Below, piece after piece: positions 1 to 64,000 of a stretch of DNA of 64,000 nucleotides. Source of the stretch: Taenia hydatigena (lineage: Eukaryota; Platyhelminthes; Cestoda; Cyclophyllidea; Taeniidae); NCBI GenBank assembly GCA_036345935.2, contig JADWOT020000607.1, positions 17,822 to 81,821 of the forward strand. The letters run 5' to 3'. How positions within the stretch are numbered: position 1 is the stretch's first letter; every line of letters starts with the position of its first letter. The position numbers and the translations under genes are program-made. Under the pieces are notes generated by a model. That model saw nothing but the letters and a program-made list of their open reading frames with translations. It was not told the origin of the DNA and ran no database searches.

Positions 1-690
1 GGATTACGCACTCGTGGTGATTGAGAAAGTTAAAGCAGAATTCCTATTTGCAGCAGTTGCAAGCCAGGAAGCAGGTACCCCACTTGTAGTAGTAACAGCA
101 GACAATATATACCGCTTCCATTTTGTGGCTGCAGAAGTCGAAGTAGATGATCCAGTCGCCGTTTGTACAGAATTTGAAGCGGTTCCGTCAGTTGTAATGC
201 AAGGACTAGAAGTAGGTTCCTTAGTAGTACGGATTCGAGAGTTAAAGAGATTTCCTATGTAGATGATCCGGTCGCCTTAACATGGCAATCGGAGGATGAG
301 GAGAGGATAGAATCGTCATGGTGAAAGAAAGAGTCAAGGCGAATTTTATAGTTGTGGCAACTATGGGAACTATTGAATATCTCTCTGTCTCGATGATCAC
401 AGAAGTCGTGACAGATGTCGTAGACGGGATGATTAGAGGTGTTGAAGCAGGTACCGCAATCGTGTTGATAGGAAGGAGACGAAGGAAATAGTCCCGTCAT
501 GGTGATACCAAGCGTCAAAGTAGATCCGCCTATTTCGATTGTGGAAACTGAAGTAGATTGCATACCATTGCACGTGGCGATTACAAAATTGGAGGTAGAC
601 CTTCAAATTGTTATCACTGCAGCAATAGAGATGGATCACCAAATGTTGGCGGCAGTCGAGTTCGAGAAAGCTTTTCCTTGCAAATGAAAA
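1..690 (-). pseudogene. Ser/Thr-rich stalk-like coding remnant, cut by window edge
   Basis: On the minus strand the stretch from about 230 down to 1 is open and very rich in Ser and Thr (runs such as TTKEPTSSP and GSSTSTSAAT). The part around 480-560 reads TSVSTIEIGGSTLTLG. A loose motif recurs near 520, 320 and 25, so this is a decayed tandem repeat. Frame shifts between segments prevent one continuous reading. The same composition occurs on the plus strand at 3419-3600, where it sits in phase after an FnIII exon, so it may be the stalk of an antigen-like membrane protein. The plus strand reads as a Val-rich shadow. No promoter or start is visible and the 3' end lies outside the window. Function is inferred only from composition and position. 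Confidence 0.35.
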
Positions 691-923
691 TTCGACCCAT
701 TTGGTTTATAATTACTTATTCGTAATCGAGTATACGGCTCTGAGGAAAATGTGGGCAAACAGTACATACTACAAACGGATTGCTGACTGGTATGATGATA
801 GTAAACGTGTGCGAGGCTATAAACTAAGCTGCAATCATGAAAAAATCAGCTACTGCTAATGAGCGTTCGCAGAAGTGATGAAGCTGACCAAGTGGCTCAG
901 ATGCCGCTGTCCGATCGTTGGGG

Positions 924-955
<32 letters not shown>

Positions 956-2090
956 CAACCCTGGCCCTCGAATTTCTCCGATAATTATGCTTATGTGGGA
1001 GCCATGGGGCATGGGTCACTCACCCACATACAAGGACTGGGTAGCATCACCATATTCCCTTATTAACGTTATAGTCGACGGAACCTGGCCCACTTACTTT
1101 AGAAAAATCACATTATGCTGCTTTGTAAACCATCTTGAAAAGCATTTTTGGTCACCCTTTTGTTATACAAGTGCATGATGTTTAAACCTCTTCGTAAACC
1201 TCACCGTTTGAGGCCAGACAATAATCATAGCAATTGGAGGCCTTGAATGAAAGACCAATGGGTGCGCTAGTAACTAACAACAAATGATTTACGCATGTGA
1301 CATTACAATGTTTCTCCATCGTGGTAATCGAATGTAAAAGCAGAGCTCACTATAGGAATGCACTATAGCAAACAGTTTGATTTCTTAAAGAGAAGTATGG
1401 AGAGTGAAGGAAGACCGAACACAATAGAAATACATTTAGCAACAGAGATCATAAGTTGATCGCTTTTAAAAGTTAACGTGAACTCTCGAACCAGTGGATG
1501 TCACGAAAGCACAAATGCACTTGTGAACTCAAACGCCTCCTGGGCATGCATGGCTGCCTAAAGAGCACTTTTTCATGTAGGCATGCGAAATTCAGAAAAG
1601 CTCTCTGCTTCTGTCTCACACAGGTGTCCATCTTTTGAGAAACTCTTCATACGTCCCAAAATGTTGCACTTAAGTTCTTTCCCTTTGAAGGCACTGGGGA
1701 TAGCCTTATGCCACCTCCATCGCCACGCATTTGTCAGCCTGTTAACACCAACGCATCTTGCGCATTTACTCTTACTCATATCAGAACCGGTATGACACAT
1801 GGAGGCTAAATCTACAGTTCAGCTCTGCAGGCAAACTTTAGATTGTAAAACACACAAGACTTATAGGTTAAATGCAAGTCTCATTGACTTACGGAAAAAC
1901 ACCTCTTGTCTACCCCACGCTCATGCGAACACCGACATTCGAGGCAACTTGCTACGAATGTATTGGGATTTTAGACATACCGATGCACGAACCTGAGGGC
2001 ATCAAAGAAGGTTTCAGTGTCTTCGAGGTTTGGAGATAAATTGGCGGTGTCGACTCCCAAAATCTATAGCAAACTGGGGTCAACCTCACT
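691..2090. other. No supported gene
   Basis: Apart from the CA microsatellite, I see only short overlapping reading frames with no splice signals or recognisable domains. A leader exon for the degenerate gene that follows might lie here, but I could not find a convincing ATG, hydrophobic core and GT donor. Confidence 0.5.
925..954. repeat. (CA)15 microsatellite
   Basis: Fifteen uninterrupted CA dinucleotides, directly visible. Likely length-polymorphic. Confidence 0.97.
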
Positions 2091-2101
2091 GCTAGAGAGA
2101 A

Positions 2102-3649
2102 CATAAAATGGATGAAGTAAAGCCAATAATGGAAGATACGGTCCAAGCGCTTGAACACGTGCTGCCTGACAGTTTCAGCAAGGTGGCAAATACTTTGGCA
2201 TTTGGAACAGCGGAAGCAGGTCTGTCTCCTCCTCACTCACCACCTGTCTACTCATATGCAATCAGCAGCAGTTAAATGCTCATTGTGCTCCAAGCCCAAC
2301 TTTTACATGTATAGCCATTTACATTCACGAATACTCTCACTCATTCTCATATTATAAGACTTACTGTTTCTCGAAATGTGGAACTTGAAGCAATTGACCC
2401 TTACACGGTGCAAATAACATGCAGGTTGAATGCCATATTGCAGCAAAGAGTTCATCTCTCCTCAAGAAATATCCATCACTTCACCGATTTAAAGCCGATG
2501 CAGACCATCGCCATCGCTATTGGTGTGCAAATTCAACTTGAGCCTTCCGTACAATTTGACTGTGCCGGAATTCGGAGTGCTTTCGTGAAAGCAACTATAC
2601 CACCACTAACTCGAGGTTAGTTCTTCCTCCACGATTACCCAAGGCTGTGCCATGACTTGAAAACAAATATGGTAAGGAGAATTATAAACCAGTTGGATTG
2701 TGGAGAATGTTAACTCATTATCACATCTACAGACCATAGACACAGGCGTGGATGCCCTAGTCTATGCACGGCTCATTTACTGTTAAAGACATGTGAACAC
2801 CGAGGTTTGAAGCAACTAACCATGAAGACATTTGCGATTTGCATATTTTGATTCACAACCCTGAGGATACCACTTGAGGGCCATCAGACTCATGAATTGT
2901 CTGGCATCTCGCGGCCAACCTTACTGCTACTGCACAGGATTACCGAATGGCGCGACTTCATACACCACTTGCTTATTTTGATCACAGTGTTGGAACCGAG
3001 ACCAATTGGTTTACACCAAAACAAACACATGTTTGTGCATGGTTTACAGTTCCATTGCCATAAAATTAACTGCAAGCAACCAATCAGATGCAGCTAATTT
3101 GGTTATTAAAAATATTCCATGAATCACGGTTAAAAATTAGGTTTTGCCTACGTATCAAGCGTTACCATATAAGAAAAACTTTGTTTAGAATGAAAATCAC
3201 AGAAAGAGCTGTCTTGCATACGTAATCACTCAGACGCCTGCAACCACCGAAACTAGAATTTCTATATCCCTATTTATAAAAAATGAAAAACCAGATGCGA
3301 CTCCTGTAGTCACTGGAACAAAGCGATTTGCCTCATCCCCTGCAATCATCACGACTGATGGCACTACTGTAACCTCTGTAATAACAAAAACGGGGGGTAT
3401 ATTTACCGTCTTTCTCAGTTGCCATGGTTATGGTATCCACACAGACTTTTCCAGCCGCCACGACAACTAGGAAAGCTGCTGCGAACCCTGCCACTTCCAC
3501 AGATAGGAAATCCACCTCAATTTTAGCATCTGCAACTGAAGGGTCCACAGCAGAAATTTGTAATTATCAAAACTGGAGGATCTCGTTTGGCATTCGCGTT
3601 CGTACTCACTTGCGTGATGGTCGTTATTGAGTGGAAATTTGCTCTATAA
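2102..3649 (+). pseudogene. Degenerate 45W-like antigen gene: FnIII exons plus Ser/Thr stalk and hydrophobic tail
   Basis: Three exon-like blocks. Block 1 (about 2102-2219) reads MEDTVQALEHVLPDS and ends at a GT donor (2220). Block 2 (about 2359-2615) is a clear FnIII domain: it opens NVELEAIDPYTVQITC, contains FTDLKPMQTIAIAIGV, and ends one base into a codon at a GTTAGT donor. It is collinear with exon 3 of the gene at 63360-63667 (NVKLQALDPFTVLLTW). Block 3 starts after a strong acceptor (TTTCTCAG, AG at 3417-3418), in the phase needed to follow block 2, and encodes a Ser/Thr-rich stalk. A hydrophobic tail reading LAFAFVLTCVMVVIE follows in the +1 frame, ending at 3649. Lesions: blocks 1 and 2 are out of phase, the tryptophan of the TW motif is Cys, and stalk and tail are in different frames. 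No leader exon found. Confidence 0.5.
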
Positions 3650-4729
3650 CTAGTTGCGGTCAGTGTTGATCTCAATCAAAAACGGTTTATTACTTCTTTC
3701 TTCATAAGAGACTGATTTATCCCTTTTCGGAATGCTCTTAGAGGTGACGAACACATGCACATTCTCTCGCTTCTACCAGATCCAAATTTGTCGCATTCAC
3801 ATACCCGGTGTGCATCGATAGGGAGGCATTCGACGTGATCGGATTATTTAAGGAGAGTAAGTTGGCATGCTATAACTTGAGTCTCTAATTACCCATAGCA
3901 CATGGCACCTGTGCAAGTGATCCGGACGGATCCACTTGCTTCTCAATCAGATAGACAGATGATAGGGTCAACTGCACCAACGACTAACAGCACTTGAGAT
4001 TAAAATGGCCAACAGCCCACGCAAAATGCAGCTAACCAAATGTTAATCTAGTAACTAGCCAGTCATAAAGGCATGACTGACCTTTAAACGGTGTATTAAC
4101 GTTCTTAGAAGGGATCATATAAGGTGACATATTTATCACCTACCATAACTCTTTCTTTCCCTTTCCCTTAATCTCCCACATTCCTCCCAGTCTAACATCT
4201 GTTCTTCTTCATCACACCTACTCCTTTTGCTGGTAAGACTGAGGATTTACGAAGACGCAGGGTTATTAAATTTACAATGAATCCACATCCACCAACTCAG
4301 TACTAATGTTCAGAATTTAACAGACGATAACTTTGCTGAGTTCATGCCCCGGATGCATTGATGCCTGTTTGCAATGTCTGCTGCTATCATGAAATCAGTA
4401 GCAGATGCTCCATGCCACGCTGAATGACAATGTCAATCTGATTAGCTGGCTGTAGCAATGGCTCACATTGTGGGCTCCCCATGCGGCTTACCTACAACCA
4501 GTCAAAGTCACCTAGCATCCAAAGATAGATAAGTCTCATTCCCACGAAATTATTCAGAATAGTCCTCGGTCATGAACCCCAACCAATCATCAGGCGCGGA
4601 TGGGACGATAAAAACGGTGATTGTAGGATCTACAGCATTAGAATCATGGCTTGGGTTTGCTTAAGCTACTGAGCTTTTGTCTTTTCCCGGAGTGCTGAGG
4701 TACATAGATTCTCGACCTCACTGTGTCTG
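3650..4729. other. No supported gene
   Basis: Intergenic-looking sequence. A TATA-like CATATAAG at 4116-4123 is followed about 115 bp later by a pyrimidine-rich stretch ending at a GTAAGA donor (4233). This resembles the promoter and leader-exon layout of the antigen genes but has no ATG, so it is not called. Confidence 0.4.
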
Positions 4730-5410
4730 AGTGCTTCTAAGCGGCCCTCAGACAAAGTGGATTGGTTGGCGTACAGAGGTGTATTTTCCTACTTTACTAG
4801 AACAGATTAAAATACGGGCGAAGACACAAACTACAATTTTGTCCAATGATTTGATGCAAGGTGATGCAAGACATACTGTAACTGGACCTTACAAAATGCA
4901 TGCATTGAAATGCATACATCTTGGAGTGCATTATTGCCACGCTTTTTTTTTCAAATTGCAAAATAGCTGAGCGTCGTGGCTTTGTGAAGGACCACGCACC
5001 ATTGCAACTTACGCTGGCGACCTTACTGCCTGCAGAAGCTTTATAGTGTGATCTGGTGTGGTTTATGAATAAAATTAATCTAGTGTATTCATTTATCTCT
5101 TGCCTACACGAAATATGCAGTGGTGAGCTTCGTGGCTTGATATTTTGTTTTTTCTTCAACAATTCCCATTGTTGCAATTCCAGCACACACTAAGAAGTTG
5201 TGGCGAAAAGGGCTGTGATGCGCAGCGACTGGCCAAATATTGCATAAACTGCTGACATTCACAGATTAGCTCTTGATCAGAAAGCATCCTATTCAAAGAC
5301 CAACCCGATTCGTCGTGCTTTTCGTCTTTGTCAGGGTAATATTCAAAGCTTTCTACGCGATGCACCAAGCCACATTTGCGTTGCGACGGGGACTGTGCAC
5401 CCTTTGCAAC
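4730..5410 (-). repeat. D-block fragment, inverted relative to 16.38-17.22 kb
   Basis: The reverse complement matches about 16380-17220 and 58200-58500 with scattered changes. The minus-strand frame at 5156-5368 reads YYPDKDEKHDESGWSLNRML, while the plus strand near 16420 reads YPDEDEKLDESGWSLNKML. The conserved peptide suggests an old exon. It is not identifiable as FnIII, and the second copy soon hits a stop (NREL-F-stop). Confidence 0.6.
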
Positions 5411-6099
5411 ATTAAGTATTGCAAACGCGGCCTCCGTCTGAAAGAAGCTAGCATCAATCCAACCAAATTTGATAAATTAATGGAGACTTATTTTAGTGTG
5501 TAATGGCCATCTTCCATTAGGTCGTGTTGGGGATAATTGCGACCTCGCAGTGCTTCACGTGTTTAATTGGCGTTCCTTTCCTCTGGTACCTGCATTTTCC
5601 AATCCTTTCATGTTCTTATTTGCCCTTCCCTTCAGTGCTCATATTTTTGGATGTGTAGGCAGGAATGCATGCTTTCCAGTATAAACGGAAAAAATCCAAT
5701 GTTGTGGGCATCCAAGGATGTTGATGCTCTGCCAGTTTTAGCAGGGATAATGCATTTCAGGTGTCGTGGACAATCGGTGAGTGAAGTGGTGCGAGAGGAC
5801 TCTCATGCAGCTCCTAAATGCAAATTATAGGAATCAATTCTAAAGGAACACATTGATCGTCCGAACGTGTGGTTGGATTTTGAACAGGTATTTCCGGTAA
5901 GCATAGACAGTGATTGCTTGAAAAGTGTCTACCTGCACAGTCATTGTGATGTTGGCTGCAGTTGCTTCTGATGCAAAACCAGTGGACATCATGCGATTGG
6001 AAATGGCAAATGCGCATTGAGTGGTGCATTTCGGGGTAGTCTCTGTCATCAGGAAGAAGTCGTGTCTGATATCATTCGTTTGTAAGCGGATTGGGCAAT
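5411..6099. other. No supported gene
   Basis: Only short overlapping open frames. No splice-consistent exon, domain or repeat relation was recognised. Confidence 0.4.
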
Positions 6100-7060
6100 T
6101 TCTAGGCTATTGGAAAAACATGATCATGAATTTATCCCGAAACGCAAAGAAAGAATTATCCGCTTGGTTTCAATTCAATAAGTCGCCGAGTTGCTAGGTC
6201 CATGCTACTTCAATTTACTACGAACACTCACATCCAATGCTCTAAAATTGTACGATTTGTTTGCATTTCTCGTCACCATCAGAACGGTAGCTACAAATTA
6301 TTCTTCCATGTAGCTTGTTTAGACACCCACAAATTAATCTTTAAATAAGTGTTTCAGTGGGATGTGCAGCAACATAAAGCGTTTCAGTTTGTTCAGCGAT
6401 TGTAATCAACCGTTCTCGGCCGAATTACTGCCCACTGGCTTGCTTACACGGATGTTTGTCTGGCATCCTGACTATCCAGCCGGCTGAATGAATAACTGGC
6501 TCATCATCCGACACCTGCCTCGCCGGTCAAGCTGTTGCTGCATGGAAGCCTACCACTTACAAAAATTTGTTAGTTGAAGGCAGGAGAGAGAGAGTGCAGT
6601 TTTGTGTAGATCGCAGTAATTTATTTCCGCCTTTTAGATCTGCTACTCACTTAAAGATGGTAGCTGCATACACGGCTCAAACGCAAATGCAACGCGAAAT
6701 CAGGCAGTACAACTCAGAACTTGCAAGCGCGTAGGCTACTTATTACCTGTTTGTAAGAGGTAGTAATATAAAAGCATAAATATGATAAGATGTGGAAGAA
6801 TTTTACTTAGAATTGCCCAAAATTAGTGAAGGATGTGCGCAAAATCAAAAACGCTGTTATAATCTTAAAGAGACATACAAGTGAATCATGACTGCATGCG
6901 TCGTTGTCGTAATCGTAATCAGCAATGCACGTAGTCTCCCAGTTGCAGGTCTCCGACCATGACGTTCATTTGCCGCATCAGAGATAGTGAGGTTGCTCAT
7001 TGCCACCTCACGCGACGTTTTCGAAGCCAAAGTTGGGTTATATTGTGTCGTCTTTATGGG

Positions 7061-9680
7061 TTATCACCCGTTCCAGCTGACTTTTGTGAATACAAAAAGA
7101 ACAGTCACTTGTGTCAGTGATTGACATGCTTCTATTAAACGAGATAGACAAACTGTTATGCATGATCACAGTCGTCGCAGTTGCTAACGCCAGTCATTCT
7201 ACTCACCACTTCACATGGCATCCACGGACACTGTCAACATCGGGTCTTCATGAATTCAAATAGGATTGTCATGCTCAGTATCGAAACTTGTGATAAGTGC
7301 TTAGTAGAAGATTGATCCACCTGAAGCTGTATTGAAGCATGTGAGCTGCAAAATGGAAAAATGTGGCTCGCTCAGCAATGCTCATCAACAGGGGTATGTA
7401 AGTACCTGGTCTCACAGGGCGTAAGGCTCACTGCAGACATAGCTGGAATTGGCTTCCAACTTTGTTAAGAAGGGCAAGCAGTGGTTTCATTATACACATG
7501 TCAATTACACTGGAGTCTCGTCTGCCGAAGTTTAACATTACGGTTAATAATTGGCATCATGATAGGCTCAGTAGAACTAGAAGCTAAGCAGACGAATCCA
7601 ACTTCCCGTTGCGAAGTAAATTGATGCACACACATTCTGAATAACTCAGTTGATAATAAAATCAGACATGCCTTTTTCTGGTGGTATGGACTGCTCTAAA
7701 ATTCTCCACTGACCAAACACTTGTCAGCTCCAGTCGACAATGCGTCAAACGGTTGTGTTGAGCACAAGCACTGCCTGAAGTAAACATGTTTAGCGAGGCA
7801 TTTTTCGTTAACAGTTTGGTTTTGCACCAATAATTCACCGGTTTTAATGGTCTGTTTGACAATCCAACGGCTCATAGCTCCACAACTGCGAAGTTTGTCC
7901 GTCTTTAGTGAGAGTCATGTTTTCGTTCTACCATCTTGTCAATAATACGTTGTTGAAAATACGGCCAATGGTCTAATCACGACCTAAAACTGAAGAGCTG
8001 TGAAAGGGTGGTGATGAGTAAGGAAGGAAGGACTCTAATTATCCTTACTGAGGCTTTTCTATAGCAATCACCTATGGACCTTGATTGCAGCTTATTCACG
8101 TCTCATTTGCGGTAAATGCGACGTTAATTTCTTTCGAATGGAGACCTAAACTGCAAATCAGAAAATGGTTACTTATGTCTTGCCTCTATTGAAAGGTAAA
8201 TTAAATAGAATATTACCAGGATAATTTTGAACATTAAACTGACGAAGGCAAGGTACTTATTTAAGCGGTTTGCTGTTTAGACCAGATTCTTTCGAACTGG
8301 GTGTTTGATGGTTAACTGCGCAATGTTATGTCAACTTTATCTATTCTATTTCATCCGAAGCATTTGCTTTCAAAGTACTTGCAGTGTAATGCAACAACCT
8401 GGTCAAAATTTGCAGTGTTAGATGGGTGGATTGGCAAAGTCATGTAGCGCACTCAAATGAGAGGCAACTCGGCTCCTCTGTTTTGAGCTACTTTGCACAC
8501 ACATAACTTGATTTGCCACAGAAGAGGTCGAGTTAGACATTCCGCAGTGTATGCATTGTGACAGGCAATTTGTGGAGGAGATTCTACGATAAGTGCAGCT
8601 ATTGTGCGATGTCTAATTCCATGGAAGTGTGAACCTCTCCTGTGACACCCACCTACGCGTTCTCACTACCAATCGGCATTTCGGTATAAGCCCATTAGCT
8701 GAAGTATGTAACAATGGACAATTTGGAAAATTTTAACTTCACCCCATGTCTAGCATGTGACGGCGGCGTTTTCCTGCGTCAGATCGCTTGAGCATAGCAG
8801 TACGCTTAGTGATTATGCGGCGGATCACATACCAATGTCCCTCATTGTGACATCACCTCATCACTTCTCATGCCTTCAATCCTCAGTTGAGGCTTAGCTT
8901 TTAATGACTCCCTCTACAGCAGAGAATTTCTGGCATGTGAATGGTCCATTGACTTTATCTGCACCATCCTGCTCCCATTTTGCGCATTGGCTTGCGAAGC
9001 AGGCAATACATCATCTCACTCAAGTGAACTAAATAAAATCAGGCAATCAAATTGCGATGGCTAGCTCTCTCACACAGGTGGAGATGCTAGCATTTTGCTT
9101 ACTCCTACCATCCAAATTGGAGTTCCGCACAAAGTTCAGTCTGTATTTCGTTATTTTAATGCATCTCAATAGGTTATTCGGGGCACCACAGCAGGCTACT
9201 AACTGACTTCACAGCAAATCGGATCCACCTGTTCTTTAAGCGTCTTTGCCTGGACCTCTTAGATTATTTTGTTTACGGACGATAAGGAACGCCCAGACGA
9301 AATTGGTAATGCTGCCTACCCTCAGCTTTGAAGGAGAGTAAGCCTTATTGCACAGTTTATTTTCTGAATAATTCGGCTCATTTAGGTCCTCTGGTAAGAG
9401 TGTAGTATGACCGTAAAGTTAGGCGGAAATTGTGATAAACATGGGCAGTAATTTTGCTAAGAATCGTAAGCGGTGGTAATTGTAGCTCTTGCATTACATG
9501 GGAATCGGGAGGGGTTGAGACAGGCTCTCAAAGCCAGCTTAAACCACTCCTCGTTCACCGTGACGAGGTGAGTGAAAAAATCAAGCATTGCTATATAAAC
9601 TCACACATAAAACCGTATCTTGCTTGAAATTTCAAGAAATTAGCAATTTTTGGACCATCAATTTAAAGAGGGTGTAAGCA
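7061..9680 (+). repeat. Perfect inverted repeat, left arm (2,620 bp)
   Basis: Every stretch compared (about ten blocks, plus both ends) is the exact reverse complement of 13729-16348. Paired coordinates always sum to 23409, so there are no net gaps. Spacer is 4,048 bp. Other A copies in the window are more than 10% diverged, so this pair is either very recent, homogenised by gene conversion, or an assembly artefact. Confidence 0.9.
7325..7468 (+). pseudogene. Cysteine-rich open fragment in A block
   Basis: A 47-codon frame opens directly after a TGA and ends TAA. It contains CIEACELQNGKMWLAQQC then SSTGVCKYL, a tight Cys pattern. The inverted copy at 46393-46596 (-) reads CGGCIRECELQNGKMRL and continues upstream to a Met. 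The 30.3-kb copy has a stop in the CIEAC position. The region 7337-7472 is identical to 30354-30489. It could be an exon remnant of a secreted Cys-rich protein, but I do not recognise the family. A chance frame held in repeats is the alternative. Confidence 0.25.
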
Positions 9681-10110
9681 AACGATTTGAGGCGCCTGGA
9701 TTTAAAGTCCCATTCATAATCATAACCTGCTTTCCACGAGCAAGTCGAATAAATGAAGGCCAACAACAGCTAAAATGAGCCGACATGTCTAGCGATTTCC
9801 AGCATTTATCTCTTTTGAAAGATTGCACTGAATGCTGCTCCCGAGCATGGGGATAAACTAGTGACTGCATCCAAATGCGAACTGAGGGACGTGATGATGG
9901 ATGTTGAATGCGTACGATCTTCGTAAGTCTATACATAACATACATTGTGCCTGAAAAGTTGATTGCCATTGCATTAATCAAGAGGTACTTGCATGTTCGA
10001 CACCAATTCACATTTAATGCGCCACCTTCAATAGCGTTTCCGCACTCCTTGTCGTCGTGATGTGGGAAGCTGTATTGACTAGCATGGGTGGATTCAAGGC
10101 TCGATGACAT
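9658..10110 (-). other. Recurrent 150-codon open frame in B block, probably non-coding
   Basis: Begins MSSSLESTHASQY and recurs at 38239-38646 (-) and 49890-50201 (+, frame-shifted near its end). Between copies most changes alter the amino acid, as expected without coding constraint. There is no signal peptide, domain or splice context. It is listed because a long frame shared by three copies would otherwise be annotated as a gene. Confidence 0.3.
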
Positions 10111-11352
10111 CGACTATCTGTTCGACATTTCAGTAGATATTATCCGAGGTGGCACAATCGCGATAGAGCTTGTACATTTGCTCAAGCTTACCCTTTCAAT
10201 GACAACGAGGTTTAATGCTTCCAAGTCGTTCCACATTTATTTCTTTAGCCAAATTAGACGTGTGCTTGTTTAATGAAGGTACATGGAGAACTAAGATAGA
10301 TTTATCACATCCAAATGGTTAGTTGCTCTTTACAGTTAGTTGACGCTTACAAGTCGAGCATTCCACCTAAAGTACAGCTAAAACCGATAACATTATCTGA
10401 GTAGCATCTGTTTAGTTGCCTAAAACACGAAATACACCTCTGCTTCATTGAATCAATGAACTTCAACGTGTTTGGCACCCAAATAGCCGCAAAGGAAGGA
10501 ACTGGGGATGCCCTCTACAGGCGGTTGCATGTTCCAAGAAAAGGTGGTGATTTTAGTTAATCAGTCAAGCAGCATGTTGAGCATTAACGATGGAGTGGAA
10601 TGGCAAAGTTGGCGAAAGGGTTTGACAGAGAATTTAAAGCAATTTCGTCTGCTTTGCCAGATTGGTTGGTGGATAGAATTACCACAAAACCGCCATGTGA
10701 TGCCTGCCCATCAGGAGGATTGTGCAGGGTATTACGATGCTGCGACGACGATGGCGTCTTATTGAAGGTCGAATGAAGCGACTCCTTATGGAGGCGTTGG
10801 CACCATAGATTTTTATGCTACCAAACATGATCAGAAATGGGGATCTGAGTTTTACCGCGCAGCATCCATAATTCAGGACTAGATGATGGTGCGTGAGTGT
10901 AACCTGACTTTTTCACACACTTACTTGTTCGTCCCTATTCCTCCACGCAAATCTCTACCGAACAGCTGTATCTTACTTTTCCAATTACCCATCCCCGTGG
11001 TAGACCTGATCACCGACTTTCTTTAATGCTGTACATTCCATAACAGATTGTATTCTACACCATTCCCCTCTATCAACAATTTGCTGTGCTTCGAATAGAT
11101 GATTAGGCTAAGCAAACCGAATAATGAGGCGTGCGAATTCAAATTGACAAGTGACACCCCTGCAAAACGTCCCATTCGCTCGACGGTAAAGTCACGTTCC
11201 GAGAAAAATAACCGCAAATGCAAACAAATTTCATTTCTTACCATTAATTTTCAACTACGAATAAGACAGATGGACACCTTTGATGTTAAACTACTTTTAA
11301 GTTAAAGGTTTAGTTATCTTGCCAGCTACATCCGTTGTCGAAGAGTTTGAAT

Positions 11353-11628
11353 TTAAGAGGATTTCTGGATACCGTGTCCACACAGAACTGCTTTACGTTG
11401 CACAAAGCCCTCATGCGCCTTCTGAATAAACGAGGTATTGACTGTGATTCGCAGCGTCATATTCAGCATTTCGCCATGGTGGAGGAGCATGAGCTGTATC
11501 GATCCATCCGATGGTGAATTAATGCCCAGCGCAGAAAGCAGGATCCCAATTGGAAACGGTGCAATTTGTGCACAATTCAGCTGGAATTTGATAACTGAAT
11601 GTGGCATCGATACGTTTGGCGTGGCCAA
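11353..11628 (-). pseudogene. FnIII-like exon remnant
   Basis: The minus-strand frame reads IKFQLNCAQIAP (B-strand-like) and later GEMLNMTLRITVNTSFIQK (E to F strand pattern), then KAHEGFV. The second half is clearly homologous, at DNA level, to the plus-strand sequence at 12128-12200 (KMLNLTLRTTVYAPSSRKAH), so two FnIII-like pieces lie back to back. The copy at 39877-40101 (-) keeps the pattern but is shortened. FnIII identity is inferred from spacing and hydrophobic pattern; the core Trp is replaced by Cys. Confidence 0.35.
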
Positions 11629-11639
11629 ATCTATTCGAA

Positions 11640-12214
11640 TTCTTCATGCGCTCTTATCAAACATGAATGCCGTGATTTCGTGCAACAAGTTAGGGACATT
11701 CCACTTCGCTGGAATTGAAGGTGATAAACTTAAAATACAAATGCAAGACACAGGTATTGCACCTAGTCGAAACAAAGCAAGGATCTTAAGCCAAATTTCG
11801 ACCACCGTGATTTGTTTTGCTGTGTGCAGTAAATGGGGTAATGACACCCTCAAAACTCATGCAGCGTACGGTATCATGCGAGTTGCAAGGCTAATGAAAC
11901 GTTAGCCCGCAAATGGTTATCATGATATCACCTTTTACGTTACAACAGGAGATGTGGTGTCAACTGAGATAAAAATCTTAGCACATTTGATGTGCCAGCA
12001 CACCAGTCCAGCTTTGCTGCGCATAAACCAGAGACGCATGAGTTCTACACCAGGGTGTGTACTCCTCACATTAGGTCTTGAATTTCTGCCGTGTGTATCA
12101 TTACACGATATGCTTCCACATCGTTGCAAAATGCTGAACCTGACGCTGAGAACCACAGTCTATGCTCCGTCCAGTCGGAAGGCGCATGACGTGGTCATGC
12201 ACGTTCTGAAATAA
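11640..12214 (+). pseudogene. Two FnIII-like remnants in tandem
   Basis: First piece, about 11640-11905, contains GDKLKIQMQDTG and ISTTVICFAVCSKWGND and ends at TAG. The copy at 40169-40456 stays open for 95 codons despite many amino-acid changes. Second piece, 11954-12214, contains KMLNLTLRTTVYAPSS and ends TAA, matching the inverted piece at 11353-11628. No leader exon or phase-consistent splice pair was found, so I treat these as decayed exons. The first piece could alternatively be a fast-changing coding exon. Confidence 0.3.
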
Positions 12215-13056
12215 AAATAAATTAATTTGTCATAAAAGGAAGACATTGAAACACAGAAACCATTCGTTTCACCATAAAATGTGTTTGTGCTTACAGTGGG
12301 TCGAACACCCTTGTGGATTTCGGCTTTGTCGACAGAGAGGGTAGACAGAGTAAGAGGTACCTTTGCGTACAATAGATTATGAGTGGTCCAATGGCAAAGG
12401 TCTCCTGATGTCTTACAAGTGACTTTGAATTAAGGACCGCAGCTCTGGTTGCTTTCTTCGGGACGCGACTTTTCCATCCAGTCAAAGGGACGTTTCTAAA
12501 GTGTATCAATTTGAGTTTTGCACAACATTTTTATGAGCTGCAGAGCCTTAAGGTCCATAGAATGGTAAAATCGAAGCTTCTATGAAAGATGTAACGTAGC
12601 GAATGTGTGAGATTTGGTCTTCGCTAAGAGTATGGGACAGTGAGAAAAGTAAAATAAACAGAAATTGGTAAGGAGTGGCGCAAAGGAATGGAGGCATGCA
12701 AATGGGCATGTGGAGTATTTTAGTAAACCTATGCACAATCATCTAATCCTAAAATCTTAAATGCGATAATTTGAGTATGCTAGATGGACTGTAACAATTC
12801 TAAAACGCCTTTCATCCAAGGATGGTTTGCTTTATTTCACTTGAAAGAAGTTTTCAACAGCGCAGCAGCATTCTAGTAAACTCTGGAGCTTGGCATCTTA
12901 CACAATCCCTCCTGATTTGTCGGCATCCCATAGAGCTGTGTGCTGAGTGTGTTAGTGATCAATGCAGGGTCAAGGCCAGCCAAATGCTGTGTAAGGCTGC
13001 GAAGCGCTCTCTGTCTCCGCTCCTCTTATTGGCTACTCTGCTGACATGCAGTCACC

Positions 13057-13079
13057 CACGCACGCACGCACGCACGCAC
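13057..13079. repeat. (CACG)n short tandem repeat
   Basis: About six CACG units, visible directly. Shorter versions occur at 41558-41570 and about 54158-54171 in the related blocks, so the array has expanded in this copy. Confidence 0.9.
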
Positions 13080-13728
13080 TCAAGATTCACTGACGTTTTG
13101 TAGTGCCAGTAACTGTCAACGAATCCGACTAAGGAGGCAAAATTATTTTTCATCTTTCGTCAAAACCGATCAGCTCCAATTACAGTGCTTATTATGATGA
13201 TTGTCGCAGCAAATAACTCTGCTTCTCTCATCGACGTCTGGTCAAATGTGGACTTTATTGCCGTCTATTTACTTATAAACAGGCATGTGATTGCCATTAA
13301 AAGCAGCGATTTGTCCATGTCGTTTTTTGAAGCCACAAAGCGGCGTCGCTTAGCGAAGTGGATTATCCCTGATCCACTGCGGATTAGATGTTCAACTAGT
13401 TAGTTAACTGCCTCAGAGTTAAACCATTTTTTAAATGTTTTTCGAAGCATTTGACCTGCAGAATTATTAATCATGGAAGTCCATTTACTCCAGGCACGTA
13501 GATGCATGTTTACCGTCACTAAAAGAGTAAGCACACCACGGCAAATTGAAAGAGCATGTCCCAAGTTTGCACGATTTTGAAAATACTGTACTCAGTCTGA
13601 AACGAACAAATGAGCCTGACTTCATCCACAGGCATGCTGTCACATCGAACAATACTTGCTGATGTGTCATTGATGCCTGAAGTCCCCACACATCTTATCA
13701 CCATCCAAGCTGATCAGCCCACATTTCA

Positions 13729-16348
13729 TGCTTACACCCTCTTTAAATTGATGGTCCAAAAATTGCTAATTTCTTGAAATTTCAAGCAAGATACGGTTTT
13801 ATGTGTGAGTTTATATAGCAATGCTTGATTTTTTCACTCACCTCGTCACGGTGAACGAGGAGTGGTTTAAGCTGGCTTTGAGAGCCTGTCTCAACCCCTC
13901 CCGATTCCCATGTAATGCAAGAGCTACAATTACCACCGCTTACGATTCTTAGCAAAATTACTGCCCATGTTTATCACAATTTCCGCCTAACTTTACGGTC
14001 ATACTACACTCTTACCAGAGGACCTAAATGAGCCGAATTATTCAGAAAATAAACTGTGCAATAAGGCTTACTCTCCTTCAAAGCTGAGGGTAGGCAGCAT
14101 TACCAATTTCGTCTGGGCGTTCCTTATCGTCCGTAAACAAAATAATCTAAGAGGTCCAGGCAAAGACGCTTAAAGAACAGGTGGATCCGATTTGCTGTGA
14201 AGTCAGTTAGTAGCCTGCTGTGGTGCCCCGAATAACCTATTGAGATGCATTAAAATAACGAAATACAGACTGAACTTTGTGCGGAACTCCAATTTGGATG
14301 GTAGGAGTAAGCAAAATGCTAGCATCTCCACCTGTGTGAGAGAGCTAGCCATCGCAATTTGATTGCCTGATTTTATTTAGTTCACTTGAGTGAGATGATG
14401 TATTGCCTGCTTCGCAAGCCAATGCGCAAAATGGGAGCAGGATGGTGCAGATAAAGTCAATGGACCATTCACATGCCAGAAATTCTCTGCTGTAGAGGGA
14501 GTCATTAAAAGCTAAGCCTCAACTGAGGATTGAAGGCATGAGAAGTGATGAGGTGATGTCACAATGAGGGACATTGGTATGTGATCCGCCGCATAATCAC
14601 TAAGCGTACTGCTATGCTCAAGCGATCTGACGCAGGAAAACGCCGCCGTCACATGCTAGACATGGGGTGAAGTTAAAATTTTCCAAATTGTCCATTGTTA
14701 CATACTTCAGCTAATGGGCTTATACCGAAATGCCGATTGGTAGTGAGAACGCGTAGGTGGGTGTCACAGGAGAGGTTCACACTTCCATGGAATTAGACAT
14801 CGCACAATAGCTGCACTTATCGTAGAATCTCCTCCACAAATTGCCTGTCACAATGCATACACTGCGGAATGTCTAACTCGACCTCTTCTGTGGCAAATCA
14901 AGTTATGTGTGTGCAAAGTAGCTCAAAACAGAGGAGCCGAGTTGCCTCTCATTTGAGTGCGCTACATGACTTTGCCAATCCACCCATCTAACACTGCAAA
15001 TTTTGACCAGGTTGTTGCATTACACTGCAAGTACTTTGAAAGCAAATGCTTCGGATGAAATAGAATAGATAAAGTTGACATAACATTGCGCAGTTAACCA
15101 TCAAACACCCAGTTCGAAAGAATCTGGTCTAAACAGCAAACCGCTTAAATAAGTACCTTGCCTTCGTCAGTTTAATGTTCAAAATTATCCTGGTAATATT
15201 CTATTTAATTTACCTTTCAATAGAGGCAAGACATAAGTAACCATTTTCTGATTTGCAGTTTAGGTCTCCATTCGAAAGAAATTAACGTCGCATTTACCGC
15301 AAATGAGACGTGAATAAGCTGCAATCAAGGTCCATAGGTGATTGCTATAGAAAAGCCTCAGTAAGGATAATTAGAGTCCTTCCTTCCTTACTCATCACCA
15401 CCCTTTCACAGCTCTTCAGTTTTAGGTCGTGATTAGACCATTGGCCGTATTTTCAACAACGTATTATTGACAAGATGGTAGAACGAAAACATGACTCTCA
15501 CTAAAGACGGACAAACTTCGCAGTTGTGGAGCTATGAGCCGTTGGATTGTCAAACAGACCATTAAAACCGGTGAATTATTGGTGCAAAACCAAACTGTTA
15601 ACGAAAAATGCCTCGCTAAACATGTTTACTTCAGGCAGTGCTTGTGCTCAACACAACCGTTTGACGCATTGTCGACTGGAGCTGACAAGTGTTTGGTCAG
15701 TGGAGAATTTTAGAGCAGTCCATACCACCAGAAAAAGGCATGTCTGATTTTATTATCAACTGAGTTATTCAGAATGTGTGTGCATCAATTTACTTCGCAA
15801 CGGGAAGTTGGATTCGTCTGCTTAGCTTCTAGTTCTACTGAGCCTATCATGATGCCAATTATTAACCGTAATGTTAAACTTCGGCAGACGAGACTCCAGT
15901 GTAATTGACATGTGTATAATGAAACCACTGCTTGCCCTTCTTAACAAAGTTGGAAGCCAATTCCAGCTATGTCTGCAGTGAGCCTTACGCCCTGTGAGAC
16001 CAGGTACTTACATACCCCTGTTGATGAGCATTGCTGAGCGAGCCACATTTTTCCATTTTGCAGCTCACATGCTTCAATACAGCTTCAGGTGGATCAATCT
16101 TCTACTAAGCACTTATCACAAGTTTCGATACTGAGCATGACAATCCTATTTGAATTCATGAAGACCCGATGTTGACAGTGTCCGTGGATGCCATGTGAAG
16201 TGGTGAGTAGAATGACTGGCGTTAGCAACTGCGACGACTGTGATCATGCATAACAGTTTGTCTATCTCGTTTAATAGAAGCATGTCAATCACTGACACAA
16301 GTGACTGTTCTTTTTGTATTCACAAAAGTCAGCTGGAACGGGTGATAA
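13729..16348 (-). repeat. Perfect inverted repeat, right arm (A block, copy 2)
   Basis: Exact reverse complement of 7061-9680 wherever compared. Unlike the left arm, the flanking sequence changes abruptly at both ends: B-block tail on the left (the C block present at 42.8-44.4 and 54.8-56.5 kb is missing) and D block on the right. This fits a copy of an internal piece of A copy 1 placed at a B/D junction, or a conversion tract whose edges coincide with the block edges. Confidence 0.9.
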
Positions 16349-17189
16349 TCCACTGGCGAATGGAGTCCAGTCCCAGTTGCAATACAAATATGACTTACTG
16401 CATCGCTTCAAGTGTTACCCTGACGAGGACGAAAAGCTCGACGAATCGGGTTGGTCTTTGAATAAAATGCTTTCTAATCGAGAGCTGTTCTGAGCATGTC
16501 AGCAGCTTTTGCAATGTTTGGCCAGTCGCTGCGCAATCTTGCTTCAAATGTTTCCATTTTGCACGGTTTGGGCATCGATTTTGAGAAGTTATACTGATTA
16601 GTGTAAATACCTCACCTGAATTCATAGTGCAAATCGGAGGGGCTGATTTCTTTATGCGACGCATTCAATTGGGATGCAACTCGGCTCCTTCGAAATAATA
16701 ATGTCCACGCTCACGAGACTTCACCCGGATTGGTCAATGCAGCTGCTCCTTCAACCGGATCTATTATAGTTGCAGGAATGGCAACTATGAGAATTTTTGA
16801 AGAAACAACGAAACATCTAGCTACAAGGCTCACCTCTGCTTATTTGGTGTGGGCAACAGGTAAATGAATAAACTAGATTAATTTTATTCGGAAACCACAC
16901 TAGATCACACTATGAAGCTTCTGCAGTGAATAAGGTCGCCAGAGTAATTTGCAATGGTGCGTGGTTAATCACAAGGCCAAGACGCTCAGCTATTTTGCAA
17001 TTTAAAACTAAAAGCCTGGCAATGGTTTACTTTAAGATGTATGCATTTCCATGCATGCATTTTGTAAGATCCAGTTACAGTATGTCTTGCTTCACCTTGC
17101 ATCAAAGCATTGGACAAAATTGTAGTTTGTGTCTTCGCCCGTATTTTAATCTGTTCCGGTAAAGTACGGAAACACACCTCCTTACGCCA

Positions 17190-17320
17190 ACCAATCCACT
17201 TTGCCAGAGGGCCGCTTCAAAGCACTCATGTACCTTGAACCGTGATGCTGAGGCTAAATTAACAATGGCCAACAACATGTGCAACGTCTGGAGAAATATA
17301 TGTTAAGAAGTTAGTGAGAC
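17190..17320 (+). pseudogene. FnIII exon remnant in D block
   Basis: The DNA around GATGCTGAGGCTAAATTAAC and AACGTCTGG aligns with the intact-looking FnIII exon at 61122-61343 (segment reading DAEAQLTMVNNICNVWELYV). Here the frame is broken soon after CNVWRN. A near-identical remnant lies at about 58480-58610. Confidence 0.4.
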
Positions 17321-17745
17321 ACAAAACAAATCACATCAACTCAGATGCTGAAACTCACACTTACCTGAGCGTAGTCTAATCCCACATTCTATGTACTTTA
17401 TCAAATGCTACATAACAGACGTGCATAATCCTATCAACTCTAATGCCTAACCCGGCATCGACACCAAAAGGAGAATGCTGTTTGACAATATGTACTTTCT
17501 TTGAAGCACCTACGGCCTATCTACCTAAATTCCAGTCGTTATTAGAATCGACAAGGAGATAGCACTAGCACAGATAATGTACTGAAAATGAGCAAGTAAC
17601 ATTCAAATTGGCAAATTAAGCGAATCTTCAACGAGTGAGCATTCACTTTGCGCGAGGAGTTTTCGATCTAAATTGATGGCCACAATAACTAGATCTTAAT
17701 ATAAAAATGAATATTTTATTTAATCCACACAAAAACATAAATTGT

Positions 17746-18057
17746 TTATTTCCAAGAAGCATGTTGGCAACAAGGAATCAAATGCAATGGAATCAGTGGA
17801 ATATCAAAATACGAAAATACCTTGAGTACTGAGCAGGAGATTTCAGTGAACACAGAAAGAATCACACGATGTGTCGCGAGTAGCAAGCGCAAAGGCAGAA
17901 GACTGCCGATGCACAACTGAAGAACCGCATACAATGCAGCCTGTGTCATGCAAAATACGGTGGTGGATAAATCAGTAAGCGAAAAATTGTAGCACTTCGG
18001 ACACTTTCTAAACCAGTAACACTGCAAAAAGCAATGTAACGCGAGTGCGAATTCCAC
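17746..18057 (-). other. Hydrophobic 103-codon minus-strand open frame
   Basis: Starts MEFALALHCF and ends CCQHASWK. The stop codon overlaps an AATAAA, and another AATAAA follows within 50 bp, as at a gene 3' end. The D copy at 59025-59228 keeps the last 67 codons, but an upstream stop removes the start. Differences between copies mostly alter amino acids. There is no recognisable domain. Chance is a good alternative given the AT-rich flank. Confidence 0.2.
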
Positions 18058-18430
18058 TGATGCATGAAATTGTGCAGACTAAGGCAAGGCTGTCACGAGT
18101 ACATCACCCTGTCCATATGTCGTTGTCATTGGAAACTGATAACATGAACATCAGCACTTCATAATTGGTGTGGAGAGTCCTCCGTGCTCACCCACTTGAG
18201 AGTTAGTGTGCTGCCTCAATATCGTGATGTTGGTGTTCAAATGCTCGCTGTTGTAATTACTTGCTTAGCAATCTTCCTATCTTACCGATGCTTGATGACC
18301 TCTCATTTTACCATTAACTCAACGCACAATTGTGTGCATGATGAGGAAGTCGACTGATCTTTGACAGCTAAGCTGAAGCACTTTTGGTGATCAGCGTTGA
18401 CTGGTGATTGTGTGGGAGAGAATCGACTTG

Positions 18431-18559
18431 CTTAGTGGATTGAAGAAGGGCGTGGTGTTGACCGCATTGTACTCTGGTGTAGTTTCGGTGATTCTCCCGC
18501 TCTTATGCAAACAAATGCAAGCCAACCTGCGCACTGTACTAATGCGCATAAACCTCTAG
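18431..18559 (+). pseudogene. Transmembrane-tail exon remnant
   Basis: Reads LSGLKKGVVLTALYSGVV then SVILPLL, a single hydrophobic span after a basic pair, and stops at TAG 18557-18559. Homologous to 59701-59832. The upstream TAG in the same block removes the ATG seen in the other copy. It resembles the C-terminal membrane segment of an antigen-type protein, but the joining FnIII exon is broken. Confidence 0.35.
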
Positions 18560-18960
18560 TGGCATCCTTACTGGACAGCTGTTGTGTGTGGAAAACAGTA
18601 CCGATGCAAAGGGCAGGAGTTGCACTTGTGTGCCAAATACTATGGATTCATAGTCCCATGCATAAACACTTGGGGCGTTTAAGTCGTTCTATTCAGTTTC
18701 GAAATTGACCTCTGTCTAAAAATTACATCGCATAGATCGAGGTGTGCATCTCACTAAATGACTTTAGCCGTGGGAAAATGTTATGTCTTGACTTTCTTCC
18801 AAAACAAAGCCTGCTTCCTATGAAAGTCTTTTTTCCGCTAGCACCGCAACTGGTTTGATTTCCTTCACTGATAATTTACAGTACGGTACGCAATTCTAGC
18901 CGTCCTGCTGTGTTTATCTGGGTTCTTCTACTGTTCTCTGCATTCTCAATCACTTCTTTG

Positions 18961-19559
18961 TAAATCAGGTGCCAGTGTGTGTGTGTGTGTGTATGTGATA
19001 AGATTAAATAAAGGCCTTTTTAAACTCCAACTACTGTTGTAATGGTAGGACCCTTACGTGAGAACATCGGCTGGCTGAAGAAATGCGCAATAAAATCTTA
19101 AGGCTTAAGAACCGCAAGTAGCAGAAGCTCTGTAGCTTACAATAACCAACACTGTGGGTCTTAAGGAAAATAAAGCAGTAAATATGCATTGCAATGAGCA
19201 AGCGCAAGTGTCGGTTGCCTCTCCTCAACTAATAATACAAATGCAGAACATCGCAGTAAAATTGACATTTCACATTCTTAAAGCATTTCTGGTTTCAGAC
19301 TGCTGAGTGTCATGAAATACCAACCGTCTCACAACCGTGGGCATTTCAAATGGTACAATTTCTGCGAAAATTTGAAGATCATACACAAACATTCCTCCTC
19401 CTTTACGTCCTCGTTCTTGCGACAAACAGTGGTTCCCTGTTAAACGAATCAGTTGGACTGATAATCTTGAGCAGGCGATTTAGCATCAACTTTCATTTAT
19501 TTTGAAGTGAACTCGCACATCCGGTGTGTCTAAAGCCAAAAATCACCAGAATTGATACC
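18961..19559. other. No supported gene
   Basis: Between the D and E blocks; short frames only. Confidence 0.4.
18975..18992. repeat. (GT)9 microsatellite
   Basis: Nine GT units, directly visible. Confidence 0.9.
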
Positions 19560-21090
19560 ATGGTGTGCAAAAACATGCGGCTTCGTTGTTGTTGCCGCCA
19601 CCAACATGTGGCTAAATACTGTACGAAATGCAGATGTAATTGGCCATTGCTATTTTGCCACGGCATCACGAAGTGTGATTGAGTGCCCAGGTAAGGCAGT
19701 GGACATTCACTCCGCCCACATCTGTGTATGCTGTTTTCTCGCAGAAGGAAGGAACGAACACCGAACTGATTGTGGAATCGGCTAACCAGTGGCAATAAGT
19801 CAAACGAAATAAGGTTTAGGCGGCATGAGGAATACTGGCGCACCAATTGCAGCCACACCATCAACTTTGGCAGCATATTCACACCAATTAGGTCCCAACC
19901 AACGACGTTAAGCTGAGCGCGAAGTACAATAAATGACACCATTTGCAGAGAATAGATTTTCACGACTAAATTCATTTCGTGTGGTACGCAATGGCAACTA
20001 TCACCTCATCCTATATGTGCGCAAGTTAAGAGGCAAGGATAAGTGGCGAAATTGAATGGAACTGTGCATAGAACTGTGATTACACACACATCCTAACGCA
20101 ATTGATTTGTGCTCGCCCATTGTTTTTGCTTTCATATGCAAAGGGTGTTCACCAGGAATGTCACCAGAGGTCACCCACGCATTCGCACACCGCGTTGGTG
20201 GGAATGCTGGTATGAGCTAAGCAGTAGGAAAATCACCATTTCTGTCTACTAAGCGGGTTCATTCTCCCACCCAGTATAATCAATCCATACTTCGCACAAG
20301 AATTATTTCAGCTTGCCTGCCTACAACTGAGTGTATTCCTCAGCATCCCAACAACCCTAACTGCAGTTGACATTACAATTTGGAGTCATGAGGCGTCAGT
20401 AAATTATCAACATTATTAGCAGAGCTAATCACAACGCTGAGTGTGAGACGAATGTCACGACAATGGAGTAACCCACGAGCCCTTCATTTCGAGCCACATG
20501 GGGATAGTGAACGGTACTAGATTTGGGAAAGTGGTGTTGTTGACTCAACAGTGAGTGAATTGCCAAAAGTACGACAAAGGAAAATGTGGTAAACACCACG
20601 CCCCTCTTGCATCCTTTTGGTGGTTCGACCTTCGACACAGTTCCATCAACCAATGCTTTCCAATCTGTGTCATTTCTGAGCAATGGAAAATACCACGGTA
20701 AGGCCAATTGCAACACTGTGTGAGTCTTGTCGATCCGAGTCCAATCTGGAAGCACTGACGCTCATGTCACCACTAGGCAAAGGCAACGACTCATGGACAA
20801 TGGGAAGTACGTGTGACAGCCTTTTCACTGCCTCCACACTTTAAGAGAGGATGGATTCCACACGCCCGACTGAACACTGATCACATCGTTGGTGGTATCG
20901 GGAGTGTCACATGTGCTACAATATCTAGCATTTTAAAATAAACAGCATCATTTATTTCGTGACACGGATGCATAAGTTGTGGTAGCTTATTTGAGGGTCG
21001 TTGAGATTTTCTAATTTTGCTTGCTCCTCTTGACACGTTGTGTAAGTTCTCTGTGTCCTTCAGCGAACTCTGCTCAATACTTCTCAAGAA
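19560..21090 (-). repeat. E block, inverted arm 1
   Basis: Reverse complement resembles 22240-23850 (paired coordinates sum to about 43.3 kb) and 60.2-61.35 kb. On the minus strand it carries an FnIII-like frame (19975 down: MNLVVKIYSL, LNVVGWDLIGVNMLPKL) and a membrane segment (20755-20429: GVVFTTFSFVVLLAIHSLL). The tail-type exon near 20.25 kb has lost about 45 bp compared with 60543-60683. All look decayed. Confidence 0.7.
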
Positions 21091-22239
21091 CTCTTGCCTC
21101 TACGCTCTGAAGCCGAGAGACAAGCCTGTCATTTCTCAAAGGGTATGCAGGACTGGTTGCCGGTGTTACTGTGTGTTTCGTGAGGACCACACTGGCGCAC
21201 TTAATTTATGCCACATGACTTCTTGCGCTTGTAAAACTAACCAGTAAGTGGAACATATTTGTGCTCTCAATTGTTGAATCTGAGACTTCTTACCAGCATT
21301 CAGGTTAATCACTAATCTGGATTTTCGAAACAAGAATTGCCATCCCTTAAGCAGTCTGAGTGGTACATGCTCCTCGGTCTTTGAGGAAGTCTTGAAGTTC
21401 TCTAATAAATTGCATGTGTCTTGGTACCCAAATAATTCCTTCTTGCTTTCAAGTAGTCACTGCTTTTGTATGTATTCATTTAATGTTTTTGTGCACAAGA
21501 GGAAGGAAGCAGTCTTCCGCCAAAATCTTGGAACCACTAAATCGCATCGTCTCGGGCGGAAGTTCTACGTAGCATGTTTATTTTCAGCGAACTATTTTAT
21601 TGTGAGCGTACCTTGCCGTGCAAGTGCGTGTACTTTGCAAAATTATGCGGCTTTAAGTTAAGGAGTGTAATTTGTCCTTCTATGACGAAACTGTCTGTTG
21701 AGAGAGAGCCTACGAGTGCCCTTAATGCACCATTTCGAGTGCACATGTGCTCATGTGCAGCTGCTTAGCGCTTAGTGCCTTGATATCTCGCATGGGTTTA
21801 CATTCTCATCTCTCGAATCTATGATTGGCTTGCACTTGCTTCCCGCCCTTGTTTGACACAAAGCAAATCAGTCGGTGAGGAAGTTGCTCAAATAATAAGC
21901 GAATGCATCTCTTATTAGTCAGACAGTAGTAGGCGGCCCGTCCACCAATTGCACTAGCACATCTTCCAAATTCAATTAGGATCAGAAGCCATGTTCTGCA
22001 TTAGTCAGTCCTCACCACATCGAGTCCTATGCCATCAAATTGCTTTAAACTAGGCCGGTGAGTTCGCTCGCATGTGCAAGCAAATTGATTTGGTAGGTGA
22101 ATCCAACCAACTCCACCTAAACACCGGTTGCGTCATGTTATTGCACTTCATTGAATCCAGCTGCACTATTCATCAGGTTTTATTACAAATTGGGGTGGAT
22201 TACCAAGCAAAAGCGTAGGCACTGTACTTCTTGAAATCT
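21091..22239. other. Spacer between E arms; no supported gene
   Basis: Single-copy within this window. A Cys-rich 76-codon frame starts at 21017 and an 89-codon frame at 21392, but neither has splice signals or a domain I recognise. Confidence 0.4.
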
Positions 22240-23850
22240 ATTGGGTGAAGGTCAGTAAAAGACACGGAGAACTTGCACAATGTGTCACGAAGAGCAGGTA
22301 CGAAAAAACTCTCACCGGCCCTCAAATAAGCAGCCACAAATTCCTCATCCATGTCACGCAATGAATGATACTGTTTATTTTGAAATGCTAGATATTATAG
22401 CACATGTGGCACTTCCGATACCACCGACGATGTGGTCAGTGTTCAGTCGGAAGTGTGGAATCCATCCTCGCTTAAAGTGTAGAGGCAGTGAAAAGGCTGT
22501 CACACCTACATCGCATTGTCCATGAGTCGTTGTCTTCGCCTAGTGGTGACATGAGCGTCAGTGCTTCCAGATTAGACTCGGATCGGCAAAACTCACACGC
22601 TATTACAATTGCTCCACCGTGGTGTCTTCCATTGCTCAGAAATGACACAAATCGGAAAGTATTGGTTGGTGGAACCACCAAAAGGATGGAAGAGGGGCGT
22701 GGTGTTTACCACATTGTCCTTTGTCATAGTTTTGGCAATTCACTCACTTCTGAGTCAACAACACCACTTTCCCAAATCTAGTGCTGGTTACTATCCCCAT
22801 GTGGCTCGAAATGAAGGGCTCGTGGGTTACTCCATTGTCGTGACATTCGTCTCACACTCAGCGTTGTGATTAGCTCTGCTAATAATGTTGATAATTTACT
22901 GACGCCTCATGACTCCAAATTGTAATGTCAACTGCAGTTAGGGTTGTTGGGATGCTGAGGAATACACTCAGTTGTAGGCAGGCAAGCTGAAATAATTCTC
23001 ATGCGAAGTATTGTTCGATGATCCCGGGTGGGAGAATGAACCCGCCTAGTAGACAGAAGAAGGCTTTGGTTGTCATCGCACGGCCCACTGATAGTTGTGG
23101 TGATTTTCCTACTGCTTAGCTTATACCAACATTCCTACCAACGCGTTGAGCGAATGCGTGGGTGACCTCTGATGGCATTCCTAGTGAACACCCTTTGCAT
23201 ATGAAAAAAAAAACAACGGGGCGAGCACAAATCAATTGCGTTAGGATGTGTGTGTAATCACAGTTCTATGCACATTTCCATTCAATTTCGCCACTTATCA
23301 TTGCCTCGTAACTTGCGCACATATAGGATGAGGTGATAGTTGCCATTGCGTACCACACAAAGGGAATAAGTCGTTGAAAACACTTCTCTGTAAATAGTGT
23401 CATTTTTTGTACTTCGGGCTCAGCTTAACGTCGTTGGTTGGGACCTAATTGGTGTGAATATGCTGCCAACGCTGATGGTGTGGCTGCAATTGGTGCGCCG
23501 GTATTCCTCATGTCGCCTAAATCTTATTTCGTTTGACTTATTGCTACTGGTTAGCCGAGGTCCCAATCAGTTCAGTGTTCCTTCCTTCCTTTTTCAGGAA
23601 GGCAGCAGTCACACAGATGTGGGCGGAGTGAATGTCCACTGCCTTACCTAGATACGCCATCACACTTCGTGGTGCTGAGGCAAAACAACAATGGCCCATA
23701 ACATCTACATTTCGTACAGTACTTATCCTCATGTTGGGCAAAGAGCCACATGATGCACAGCGCACAGCCAAGCTATCATAACAAAACTTGCCTCTGTAGG
23801 ATAGATGGTGAAGAGTGAGCTATTTGGCCAACACAGTCTGCCTCCTTCCC
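22240..23850 (+). repeat. E block, arm 2
   Basis: Plus-strand counterpart of 19560-21090. Contains a membrane-segment frame (22609-22869: GWKRGVVFTTLSFVIVL), a tail-type exon at about 23029-23165 broken by a two-base deletion relative to 60543-60683, and an FnIII-like frame (23397-23651: LNVVGWDLIGVNMLPTL). It ends with a segment (about 23770-23850) that reappears at the right edge of the window. Confidence 0.7.
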
Positions 23851-26800
23851 TACATTCACCATCCTTGGCTTGACTGCTCCAGTTGTTGCAACCGTGTTCA
23901 CTTGCGTGATAGCATGCTCTGTGTGAACTTCCTCTCAATTTCAATTTGTGCCTTCAATTAGCACAGCTAACTATCTCTCGTCAATCAATACGTGTCTTAA
24001 AGTATTTTCTTCGCTGCATACCACTTCTCGTTTATTCTTGCTGCATGAGTAAACAGTAGTGATGTTGTGTGACTGCTTCAAATTATGTGTCCCGATTAGA
24101 CACAATCATGATACGCACACACAGAGACATATTACATGCAAACGAAATGGCAACTCCCGAATCTTCGCAGCAAATGCGCCCTAGTAGGCAGGAATTTAAG
24201 CTAGTAAGTGAAATGGCTTCGACGGTAGGAGAGTTAGTTAGATAGGGAGTAGACTCACGTGTCGTGTCTTCGTTGGTCAATTGTTGTGAACCGACGAGCC
24301 ATTGGCTCCAGCCACCTGAGTGGCATTCACCACCCAACCAAACAAGTGGGCAGTTAAGTGCACAAAGATAATGGCTTCAACGTTCTAAACGCGTGAGTGA
24401 ACGCAACAGCAAGGAAAGGAAAGATTAAAGACTCACATTTGGTGATGGCGGCTTTGTAAATTTGCGTGGCCACTGTGGAAGAAAGGGAAGTGATGAAGTA
24501 GTAGAAATGCTAGCCGCGCAGTCCTAGGGCGTTCCGATACCGAATCCGATGTAAATATTCAAGTTGGATTTCGTTTGTTTACGGGTTTGCAGAGCACAAT
24601 TCCTGTGCGATGTGAAGACGCTTTCCTGATGACCACAACCGAAGATTAGAGCAGCCGCAATTGAATTAGCAATGGGAGAACAGCCTCTTCCATATGGGTT
24701 AGAATTGAAAATGTAAATGTCCTCATTGCAGAAGAGCGGGCACTATGAAGCGAAAATATGACTCGGGAAATACATGCACATAAATCTATCACCTCCTCAA
24801 GTCGAGAATTCACATAAACAGCAAAGCTTAAAATATCAACGCTCGGCATTGGCATGAGTGCATAGCTGAAATGATGAAGCACCAGCACTTACATTGGCAT
24901 GCTCTTTGGCACAGGCGCAACCACTTAGTCTCAACGACATTTTGAATTGACACATTGTGTGCCAGTTCTATACATTCCAGCCCATTAAGCGTGTACTTGG
25001 GTCAGCATCAGTTGGCCCGTTTGTCGACCTGAGGCAACAAACAATGCCAGTTTTCTTACAGTGGATACCACAGCAAAATGACTTCAAGATCAGTTCAGCT
25101 TACATTCACATACTTCCTTCATATGATCACTGGAAGTAGTAATTTATTGATGACGGGAGGAGGACACGGAGCGCTTTGTTACCAAATTAATGGCAGAGAG
25201 TGACGTGGGCTTAATTGCGCGAAAAATGGACAGTTAGTTGAGGATGGATGGAAGAGAAGGCCAGCACTAATTATGTTGCAAATGAAGAATATTGAAATTG
25301 GTGTAGCATCGCCCCCTTTCCCATGTGCATTTTGCATGCTGCGACTAGGAGAGCTTACGTGCACGAGTGATCTGCACCCCTTCCATCTCTCGCAGACTCA
25401 GTTGACAAACGCCAAACACCGTGAACAGATAATAACCGTAGAGTGATCCAAATGAAAGTCGGTTATTGGGTTGAGAAAAGTCATCAGGGGAATGAATTGG
25501 GCATTGGGTAATTCGCACGAGTAGTGATTGATCAGCCGTCAAGTTCACTACTCCTCTATTGCATTTCACCTGACTACCTACATCGGTGCTCTCAAACGTA
25601 ACTTGGGTTTGGTGTGTCATTTACGCACCTCATCTCCCTTATCAGCCCCGGTACACTCAACAACTGTGTCGTGTTTTCACCCTTCAACATCGACAGCGCA
25701 TCTCTCTCTCTAAACATTCCTCCCTTATTGTGCACCTACACTTCTGCTCCTGTTCATACCAGAAGATACTCTGTGTGGGAAGCACGTCAACTGCATCGAT
25801 GCCGCAAGCTCCAACCATCGCAGCATGATCTCACTCTTCCCCTCCCAACTCATTACCAGATAAACATGGAAAGGTGAGACGTAACAGTTGAGCACCACGA
25901 CAGCACCACTGCTGCACAGTAAATACTTGAAGCCCAACCATGAAGCCAAGCATAACACTGCAAAACCACCAACATGATACCTTCTATCCTCACGCAATCA
26001 AAACTCCCTGATTTCTTACTCACGTACCTGCGAACACACCAACTGATCTGTCCACTCCCCCCTCCCTATGCATAAACAGGCAGTGAATGTGATGGTGAAT
26101 TTTATTTAAGCAAAGTGAGATTTTCTGAACACACGGATGAGACAGCCCCAACAAATTCCACTTGCGCAAGCCCCACCAAATTATTACGAGCACTATTTGC
26201 ACAGCGAGAGTGAAACATCCTGTAGACGTCCAGAACCAACTAATATGACTTCGTGTTCTAGTGCGGCGCACGGCAATGAAGAATGCCAACCATTAAATCA
26301 ACACCACATTTGTTCATGCGGATAACACTAAAATAGGAACGGCAGCGAATACAACAACGGCAACACATCTATCGACACACACTTGCAGTCGACACTACTC
26401 ACCAAAACATTTAACTGACACACTATTATGCGCTTGTCACTTGTCCCCTTCGCACTTATTGCATTGATTCTGTAGCCACATCCCACAGCACTCACACCCA
26501 TGCGTGTGAGAGCACATCAATTCACTTCCCTTTCACTGGCTTCCATCACTCGTCGCGTCACTGGGGAATGAATGAAGAGGTAGACGTTGTGAGAATGTGG
26601 CCTGCCTGCATTGCTGTTCGCGACAACACAGAGATGGCTGCATTCCAACTCCGAGTTGGTGGGTGGAGGTGATGGGTGCTATCTGCAGTTCTGTTCGTCC
26701 ACGGACTAGCGTCGCATCGCATCCCATCTTGACTGCACACGCACAATCGGACCAACGCCACGACCACAGCACAGATCACATCACTGCACTGGCATCACCT

Positions 26801-28329
26801 CAGCCGCTGCCACCATACGACGCCTTGTGACCTCGAGTCCTCACACCACGTGGTATGAATCACAACATTTGTTTCTCCAAATTATATCATGCACGGCTAC
26901 GCAGACTGCAAGATCCACCACATGCAGATCGAAGTTGCGCCCTCAATATGATAATGCTATTGCTAATAATTGCTTCCCTGAATATTTATCCAAAGGGTCT
27001 AGCGTGCATAATTTATTTTCACTAGGTGGTAAGTAGTTGGTGGTTTGTAACAAGCTGTGCGTTTTCTACCTCGAATCCAGTTTAGGTAGATATCTTGAAA
27101 TTCAGAATTGAAGGATGGACCTGTTGGGTGCGATCTGCGCTGGTGTTCATTCATGGAGCTGAGCCTTACCACAGTTGTTTACTCTCAGGTCTACCTGAAC
27201 GCATTTCACACACACTGAACAGGCCATGCGCAGACCACCGACTACATGCGCATCCGAATGTACGGGTATGCAAACATCTTCAGCTCTCCATGTCGTCAAC
27301 CCAAGGGTCGGTTAAGTCAGTCTGAAATTGTGAGTCAACATGATGTTCTGATAGGGCGAGATGGGGAGTCCTGTGCCCAGGTCACGAGTGGTGGCCTCAC
27401 ACCACGTGATGTGTCACCATGATTTTCCTACCATTTCTGAGTTCCGGCTGTCCTCTGCTCTACGCCTTCAATTCACCTCATGGGGGTTACGAATCTCACT
27501 GTCCTGTGCCAGCTGACATTAAGCCCCGTATTGCGGCGGGGAGGAAGTGAGGTGGCGACAATAGTGGCGCTTCGCGGTAGTGTGTTCAATGCAGTAACTG
27601 GAGCTCTGCCGTCTGGTAGGATATGATCAGTGACTTGTGAAACCCAATCTCAAGCGTTGTGGTGGCTGTTTAGGGTGTGGGAGTGAAATAAGTGGGACCG
27701 TTTGATACTTGGTTATCGCATGGGAGCTATTCTAATTGGGCTGATTAGGCATACAAGCTTCAGTCTACGCGACTTAAGGTTTCTCAAACCTAGCGCCAAG
27801 AAATTTTGAAGGGGAGATGCAAATATTACAAGGCGAGAATCTGACTACTCGGATCGTAATGCCATCGCACGCTTGGCGCATCCACCCTTCTCCTTCGCAA
27901 TTCACGCTGCAATGGCTCGTTGGCGTTGTCAATCACAGTGCTAACTAAGGGTTGCCGCTCTTTATCAGCCTCCAATGAACGAACAGTTAAATGTGTCCAC
28001 CTCTTCGACATGTGGCACAGCCGCCTTTGATTTTGCGCATTCTCAGCTTAAACGGATGACAATATGGCGCACTTAGTTGCACTTCTACTTGGATGAGTCT
28101 TTTATCTACGCAGCAATGCTCCCATAACCATCCACAACTGAGTCACAATAGACTAGTCACTTTGGCATAAACCTGTATGCGTCCGTTGCGAGGCTAACGT
28201 AAAACTGCCTGCTAGGAGGGTGTTTGGAATTTGGGTAACGGGTAGACGAGTTGGCGCACAAATTATTGCCTAGCACTTTGGTTTACTTCAATTAGCTGCC
28301 TTTCTGTATAAAATGCTTCTGACAGTAGC
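23851..28329. other. Mostly single-copy stretch, no supported gene
   Basis: I see no counterpart of this 4.5-kb stretch elsewhere in the window. 25.5-26.8 kb is C-rich on the plus strand with many CACA and CAAC words. Open frames are short and overlap. The only domain-like sequence is at 24990-25136. This appears to be a boundary between two duplicated domains. Confidence 0.45.
24990..25136 (+). pseudogene. FnIII-like exon fragment
   Basis: After CAG acceptor-like sites the frame reads VGPFVDLRQQTMPVFLQWIP then ISSAYIHILPSYDHWK and stops at TAG. This matches the A to C strand pattern of the FnIII exon at 63360 onward (PFTVLLTWQPP then SSYIIEW). The C-terminal half (E-G strands) is missing. 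Identity is inferred from pattern only. Confidence 0.35.
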
Positions 28330-31300
28330 CAAATCGCGGTCAGGACTGCGTGGGTTTCTACTCCCATTCGCCGCATCCATTGTAGTAGTCTCGTCTTCGA
28401 TGGATAGATCTTTAGCTGAATTTACAGCCACATCCGTCTATCTATTCCCATCTGAGTATGAGCAAATAGGTGATATTTAATTCACGCCACAATGCTTTAA
28501 GCTTTCTGTTTACAATTTTAATGCAAGTAGACACCAGTCGACACAGAGGGTGACGGAAAACTAGGGCAGAGGAATCGTCAATTTATGGGAGGCGAAGCAA
28601 CTTCCGTAAATCAGTTCACCATGAGGGATGGGAAGGGCAATGCGTTTCATCAACGATATTTTAAGCTGAATCCACACCGACACAAACGCTACCGATAGCT
28701 TGACCACTTATGCAAAAATAAAGCGTATGACAATCACGAACGTTGTAGGATGAATGATATAGACAACGGCAACAGCGACAGCAATATCTAGGTTATTAGA
28801 AAAATATGCTCATAAATTTATCCCGACACGCAAAGAAAGAATTATCTGCTTGGTTTTAATTCAACGAGACGTGGAGTTGCTTGGTACATGCTAGTTCAAT
28901 TTACTATGGACACTCACATCCAGTGCTCTAAATTTGTGCAATTTGTTTGCATTTCTCGTCACCATCAGAATGGTAACTACAAATTATTCTTCCATATTGT
29001 TTGTTTAGACACCCACAAATTAGACTTTAAACAAGTATTGCAGTGGGATGTGCTGCAATGTAAAGCGTTTCAGTTTGTGTAGCGATTGTACTCAACCGTT
29101 CTCGGCTGAATTTCTGCCCACTGGCCTGCTTACACGGATGTTTGTCTGGCATCCTGACTATCCAGTCGGCTGACCGGATAATCGGCTGATCATCCGAACC
29201 CTGCCTTGCCGGTTAAGCTGTTGCTGCATGGATGTCCGTCTCACCGCCTGTTGGCTAAAACGACAAAAGTTATGAAAATTTGTTGATGAAATCAGGAGAG
29301 AGAGTGCAGTCTCGTGTTGATAGCAGTGGGTTATTTCCACATTTTAGATTTGCTACTCGCTTGAAGATGGTAGCATAATACACGTTTCACACGCGAATGA
29401 AACGCGAAATCAGGCAGCACAATAGAGAACTTGCAAGCAAGTAGGCAAGTTATCTTCTGTTCTTAAGATGTGGTGATAAAATGACACAACTGTGATAAGA
29501 TGTGTAAGATGTTTACTAAGAATTGTCCGAGATTAGTAAAGGACATGCGCATAATCGAAAACGATTGCTATAATCTTCAAGGGACAAATAAGTGAAGCAT
29601 GACTACATGCGTATTCATCGTAATCGTAATCGACATTGTGCGTTGCCCCTTAGTTTAAAGTCCTCGACTGCAGCGATCATTTGCTGCATCACGGATAGTG
29701 AGGGTCTGCACAACTCCTGAGAGTTGCGATGGGCCAATTTAGGGCACCACTTAATGTGGCCGCCCCGTATAACAAATTAACTCGCAAAATTTGCAATCAC
29801 TTAGTTGACTTACTAAGCGACATCCTTACTAATTGGGAGACATTATTTTGCGGAATATGCGGGTACTTGAGACGAGGCAGAATCTGACACGATAATACGT
29901 GCATCTTTCTAAATTTTGTGCCCATTAAATTTGAGCACAATTTTGGACAGTGCCAGTAAAATTCAGTGAAATCTGCTTCTGTCCGAGGGTGACGTGGCTG
30001 ATAATGAAACACATAAAACTGGCTTTGCTCCTTGCTACTTCCTATGACGTTTTCGAAGATGAAGTTGAGGTTTTATTGTGTAGGCTTTGTGGGTTATGCC
30101 CCGTTCCAGCTGACTTTTTGAATACAAAACGACCAGCCACTTGTGACAGTGATTAACGTGCTTCGATTATAGGAGATAGATAAGCTGTTATGCATGATCA
30201 CAGTTGTCGCAGTCGCTAACGCTGATCATTCTACTCCCCACTTCACATGTAATCCACAAACACCGTCAACATCGGGTATTCGTTATCATGTTCCTTATCG
30301 AAACTTGTGATAAATACTTGGTCGAAGATTAATCCACCTGAAGCTGCATTTGAGCATGTGAGCTGCAAAATGGAAAAATGTGGCTCGCTCAGCAATGCTC
30401 ATCAACAGGGGTATGTAAGTACCTGGTCTCACAGGGCGTAAGGCTCACTGCAGACATAGCTGGAATTGGCTTCCAACTTTGTTAAGAAGAGCGAACAGTG
30501 GTTTCTTGCTACACAGGTTAATTACACTGGAGTCTCGTCTGCCTGAGTTAAACACGGCGGTAAATAATTGGCATCAAGATAGGCTCGGTTGAACTAGAAG
30601 CTAAGCAGACGAATCCAATTTCCCGTTGCGAAATAAATTGATGCACAACATTCTGAATAGCTCGGATCATAACAAAATCAGGCATGCCTTTTCTGGTGGT
30701 GTGGACTGCTCTGAAATTCCCCATTGACCAAACACTTTTCAGCTCCAGTCGACAATGCGTCAAACGGTGGTGTTGGATACAAGCACCGCCTGAATTAAAC
30801 ATGTTTAGCAAAGCTTCTTTCGCTAACCGTTTAGTTTTGCACCGATAAATCGCCACTCTTAATGGTCCGTCCGAAAATCCAACAGCTCATAGCTCCACAA
30901 CTGTAAACTTTGTCCGTCCTTAGTGGGAGTCATGTTTTCGTTCTACCATCGTGGAAGTAATACACTGACAAAAGTGTGGCCAATGGTCTAATCACGATCG
31001 AAAACAGGAGAGCTGTGAAAGGGTGGTGATGAGGAAGGAAGAACCGTATTTATTACCACTGGGGCTTCTCTCTAGCATTCATTTGTCGACTTTGATTGTA
31101 GCTTTTCACGTCTCATTCGTGGTAAATGCGACGTTAATTTCTTTTAAATGGAGACCTAAAGTGCAAATCAGAAAATGGTACTTGTGTCTTGCCTCTATTG
31201 CAAGGTAAACTAAATAGAATATCACACGGAAAATTTTGAACATTAAACTGACGAAGGCAAGGTGCTTAGTAAGGTAGATTGCTGTTTGGATCAGATTCTT

Positions 31301-32565
31301 TCGAGTTGGGTGTTTGGTGGTTAGCTGCGCAATGTTGTGTCAAATTTACCTATTCTATTTCGTTAAAAGCACTTGTTTTGAAAGCACTTGAGCTTGTTTG
31401 CACCCACATGGCTTGATTTTCTAGAGAAGAGGTCAAGTTAGACATTCCGTACTGCATGCATCGTGGCAGGCAATTTGTAGAGGAGATTCTGCGATAAGTG
31501 CAGCTATTGTGCGATGTCTAATTCCATGGAAGTGTGAACCTTTCCTCTGACACCCACCTACTGGTCCTCACTACCAATCGGCACACCTGCATAAGCCCTT
31601 TAGCTGAAGTAGGTAGCAATGGATAATTTGGATAACATTAAGTCCACCTCATCTCTAGCGTCAGATCGTTTGAGCATAGCAGCACGCTTAGTGATTATGC
31701 GGCGGATCACATGCCAATGTCCCTCATTGCGACATCACCTCATCACTTCTCATGCCTTCAATCCTCAGTTGAGGCTTAGGTTTTAATGAATCTCTCTACA
31801 ACAGAGGATTTCTGGCATGCGAATGGTCCATTGACTTTATCTACAACTTCCTGCTCTCATTTCGCGCACTGGCTTGCGAAGCAGGCAATAAATCATCTCA
31901 CTTAAGTGCAATAAATGAAATCAGGCAATCAAATTACGATGGCCGGTACTCTCACACAGGTAGAAATGCTGGCGTATTGCTTACTTTCACCATCCGAATT
32001 GGGGTTCCGCACAGAGCTCAGTCTGTATATCGTTAGTATAATGTATCTTAATAAATTATTCGAGGTTCCATAGCAAGCTACTAACTGACCGCATGGCAAA
32101 TCAGATCCACTTGATGTTTAAGCAGTTTTGTCTGAACTTCTTCTTACATTATTTTGTGGACAAATGATAAGAAACGTGCAGACGAGATTGGCGACGCTGC
32201 CTACCCTCAGCTTTAAAGGAGAGTAAGCCTTACTGCACAGTTTATTTTTGAATGATTTTGGCTCAATTTGGTCCTCTTGTTGGATATCGCACATGAGTGT
32301 AGTATGACCTAAAAGTCATGCGAAAAATGTGATAGACTTAGATGGTAATTTTGCTAAGAGTCGTAAGCGGTGGTAAGTGTAGCTCTTGCATTGCATGAAA
32401 ATCAGGAGAGGTTAAAACAGGCTTTTAAAGCCAGTTTAAAACACTCCTCACTCACTCTGAGGAGGTGAGAAGTAAAATCATACATTACTTTATAAACTCA
32501 CACTTAAAACCAAAAAAACACTGGCAAATTTTGGACCGTCAGTTTGAAAAGAGTGTGCAAGCGAA
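28330..32565 (+). repeat. A block, copy 3 (longest, forward)
   Basis: Inverted counterpart of 44440-48484 along nearly its whole length, including a 5' extension (28.33-28.8 kb) not found in copy 1. Inside it, 30354-30489 is identical to 7337-7472 although flanks differ by about one base in ten. It has lost about 230 bp near 31.4 kb relative to copy 1. No intact gene recognised. Confidence 0.75.
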
Positions 32566-35440
32566 CGCATTGAGACACGTGGATTCCAAGCTCTATGGGG
32601 CAGAAACTGGTAAAGAAAAGGTGTTTCTCAAATATTAGTGACTAGTTTCGAAGCCTGTAGTAATGATGCAGATTCTGTGGAATTCTGATGACAACGAAGT
32701 TTAAACTTACTTGCCACTGCACGGTACTTAAGGCTTGGAAAGATGTGGGTTGATTAGCATGGATGGTTATAAGAAGTGTGGAGACCTCAGGCCTCAACGA
32801 CACATCAGCAAACATTGTTCAACGTGGCAGCATGCATAGCAGAGCCTGTAGTTGTAATCAGGCTCATTCGTTCGTTCCAGACTGAGTACAGTATTTACAA
32901 ACTCGTACACACTTGGGGCATGCTCTTTCAATTTACCGTAGTGTGCTTACTCTTGTACTGACGTTAAATGTGCATCTACGTGCCTCGAGTAAATGGAGTT
33001 GCATGACTAATGATAGTTCAAGTCAACTGCTTCGAATAACACTTCGGAAGTGTTTGATTCTAGGGCAGTTAACTAACTAGTTGAGCATCTAATCTACAGT
33101 GAATCAGAGATGATTCACTTTGCCAAGCGACACTGCTTTGTGGCTTCGAACGAAACGACATGGGCAAATCGCTTCATTGAGGGCAATCACAGGCATGCTT
33201 ATAAGTAAATAAACGGCAATAAAATCCACATTTGACTAGGCGTCGATGAAAGAGAGGCGGAGTTATTTGCTCAAACAAGCATCACAATAAGTGCTGTAAG
33301 TGGAGCTGATCGGTTTTGACGAAGGATGAAAAGTAATTTCGCCTCTTTTCCCGGATTGGTTGACAGTTAGTGGCACTACAAAACGTCTGTGAGTCTTGAG
33401 TGCGTGCGTGGGTGACTACATGGCAGCAGAGTAGCCAATAAGAGGTGGTGGATTCAGAGAACGCTTTACAGCCTCACGCATTTGGTTGGCCTTGACCCTG
33501 CATTGATCACTAACACACTCAGCACACGTCACTATGTGATGCCAACCAATCAGGAGGGATTGTGCAAGATGCTAAGCTCCAGAGCTTTCTGGAATGCTGC
33601 TACGAGGCTGAAATTTTCTTTGAAGTGAAATAGAGTAAGACGTTTTAGGGTAGCAGGCATTTTGGAACTGTTCCAGACCATCATGCATGTCCAGACTTTA
33701 GCACTTGAGACTCAACAAGTAGCATCCGTTGATCAAGGCTAGACGATGGTGCACAAGTTCAATTCGCCTTTCTCATATGTCCACCTGTTTGCTTCCATAT
33801 TACCGTTCCCCACTGGTCCAGGGAAGACCAGGTCACCAACTTTTCGCCATGATACATGTTCCGTAACAGCTTGAATTCTACACTATACAGATTATCATTA
33901 TTCTACGAGCTCCTGAAGCCATGCCCCCATAATGAGGCAGTACGAAAATAGAGTTGATTAGTTACACTTTTAAATACGTTACTGTTGCTGGATGGTAAAA
34001 TGACGTCCCAGAGTAAAAACACAGACGCGAGCAAATGGCACTCCAGGTCCTCATTTCTAAGGTACGTGTGGGAAAATGATTTAGTGAGGAAAGCAAAATG
34101 CAAGTGTTCGATTGAGATTGGAGTAAAGGAATACGAACCATCATCTAGTCCCAAAGTATGGATGCCACGTGGTGAATCTCAAGTCGCACATTCTGGTCAT
34201 GCTTGATGGCATAGTAAAATTTTGAAGTGTCTGCATTCTCGCAAAGAACTGATTTATTTCACTTTCAATAAGTTTCCATCGTTGTGGCGGCGTCGCAGTA
34301 GACCCTGGTGTCTGGCACCCTTGTACAGCACTCCTGATTGGTTGGCATCACATAGAGATGTGTGTTGTATGTGTTAGTAATCAACGTGGGGTCAGAGTCA
34401 ACCAAGTGCTCTGTCTTTGCCACCTCGCATTAGCCACTCTGCTGCTACGCGCGCACACACCCCACTTTCACGCACACGTTCCTTCGTCTCCGTAACTCAA
34501 GCAAGGTGGTTTTGTGGTATCTCTTTCTGCTAATCAATGTGGTGAAGGTCCTTCATCAAACTCGCTTGCCAGCCTTGCCATTCTACAACAATTTTAATGC
34601 TTACAACAATGCTTGCCTGACTAGTTTAGCTGGATGTTTAGACTAGTAGGAGTTAAGTAAATGTAGAGAGCATCAACTCTTTTTCAGCAATCAGGTACAT
34701 GCCTAATTTTGCTGGAAAATGAATGTGCCAAAGCAAAAATAGAGGAGCATGAGTAGAAATGGCACAACAATTTGGAAATATTGCACCTCGTAGGAATCGA
34801 AAGGATAGGCTTAAGCACAAGCACTAGCTCTACCGTGAATTGTGCCACCTTGGATAATGTCTACAGCCATTTAAACAGATGGCTTTTGAGGTTAGGGATC
34901 GAAATCCTTACATATATGACGAATGTTCGCGTGCTGTTGAAGGTGACACGTCAAAAGTATAATGGTGTGGCACTCGAACAAATTACATCCAGCGTAAGCA
35001 CATGCAGCGTCCTCTTGACCAGCGAGATATTTGCTTCATTATCTTGTGCATGCAAACTTAGTTCAAATTTCTTTCGGTGGGCATTTATGCAAACGCATAT
35101 TCATCCATTCCAATTCTTCCTGCATGCACATCATCAGAAGTCTATGCCCTGACTAAATTGAAGAGATTCACCCACCACCTTGCTTTTAATGGGACCCATG
35201 CAACGTCTAGCGATGCGTATTCCTCCTGTACTCAATGGGTGCGTTTATTTATTCAGCATGGGTAGATTGCAAACCAAGATTTCTAACCTTAAAATAAAGG
35301 CATTTATACTCCGTTTCTTTGCAGAGCATCTAATGCAAGTGAAGCTTGTGGCAACTCTGCTGTTTCATGGCGCTACTGAGAAGGCAGGTGTGCGTTCAGC
35401 TGTACCGATTACGAAGGATGGACTGTGAAGCAGCAGCTCA
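32566..35440 (-). repeat. C fragment and B block, inverted copy
   Basis: A short piece (about 32570-32700) is the inverted end of the C block (compare 44.35-44.43 and 56.4-56.5 kb); most of C is deleted here. The rest, to about 35.3 kb, is the reverse complement of 52.5-54.83 kb (paired sums about 87.6 kb). A 126-codon frame at 34772-35152 (+) lies over sequence that in other copies has no such frame, so I do not call it a gene. Confidence 0.65.
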
Positions 35441-35482
35441 AAATTCCTGCAAGGTGCATTATATTGCATACTTTACAAGTCG

Positions 35483-35554
35483 TCTGATGTACACTTAGTG
35501 AAAGTGGTCTGATATACACTTAGTGAAAGTGGTCTGATATACACTTAGTGAAAG
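35483..35554. repeat. Tandem repeat, 25-bp unit, about 2.9 copies
   Basis: Unit TCTGATRTACACTTAGTGAA plus AGTGG. The first copy has one base different; the second and third are identical over their shared length. Not seen elsewhere in the window. Confidence 0.95.
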
Positions 35555-36500
35555 GGTAACCAAAATGCAATCACAGTAAACTCTGCAACAGCAGTATAGC
35601 GAATTGTTGTCGTTGATTTCTGCGGTGGCATGGTCAAGCTTTATAGGCCTCAGTGACTTTCTCAAATTCATTAACTATATTTGCATCTTCTTTAGTGATT
35701 AGGTTTCCGCATGCATTAATAACGCATTAAATTGTATTTTGAGGAGAAGTTATGGACTATCTGAGGGATAATGGAATCGAAATCACAGTTGTTCTCCCCA
35801 TGGACATGCAGTGCTCGCCAATTTCCTGTGGATTAGATCGAGAGACAATCATGTTTTGGTCAATTTATTAAAAGAAGCGATGCGGACATTTTTTGTTAGG
35901 AAACCAAAATAAGCATAGAGAACTTCATGTCGGTGCAGCAAATTGCTCCGCTTCTAATAGACCTTAGACATTGGCATGACAATTGTGTTTAGATGGACCC
36001 ATCTACTAATTCCCCTAGTGTAAGTGAACTCCAAGCTTCACTCGTCGTGCACTACGGCCATGCATCCAGATTGGATACGGCGCTTGCCAATTCAGCAGGA
36101 CAGATCCTTCAATTCGACTATAAACCACATTCGCAGGACGAATATGGAACGCTAAAGATGTGACAGTGTGAAGCATAAGGGATTTACTCTACTTCACCTC
36201 TCATTGTGATCTATATTAGAATCAATGCAAGAGGGAAACTCATAAAAGAATGGAGAAGGAAGGGCAATGTGGTTGTGATTTTTTATCAACAACGATATGG
36301 AATGACATGGTGATGGCAAACAAGCACGATCGAATGGCACCGGTGCATTCGCTGCATCGAAAGAACCTATGGGGAAAAGGCAAGACTTGATGAGTGCAAG
36401 TTATGGGTCGCGAGTATGTATATAGCTGCAACTGATGCTAATTCTCACTGACTTACGACAGAGCTCAGGCAAGCACCGCAGCCATGTAGACTAATAGGAG
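35555..36500. other. 3' flank of the minus-strand EG95-like gene
   Basis: 36.0-36.5 kb is about 85% like the 3' flank of the inverted paralogue (52.07-52.5 kb). 35.55-36.0 kb shows nothing recognisable. A minus-strand AATAAA exists at about 35863-35868, but it is more than 600 bp past the stop, so its use is uncertain. Confidence 0.4.
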
Positions 36501-37646
36501 TTAAGAGATTGCGGAGGTTGAGGCAGATCCACTGGTTGTGGCGACACTTTCTTCCACTCCTATGTAAGTAGACACATAATTCCTCGGTGTGGAGGTGTGC
36601 ATTGTTTGCTCAATTTCTGCCTCAACACTGGGTAGTGTTTCGATTTCATCGAAGCAATGCTTAACACTTCTGCCATCCTTAATTGCCTCAACAGTCACCT
36701 CGTATGTCCAATTGGCTTCCAACCTGATCGGAGTTACTTCTCCAAGTAAATAATCTACGGTCTCATTTTTGATTGAGGCGCCGTCAGGTGACGCAGTAAT
36801 TTTAATTTGGTCGGCAAAGTGTTCACCCAAATCTTGGACATTACAACGTAGGGTGATTTTGTGGGCTCCTACGTGACTCCACGTGAAGTTATTTGGAAGC
36901 CGGAAAAACGGTATCACTTCCGCATCCATAAAACAAGAAACGCTGTTTTTGGTACAGTTGTTTCGGGCGTTTTAGTGCAATGAGGAAGGAGACTGCAAAA
37001 CATTTTCAGATACCAAACTGACGGTAATGGTAGTAGTGAGCAGGTAAAATTTAGCTCATTTGCCTTTTACGTGAGGCAATTAACGTGAACGTTCCAGTGC
37101 GGACAAGCGTCAGTGAGTGTTAGCTTCCGGCATGAGTGTGTGTTGCAATGGGAGGCTCAAGTAAAGGCGGATGTCTCATGCGACTCGGCCCAATGATTGG
37201 TATTTGCAGTCCACCTACCCACACACTTTTGCACAATACGCTAAAGAATGAAATGGAATGCAATACAGGTATACCTGTGGCTTTATTCCCTCCTCATGTG
37301 AAGAGACATGTCACCCTCCGATATGATATCGCGCATCATGTTCTCACTTGCTAGCTTGGCAGTGGTTAGTGCTTGGCATGAATATCTGGCAGATTACAAT
37401 ACTGCTACCATCTGTCATTGCATTCACAAACACCTTTGTGATGTGGACACACAGAGGTCTGTAAATATGATGGAACATAGGGAACTCTAAATCTGCTGAA
37501 TACAGGCGAATGGAATGAAACATCCCATGTGAATACGCGGAGCCTGATTAGAGTTAAGTAGTAAAAAGCATCTTACCGTCCACTGCTCTGTTGACAATTG
37601 CTAGAAGAGTGATGGAGAACAGGAGGAGACTGCATTGAGTGGACAT
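36501..37646 (-). CDS. EG95/TSOL18-like secreted FnIII antigen, two exons, truncated tail
   Basis: Exon 1 (37646-37577) encodes a secretory leader (MSTQCSLLLFSITLLAIVNR) and ends in phase 1 at GTAAGA. After a 660-bp intron, exon 2 (36916-36501, acceptor GGAAG, AG at 36918-36917) restores the frame, giving 161 residues. Residues about 27-115 form one FnIII domain, with TLRCNVQDLG, a Trp at 36, and NWTYEVTVEAIKDG; TVEAIK followed by IETLP matches the family core. Three N-glycosylation sequons (N33, N74, N92) are visible. The Ser/Thr-rich end TTSGSASTSAIS is the family's C-terminal signature, but TAA follows at once, so the short hydrophobic tail kept by the paralogue (WPALVYMAVVLA) is lost. The product may be secreted rather than membrane-bound. 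The in-frame linker (about 120-145) might instead be a small intron. Family role (oncosphere surface/secreted, target of protective antibody) is known, not shown here. Confidence 0.72.
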
Positions 37647-37685
37647 CTTCGGCGCGAGAAGGTGTAGCTGTCACAACTCAGGGCG

Positions 37686-37693
37686 TATTTATA
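37686..37693 (-). promoter_or_regulatory. TATA box of the minus-strand EG95-like gene
   Basis: TATAAATA on the minus strand, 40 bp upstream of the ATG, in the same place as in the inverted paralogue. Implies a very short 5' untranslated region. Confidence 0.65.
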
Positions 37694-38245
37694 AGTAGGC
37701 GCCACAGGCACATCAGCCTATGAGACATGTGACCTTGGCACACGAGGTGGCTTCTGCACCCACACATTGGACAATATGAGGTGATGCTTCGTGTGGGTGG
37801 ATGAGCATCCATCTCTAAAGCATGCTATGGTCAATCTGCACAGGCACGAAAGTTACGCCAACGTAGGAGGTCAATTCATGCTGTAAAACTCCCGCCAATC
37901 CATGGTGACCCCAATACGTAGACTGCTGGGATGCGGCAGGTTTGGAGTGTTGTCAACGGGGAATATTCCTTTTGTGCAAGTTGTATTTGCCAGAGCAATT
38001 TTGCAGCCTAAGGCGAGACACCTAATCAAGTTTACAAGATTACTTACTTTCGTAGACTGATTTGCCTACCATCCTTGGTAAAATTTACTCGAAGCAAATC
38101 TGCGGTTGCGAGGAACCATCTGAATGAACTTTACTGAGTGGTCATAAAAGCAATATAACTGCGTTTACTTGGGTGCTTAATTTGACGATGGTGTAATGGA
38201 AATAGAAGGTAAAGCATTTGGTTAGAGCAGTCCCTTCATCAACGA
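37694..38245. other. Shared upstream region of the EG95-like gene
   Basis: Closely matches, inverted, 50300-50839. Similarity is highest near the TATA box and declines outward. No separate gene seen; probably promoter-proximal control sequence. Confidence 0.45.
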
Positions 38246-41200
38246 TTCATAATCATAACCCGCTTTCCACGAACAAGTTGTATAAATGGAGACCAACAAC
38301 AATTGAAATGAGTCGACATGACTAGCGACTTCCAGCATTTATCTCTCTTGAAAGATTGCACTGAATACTGCTCCCATGCATGAAGATAAAGAAGTGGCTG
38401 CAACCAAATGCGAACTGAGGGACATGATGATGGATGGTGAATGCGTACGATATCCGCAGGTCTGTAACAAATATACATTGTGCTTGAATAGTTGATTGCC
38501 ATTACATTAATCAAGAGGTACTTGTGTGCTCGACACCATTTCACTTTTGATGTGCCACCTTCAATAGCGTTTCCGCATTCCTTATCGTCGTGATGTGGGA
38601 AGTTGTACTGACTAACATGGGTGGATTCAAGGCTCGACGACATCAACTATCTGTTCGACTATTTAGTAGATCTCATCCGAGGCGGCACGAATCACGGCAG
38701 ATCTTGTACTTGTGTTCAAGCTTGCCATTTCAATCACAACGAGGCGTAATGCTTCCAAACCCTTCCACGAACTCAACGCTTGCTCTACAGTTATTTAACG
38801 CTTGCAAGTCAAACAATTTATGCTTAAAATAGGTCAGAACCGATAGAATTATCTGAGTAGCATCTGTTTAGTTGCCTAAAACACGAAATACACCTCTGCT
38901 TCTTTAAAACAATGAATCACAACTAGTTCGTCACCCAACTAGCCCCAAAGTAAAGAATCGCGGATGTCCTCTACAATTAGTTACATGTTCTAAGAAGAGG
39001 GAGAGATTTTAGTTAACCAGTCAAGCATTATGTTAGGCATTACAGGTGGAGTGGAATGGCAAAGTTAGCAAGCGGGCTTGACAACGAATTTAAAGCGATT
39101 TCGTCTGCTTTGCCAGATTGGTTGGCGTGTGCGTGGCTGTGTAGCAGCAGGGTGGCCAATGAGAGGTGGCGGAGGCAGAGCATTTGGTTGGTTTGACCCT
39201 ATGTTAATCACTAACACAATCAGCACACATCCCCATGTGATGCCTGCCCATCGGGAGGATTGTGCAGGGTGTTAAGACTTAGAGTTATTTACGATGCTGC
39301 CACGACAATGGCGGCTTATTAAAGGTGGAATGAAGCGACTCCTTATGGGAACGTTGGCACCATAGATTCCTATGCTACCAAACATGATCAGAAATGGGGA
39401 TCTGAGATTCACCGCGCAGCATCCATAATTCAGGACTCGATGATGGTGCGTGAGTGTAACCTGACTTTCCCACACACTTACTTGTTCGTCCCTATTCCTC
39501 CACGTCAATCTCTACCGAACAGCTGTATCTTACTTTCCCAATTACCCATCCTCGTGGTAGACCTGATCACCGCCTTTCTTTAATGCTGTACATTCCATAA
39601 CAGATTGTATTCTACACCATTCTCCTCTATCAACAATTTGCTGTGCTCCGAATAGATGATTAGGCTAAGCAAACCAAATAATGAGTTGTGCGAATTCAAA
39701 TTGACAAGTGACGCCTTTGCTAAACGTTCCATTCGCTCGATGATAAAGTCACGTCCCGAGAAAACTAATCGAAGATGCAAACAAACCCCATTTTACCAGT
39801 AATTCTCAAATACGAGTAAGACAGATGAGCACCTTTGACGCTAAGCTACTTTTAAGTCGAAGATTTAGTTATCATGTCAGCTACGTCCGTTGTCGAAGCG
39901 TTTGAATTTAAGAGGATTTCTGGATACCGTGTCCACACAGAACTGCTTTACAGTGTACGAACTCTCATGCGCCTTCTGACTAAGTGAGGTGTCCACTGCG
40001 ATCCGCAGCGCCATGTTCAGCATTTCGCCATGGTGGAGGGGCACAAGTTGTATCGATCCACCATGTGGAAATGGTGCAATTTGTGCACAATTCAGCTGCA
40101 CCGCCTAGATGATTTTTTTGGTTGTGCATTAGTAAGAATCAAATAACTGAATGTGGTACTGATACGTTTTGCGTGGCAAATCTGTCCAAATTCTTCATAC
40201 GCTCTTATCAAACATGATTGCCTTGATTTCGTGCAACCAGTTAGGGACATTCTACTTCGTTGAACTTCAAGGAGATAAACTTAAAATACAAATACACGAC
40301 ACAGGTATTGCACGTAGTCGAAACAGAGCAATGATCCCAAGCCAATTTTCGACCACCATGATTTGTTTTGCTGTCTGCAGTAAATGGGACAACAATGCCC
40401 TCGAAACTCATATAGCGCACGCTAGCATGCGAGTTGCAAGGCTCATAAAACGGTAACCCACAAATGACCACCATGATATCGCCTTTTGCGTTGCAACAGG
40501 CGATGCGGTGCCAACTGAGATAAAAATCTTAGCACACTTGATGTATTAGCACCAGAGACACCAGAGACGCATGAGTTCTACACCAGGGTGTGTACTCCTC
40601 ACAATAGGTCTCAAATTGCTGCCGGGTGGATCGATCCAACTTATGCTCCCACATCTTTGCGAAACGCTGAACCTGACGTTGAGAACCGCAGCCTATACTC
40701 CGTCCAATCAGAAGGCGCATGACGTAATCATGCACGTTCTGAAATAAAAACAATTTAATTTATCATGCAAGGAAGACATTGAAACACATAAATTATTCTC
40801 TCCACCATAAAATGGGTTCGTGCTTACAGTGGGTCGAGCTTCCTTATGGATTTCGGCTTTGTCGACAAAGAGTGTAGACAGAGTAAGAGGCGCAAGGGTC
40901 TCCTGATGTCTTACAAGTGCCTTCGAATTAAGGACTGCATCTCTGGTTGCTTTTGTAGGGACGTGACTTTACCATCCAGTCAAAGGGGCGTTTCTATAAT
41001 TATATCAATTTGAATTTCGCGCAACCCGTTTTATAAGCTGCAGAGCAATAAAGGCCCATAGAATGGTAAAATCGAAGCTTCTATGAAACATGTAACGTAG
41101 CGAAAAGTGTGCGATTTGGTCTTCGCTAAGAGTATGGGACAGTGAGAAAGTAAAATATACAGGAATCGCTAAAGATTGGCGCAAAGGGATGGAGGCAGGC

Positions 41201-41768
41201 AAATGGACATGTAGAATATTTTCAGTAAATCTATCCACAATCATCTAAACTTAACATCTCAAATGCGATAATCTTAGTGTGCTAGATGGTCTGGAACAAT
41301 TCTAGAATGCCTTTCATCCTAGGATGTCTTGCTTAATTTCACTTTAAAGAAGTTTCCAACAGCACAGCAGCATTCTAGTAAGCTCTGGAGCTTGGCATCC
41401 AGCACCATCTCTCCAGATTGGTTGGCATCACATACTGATGTGTGTCGAGTGTGTTAGTGATCAATGCAGGGTCAAGGCCGGCTAAATGTGTGAGGCTGTG
41501 AAGCGCTCTCTGAATTTGTTACCTCTTATTGGCTACTCTGCTGACATGCAGTCATCCACGCACGCACTCAAGATTCACTGACGTTTTGTAGTGCCGCAAA
41601 AATTACTCTAAATCCTTCGTGCTTATTATGATAATTGTCGGAGCAAATAACTCCGCCTCTCTTTCATCGACGTCTAGTCAAATGTGGATAATATTGCCGT
41701 CTATTTACTTATAAGCAGGCCTGTGATTGCCCTTTCCATAAAACAATTAGTCCATGTCGTTTAGGCTT
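38246..41768 (+). repeat. B block, copy 2
   Basis: Direct counterpart of 9714-13340. Its first part (38.25-39.9 kb) is also the near-identical inverted partner of 48.5-50.28 kb. It contains FnIII-like remnants at 39877-40101 (-), 40169-40456 (+) and about 40560-40750 (+), each matching those of copy 1. The recurrent minus-strand frame at 38239-38646 is described at 9658-10110. Confidence 0.75.
39877..40753. pseudogene. FnIII-like remnants of B copy 2 (both strands)
   Basis: Minus-strand piece 39877-40101 reads MQLNCAQIAPF then GEMLNMALRIAVDTSLSQK. Plus-strand piece 40169-40456 reads GDKLKIQIHDTG then TTMICFAVCSKWDNN and runs to AAACG followed by GTAAC, a possible splice donor that copy 1 lacks. 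The third piece (about 40560-40750) has lost its frame. Confidence 0.3.
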
Positions 41769-42489
41769 GACACTAATCTGTCTCTTTGAACCAGTATTAG
41801 TCGAATTTAATCGCATTTTACACTAACAATCACCATTCAGATTGCACTGATTGATCGTGCAAATCGCCACGAAAATGGGGATTTCCATGGCTGTGCAAAA
41901 TAAAGTCTTCTGTGACTACACGTGACACCACCAAAACCCAGCACAATCGGTCATACCAACCAATAGTATGTGAAGTCACGGTATGCATAAATGCACAACA
42001 ACAAATCAAGTTCTAGGCTCATATGATTGCACAGCACTCACATAAGTACAGACTAAGGGAGATGTAAATGGAACGCATTTCTGGACCGGAGGTGTCGTTT
42101 CAACTCTGGCTCACTTGTATGGTAACCTCAATCTTGCATGGTGATTCCGCGTTGGCGATCGGTAAGATCATCAAATTTTGTTACTCTGCTCCGAACAGCA
42201 TACGAGTATAAATATTAATAAAATTGTAATTCTTCTTCGGATTGATGATTCATAATGGGTGGCTAATGATTCCCAAATTCTAAACGGCTGAAAACTGTAA
42301 GTAGTGGCTTAATTACTTCTCGTTTCTTTATACGCCACTTCCCACCTCGTCACATCTAAATCGGTGCGAAATTACTGAGGGAACACTTTTTATTGCCCAA
42401 GTCGCTCATCTGACCTTCTCTTTCATGATAATTTTAAAAATAATTTTGTATTGTATTAAGCAGGTCCTCGACTTGCGGAGTCAGTATTC
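41769..42489. other. Segment unique to this B/C junction
   Basis: Absent from the matching places in the 13.3-kb and 54.4-kb copies, which run straight through. Carries only the leader-exon candidate at 42068-42161. Confidence 0.5.
42068..42161 (+). pseudogene. Leader-exon candidate of a 45W-like gene
   Basis: ATG at 42068 opens a 31-codon frame containing FQLWLTCMVTSILHGDSALA, ending one base into a codon at GTAAGA (donor 42162). LHGDSAL is shared with the leader of the gene at 62531 and the phase is the same. Length is a little greater than usual and no clear TATA is seen. The downstream FnIII exon (42995-43362) has stops, so this is probably the 5' end of a dead gene, although the exon itself looks usable. 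Confidence 0.5.
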
Positions 42490-42994
42490 ATGAAACCCCA
42501 TTTACTCAAGGCACGTAGATGCATATTTACCGTCACTGCAAGAATGAGCACACTACGGTAAATTGAAGTAGCATGTCCCAAGTTCGTACGGGTTTGAAAA
42601 TACTGTACTCAGTCTAAAACGAACGAATGAGCCTGACTACAACTACAGGCTCTGTTATGCATGCTGTCGCTTTGAACTATACTAACTGATGTGTCGTTGA
42701 GGCCAGAAGTCGTCACACCTCTTATCACCACCCATGCTAATCAAATCACATTTCATGCCTACTTCTAGTCGTTCTAGTTGATGCCTCAGTCAACATCAAA
42801 CGCGCCTATCAACTAGGTTGTAAGTCAAATTAATTAATGCTAAATCGTGATTAAAGATAATGCGTCCAAAGCAGAAGCGTGCAACGCTTTAGGGAATGCC
42901 AGTAATTGTGGCTAAAATAAGTCTCATCAGTTCAACGGGATGGTTACACCTTCCACATAATCTGCCAGAACTCTTTTTGTATTTCTTTTGTCAG

Positions 42995-43362
42995 CAGAGT
43001 ACCATTGTGCAATGTTGAGCCCACGTATCATGCGTCACCTCAACTGTCGTGGTAAAGGTGATAAAGGACTTGTAAACAGTAGTGTGAATGGAGCATCTGT
43101 AGCCATCTTTACCACCGAGGGACGTTGATCACGAAATTCAATATAATTGCTTGCACATCAGAACGCATTTTGGTCAGTGTGCCACTAAACTTGCATAAAA
43201 ATGGAAGATTAGTTTGTGGTGAGAAGTCGCAAGAGCTTGTACGCTCACGATGGCGGAATTTTCAGACTGGAATGTCACCGTTGACGGATTGAATGGCGAC
43301 GCACGATACTCACTGACTGCGCGTGCACATGCCAATGGCGCATCCAGAATAATCTACACCAG
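42995..43362 (+). pseudogene. FnIII exon, broken in its middle
   Basis: Preceded by an excellent acceptor (TTTCTTTTGTCAG) and ended by a consensus donor (CCAG then GTAAGT at 43363). The start reads VPLCNVEPTYHASPQLSW, then hits TAA. The C-terminal half (about 43246-43362) is a textbook FnIII strand E-G pattern: FSDWNVTVDGLNGDARYSLT then ARAHANGASRIIYT. The two halves are separated by stops and frame changes. The second copy (55081-55445) shares the TAA after LSW, which suggests inactivation before the block was duplicated, though the splice sites here remain perfect. Confidence 0.5.
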
Positions 43363-43501
43363 GTAAGTTGTTTCACTGACCATAGATAGGCCAGCAAGTA
43401 TGACCATGATGCGCAGCTCTATATCTAGTGATGATGTATGCAGACTGAAATGAATGTGAGAATCACACCCTCGTGTCACTCCTCCTACTTCCCTTGGGAT
43501 T

Positions 43502-43696
43502 ATGCACATGGATGCGGTGATCGTTAGTGTGATGAAACAAAGCAATAGTGTGGCTTTATCTTGCCAGTCGCAGGTCCTATCGAAAGGACCGATGGAACCT
43601 GGTGCAGTGCCATGTGACGCGATGTTTGCCTCATCCGGTTATCTTTGCAGTACTAGATTAATTTGGCACAGTCGGACAGAAGTTTATTGGGTTTAA
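43502..43696 (+). pseudogene. Possible second FnIII-like exon remnant
   Basis: Open for 64 codons, containing SVMKQSNSVALSCQSQ, which resembles an FnIII A-B strand, then GPMEPGAVPCDAMFASS. The copy at about 55570-55800 has a stop in the same stretch. Its opposite strand is also open in both copies, so coding direction is not certain. Confidence 0.25.
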
Positions 43697-44440
43697 GCTA
43701 CAGCACGATTCTAAACCAACCGCGGCTTGAGGTTCTGTCTTAATGGATCGTTTGTGTCAATAAATGGTTGTTGAGTTAACAAAAACTTGCATGCAACTTA
43801 CGAATGTTATTGAGGCATTCGCGTTTCATCCCAGCTCTCTCGAACAATTGGTGTCACACATTGGCAAGGCAGGGATATCCAGGAAGGCACCTTGAACTGC
43901 CATTGTAATGTAGACATCACAGCGAAAGGAACATCTACAGGAATGACACGAATGCATGTGATCTTACACTGTCTCCTACGTTGAACATTCTACACAGCAT
44001 TCTGTACAGCAAAGTCGTGCCTCTGAGACCTTTTCAACGGATTACGGAGTGTTACAAGGAGACGAAATTGGGAGCGGTTTATGAACGATTCCAAAATAGC
44101 GGGGAGGAGCAGAGCACATTGGATTTAATCCTATGCAGGAGGCACACACTCTCAAATGTGTCACAGTGAAGTGGCTGAGAAGTGAGTCAAATGGCACAAA
44201 ACACAAACAGTACGCATTGTGGTCCGTGCTCCTTCAATAGCTCGAATGAATGTGTTATTGTCACAGCTTTCCACTCCTAAGTATCGTGCAGTGGAGGGCA
44301 AGTTTAATCTCCGTTGCCATCAACATTCCACAACATCTGCATCATTACTACTGGCTTCGAAACTAGTCACAAATATTTGAGAAACGCCTTTTCTTTACCT
44401 GCTTCTGCCCTATAGGACTTTGAATCCCCGCGTCTCAACG

Positions 44441-47400
44441 CGTTCGCTTGCACCCCCTTTTAAAAACCGACGGACCAAAACTTGCTAATTTCCTGAAATT
44501 GCAAGTAAGATACGGTTTTACGTGTGAATTTATAAAGCAATGTTTGATTTTTTTCACTCACCTCGTCACAGTGAACGAGGAGTGGTTTAAACTGGCTTTG
44601 AAAGCCTGTCTTAACCTCTCCTGATCTTCATGCAATGCAAGAGCTACAACTACCATGGCTTAAGATTCCTAGTGGAATTAATGTCCAAGTTTATCACGAT
44701 TTCTGCCTAACTTTAAGGTCATGCTACACACTTGTGGGATGTCTTGCCAGAGGGCCTAAATAAACCGAATTATTCAGAAAATAAACTGTGCAATAAGGCT
44801 TACTCTCCTTTAAAACTGAGGGTAGGCAGCATTGCCAATCTCGTCTAGAAATTTTGCAGCATTCGTCACCGAGATAATCTTAAAAGAATTTTGGGCAAAG
44901 ATGCTTAAACAACAAGTGGATCTGATTTGCCATTCGGTCAGTTGGTAGCTTGCTATGGAACCTCGAATAATCTATTGAGATGCATTAAAATAACGAAAGG
45001 CAGACTGAGTTCTGTGCGGAACCCCAATTCGGATGGTGGAAGTAAGCAATGCGCCAGCGTTCCCACCTGTATGAGAGGGCTATTCATCGCAATTTGATTG
45101 CCTAATTTAATTTTTTACTTAAGTGAGGTGATGTATTGCCTGCTTTGCAAGCCAGTGCGCAAAATGAGAGCAGGAAGGTGTAGATAAAGTAAATGGCCCG
45201 TTCACATGCTAAAATCCTCTGTTGTAGAAAGATTCATTAGAAGCTAAGCCCTAACTGAGGATTGAAGGCATGAGAAGTGATGAGGTGATGTCGCAATGAG
45301 GGACATTGGCATGTGATCCGCCGCATAATCACTAGGCGTACTGCTATGCTCAAGCGATCTGACGCAGGAAAACGCCGCCGTCACATGCTAGAGATGGGGT
45401 GAGGCTAAAATATTCCAAATTATCCATTGCTACCTACTTCAGCTAAAGGGCTTATGCAGAAATGCCGATTGGTAGTGAGAACGCGTAGGTGGGTGTCACA
45501 GGAGAGGTTCACACTTCCATGGAATTAGACATCGCACAATAGCTGTACTTATGGTAGAATCTCCTCCACAAATTGTTCAAAATTGTCTTGGGTGGTATTC
45601 TATTAGATTTGCCCTGCAATAGAGGCAAGACACAAGTCTCCATTGTCTGATTTGCAGTTTAGGTCTCAACATAAAAGAAATTAACGTCGCACTTACCGCA
45701 AATGAGACGTGAAAAGCTACAAAGTTGATAAATGAATGCTAGAGAGAAGCCTTGGTGTTGATAATTACGGTCCTTCCTTCCTCATCACCACCCTTTCACA
45801 ACTCTCCTGTTTTCGATCGTGCTTAGATCATTGGCCACACTTTTGTCAGTGTATTACTTCCACGATGGTAGAACGAACACATGACTCCCACTAAAGACGG
45901 ACCATGTATACAGTTGTGGAGCTATGAGCTGCTGGGTTTTTGGAAGGACCATTAAGACTGGCGATTTATCGGTGCAAAACTAAACGTTTAACGAAAAATG
46001 CTTTGATAAACATGTTTAAATCAGGTAGTGCTTGTGTCCAACACATCCGCTTGACGCATTTTCGACTGGAGCTGACAAGTGTTTGGTCAATAGGGAATTT
46101 CGGAGCAGTCCACAACACCAGAAAAGGCATGTCTGATTTTGTTATTATCTGAGTTATTCAGAATGTGTGTTCATTAATTTACTTCGCAACGGGAAGTTGG
46201 ATTCGTCTGCTTGGCTTCTAGTTCAACCGAGCCTATCTTGATGCCAATTATTTACCGCAGTGTTAAACTTCGACAGACGAGACTCCAGTGCAATTAATCC
46301 GTGTTATATGAAACCACTGTTCGCTCTTCTTATCAAAGTTAGAAGCCAATTCCAGGTACGTCTGCAGTGACCCTTACGTTCTTTGACACCAATTACTTAC
46401 ATACTCCTGTTGATGAGCATTGCTGAGCGAGCCGCATTTTTCCATTTTGCAGCTCGCATTCTCGAATACAGCCTCCGCAAGTTTCGACACGGAGCATGAC
46501 AATTCTATTTGAATTCATGAAGACCCGATTTTGACAGATTCCGTAGATTTCATGTGGAGTGGTGAGTAGAATGATCAGCGTTAGCGACTGCGACAACTGT
46601 GATCATGCATAAGAGATTGTCCTTCTCCTTTAGTCGAGGCATGCCAATCACTGACACAAGTGACTGTTCTTTTTGTATTCACGAAAATCAGCTGGATCGG
46701 GTGATGACCCATAAAGCCCACACAATGAAAAACTCAACTTAGGCTTCGAAAACGTCAAAGGAAGCGGCAAGGAGCAAAGCCAGTTTTTAACTGTTTCATT
46801 ATTAGCTGCGTCACCCTCGGGCAGAGGCTGATTTCACTGAATTTTACTGGCACTGTCCAAAAATGTGCTCAAATTTAATGGGCACAAAATTCAGGAAGAT
46901 GCAAGTATTATCGTGTCAGATACTGCCTCGTCTCAAGTACCCGCATATTTCGTAAAATAATGTCTCCCAATTAGCAAGGATGTCGCTTAGTAAGTCAAAT
47001 AAGTGATTACAAATCTTGCGAGTTAATTTGTTTTACGGGGCGGCCATATTAAGTGGTGCCCTAATTGGGCCTGTTCCGACTCTCAGGAATTGCGCACAAC
47101 CTCATTATTTGTGATGAAGCAAATGATCGTCGCGATCGGAGACTCGTAACTAAGAGACTACGTGCATTGTCGATTAAGATTACGACAAATACGCATGTAG
47201 TCGTGCTTCACTTATTTGTCCCTTGAAGATTATAGCAATCGTTTTCGATTATGCGCATGTTCTTCACTAATCTCGGACAATTCTTAGTAAACTTCTTTCA
47301 CATCTTATCATGGTTGTGTTATTTTATCACCGCACCTTAAGAACAGATGATGACTTGCCTACGCGCTTGCAAGTTCTGTATTGTTCTGCCTGATTTCGCG

Positions 47401-48484
47401 TTTCGTTTGCGTGTGAGACGTGTATTATGCTACCATCTTCAAGCGAGTAGCAAATCTAAAAGGCGGAAATAAATTACTACTATCAACACGAGACTGCACT
47501 CTCTCTCCTGATTTCATCAACAAATTTTCTTAAGTTATATCGTTTTAGCCAACAGGCGGAGAGTTGGACATCCATGAAGCAACAGCTAGACCGGCGAGGC
47601 GGGGGTCGGATGATGAGCCAGTTATCCAGTCAGCCGGCTGGATAGTCATGATGCCAGACAAACATCCGTGTAAGCAGGCCAGTGGGCAGAAATTCAGCCG
47701 AGAACGGTTGAGTACAATCGCTACACAAACTGAAACGCTTTATATTGCAGTACATCCCACTGCAATACTTGTTTAAAGTCTAATTTGTGGGTGTCTAAAC
47801 AAACTACATGGAAGAATAATTTGTAGCTACCATTCTGATGGTGACGAGGAATGCAAACAATTTGCACAAATAAGGAGCACTAGATGTAAGTGCCCATAGT
47901 AAATTAAACTAGCATGTACCAAGCAACTCCACGTCTCGTTAAACTAAAACCAAGCAGATAATTCTTTCTTTGCGCGTCGGAACAAATTTATGAGCATATT
48001 TTTCTAATAAACTAGATATTGCTGTCGCTGTTGCCGTTGCCTATCTCATTCATCCTACAACGTTCGTGATTGTCATACGCTTTATTTGTGCATAAGTGGT
48101 CAAGCTATCGGTAGCGTTTGTGTCGGTGTGGATTCAGCTTAAAATATCGTTGATGAAACGCATTGCCCTTCCCATCCCTCATGGTGAACTGATTTACGGA
48201 AGATGCTTCGCCTCCCATAAATTGACGATTCCTCTGCCCTAGTTTTCCGTCACCCTCTGTGTCTACTGATGTCTACATGCATTAAAATTGTAAACAGAAA
48301 GCTTAAAGCATTGTGGCATGAATTAAATACCATCTATTTGCTCATACTCAGATGGGAATAGATAGACGGATGTGGCTGTAAATTCAGCTAAAGATCTATC
48401 CATCAAAGGCGAGACTACTATCAATGGATGAGGCGACTGGGAGTAGAAACCCACGCAGTCCTGACGGCGACTTGGCAGTTCTGT
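44441..48484 (-). repeat. A block, copy 4 (inverted)
   Basis: Reverse complement of 28330-32565 along its length, missing about 700 bp near 45.57 kb relative to copy 1. Contains the longest version of the Cys-rich frame (46596-46393). Confidence 0.75.
46393..46596 (-). pseudogene. Cysteine-rich open frame in A copy 4
   Basis: 67 codons from ATG to TAA, ending RVETCGGCIRECELQNGKM, RLAQQCSSTGVCK. About 38 bp present between ETC and the second Cys pair in copies 1 and 3 are absent here, which joins the Cys motifs into one frame. The removed piece lacks clean GT-AG ends, so it is more likely a deletion than a lost intron. Family not recognised. Confidence 0.25.
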
Positions 48485-50300
48485 GTGAACACAATATCCA
48501 AAAATCCTCTCAAATTTAAACGCTTCGACAGCGGAGGTAGCTGGCAGGATAACTAAACCTTTAGCTCAAAAGTAGATTAGCGTCAAAAGTGTCCATCTTT
48601 CTTACTCGTATTTGAGAATCAAAGGAAAGAAGTGAAGTTTGTCTGCATCTGCGGTTATTTTTCTCGGAACATGACTTTATCATCGAGCGAATGGAACGCT
48701 TTTGCAGGGGTGTCGCTTGTCAATTTGAATTCGCACGACTCATTATTTGGTTTGCTTAGCCTAATCATCTATTCGGAGCACAGCAAATTGTTGATAGAGG
48801 AGAATGGTGTAGAATACAATCTGTTATGGAATGTACAGCATTAAAGAAAGGCGGTGATCAGGTCTACCACGAGGATGGGTAATTGGGAAAGTAAGATACA
48901 GCTGTTCGGTAGAGATTGGCGTGGAGGAATAGGGACGAACAAGTAAGTGTGTGGGAAAGTCAGGTTACACTCACGCACCATCATCGAGTCCTGAATTATG
49001 GATGCTGCGCGGTGAATCTCAGATCCCCATTTCTGATCATGTTTGGTAGCATAGGAATCTATGGTGCCAACGTTCCCATAAGGAGTCGCTTCATTCCACC
49101 TTTAATAAGCCGCCATTGTCGTGGCAGCATCGTAAATAACTCTAAGTCTTAACACCCTGCACAATCCTCCCGATGGGCAGGCATCACATGGGGATGTGTG
49201 CTGATTGTGTTAGTGATTACACAGGGTCAAATCAACCAAATGCTCTGCCTCCGCCACCTCTCATTGGCCACTCTGCTGCTACGCAGCCACGCACACGCTC
49301 CTTCATCCCCGTCACTCAAGTAAGGCGGTTTTGTGGCAATTCTATCTGCCAACCAATCTAACAAAGCAGACGAAATCGCTTTAAATTCGTTGTCAAGCCC
49401 GCTTGCTAACTTTGCCATTCCACTCCACCTTTAATGCCCAACAAGGTGCGTGACTGACTAACTACAGTCACCACCTTTTCTCGGAACATGCATCCACTCG
49501 TAGAGGGCACCCCCAATTCCTTCCTTTGCGGCTATTTGGGTGCCAAACACGTTGAAGTTCATTGATTCAATGAAGCAGTGGTGCATCTCGTGTTTTAGGC
49601 AACTAAACAGATGCTACTCAGATAATTTTATCGTTTCAGCTCTACTTTAGGCAGAATGTTCGACTTGTATAGAGCAAATAATCATTTTGATGTGATAAAT
49701 CAATCTTAGTTCTCCATGTACCTTCATTAAACGAGCACACGTCTAATTTAGCTAAAGAAATAAATGTGGAACAACTTGGAAGCGTCAAACCTCGTTGTCA
49801 TTGAAAGGGTGAGCTTGAGCACAAGTACAAGCTCTATCGCGATTGTGCCACCTCGGATAATATCTACTGAAATGTCGAACAGATAGTCGATGTCATCGAG
49901 CCTTGAATCCGCCCATGTTGGTCAATACAACTTCCTACATCACGACGATAAGGAACGCAGAAACGCCATTGAAGGTGGCGCATTAAATGTGAAATGGTGT
50001 CGAACATGCAAGTACCTCTTGATTAATGCAATGGCAATTAACTATTCAAGCACAATGTATGTTTGGTATAGACTTACGAGGATCGTACGAATTCAACATC
50101 CATCATCACGTCCTTCAATTCGCATTTGGATGCAGCCACTATTTTATCCCCATGCTCGGGAGCAGCATTCAGTGCACTCTTTCAAAAGAGATAAATGCTG
50201 AAACTTTCTAGTCATGTCGATTCATTTTAGCTGTTGTTAACCTCTATTTATGCGACTTGTTAGTGGAAAGCGGGTTATGATTATGAATTGTTGATGAAGG
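48485..50300 (-). repeat. B block, copy 3 (inverted)
   Basis: Reverse complement of 38.25-39.9 kb, near-identical in parts: the 79-codon frames at 48916-49152 (+) and 39272-39508 (-) differ at only one residue. Adjacent to the promoter of the plus-strand EG95-like copy, mirroring the left arm. Confidence 0.75.
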
Positions 50301-50839
50301 GACTGCTTAAACCAAATGCATTACCTTCTATTTCCATTATACCATCGTCAAATTAAACACACAAGTAAACGCAGTCACTTTATTTTCGTGACCACTTAGT
50401 AAAGTTAATTCAAGTAGTTCCACACAACCGCAGATTTGCATTGAGCAAATTTTATCAAGGATGGTAGGTAAACCAGTCTGCGAAGGTAAGTAATCTTGTA
50501 AAATTGTTTAAGTGTCTCGCCTCAGGCTACGAAATTGCCTAAGCGAACGCAAATTACACGAAAGGAATATTCCCCATTGACAACACTCCAAACCTGCAGC
50601 ATCCCAGCAGTCTACGTATTGGGGTCACCATGGATTGGCGGGAGTTTTACAGCATGAATTGACCTCCTACGTTGGCGTAACTTTCGCGCCTGTGCAGATT
50701 GACCATAGCGCGCTTTGGAGATGGATACTCATCCACCCACACGAAGCATCACCTCATATTGTCCAATGTGTGGGTGCAGAAGCCACCTCGTGTGCCAAGG
50801 TCACATGTCTCATAGGCTGATGTGCTTGTGGCACCTACT

Positions 50840-50847
50840 TATAAATA
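50840..50847 (+). promoter_or_regulatory. TATA box of the plus-strand EG95-like copy
   Basis: TATAAATA 40 bp upstream of the ATG, placed exactly as in the inverted paralogue. Confidence 0.65.
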
Positions 50848-50886
50848 CGTCCTGAGTTGTGCCAACTCCACCTCCTCAAGCTGAAG

Positions 50887-52068
50887 ATGTCCACTCAATG
50901 CAGTATCCTCCTGTTCTCCATCACTCTTCTAGCAATTGTCAACAGAGCAGTGGACGGTAAGATGCTTTTTACTACTTGACTCTAATCAGGCTCCACGTAT
51001 TCACATGGGATGTTTCATTCCATTCGCCTGTATTCAGCAGATTTGGAGTATCCCATGTTCCATCTTATTTACAGACCTCTGTGTGTCCACATCACACAAG
51101 GTGTTTGTGAATGCAATGACAGATGGTAGCAGTATTGTAATCTGCCAGATATTCATGCCAAGCACTAACCACTGCCAAGCTAGCAAGTGAGAACATGATG
51201 CGCGATATCATATCGGAGGGTGACATGTCTCTTCACATGAGGAGGGAATAAAGCCACAGGTATACCTGTATTGCATTCCATTTCATTCTTTAGCGTATTG
51301 TGCAAAAGTGTGTGGGTAGGTGGACTGCAAATACCAATCATTGGGCCGAGTCGCATGAGACATCCGCCTTTACTTGAGCCTCCCATTGCAACACACACTC
51401 ATGCCGGAAGCTAACACTCACTGACGCTTGTCCGCACTGGAATGTTCACGTTAATTGCCTCACGTAAAAGGCAAATGAGCTAAATTTTACCTGCTCACTA
51501 CTACCATTACCGTCAGTTTGGTATCTGAAAATGTTTTGCAGTCTCCTTCCTCATTGCACTAAAACGCCCGAAACAACTGTACCAAAAACAGCGTTTCTTG
51601 TTTTATGGATGCGGAAGTGATACCGTTTTTCCGGCTTCCAAATAACTTCACGTGGAGTCACGTAGGCGCCCACGAAACCACCTTACGTTGGGATGTCCAG
51701 ATTTGGGTGAACACTTTGCCGACCAAATTAAAATTACTGCGTCACCTGAAGGCATCTCAATCAAGAATGAGACCGTAGATTATTCACGTGGAGAAGTAAC
51801 TCCGATCGGGTTGGAAGCCAATTGGACATACGAGGTGACTGTTGAGGCAATTAAGGATGGCAGAAGTGTTAAGCATTACTTCGATGAAGTCAAAACACTT
51901 CCCAGTGTTGAGGCAGAATTCGAGCAAACAATGCACACCTCCACACCGAGGAATTATGTGTCTACTTACATAGGAGTGGAAGAAAGTGTTGCCACAACCA
52001 GTGGGTCTGCCTCAACCTCCGCAATCTCTTGGCCCGCATTAGTCTACATGGCTGTGGTGCTTGCTTGA
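50887..52068 (+). pseudogene. EG95/TSOL18-like FnIII antigen, frame-shifted copy with intact tail
   Basis: Leader exon 50887-50956 (MSTQCSILLFSITLLAIVNR, phase 1, GTAAGA donor), 661-bp intron, FnIII exon from 51618. One A is missing at about 51699 compared with the inverted paralogue, so the frame leaves the domain just after LRWDVQ and stops near 51779. Downstream of the deletion the original frame is open to TGA 52066-52068 and still encodes NWTYEVTVEAIKDG, TTSGSASTSAIS and the hydrophobic end WPALVYMAVVLA, which resembles the family's membrane/GPI-type tail. It therefore has the tail the other copy lacks, but a broken domain. Promoter, leader and splice sites are intact, so it may be transcribed. 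A single-base sequencing or assembly error would make it a functional gene. Confidence 0.7.
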
Positions 52069-52509
52069 GCTCTATCGTAAGTCAGTGAGGATTAGCATCA
52101 GTTGCAGCTACATACAAACTCACGCCTGATAACTTGCTCTCGTCAAGTCTTGCTTTTCCCCATAGGTTCTTTCAATGCAGAAAATGCATCGGTACCATTC
52201 GATCGTGCTTGTTTGCCATCACCGTGTCATTCCATATTGCTGTTAATGGAAAATCTGAACCATGATGCGCTTACTTGTCCCTTCATTCTATGAGTCTTCC
52301 TCTTGCATTGGTTAAATGCAGATCACAATGGGAGGTGAAGCAGGGCGAAACCCTTATGCTTCACGTTGTCACATCTTTAATTGTTCTACCTTCCTCCTGC
52401 AAATGTGGTCTAAAATCAAATTGAAGGATCTGGCCTGCTGAATCGACAAGTGTCGTATCTGATCTAAATGCATGATCGTGGGGCATGGTGGGTGAATCTT
52501 AAAGTTCAC
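52069..52509. other. 3' flank of the plus-strand EG95-like copy
   Basis: About 85% similar to the inverted 36.0-36.48 kb. No polyadenylation signal close to the stop was found. No other gene seen. Confidence 0.4.
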
Positions 52510-54830
52510 TTACACTAGTGGAATTCGTGGATGGGTCCATCCAGACACACTTGTCATGCCCACGTCTAAGGCCCATTAAAAGCAGAGAAATTTGCCGCAC
52601 CAACATGATATCAGCTGTATGTGCTTGCTCTAGACGCACTTCATTCGAGTATCACGCTACTATACTTTCAATGTGTCACCTTCAGCAGCACGAGCATATT
52701 CGTCATATATGTGTGCATTTCAATCCCTAACAACCAAAACCATCTGTTTAACATTGCAGTCGATATTATCCATGGTATCACAATTCACGGTAGGGCTTGT
52801 ACTTGTATCCTTTCAATCTCAACTTGGCGCGATATTTCCGAATTGTTGTGCGAATTCTAATCATGCTCCTCTACTTTTGTTTCTGCACACTTATTTCCTA
52901 GCAAAATTAGGCTTGTGCCTGATTGCTGAGAAAGATTTGATGCCCTCTATAATTACTCAACTCCTACTAGTTTAAATATCCGGCTAAACTAGTCATCGTT
53001 TTAGGCATTAAAATAGTTGAAGAATGGCAAGACTGGCAAGCGGGTTTGATGAAGGACCTTCATTACATTGATTAGCAGAGAGAAATACCACAACACCACC
53101 TTGCTGGAGTTACGGAGACGAAGAAACGTGTGCGTGCGTAGCAGCAGAGTGGTTAGTGGGAGGTGGCATAGACAGAGCACTTGGTTGACTCTGACCCTAT
53201 GCTGAGTATTAACACACAACACACATCTCGATGTGATGCCAACCAATCGGGAGAGTTGTGCAAGGGTGCCAGACACCAGAGTTTACTGCGATGCTCTTTG
53301 CAGGAACGCGGACACTGCACAATTTTACCATGCCGTCAAGCATGGCTAGAATGTAAGACTTGAGATTCATCAGGTGGCATCCATACTTCTGAACTAGATG
53401 ATAGTGTATGAGATTAACATGACTTTCGCGCATACCTAGTTGTTGGCTCGTATTCCTTCACCCCAACCCTAATCAAACAGTTGCATTTTACCTTCCTCAC
53501 TAAATCATTGTCTCCTGCGTACCTTAGAAATGAGGACCTAAAGTGCCATTTGCTCGCGTCTCTGTTTTTATCCCTGGGACGTTATTTTACCATCCAGTAA
53601 CAAGGACGCATTAAAAAGTGTAACTAATCAACTCGAATTTCGCACCACCCTATTATGGAAAGCATAGTTTCGGGAGCTCCTACAATAGCAATAATAATAA
53701 TCTTTTGGTGCAGAATTCAGGCTGTTGCGAAACGCGTATCATGGCGATAAGTTGGTGACCTGGTCTTCCCTGGGTCAGTGGGATGGTGACGAAGATAAAA
53801 TTAAAAAGTGATAACTGAAGGTTGAACATATGAGAAAGACAAATTGAACTTATGGAACATTGTCTAGCCTTGATCAACGGATGCTACTTGTTGAGTCCCA
53901 AGTACTAAAGTCTGCTACCCTAAAACGCCTTACTCTATTTTACGTTAAAGAAGCATCCAATAAGGCAGCAACATTTTAGAAAACTGTGGAGCTTGACATC
54001 CAGCACAATCTCGCCAGATTGGTCAGCATCAAATAATTGTTTGTGCTGAGTGTGTTAGTGATCAATGCGGGGTCAAGGCCAGCGAAATGCGTGAGGCTGT
54101 GAAGCTTTCTCTCAATCGCCACCTCTTATTGGCTTCTCTGCTGCCATGCGGTCACCCACGCACGCACGCACTCAAGATTCACAGACGTTTTTTAGTGCCG
54201 CTAACTGTCAACCAATCCGGCAAAAGAGGCGAAATTACTTTTCATTCTTCGTCAAAATCGATCAGCTCCAATTGCAATGCTTACTATGATGCTTGTCGGA
54301 GCAAATAATTCTGCTTCGCTTTCATCGACGTCTTGTTGAATGTGGATTCTATTGCCGTCCATTTACTTCTAAACAGGCTTGTGATTGCATTTTAGTGGAG
54401 CGATTTGTCCATGTCGTTTTGTTTGAAGCCACAAAGCAGTGTCGCTTAGCGAAGTGAATCATCTCTGATCCACTGCAGATTAGATGCTCAACTAGTTAGT
54501 TAACCGCCTTAGAGTCGAACAATTCCGAAGTGTTATGCATAGCATTTGACTTGCAGAATTATTAATCATGTAAATCCATTTATTTGAAGTACGTAGATGC
54601 GCATTTACCGTCACTATATGAGTAAGCACACTACGGTAAATTGAAGGAGCATGTTCCAAGTTCATACGAGTTTGAAAATACTGTACTCAGTCTGAAACGA
54701 ACGAATGAGCTGATTACAACTACAGACTCTGTTGCGCATGTTGTCACAATGAAAAACACTTGCTGATGTGTCGTTGAGGCCTGAAGTCTATCCACCACTT
54801 ATCACCATCCATGCTGATCAGTACACATTT
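52510..54830 (+). repeat. B block, copy 4
   Basis: Inverted counterpart of 32.75-35.3 kb and partly direct counterpart of 9.7-13.7 kb, with internal rearrangement: a B-like piece at 53.0-53.9 kb lies in the opposite order. No intact gene recognised. Confidence 0.65.
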
Positions 54831-56520
54831 CATGCCTACTTCCAGTCGTTCTAGATGATGCCTCGGTCTACATAGAATCGCGCCTATCAACTAGCTTTTA
54901 AGTCAAATCAATTAATGCCGAATCGTGGTTAACGATAATGCGTCCAAAGCAGAAGCGTGCAACGCTTTAGGAAATGACAGTAAGTGTGGCTAAAATAAGT
55001 CTCATCAGTTCAACAGGACAGTTACATCTTTCACATAATCTGCTAGAACCCTTTTTGTATTTCTTTTGCTAACAGAGTGCCATTGTGCAATGTCGAACCC
55101 ACGCATCATGCGTCACCTCACCTGTCGTGGTAAAGGTGATAACAGTCTTATAAGCTGTAAAGTATGACTGGAGCACCTGTAGCCATCTTCACCACCGAAA
55201 GGCGTTGATCACGAAATTCGATATCATAATTGCTTGCACATCAGAACGCATTTTGGTCCATTTGGCACTAGTAATGCATAAAATTGTAGGGATAGTTGGT
55301 AATAAGAGTCCGCAATATCTTATACGCTCACAATGGCGAAATTTGCAGATTGAAGTGTCACCGTTGACAAATTGAAAGGCGGCGCACAATACTCATTGAC
55401 TGCGCCTGCACATGCCAATGGCACGTCTAGAATAATCTACACCAGATTCATTGTGTTACTGGCCGTAGATAAGCCAGCAAGTACGACCATGATGCCTAGC
55501 TCCATATCTAGTGATGAAATGTGCAGACTGAAGTAAATGTCAGAATCACACCTTAATGTCTTTCCTCCTACTTCTCTTGGGATTAAGCACATGGCTGCGG
55601 TGGTCGTTAGTGTGATGAAATAAAGCAGTAGTGCGGCTTTATCTTGCCATTCCCAGTCCCTATCGAAGGGACCGATGGAACTTGGTGCAGTGCAACGTGA
55701 CGCGATGTTTGCCTCATCCGGTTCTGTTTGCAGTACCAAATTAATTTTGCACAGTCAGACAGAATTTTATTGGGTTTGGGTTGCAACATGATTCTAAACT
55801 AACCGCGGCTTGAGGTTTTGCCTTACTGGATGGTTTGTGCCAATAAATGAAAATTGAATTAGCAAGAACTTGCTTGCAACTTACGATTTCCATTGAGGCA
55901 TTTGCGCTTCATACCAGCTCTTCCGAACAATTCGTGCTATGCATTGGCAAGGCAGAGGTATCCAGGAAGGCACCTCGAACTCATATTGTAATGCAGGCGT
56001 CACAACGAAAGGTACACCTACAGGAATGGCACGAATGCATGTGATCTTACACTGTCTCCTACGTTGAACATTCTACACAGCATTCTGCACAGCAAAGTCG
56101 TGCCTCTGAGACCTTTCCAATGGACTGCTGAGTGTTACGAAAAGGATAAAATTTGGAGCACTTTATGTGCGATTGCGAAATAGTGGGGAGGAGCGGAGCA
56201 CATTGGATGTAATCCTATGCAGGAGGCGCACACTCTCAAATGTGTGTCACAGTGAAGTGGCTAAGAAGTGAGTCAATTGGCACAAAACACAAACAGCACG
56301 CATTGTGACCCGTGCTCCTTCAAAAGTTTGAATGAATGTGTTAGTGTCACATCTTTCCAATCCTAAGCATCGTTCAGCGGCGGGCAAATCAAAAATCCGT
56401 TGCCATCAAAATTCCACAGAATCTGCATCATTGCTACAGGCTTCGAAAATAGTCACCAATATTTGAGAAACACCTATTCTTTACATGCTTCCGCCCCATA
56501 GGACTTCGAATTCACGCGTC
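54831..56520 (+). repeat. C block, copy 2
   Basis: Collinear with 42760-44440. Contains the second copy of the broken FnIII exon (55081-55445): KLKGGAQYSLT and PAHANGTSRIIYT are preserved, but the Trp codon is TGA and the splice donor is lost (CAG followed by ATTC). The frame then continues into FIVLLAVDKPASTTMMPSS, a Ser/Thr-rich hydrophobic stretch resembling a tail. Confidence 0.65.
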
Positions 56521-57960
56521 TCAAGGCGTTCGCTTGCACCCTCTTTTTAAACTGACGGTCCAAATTGATATTTAATTGAAATTTCAAGCAAGATACAGTT
56601 TTACATGTGAATTTATATAGCAATGCTTGATTTTTAGCTCACCTCGTCACAGTGAATGAGGTGTGGTTTAAACTGATTTTGAAAGCCTGTCTCAACCTCT
56701 CCCGATTCCCATGTAATGCAAGAGCTACAATCACCACCGCTTACGATCCTTAGCAAAATTAATGTCTAAGTTTATCACAATTTCCACCTAACTTTACAGT
56801 CATGCTACACTCCTGTGGGATGTCTTACCAGAGGACCTAAATGAGCCAAATTGTTCAGAAAATAAACTGTGCAGTAAGGCTTCCTCTTCTCCAAAGCTGG
56901 GGTTAGGCAGCATTGCCAACCTCGTCCAAACGTTTCTTAAAATTTGTCAACAAAATAATCTAGGAAGTCCAGGCAAAGTTGCTTAAACAACAGGTGTATC
57001 TGATTTGCTATGCAGTCAGTTGTTAGCTTGCTGTGGTGCCTCGAATAACCCATTAAGATGCAATAAAATAACGAAATACAGACTGAACTTTGCGCGGAAC
57101 TCTAATTCGGATGGTGGAAGTAAGCAAAATGCTAGCATTTCCACCTGTGTGAGAGAGCTAGCCATCATGATTTGATTGCCTGATTTCATTTATTTCACTT
57201 GAGTGAGATGATGCATTGCCTGCTTCGCAAGCCAGTGCGCAAAATGAAAGCAGGAAGGTGTAGATAAAGTCAATGGACCATTCACATGCTAGAAATCCTC
57301 TGTTATAGAGATGGTCATTAAAAGCTAAGCCTCAACTGTGGATTGAAGGCATGAGAAGTGATGAGGTGATGTCGCAATGAGGGCCATTGGCATGCGATCC
57401 GCCGCATAACCACTAAGCGTGCTGCTATGCTCAAACGATCTGACACAGGAAAACACCGCCATCACATGCCAGAGATGGGGTGAAGTTAAGATTTTCCAAA
57501 TTATTCATTGCTACATACTTCAGCTAAAGGGCTTATGCAGAAATGCCGATTGGAAGTGAGAACGCACAGGTGGGTGTCACAGGAGAGGTTCACACTTCCA
57601 TGGAATTAGACATCGCACAATAGCTGCACTTATCGTAGAATCTCCTCCACAAATTGCCTGTCACGATGCATACAGTGCAGAATGACTAACTCGACCTCTT
57701 CTGTAGCAAATCAAGTTATGTGTGTGCAAAGTAGCTCAAAACAGAGGAGCTGAGTTGCCTCTCATTTGAGTGCACTACATGACTTTGCCACTCCACCCGT
57801 CTTACACTGCAAATTTTGACCGGTTTTTTGCATTACACTGCAAGTACTTTATGACAAATGCTTTTGACAAAATAAAGTAGATAAAGTTGACACGAGGTTG
57901 CGCAGCTAACCATCAAACCTTGTCGAAATTCGTCTAAGTACAATGAAAAAGCACCCAAAT
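56521..57960 (-). repeat. A block, copy 5 (partial, inverted)
   Basis: Matches the 3' half of A copy 1 inverted (up to about position 8230 there), then joins D at about 58.0 kb. Shows that A-to-D is a natural junction in the block order. Confidence 0.7.
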
Positions 57961-58039
57961 CGAAAGAAACTGCTCTAATTAGCAATCTACTTTACTAAGT
58001 GCCTCGTCTTTGTCTGCTTAATGTTCAGAATTTCCTTGG

Positions 58040-60230
58040 GTCTATCATAGTCGCAGGAATGGCAACTATGAGAATTGTTGAAGAAACAACGAAATATCTA
58101 GCCACGAAGCTCACCTCTGCTTACTTGGTGTAAGCAAGAGATAAACGAATACACCAGATTAATTTTATACGCAAACCACACCAGATCACACTATGAGGCT
58201 TCTGCAGTGAATAAGGTCGCCAGCGTAAGTTGCAATGGTGCGTGGTCCTTCACAAAGCAACGAAGCTCAGCTATTTTACAATTTAAAAAACAAAATCGTG
58301 GCAATGATTTACTTTAAGATGTATGCAGTTCCATGCATGCATGTAAGATCCAGTTACAGTATGTCTTGCATCACCTTGCATCAAAGCATTGGACAAAATT
58401 GTAGCTTGTGTCTCCGCCCGTATTTTAATCTGTTAAAGTAAAGTAGGGAAACACACCTCCGTACGCCAACCAATCCACTTTGTCAGAGGGCCGCTCAAAA
58501 GCACTCATGTAATTTAATCTGTGATGCCGAGGCTAAATTAACAATGGCCAACAACATGTGCAACGTCTGGAGAAATATATGTTAAAAAGTTAGTGAGACA
58601 CAAAGCACCTCACGTCAACTCAGATGCTGGAACTCACACTTACCTGAGCGTAGTCCAATCCCACATTCTATGTACTTTATCAAATGCTACATAACAGACG
58701 TGCATAATCCTATCAACTCTAACGCCTAAACCGGTACCGACACCGAAAATAGAATGCTGTTTGATAGTATGTCCTTCATCCTAAGCACCTACGGCCTATC
58801 CACCTAAATTCCAGTCGTTCCCAGAATCGACAAGGAGACAGCACTGGCACAGATAATGTACTAGCAATGAGCAAGTAACATTCAAATTGGCAAATTAAGC
58901 GAATCATCAACGAGTGAGCATTCACTTTGCGCGATGAGTTTTCAATCTAAACTGATGGCCACAATAACTAGATCTTAATATAAAAATGAATATTTTATTT
59001 TATCTACACAAAAACATAAATTGTTTATTTCCAAGAAGCATGTTGACAACAAGGAATCAAATGCAATGGAATCAGTGGAATATCAAAATACGAAAATACC
59101 TTAAGTCTTGAGCAGAAGATTTCAGTGAACACAGAAATAATCACACGATGTGTTGCGAGTAGCAAGCGCAAAGGCAGAAGACTGCCGACACACAAATGAA
59201 TAACCGCAAACAGTGCAGCCTGTATCATACAAAATACGGTGGTGGTTAAATCAGTAAGCGAAAAATTGTAGCACTTTGGACACTTTCTAAACCACTAACA
59301 CTGCAAGCAGCAATGTGACGCGAGTGCGAATTCCACTGATGCATGAAATTGCGCAGGCTAAGTTAAGGCTGTTACGAGTACATCACCCTCTTCATGAGTC
59401 GTTGCCATTGCTAACTGATAACATGAACATCAGCAATTCATGATTGGTGTGCAGAGTCCTCGGTGCTCACCCACTTGAGAGTCAGTGTGCTGCCTCAATA
59501 TCATAATGCTTGTGTTCAAATGCTCGCTGATGCAATTACTTGCTTAACAATCTTCCTATCTTTCCGATGCTCGATAACCTCTCATTTTACCATTAACTCA
59601 ACACACAACTGTGTGCATGCTGAGGAAAGCGAGTGATCTTTCACAGCTAAGCTAAAGCACTTTTAGTGATCAGCGTTGACTGATGATTGTGTGGGAGAGG
59701 ATGGACCTGCTTAGTGGATTGAAGAAGGGTGTGGTGTTGACCGCATTGCTCTGTGGTGTAGTTTTGGTGATTCTCCCGCCCCTATTCAAACAAATGCAAT
59801 TCAACCTGCGCACTGCACTAATGCGCAGATAACCTCCAGTGGCATCCTTACTGGACAACTGTTGTGTGTGGAAAACAGTACCAATGCAAAGGGCAGGAGT
59901 CGCACCTGTGTGAGACATTCTATGGATTCATAATCCCATGCATAAACACTTGGAGCGTTCAAGTCCTTCCCTTCAGTTGAGAAATTGACATCTGTCTAAG
60001 AATTACACCGCATAGATCGAGATGTGCATCTCACTAAATCGCTTTAGCCGTGAGAATATAATACGTCTCGACATTTTCCAAAGGGAAACAATCTTCTTAC
60101 GAAAGCCTTGCTTCCGCTAGCTCCTTAAGTGTTTCGATTGCGTTCATTGGTAATATGCAAATTGGTATTCAACGCTGGCCGACCTCCTGCGCTTATCTGG
60201 GTTCTCCTACTGTTCTCCGCATTCTCAATC
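58040..60230 (+). repeat. D block, copy 2
   Basis: Collinear with 16750-18950. Includes an FnIII remnant (about 58480-58610), the shortened minus-strand frame (59025-59228) and a transmembrane-tail exon (59701-59832). Confidence 0.7.
59701..59832 (+). pseudogene. Transmembrane-tail exon candidate
   Basis: A 43-codon frame MDLLSGLKKGVVLTALLC then GVVLVILPPLFKQMQ, ending RTALMRR and TAA. One membrane span with a basic start and a basic cytoplasmic-type end. Homologous to 18431-18559 and, more distantly, to 60543-60683 and 22609-22869. Upstream in-frame sequence (VWER) is open, so it could be a terminal exon of an FnIII gene, but no intact partner exon is found in this block. Confidence 0.35.
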
Positions 60231-60542
60231 ACCATTTTGTCGTACTTTTGGCAATTCACTCACTTTTGAGTCAACAACACCACTTTCCCAAATCTAGTTC
60301 TGTTTGCTATCCCCTTGTGGCTCGAATTGAAGGCCTCGTGGGTTACTTCATTAGCGTGAGGTTCGTCTCACAATCAGCGTTGTGATTAGCTCTGCTAATA
60401 ATGTTGTTATTTTACTCACTCCTCATGCCTTAAAATTGTAGTGCCAACTGCAGTTAGGGTTGTTAAGATGCTGTGGAAAACACTCGGTTGTAGGCAGGCA
60501 AGCTGAAATAATTCTCATGCGAAGTACTGGTTGATGATACTG

Positions 60543-60683
60543 GGTGGGAGAATCGACCCGCTTAGTAGACAGAAGAAGGCTTTGGTTGTCATCGCACAGC
60601 CCACCACCACAGTTGTGGTGATTTTCTTACTGCTAAGCTCATACCAGCACTCCCACCAGCGCGTTGTGCGAGTGCGTAGGTGA
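60543..60683 (+). pseudogene. Tail-type exon with membrane span
   Basis: Open for 46 codons: IDPLSRQKKALVVIAQ then TTTVVVIFLLLSSYQH, ending VRVRR and TGA. Aligns with 59701-59832 (MDLLSGLKKGVVLTA). The other E copies carry a two-base deletion (23.1 kb) and a 45-bp deletion (20.25 kb). Confidence 0.3.
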
Positions 60684-60878
60684 CCTCTGGTGGCATTCCC
60701 AGTGAATACCCTTTGCATATGGAAAACAAAAACAATGGGGCGAGCAGAAATTAATTGCGTTAGGATGTGTGTGTAATCACAGATCTATGCACAGTTCCAT
60801 TCAATTTCGACATTAATCCTTGCCTAATAAGGTGAACACATAGGATGAGGTGATAGTTGTTACTGCGTACCACACAAA

Positions 60879-61076
60879 ATGAATTTAGTCGTGGAAATCT
60901 ATTCTCTGCAAACGGTGTCATCTATTGTACTTCGGGCTCAGCTTAACATCGTTTATTGGGACGTAATTGGTTTGAATATGCTGCCAAAGTTGATGGTGTG
61001 GCTGCAATTGGTGCGCCAGTATTTCTCATGTCGCCTAAATCTTATTTCATTTGACTTATTGCCACTGGTTAATTGA
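60879..61076 (+). pseudogene. FnIII-like N-terminal half, third copy
   Basis: Open for 65 codons from MNLVVEIYSL, with AQLNIVYWDVIGLNMLPKL. The WDV and following spacing match strand B to C of the EG95-type domain (LRWDVQDLG in the 51.6-kb copy). Copies at 19975 (-) and 23397 (+) keep the frame to about the same point. It ends at TGA after PLVN, before strands E-G. Confidence 0.3.
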
Positions 61077-61121
61077 GGTCACAATCAGTTTGGTGTTCGT
61101 TCCTTCCTTCTGCGAGAAAGC

Positions 61122-61343
61122 AGCAGTCACACAGATGTGGGCGGAGTGAATGTCCACTGCCTTACTTGGGCACCCATCACACTTCGTGATGCTGAGGCTC
61201 AATTAACCATGGTTAACAACATCTGCAATGTGTGGGAGCTATATGTTAAGAAGTTAATGCCTCTTGTGTCCAAGTTAGAAGTTTTAGTTTTCAGCTATGG
61301 ACAAGATGGTCCATTCGCCTCTGTCTACGAGGTTAAATTGTAG
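61122..61343 (+). pseudogene. FnIII exon, open to its stop
   Basis: The frame reads VGGVNVHCLTWAPITL (strand B and Trp), NVWELYVKKLMPLVSKLEV (C, E-F), VLVFSYGQDGPFASVYEVKL (F-G) then TAG. The FnIII pattern is complete and undisturbed, unlike its relatives at 19.6, 17.2 and 58.5 kb. The start of the exon is unclear: GCAG sites lie just upstream, but no leader exon with a matching phase was found nearby. A hydrophobic frame (MLKLFAGATFALILGL) follows at 61353. It may be part of a live gene whose other exons I cannot place. Confidence 0.45.
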
Positions 61344-61350
61344 GTTTCTG

Positions 61351-62479
61351 TCATGCTGAAATTGTTCGCAGGTGCAACATTTGCACTCATTCTTGGGCTG
61401 GATGTCGAACTTGTTACCGCAAGAATTTCGTAACAGTTCTGGTTAGCTTTGTGACTAAATGTTTTGCGAGATTTGCACTAGCGAGTTTAAACTATGCCGC
61501 ACGATTTGCCTTTTCATTCCTTGGTGCTAATCCGCTTCATTTTAGTAAAACCCAGTTTCTCGAGAAGTGTATCATATCTTGTTGGTAGACTTTATTTGGA
61601 TATTTCTGTGTTTTTTACAAAAGGATTAGCACCTCCAGTGTTTGATGCACATTGGTTGCGCAAAGTGTTTTGATTTCGAAAACATGGCATTCAATTTGTG
61701 ACACCGAATCTCTATGAATGTAAAGACTGTGCAGAGATGAAACGATGTAATGTAGGTTCGACTGCCACTTGATTTGCCATAGCGCTCTCGACGGCACTTG
61801 ATGAGTGGCAGCTCAGTTCAACTTCTAGCAAATTATTTGATCATCCGTGGAACACGCAATCGTCTCATCTGCTCAGCAGAGCCTACCCACTCTGAAGGCG
61901 AAACTCCATGGTTCACACGCCCTTCGCCTCTATATGCTGGGCTCCTCTTAGCCTCATGAGGGACACCTGGTCTCCGAACTCAGCCTGTACGAGTTCAGCT
62001 TTTGTGAACAACGCAACAGTGACTGCTAATCAGCTTGATGCTGAATTGAGCGGACAGTCGGAATAAAGTGGAATTAAACACCTATTTTGCCTTTATTGCT
62101 GTACGTCCCACCAAAATCACCATCCTTACTTCTCAAGTGTTGTATAGCCAAACCCATTGAAGTGACTCGAGACTGTCTGCATTGCGAGCCAGCTTTATTT
62201 AATGCTACAGCCACAGTGGCTTTGATTTGAAGCTGTCACGCAGCCTATGATAGCAGTGCGATCGCACCTAATTTGAATGTAAAGCATAACTCTTGATTTG
62301 TTATACCAGTTTCTCTCAGCCACAAGAAGCTAGTGATTTCAGTCAAATGTTTTATTCTAGTATCCAATTGGGGCGTCTTTCATCTACCTCAGTCCTCCTC
62401 ACCTTGGCCCCACAGCACGTGCGCCATTGTTATTTTGTATTTGAATTAGGTCATTTCATAGGCTAGCTCACATTGCCTG
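61351..62479. other. Intergenic, upstream of the 45W-like gene
   Basis: No repeat relation or exon supported. Only the short hydrophobic frame at 61353-61433 noted with the preceding FnIII exon. Confidence 0.4.
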
Positions 62480-62487
62480 TATATAAG
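62480..62487 (+). promoter_or_regulatory. TATA box of the 45W-like gene
   Basis: TATATAAG 51 bp upstream of the ATG, matching the short leader seen in the EG95-like pair (TATA to ATG about 40 bp). Confidence 0.65.
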
Positions 62488-62530
62488 CGACAAGAGTGGG
62501 GTTGTAGTAGCAAATTGGTACTGCAATTCT

Positions 62531-63667
62531 ATGACCTCCCTTCGACTTTGCTTGATTCTATTGGCCACCGCCTGCTTACATGGTGACTCCGCACTGACAA
62601 CTTGTAAGATTCCGTCTTCTAATGCTCTACTCACATCCCACACACGTAGATGCCCCCACAAATGCGATTGTTGGTTAACTTAGTGAACTTGACGTGATTA
62701 GCTGCCATTCCTTGACTTTTAGTAGCTTCACGCTGAGGGCATGGTAGAATTCATACTGATGCATGAAATGCCCCTCAGATTATTATCGTCCTCAACCAGT
62801 TAGTTATAAGCCCACAGTGAGTTACATGCGTGGAACGCAGGATACACCAACTTCACCTTCCTCTCCCTCTCTCCCTCCACACGCCTTCTCCCAACTCTCC
62901 TTACAGGCATGAATCGACCATCATTCGAGGCAACATACTACAGTGATGATCACGAATTGGAACTGAAGATGCACGAACCCACTGGTGTGGTAGGAGAATT
63001 CGGTGGCTATGAGATCCTAACAAAGAGCGGTCCTGACGTGAAGGAAATCAAATGGCACTCAGAAGCGGTGCTCGAGGAAGCGCAGCGAAAATACGTAATG
63101 GAGAACCTCAAGCCATTAGTGTCATATGCTGTTACGGTACGTGGATGCGTATTGCCTCTTAAAACCAGCGCGATGGCTGATCCATTGGAATTCACAGTGC
63201 TACCATCAGGTTTGTCATTTGGCGCGCTACTCCTTTGCAATTGGTAGCAGCGTTTTATGCATTCACCACCTTGCTTGGCATTCCACATTCACCTCCAGCC
63301 TCAAAGGCATGCATGTGCATTTTTCGCAATGACAAACGATTCCATTTTGCATTGCGTAGAATGGAGTGTTCCACGGAATGTGAAACTGCAAGCACTTGAC
63401 CCATTCACGGTGCTTTTGACATGGCAACCGCCAGCCGAACCCTACGGTTGTGTCTCTAGCTACATCATTGAATGGAGCCGTAATAATACGTGGCAGAAGA
63501 GCGTTCGGCCCTCCTCCAGTCGTTCCTACGTCTTCAGAAAATTGGAACCCGAGGAGAACATTTCTGCCTCTGTGCGTGCACGCAATCGACGAAAGGCACC
63601 GGTAAAGTTTGTATACGTTGGTTCCCGCAGCAAAATCCTGACAGCACGCACTCCTCTTTTCCGCTGA
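62531..63667 (+). CDS. 45W/TSOL45-like secreted antigen with two FnIII domains, three exons
   Basis: Exons 62531-62603, 62907-63209 and 63360-63667 join in frame (73+303+308=684 nt) to give 227 residues. Exon 1 is a signal peptide (MTSLRLCLILLATACLHGDS). Both introns are phase 1. Donors are GTAAGA and GTTTGT; acceptors are CTCCTTACAG and TTGCGTAG. Domain 1, about residues 30-125, shows ELELKMHEP, GYEILTKSG and ENLKPLVSYAVTVRG. Domain 2, about 128-220, shows NVKLQALDPFTVLLTWQPP, SSYIIEWSRN and FRKLEPEENISASVRARN. Two-FnIII architecture with phase-1 introns is that of the 45W/TSOL45 branch of the oncosphere antigens; the sequence is diverged. Unlike typical members, no hydrophobic C-terminal tail is encoded before TGA, so either a fourth exon is missed or the protein is secreted. 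TATA box and AATAAA bracket it. It has no lesion and no duplicate in the window. Confidence 0.78.
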
Positions 63668-63744
63668 GGTCAGTCTACTCTTCGTCTCTCCTCAAACATT
63701 ATGCTGTGACTTCAAATTGACTGAGCTAATTCAGACTTGGAGTT

Positions 63745-63769
63745 GAACAGAACAGAACAGAATAGAACA
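63745..63769. repeat. (GAACA)5 short tandem repeat
   Basis: Five GAACA-type units, one with a substitution (GAATA), in the 3' untranslated region of the 45W-like gene. Confidence 0.9.
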
Positions 63770-63777
63770 ATTGTGGC

Positions 63778-63783
63778 AATAAA
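63778..63783 (+). terminator. Polyadenylation signal AATAAA
   Basis: AATAAA 111 bp after the stop codon of the 45W-like gene; no other gene ends here. Confidence 0.6.
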
Positions 63784-63879
63784 ATCGGAGCGACAAACTG
63801 TCCTTCGTTCATGTTAAGTATAAGTATCAACTCGACTTTAGCCAGTCGAACAAATGCAGCCAGTAAGGCAGGCAAAGAA

Positions 63880-64000
63880 CCACGTGATACACAGCCTACA
63901 GCTAAGTGACGCGATTGCTTTCCAAGTTATCATAACAAAACTTGCTTTTGTAGGATAGATGGTGAAGAGTGAGCTATTGGGCCAACACAGTCTGCCTTCT
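63880..64000 (+). repeat. E-block end segment, continuing off the window
   Basis: Reads closely like 23750-23852 (TAGGATAGATGGTGAAGAGT shared, then GCCAACACAGTCTGCCT). Indicates that the duplicated domain continues beyond the right edge. Confidence 0.6.

What the first reader, a model, noticed from the sequence alone, without database searches (positions are those of the whole stretch)
1..64000. The window is a birth-and-death cluster of EG95/45W-type FnIII antigen genes
Besides three clear gene models I find at least ten decayed pieces with the same building plan: leader exon ending in phase 1, FnIII exon(s), Ser/Thr or hydrophobic tail. They sit inside duplicated blocks A-E that recur in both orientations. 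This suggests the antigen family grows by segmental duplication with rapid decay, leaving few live copies. Family identity rests on the TVEA-K, ETP-like and TSGSA-TSAI motifs and on intron phase.
Basis: partly seen in the sequence, partly recalled or inferred. Interest (0 to 1): 0.75.

Follow-up and report, generated by a model that had tools for sequence, protein, structure and literature searches.

The report
Decaying tapeworm antigen-gene cluster with gene conversion
This stretch of what looks like tapeworm DNA holds one apparently working and several broken copies of a vaccine-type antigen gene, spread by DNA duplication and partly overwritten by each other; this is an ordinary way for antigen families to evolve, seen here in physical detail.

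Summary
The window looks taeniid (tapeworm). The finding is right at its core and overstated in detail. Three loci share a TATA box 47-51 bp before ATG, a hydrophobic leader exon and a phase-1 donor. G3 (62531-63667) looks intact: both domain exons have homologues at 62-73% identity and the second passes Pfam FnIII. G1 (37646-36501, -) is 60% identical to a T. solium '45 kDa antigen' but stops before the hydrophobic tail. G2 (50887-52068) is its inverted duplicate with a frameshift. I find eight relic pieces, two borderline, not ten or more; four of the eight, and G3, lie outside the duplicated blocks. 47,524 of 64,000 bases are duplicated, in both orientations. Three other tracts behave alike, two with clear third-copy controls. 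Inverted arms 7057-9680/13729-16352 differ at 1 of 2624 sites. Best reading: birth-and-death by duplication plus gene conversion between copies, including inverted ones. A new member of a known kind, of modest interest. Relation to EG95, TSOL16 and TSOL18 was not tested.

The parts
62480..62530 (+). G3 core promoter with TATA box 51 bp before ATG
62531..62603 (+). G3 leader exon (hydrophobic, 24 codons + 1 base), phase-1 donor at 62604
62907..63209 (+). G3 exon 2, first FnIII-like domain (Pfam fn3 15.1 bits, below cut-off 25; homologues P0003 73%, P0004 67%)
63360..63667 (+). G3 exon 3, second FnIII domain (Pfam fn3 39.8 bits), stop at 63665-63667; homologue P0002 62%
37577..37646 (-). G1 leader exon, TATA box 47 bp before ATG, phase-1 donor
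36501..36916 (-). G1 FnIII + Ser/Thr exon; open until a stop (36503-36501) just before the hydrophobic tail; the acceptor at 36918-36917 is my reading of the sequence
37280..37435 (-). relic of a G1-type last exon inside G1 intron 1
50887..50956 (+). G2 leader exon, TATA box at -47, phase-1 donor at 50957
51563..52068 (+). G2 FnIII + Ser/Thr + hydrophobic tail exon region, broken by a frameshift near 51700
51093..51254 (+). relic exon inside G2 intron 1, duplicate of the G1 one
1916..2226 (+). decayed G3-type exon 2
2363..2622 (+). decayed G3-type exon 3
2789..2932 (+). second decayed exon-2-type piece
42096..42169 (+). G3-like leader-exon relic with GTAAG donor, no TATA (borderline)
43374..43425 (+). 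relic resembling the intronic relic of G1/G2
55457..55522 (+). duplicate of the 43.4 kb relic (borderline alone)
36868..37467 (.). conversion-like tract G1/G2 (1 of 600 sites differ); no third copy to compare
39202..39686 (.). conversion-like tract with the 49 kb copy (1 of 484 sites differ); third copies 6.2-6.6%
20299..20508 (.). conversion-like tract with the 22-23 kb copy (0 of 210 sites differ); third copy 11.4%
7336..7472 (.). conversion-like tract with the 30 kb copy (0 of 137 sites differ); third copy 10.9%
7057..9680 (+). left arm of a 2624-bp inverted repeat, 99.96% identical
13729..16352 (-). right arm of that inverted repeat
28328..41762 (+). fullest copy of the duplicated unit (contains G1); unit limits are my reading of the match list
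42470..57918 (-). inverted copies of the unit (contain G2 and the 43/55 kb relics)

Best explanation
The window is part of a cluster of 45W-type secreted FnIII antigen genes in a taeniid tapeworm. A unit of roughly 13 kb was copied in direct and inverted orientation, and a separate G3-type lineage left relics at 1.9-2.9 kb. Most copies have decayed: one locus (G3) looks intact and G1 is at best a tail-less secreted form. Copies have overwritten short tracts of each other by ectopic gene conversion, also between inverted copies, so the G1/G2 gene bodies stay similar while their flanks diverge. Shown here: homology, the breaks, the duplications and the low-divergence tracts. Inferred: that the tracts are gene conversion, and that G3 is transcribed in the oncosphere, secreted and a protective antigen.
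For: Named homologue for G1. Pfam fn3 in G3 exon 3. Homologues of both G3 domain exons. TATA + leader + phase-1 donor only at G1, G2 and G3: 4 rows here against a mean of 0.5 and a maximum of 3 in 40 shuffles. 37 printed self-matches of 300 bp or more, both orientations. G1/G2 divergence 1/600 in the tract against 263/2230 outside. Third-copy controls: 20299-20508 0/210 in the pair but 24/210 to the third copy; 7336-7472 0/137 but 15/137.
Against: Pfam fn3 fails its cut-off for G1, G2 and G3 exon 2. Profile comparison of the G1 type with the G3 exon-3 type, two rows each, finds no relation (probability 0.13%), and neither leader finds the other by DNA, so that the two types are one family rests on gene plan, not on sequence. 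G3's stop lies directly before a donor-like GGTCAGT, so G3 too could have lost a tail; P0002 ending at the same column speaks against that. Structure models are poor (mean pLDDT 33.1 and 45.9). Of 16 repeat pairs tested besides the inverted arms, 10 have a longest identical run that 33 to 1067 of 2000 random placements reach. The tracts were chosen as the longest runs, after looking. At 39202-39686 the third copies are also less divergent than their surroundings (6.2-6.6% against 13-15%), so constraint is not excluded there. The G1/G2 tract has no third copy. No RNA evidence.
Confidence: 0.7

Rival explanations
1. Pure birth-and-death without conversion: selection alone explains the low divergence of the gene bodies.
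For: G1/G2 exon 1 differs at 1 of 69 sites; gene body 36400-37870 4.1% against 15.0% outside.
Against: The quietest part is intron with a dead exon relic: 0 of 156 sites in the relic and 1 of 344 in the intron after it, against 4.9% (21 of 431) in exon 2; the first 141 sites of the intron are at 5.0%. dN 0.054 and dS 0.083 in exon 2, from 26 changes, do not suggest strong constraint. Third-copy controls.
Confidence: 0.1
2. The duplicated blocks are dispersed genome-wide repeats and the antigen genes are passengers, not the reason for the cluster.
For: Blocks also occur where my scans found no gene piece (6.1-13.3 kb, 16.8-19 kb); all four Eg95 genes are reported in repeat-rich regions (PMC8894454, section 10).
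Against: Of ten large ORFs from the rest of the window none reaches a Pfam cut-off, transposon protein or other; but non-coding repeats would not show there and the genome itself could not be searched.
Confidence: 0.35
3. The 99.96% inverted arms and perhaps other tracts are assembly or polishing artefacts.
For: The arms end where their homology to each other ends on both sides.
Against: Older mirrored pieces at 12.7% and 17.2% divergence lie outside the arms, as expected for an old inverted duplication whose core was homogenised; four other tracts are short and lie inside diverged neighbours.
Confidence: 0.2

Closest known systems
TSOL45 / 45W oncosphere antigen family of Taenia
   Same: Secretory signal plus one or two FnIII domains; TSOL45-1A has two FnIII domains, TSOL45-1B lacks exon II (PMC3383989, passages read). 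G3 has two domains, G1/G2 one with an exon relic in the intron. P0001 carries the name 45 kDa antigen.
   Different: G1 and G3 lack a hydrophobic tail; G3's homologues found here are unnamed; the intronic relic of G1/G2 resembles their own last exon, not G3's exon 2.
EG95 gene family of Echinococcus
   Same: Signal-peptide exon, FnIII exon, TATA box, a pseudogene member, location in repeat-rich regions; gene conversion already suggested (PMC2671473 passages; PMC8894454 passages and section 10).
   Different: EG95 has one FnIII domain, most of it in exon 2 of three; no EG95 sequence was compared here.
tm16/tm18 oncosphere genes of Taenia multiceps
   Same: Leader exon followed by an FnIII exon (PMC2706984, passages read).
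   Different: Sequences not compared here.
TSOL16B and Tsol15 oncosphere protein expansions in Taenia hydatigena
   Same: Duplicated oncosphere surface antigens in a Taenia genome (PMC8384839, passages read).
   Different: Other subfamilies by name; no physical map or conversion analysis in the passages I saw.

Membership tests
Taeniid oncosphere FnIII antigens (45W/TSOL45, EG95) | Hydrophobic leader exon ending in a phase-1 donor | tested here: met
   G1, G2, G3; no signal-peptide program was run
Taeniid oncosphere FnIII antigens (45W/TSOL45, EG95) | FnIII domain by curated profile | tested here: inconclusive
   Passes for G3 exon 3 (39.8 bits, cut-off 25) and P0002 (45.6); below cut-off for G3 exon 2 (15.1), P0003 (18.3), P0004 (23.1) and P0001 (20.2); no fn3 match for G1, G2 or the relics at 1.87-2.62 kb
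Taeniid oncosphere FnIII antigens (45W/TSOL45, EG95) | Sequence homology to a named member | tested here: inconclusive
   Met for G1/G2 (P0001, 60%); G3's three homologues are unnamed
Taeniid oncosphere FnIII antigens (45W/TSOL45, EG95) | Hydrophobic/GPI C-terminal tail | tested here: not met
   G1 stops before it and G3 ends without it; only broken G2 keeps it. P0002 ends at the same alignment column as G3. I do not know that every member has the tail
45W/TSOL45-1A | Two FnIII domains in consecutive phase-1 exons | tested here: inconclusive
   G3 exons 62907-63209 and 63360-63667, both introns phase 1; second domain passes Pfam, first is sub-threshold
Taeniid oncosphere FnIII antigens (45W/TSOL45, EG95) | Expression in the oncosphere | not testable with these tools
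   No RNA data
EG95 / TSOL16 / TSOL18 in the narrow sense | Close sequence relation to those proteins | not tested

The most novel reading that the evidence does not exclude
Broken antigen copies in inverted orientation act as a donor archive: conversion tracts move stretches of exon and intron between copies and so reshape the live antigen. Such archives are known from other parasites (recalled, not searched); in taeniid oncosphere antigens I saw no mapped case in the one listing I asked for on conversion (10 of 28 papers shown), though eg95 introns were called suggestive of conversion before (PMC2671473).
Probability: 0.12. Interest if true: 0.65.

Novelty: new member of a known kind. Interest (0 to 1): 0.38.

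Why it matters
Antigens of this kind are used in tapeworm vaccines (PMC3383989, PMC8894454, passages). Knowing which copies are live, and that copies can overwrite each other, bears on how stable such a target is between strains. PMC8894454 says in its abstract that, before its own map, almost nothing was known of the genomic organisation of the EG95 family. The inverted arms and tracts make conversion in this family testable with long reads.

Tried and rejected
Structure prediction of the G3 exon 2 reading frame alone (pLDDT 33.1) and of the G1 frame with P0001 (45.9): too poor to use. A Foldseek search of the latter had 1080 matches with E up to 10, none with E below 0.001 (best 0.017, an EphA2 complex with an FN3 domain); the 50 rows shown are mostly FN3 domains, monobodies and cytokine receptors. 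I count it as a weak hint only.

PDB sequence search of G1: one match at E 0.079, a coat protein, taken as chance. Of G3 exon 3: 14 chains, best neogenin at E 2.2e-06, which says FnIII and nothing more.

Profile comparison of G1 type with G3 exon 3: no match. Rfam: none. Pfam on ten large ORFs elsewhere: none at its cut-off. A possible exon-2 start at 41.03-41.17 kb scored E 0.26, against 1.0 for the best of five shuffles; too weak to keep. A further weak row at 55551-55610 was reached by 9 of 100 shuffles and dropped. The first two runs with the G3 exon-2 protein used a wrong frame and were replaced; the exon-1 line slipped a frame and was replaced.

Considered and rejected: that G1 has lost its exon-2 acceptor. 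An AG at 36918-36917 would serve in phase 1, so I do not call it broken. Passages of PMC2919375 on the antigen B family and PMC9128525 on T. crassiceps were read and not used.
Full report
Origin and named genes. The window has 41-49% GC in 2-kb steps. The only named protein match is a T. solium protein, '45 kDa antigen' (P0001), so I take the window as taeniid; the species is not known to me. G1, on the minus strand, has a leader exon 37646-37577 and an FnIII/Ser-Thr exon ending at a stop at 36503-36501. tblastn shows P0001's tail matched beyond that stop. G2 (50887-52068, plus) keeps the tail but changes frame near 51700. G3 (62531-63667, plus) has three exons, both introns in phase 1, and no break that I can see.

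How firm is each. G3 exon 3 passes the Pfam fn3 cut-off (39.8 against 25 bits) and has homologue P0002 at 62%, which passes too (45.6 bits). G3 exon 2 does not pass (15.1 bits), nor do its homologues P0003 (18.3) and P0004 (23.1). P0002 and P0003 are both listed on a contig of 1483 bp, so they may be two exons of one gene; I could not read that contig. Their likeness runs a few residues into the introns at the splice sites. P0002 ends at the same alignment column as G3, which suggests that the tail-less end is native; its DNA was not seen. Against that, G3's stop lies directly before a donor-like GGTCAGT, so loss of a tail exon is possible. P0001 has a sub-threshold fn3 match (20.2 bits), G1 and G2 none.

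Promoters. A scan for a hydrophobic leader with a phase-1 GTAA/GTGA donor gave 28 rows in the window against 28.5 on average in 40 shuffles, so the leader alone says nothing. With a TATA box 25-70 bp upstream there are 4 rows, from the three loci G1, G2 and G3, against a mean of 0.5 and a maximum of 3. The TATA sits at -47, -47 and -51.

Relics. Seven DNA queries or profiles were scanned on the window and on 100 Markov shuffles. Eight non-gene pieces stand out, six with 0 of 100 shuffles reaching their score. The pieces at 55457-55522 (2 of 100) and 42096-42169 (0 of 100 with G3 alone, 2 of 100 with three leaders) are borderline. The relic in the first intron of G1 and G2 resembles part of their own last exon, so it is probably a dead duplicate of that exon. 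TSOL45-1B is published as a form lacking exon II (PMC3383989, passages); the likeness is only that both end with one domain.

Duplication. BLAST of the window on itself gave 57 matches, of which the 37 of 300 bp or more were printed; 36 of these are 71.5-90.4% identical and one 99.96%. Read in order (my reading of that list), 28.3-41.8 kb is the fullest unit; it recurs inverted at 57.9-48.5 kb and in part at 48.5-42.5 kb, and at 6.1-13.3 kb without the part that corresponds to 32.6-38.2 kb, where the gene lies. 47,524 of 64,000 bases are in repeats of 150 bp or more. G3, the three relics at 1.9-2.9 kb and the leader relic at 42.1 kb are in unduplicated stretches.

Conversion. I tested 17 of the 37 printed pairs for runs of identity against 2000 random placements of the same differences. 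Leaving aside the inverted arms (7 of 2000, with a single difference to place), 6 of 16 pairs had a run reached by 4 or fewer of 2000; the other 10 were reached by 33 to 1067. The test assumes equal site rates and ignores gaps, and the tracts below were picked as the longest runs. The strongest is G1/G2: 1 of 600 sites at 36868-37467 against 263 of 2230 outside. By region: upstream 12.1%, promoter and 5' end 13.9% (10 of 72), exon 1 1.4%, first 141 sites of the intron 5.0%, relic in the intron 0 of 156, intron after it 1 of 344, exon 2 4.9%, tail 7 of 36, downstream 16.8%. Selection on the protein would spare the exon, not the intron. Exon 2 shows 8 synonymous and 18 non-synonymous changes, dN 0.054, dS 0.083: too few to tell from neutral. 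With a third copy as control: 20299-20508 0 of 210 in the pair and 24 of 210 to the third; 7336-7472 0 of 137 and 15 of 137; 39202-39686 1 of 484 and 30 of 452 or 29 of 468, the last less clear because the third copies are below their own surroundings. G1/G2 has no third copy.

Inverted arms. 7057-9680 and 13729-16352 differ at one of 2624 sites. Outside the arms lie older mirrored pieces: 5219-5407 with 16356-16535 (31 of 180 sites differ) and 4728-5185 with 16771-17228 (58 of 458). The left side holds 1.65 kb (5408-7056) with no mirrored match on the right. This fits an old inverted duplication whose core was homogenised lately; a fresh copy or an assembly error is not excluded.

Known background. 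Four Eg95 genes in E. granulosus G1, in repeat-rich regions, with highest transcription in activated oncospheres relative to protoscoleces (PMC8894454, section 10). A pseudogene, and intron gaps called suggestive of gene conversion, were reported for eg95 (PMC2671473, passages). T. hydatigena shows expanded oncosphere proteins TSOL16B and Tsol15 (PMC8384839, passages). Four literature searches (20 of 306, 15 of 16, 4 of 4 and 10 of 28 papers listed) showed no title or abstract start describing a mapped 45W-type cluster with conversion. The library lacks most subscription papers; the 1995 paper on the T. ovis antigen gene family, seen in the reference list of PMC2706984, I did not look up.

Verdict. 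Live copies in the window: one likely (G3), one possible in altered form (G1).

Noticed in passing
7057-9680 and 13729-16352: 2624-bp inverted repeat with one difference, while the other 36 printed self-matches of 300 bp or more are 71.5-90.4% identical; older mirrored pieces outside it.
   Followed up: partly
4-705 (-) and 3189-3470 (+): Open stretches rich in Ser/Thr; no Pfam family at its cut-off and no DNA similarity to each other or elsewhere in the window.
   Followed up: partly
63922-64000 and 23768-23846: A 79-bp match at 93.7% that runs into the window's end, so another duplicated block may continue beyond it.
   Followed up: no
43354-43638 (-) and 55437-55754 (-): Related open frames of about 100 codons on the strand opposite to the 43/55 kb relics, open in both copies.
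   Followed up: no
32743-33710 (-) and 41257-41762 (+): Within the 28-42 kb unit a repeat occurs in inverted orientation on both sides of the gene-bearing part.
   Followed up: no
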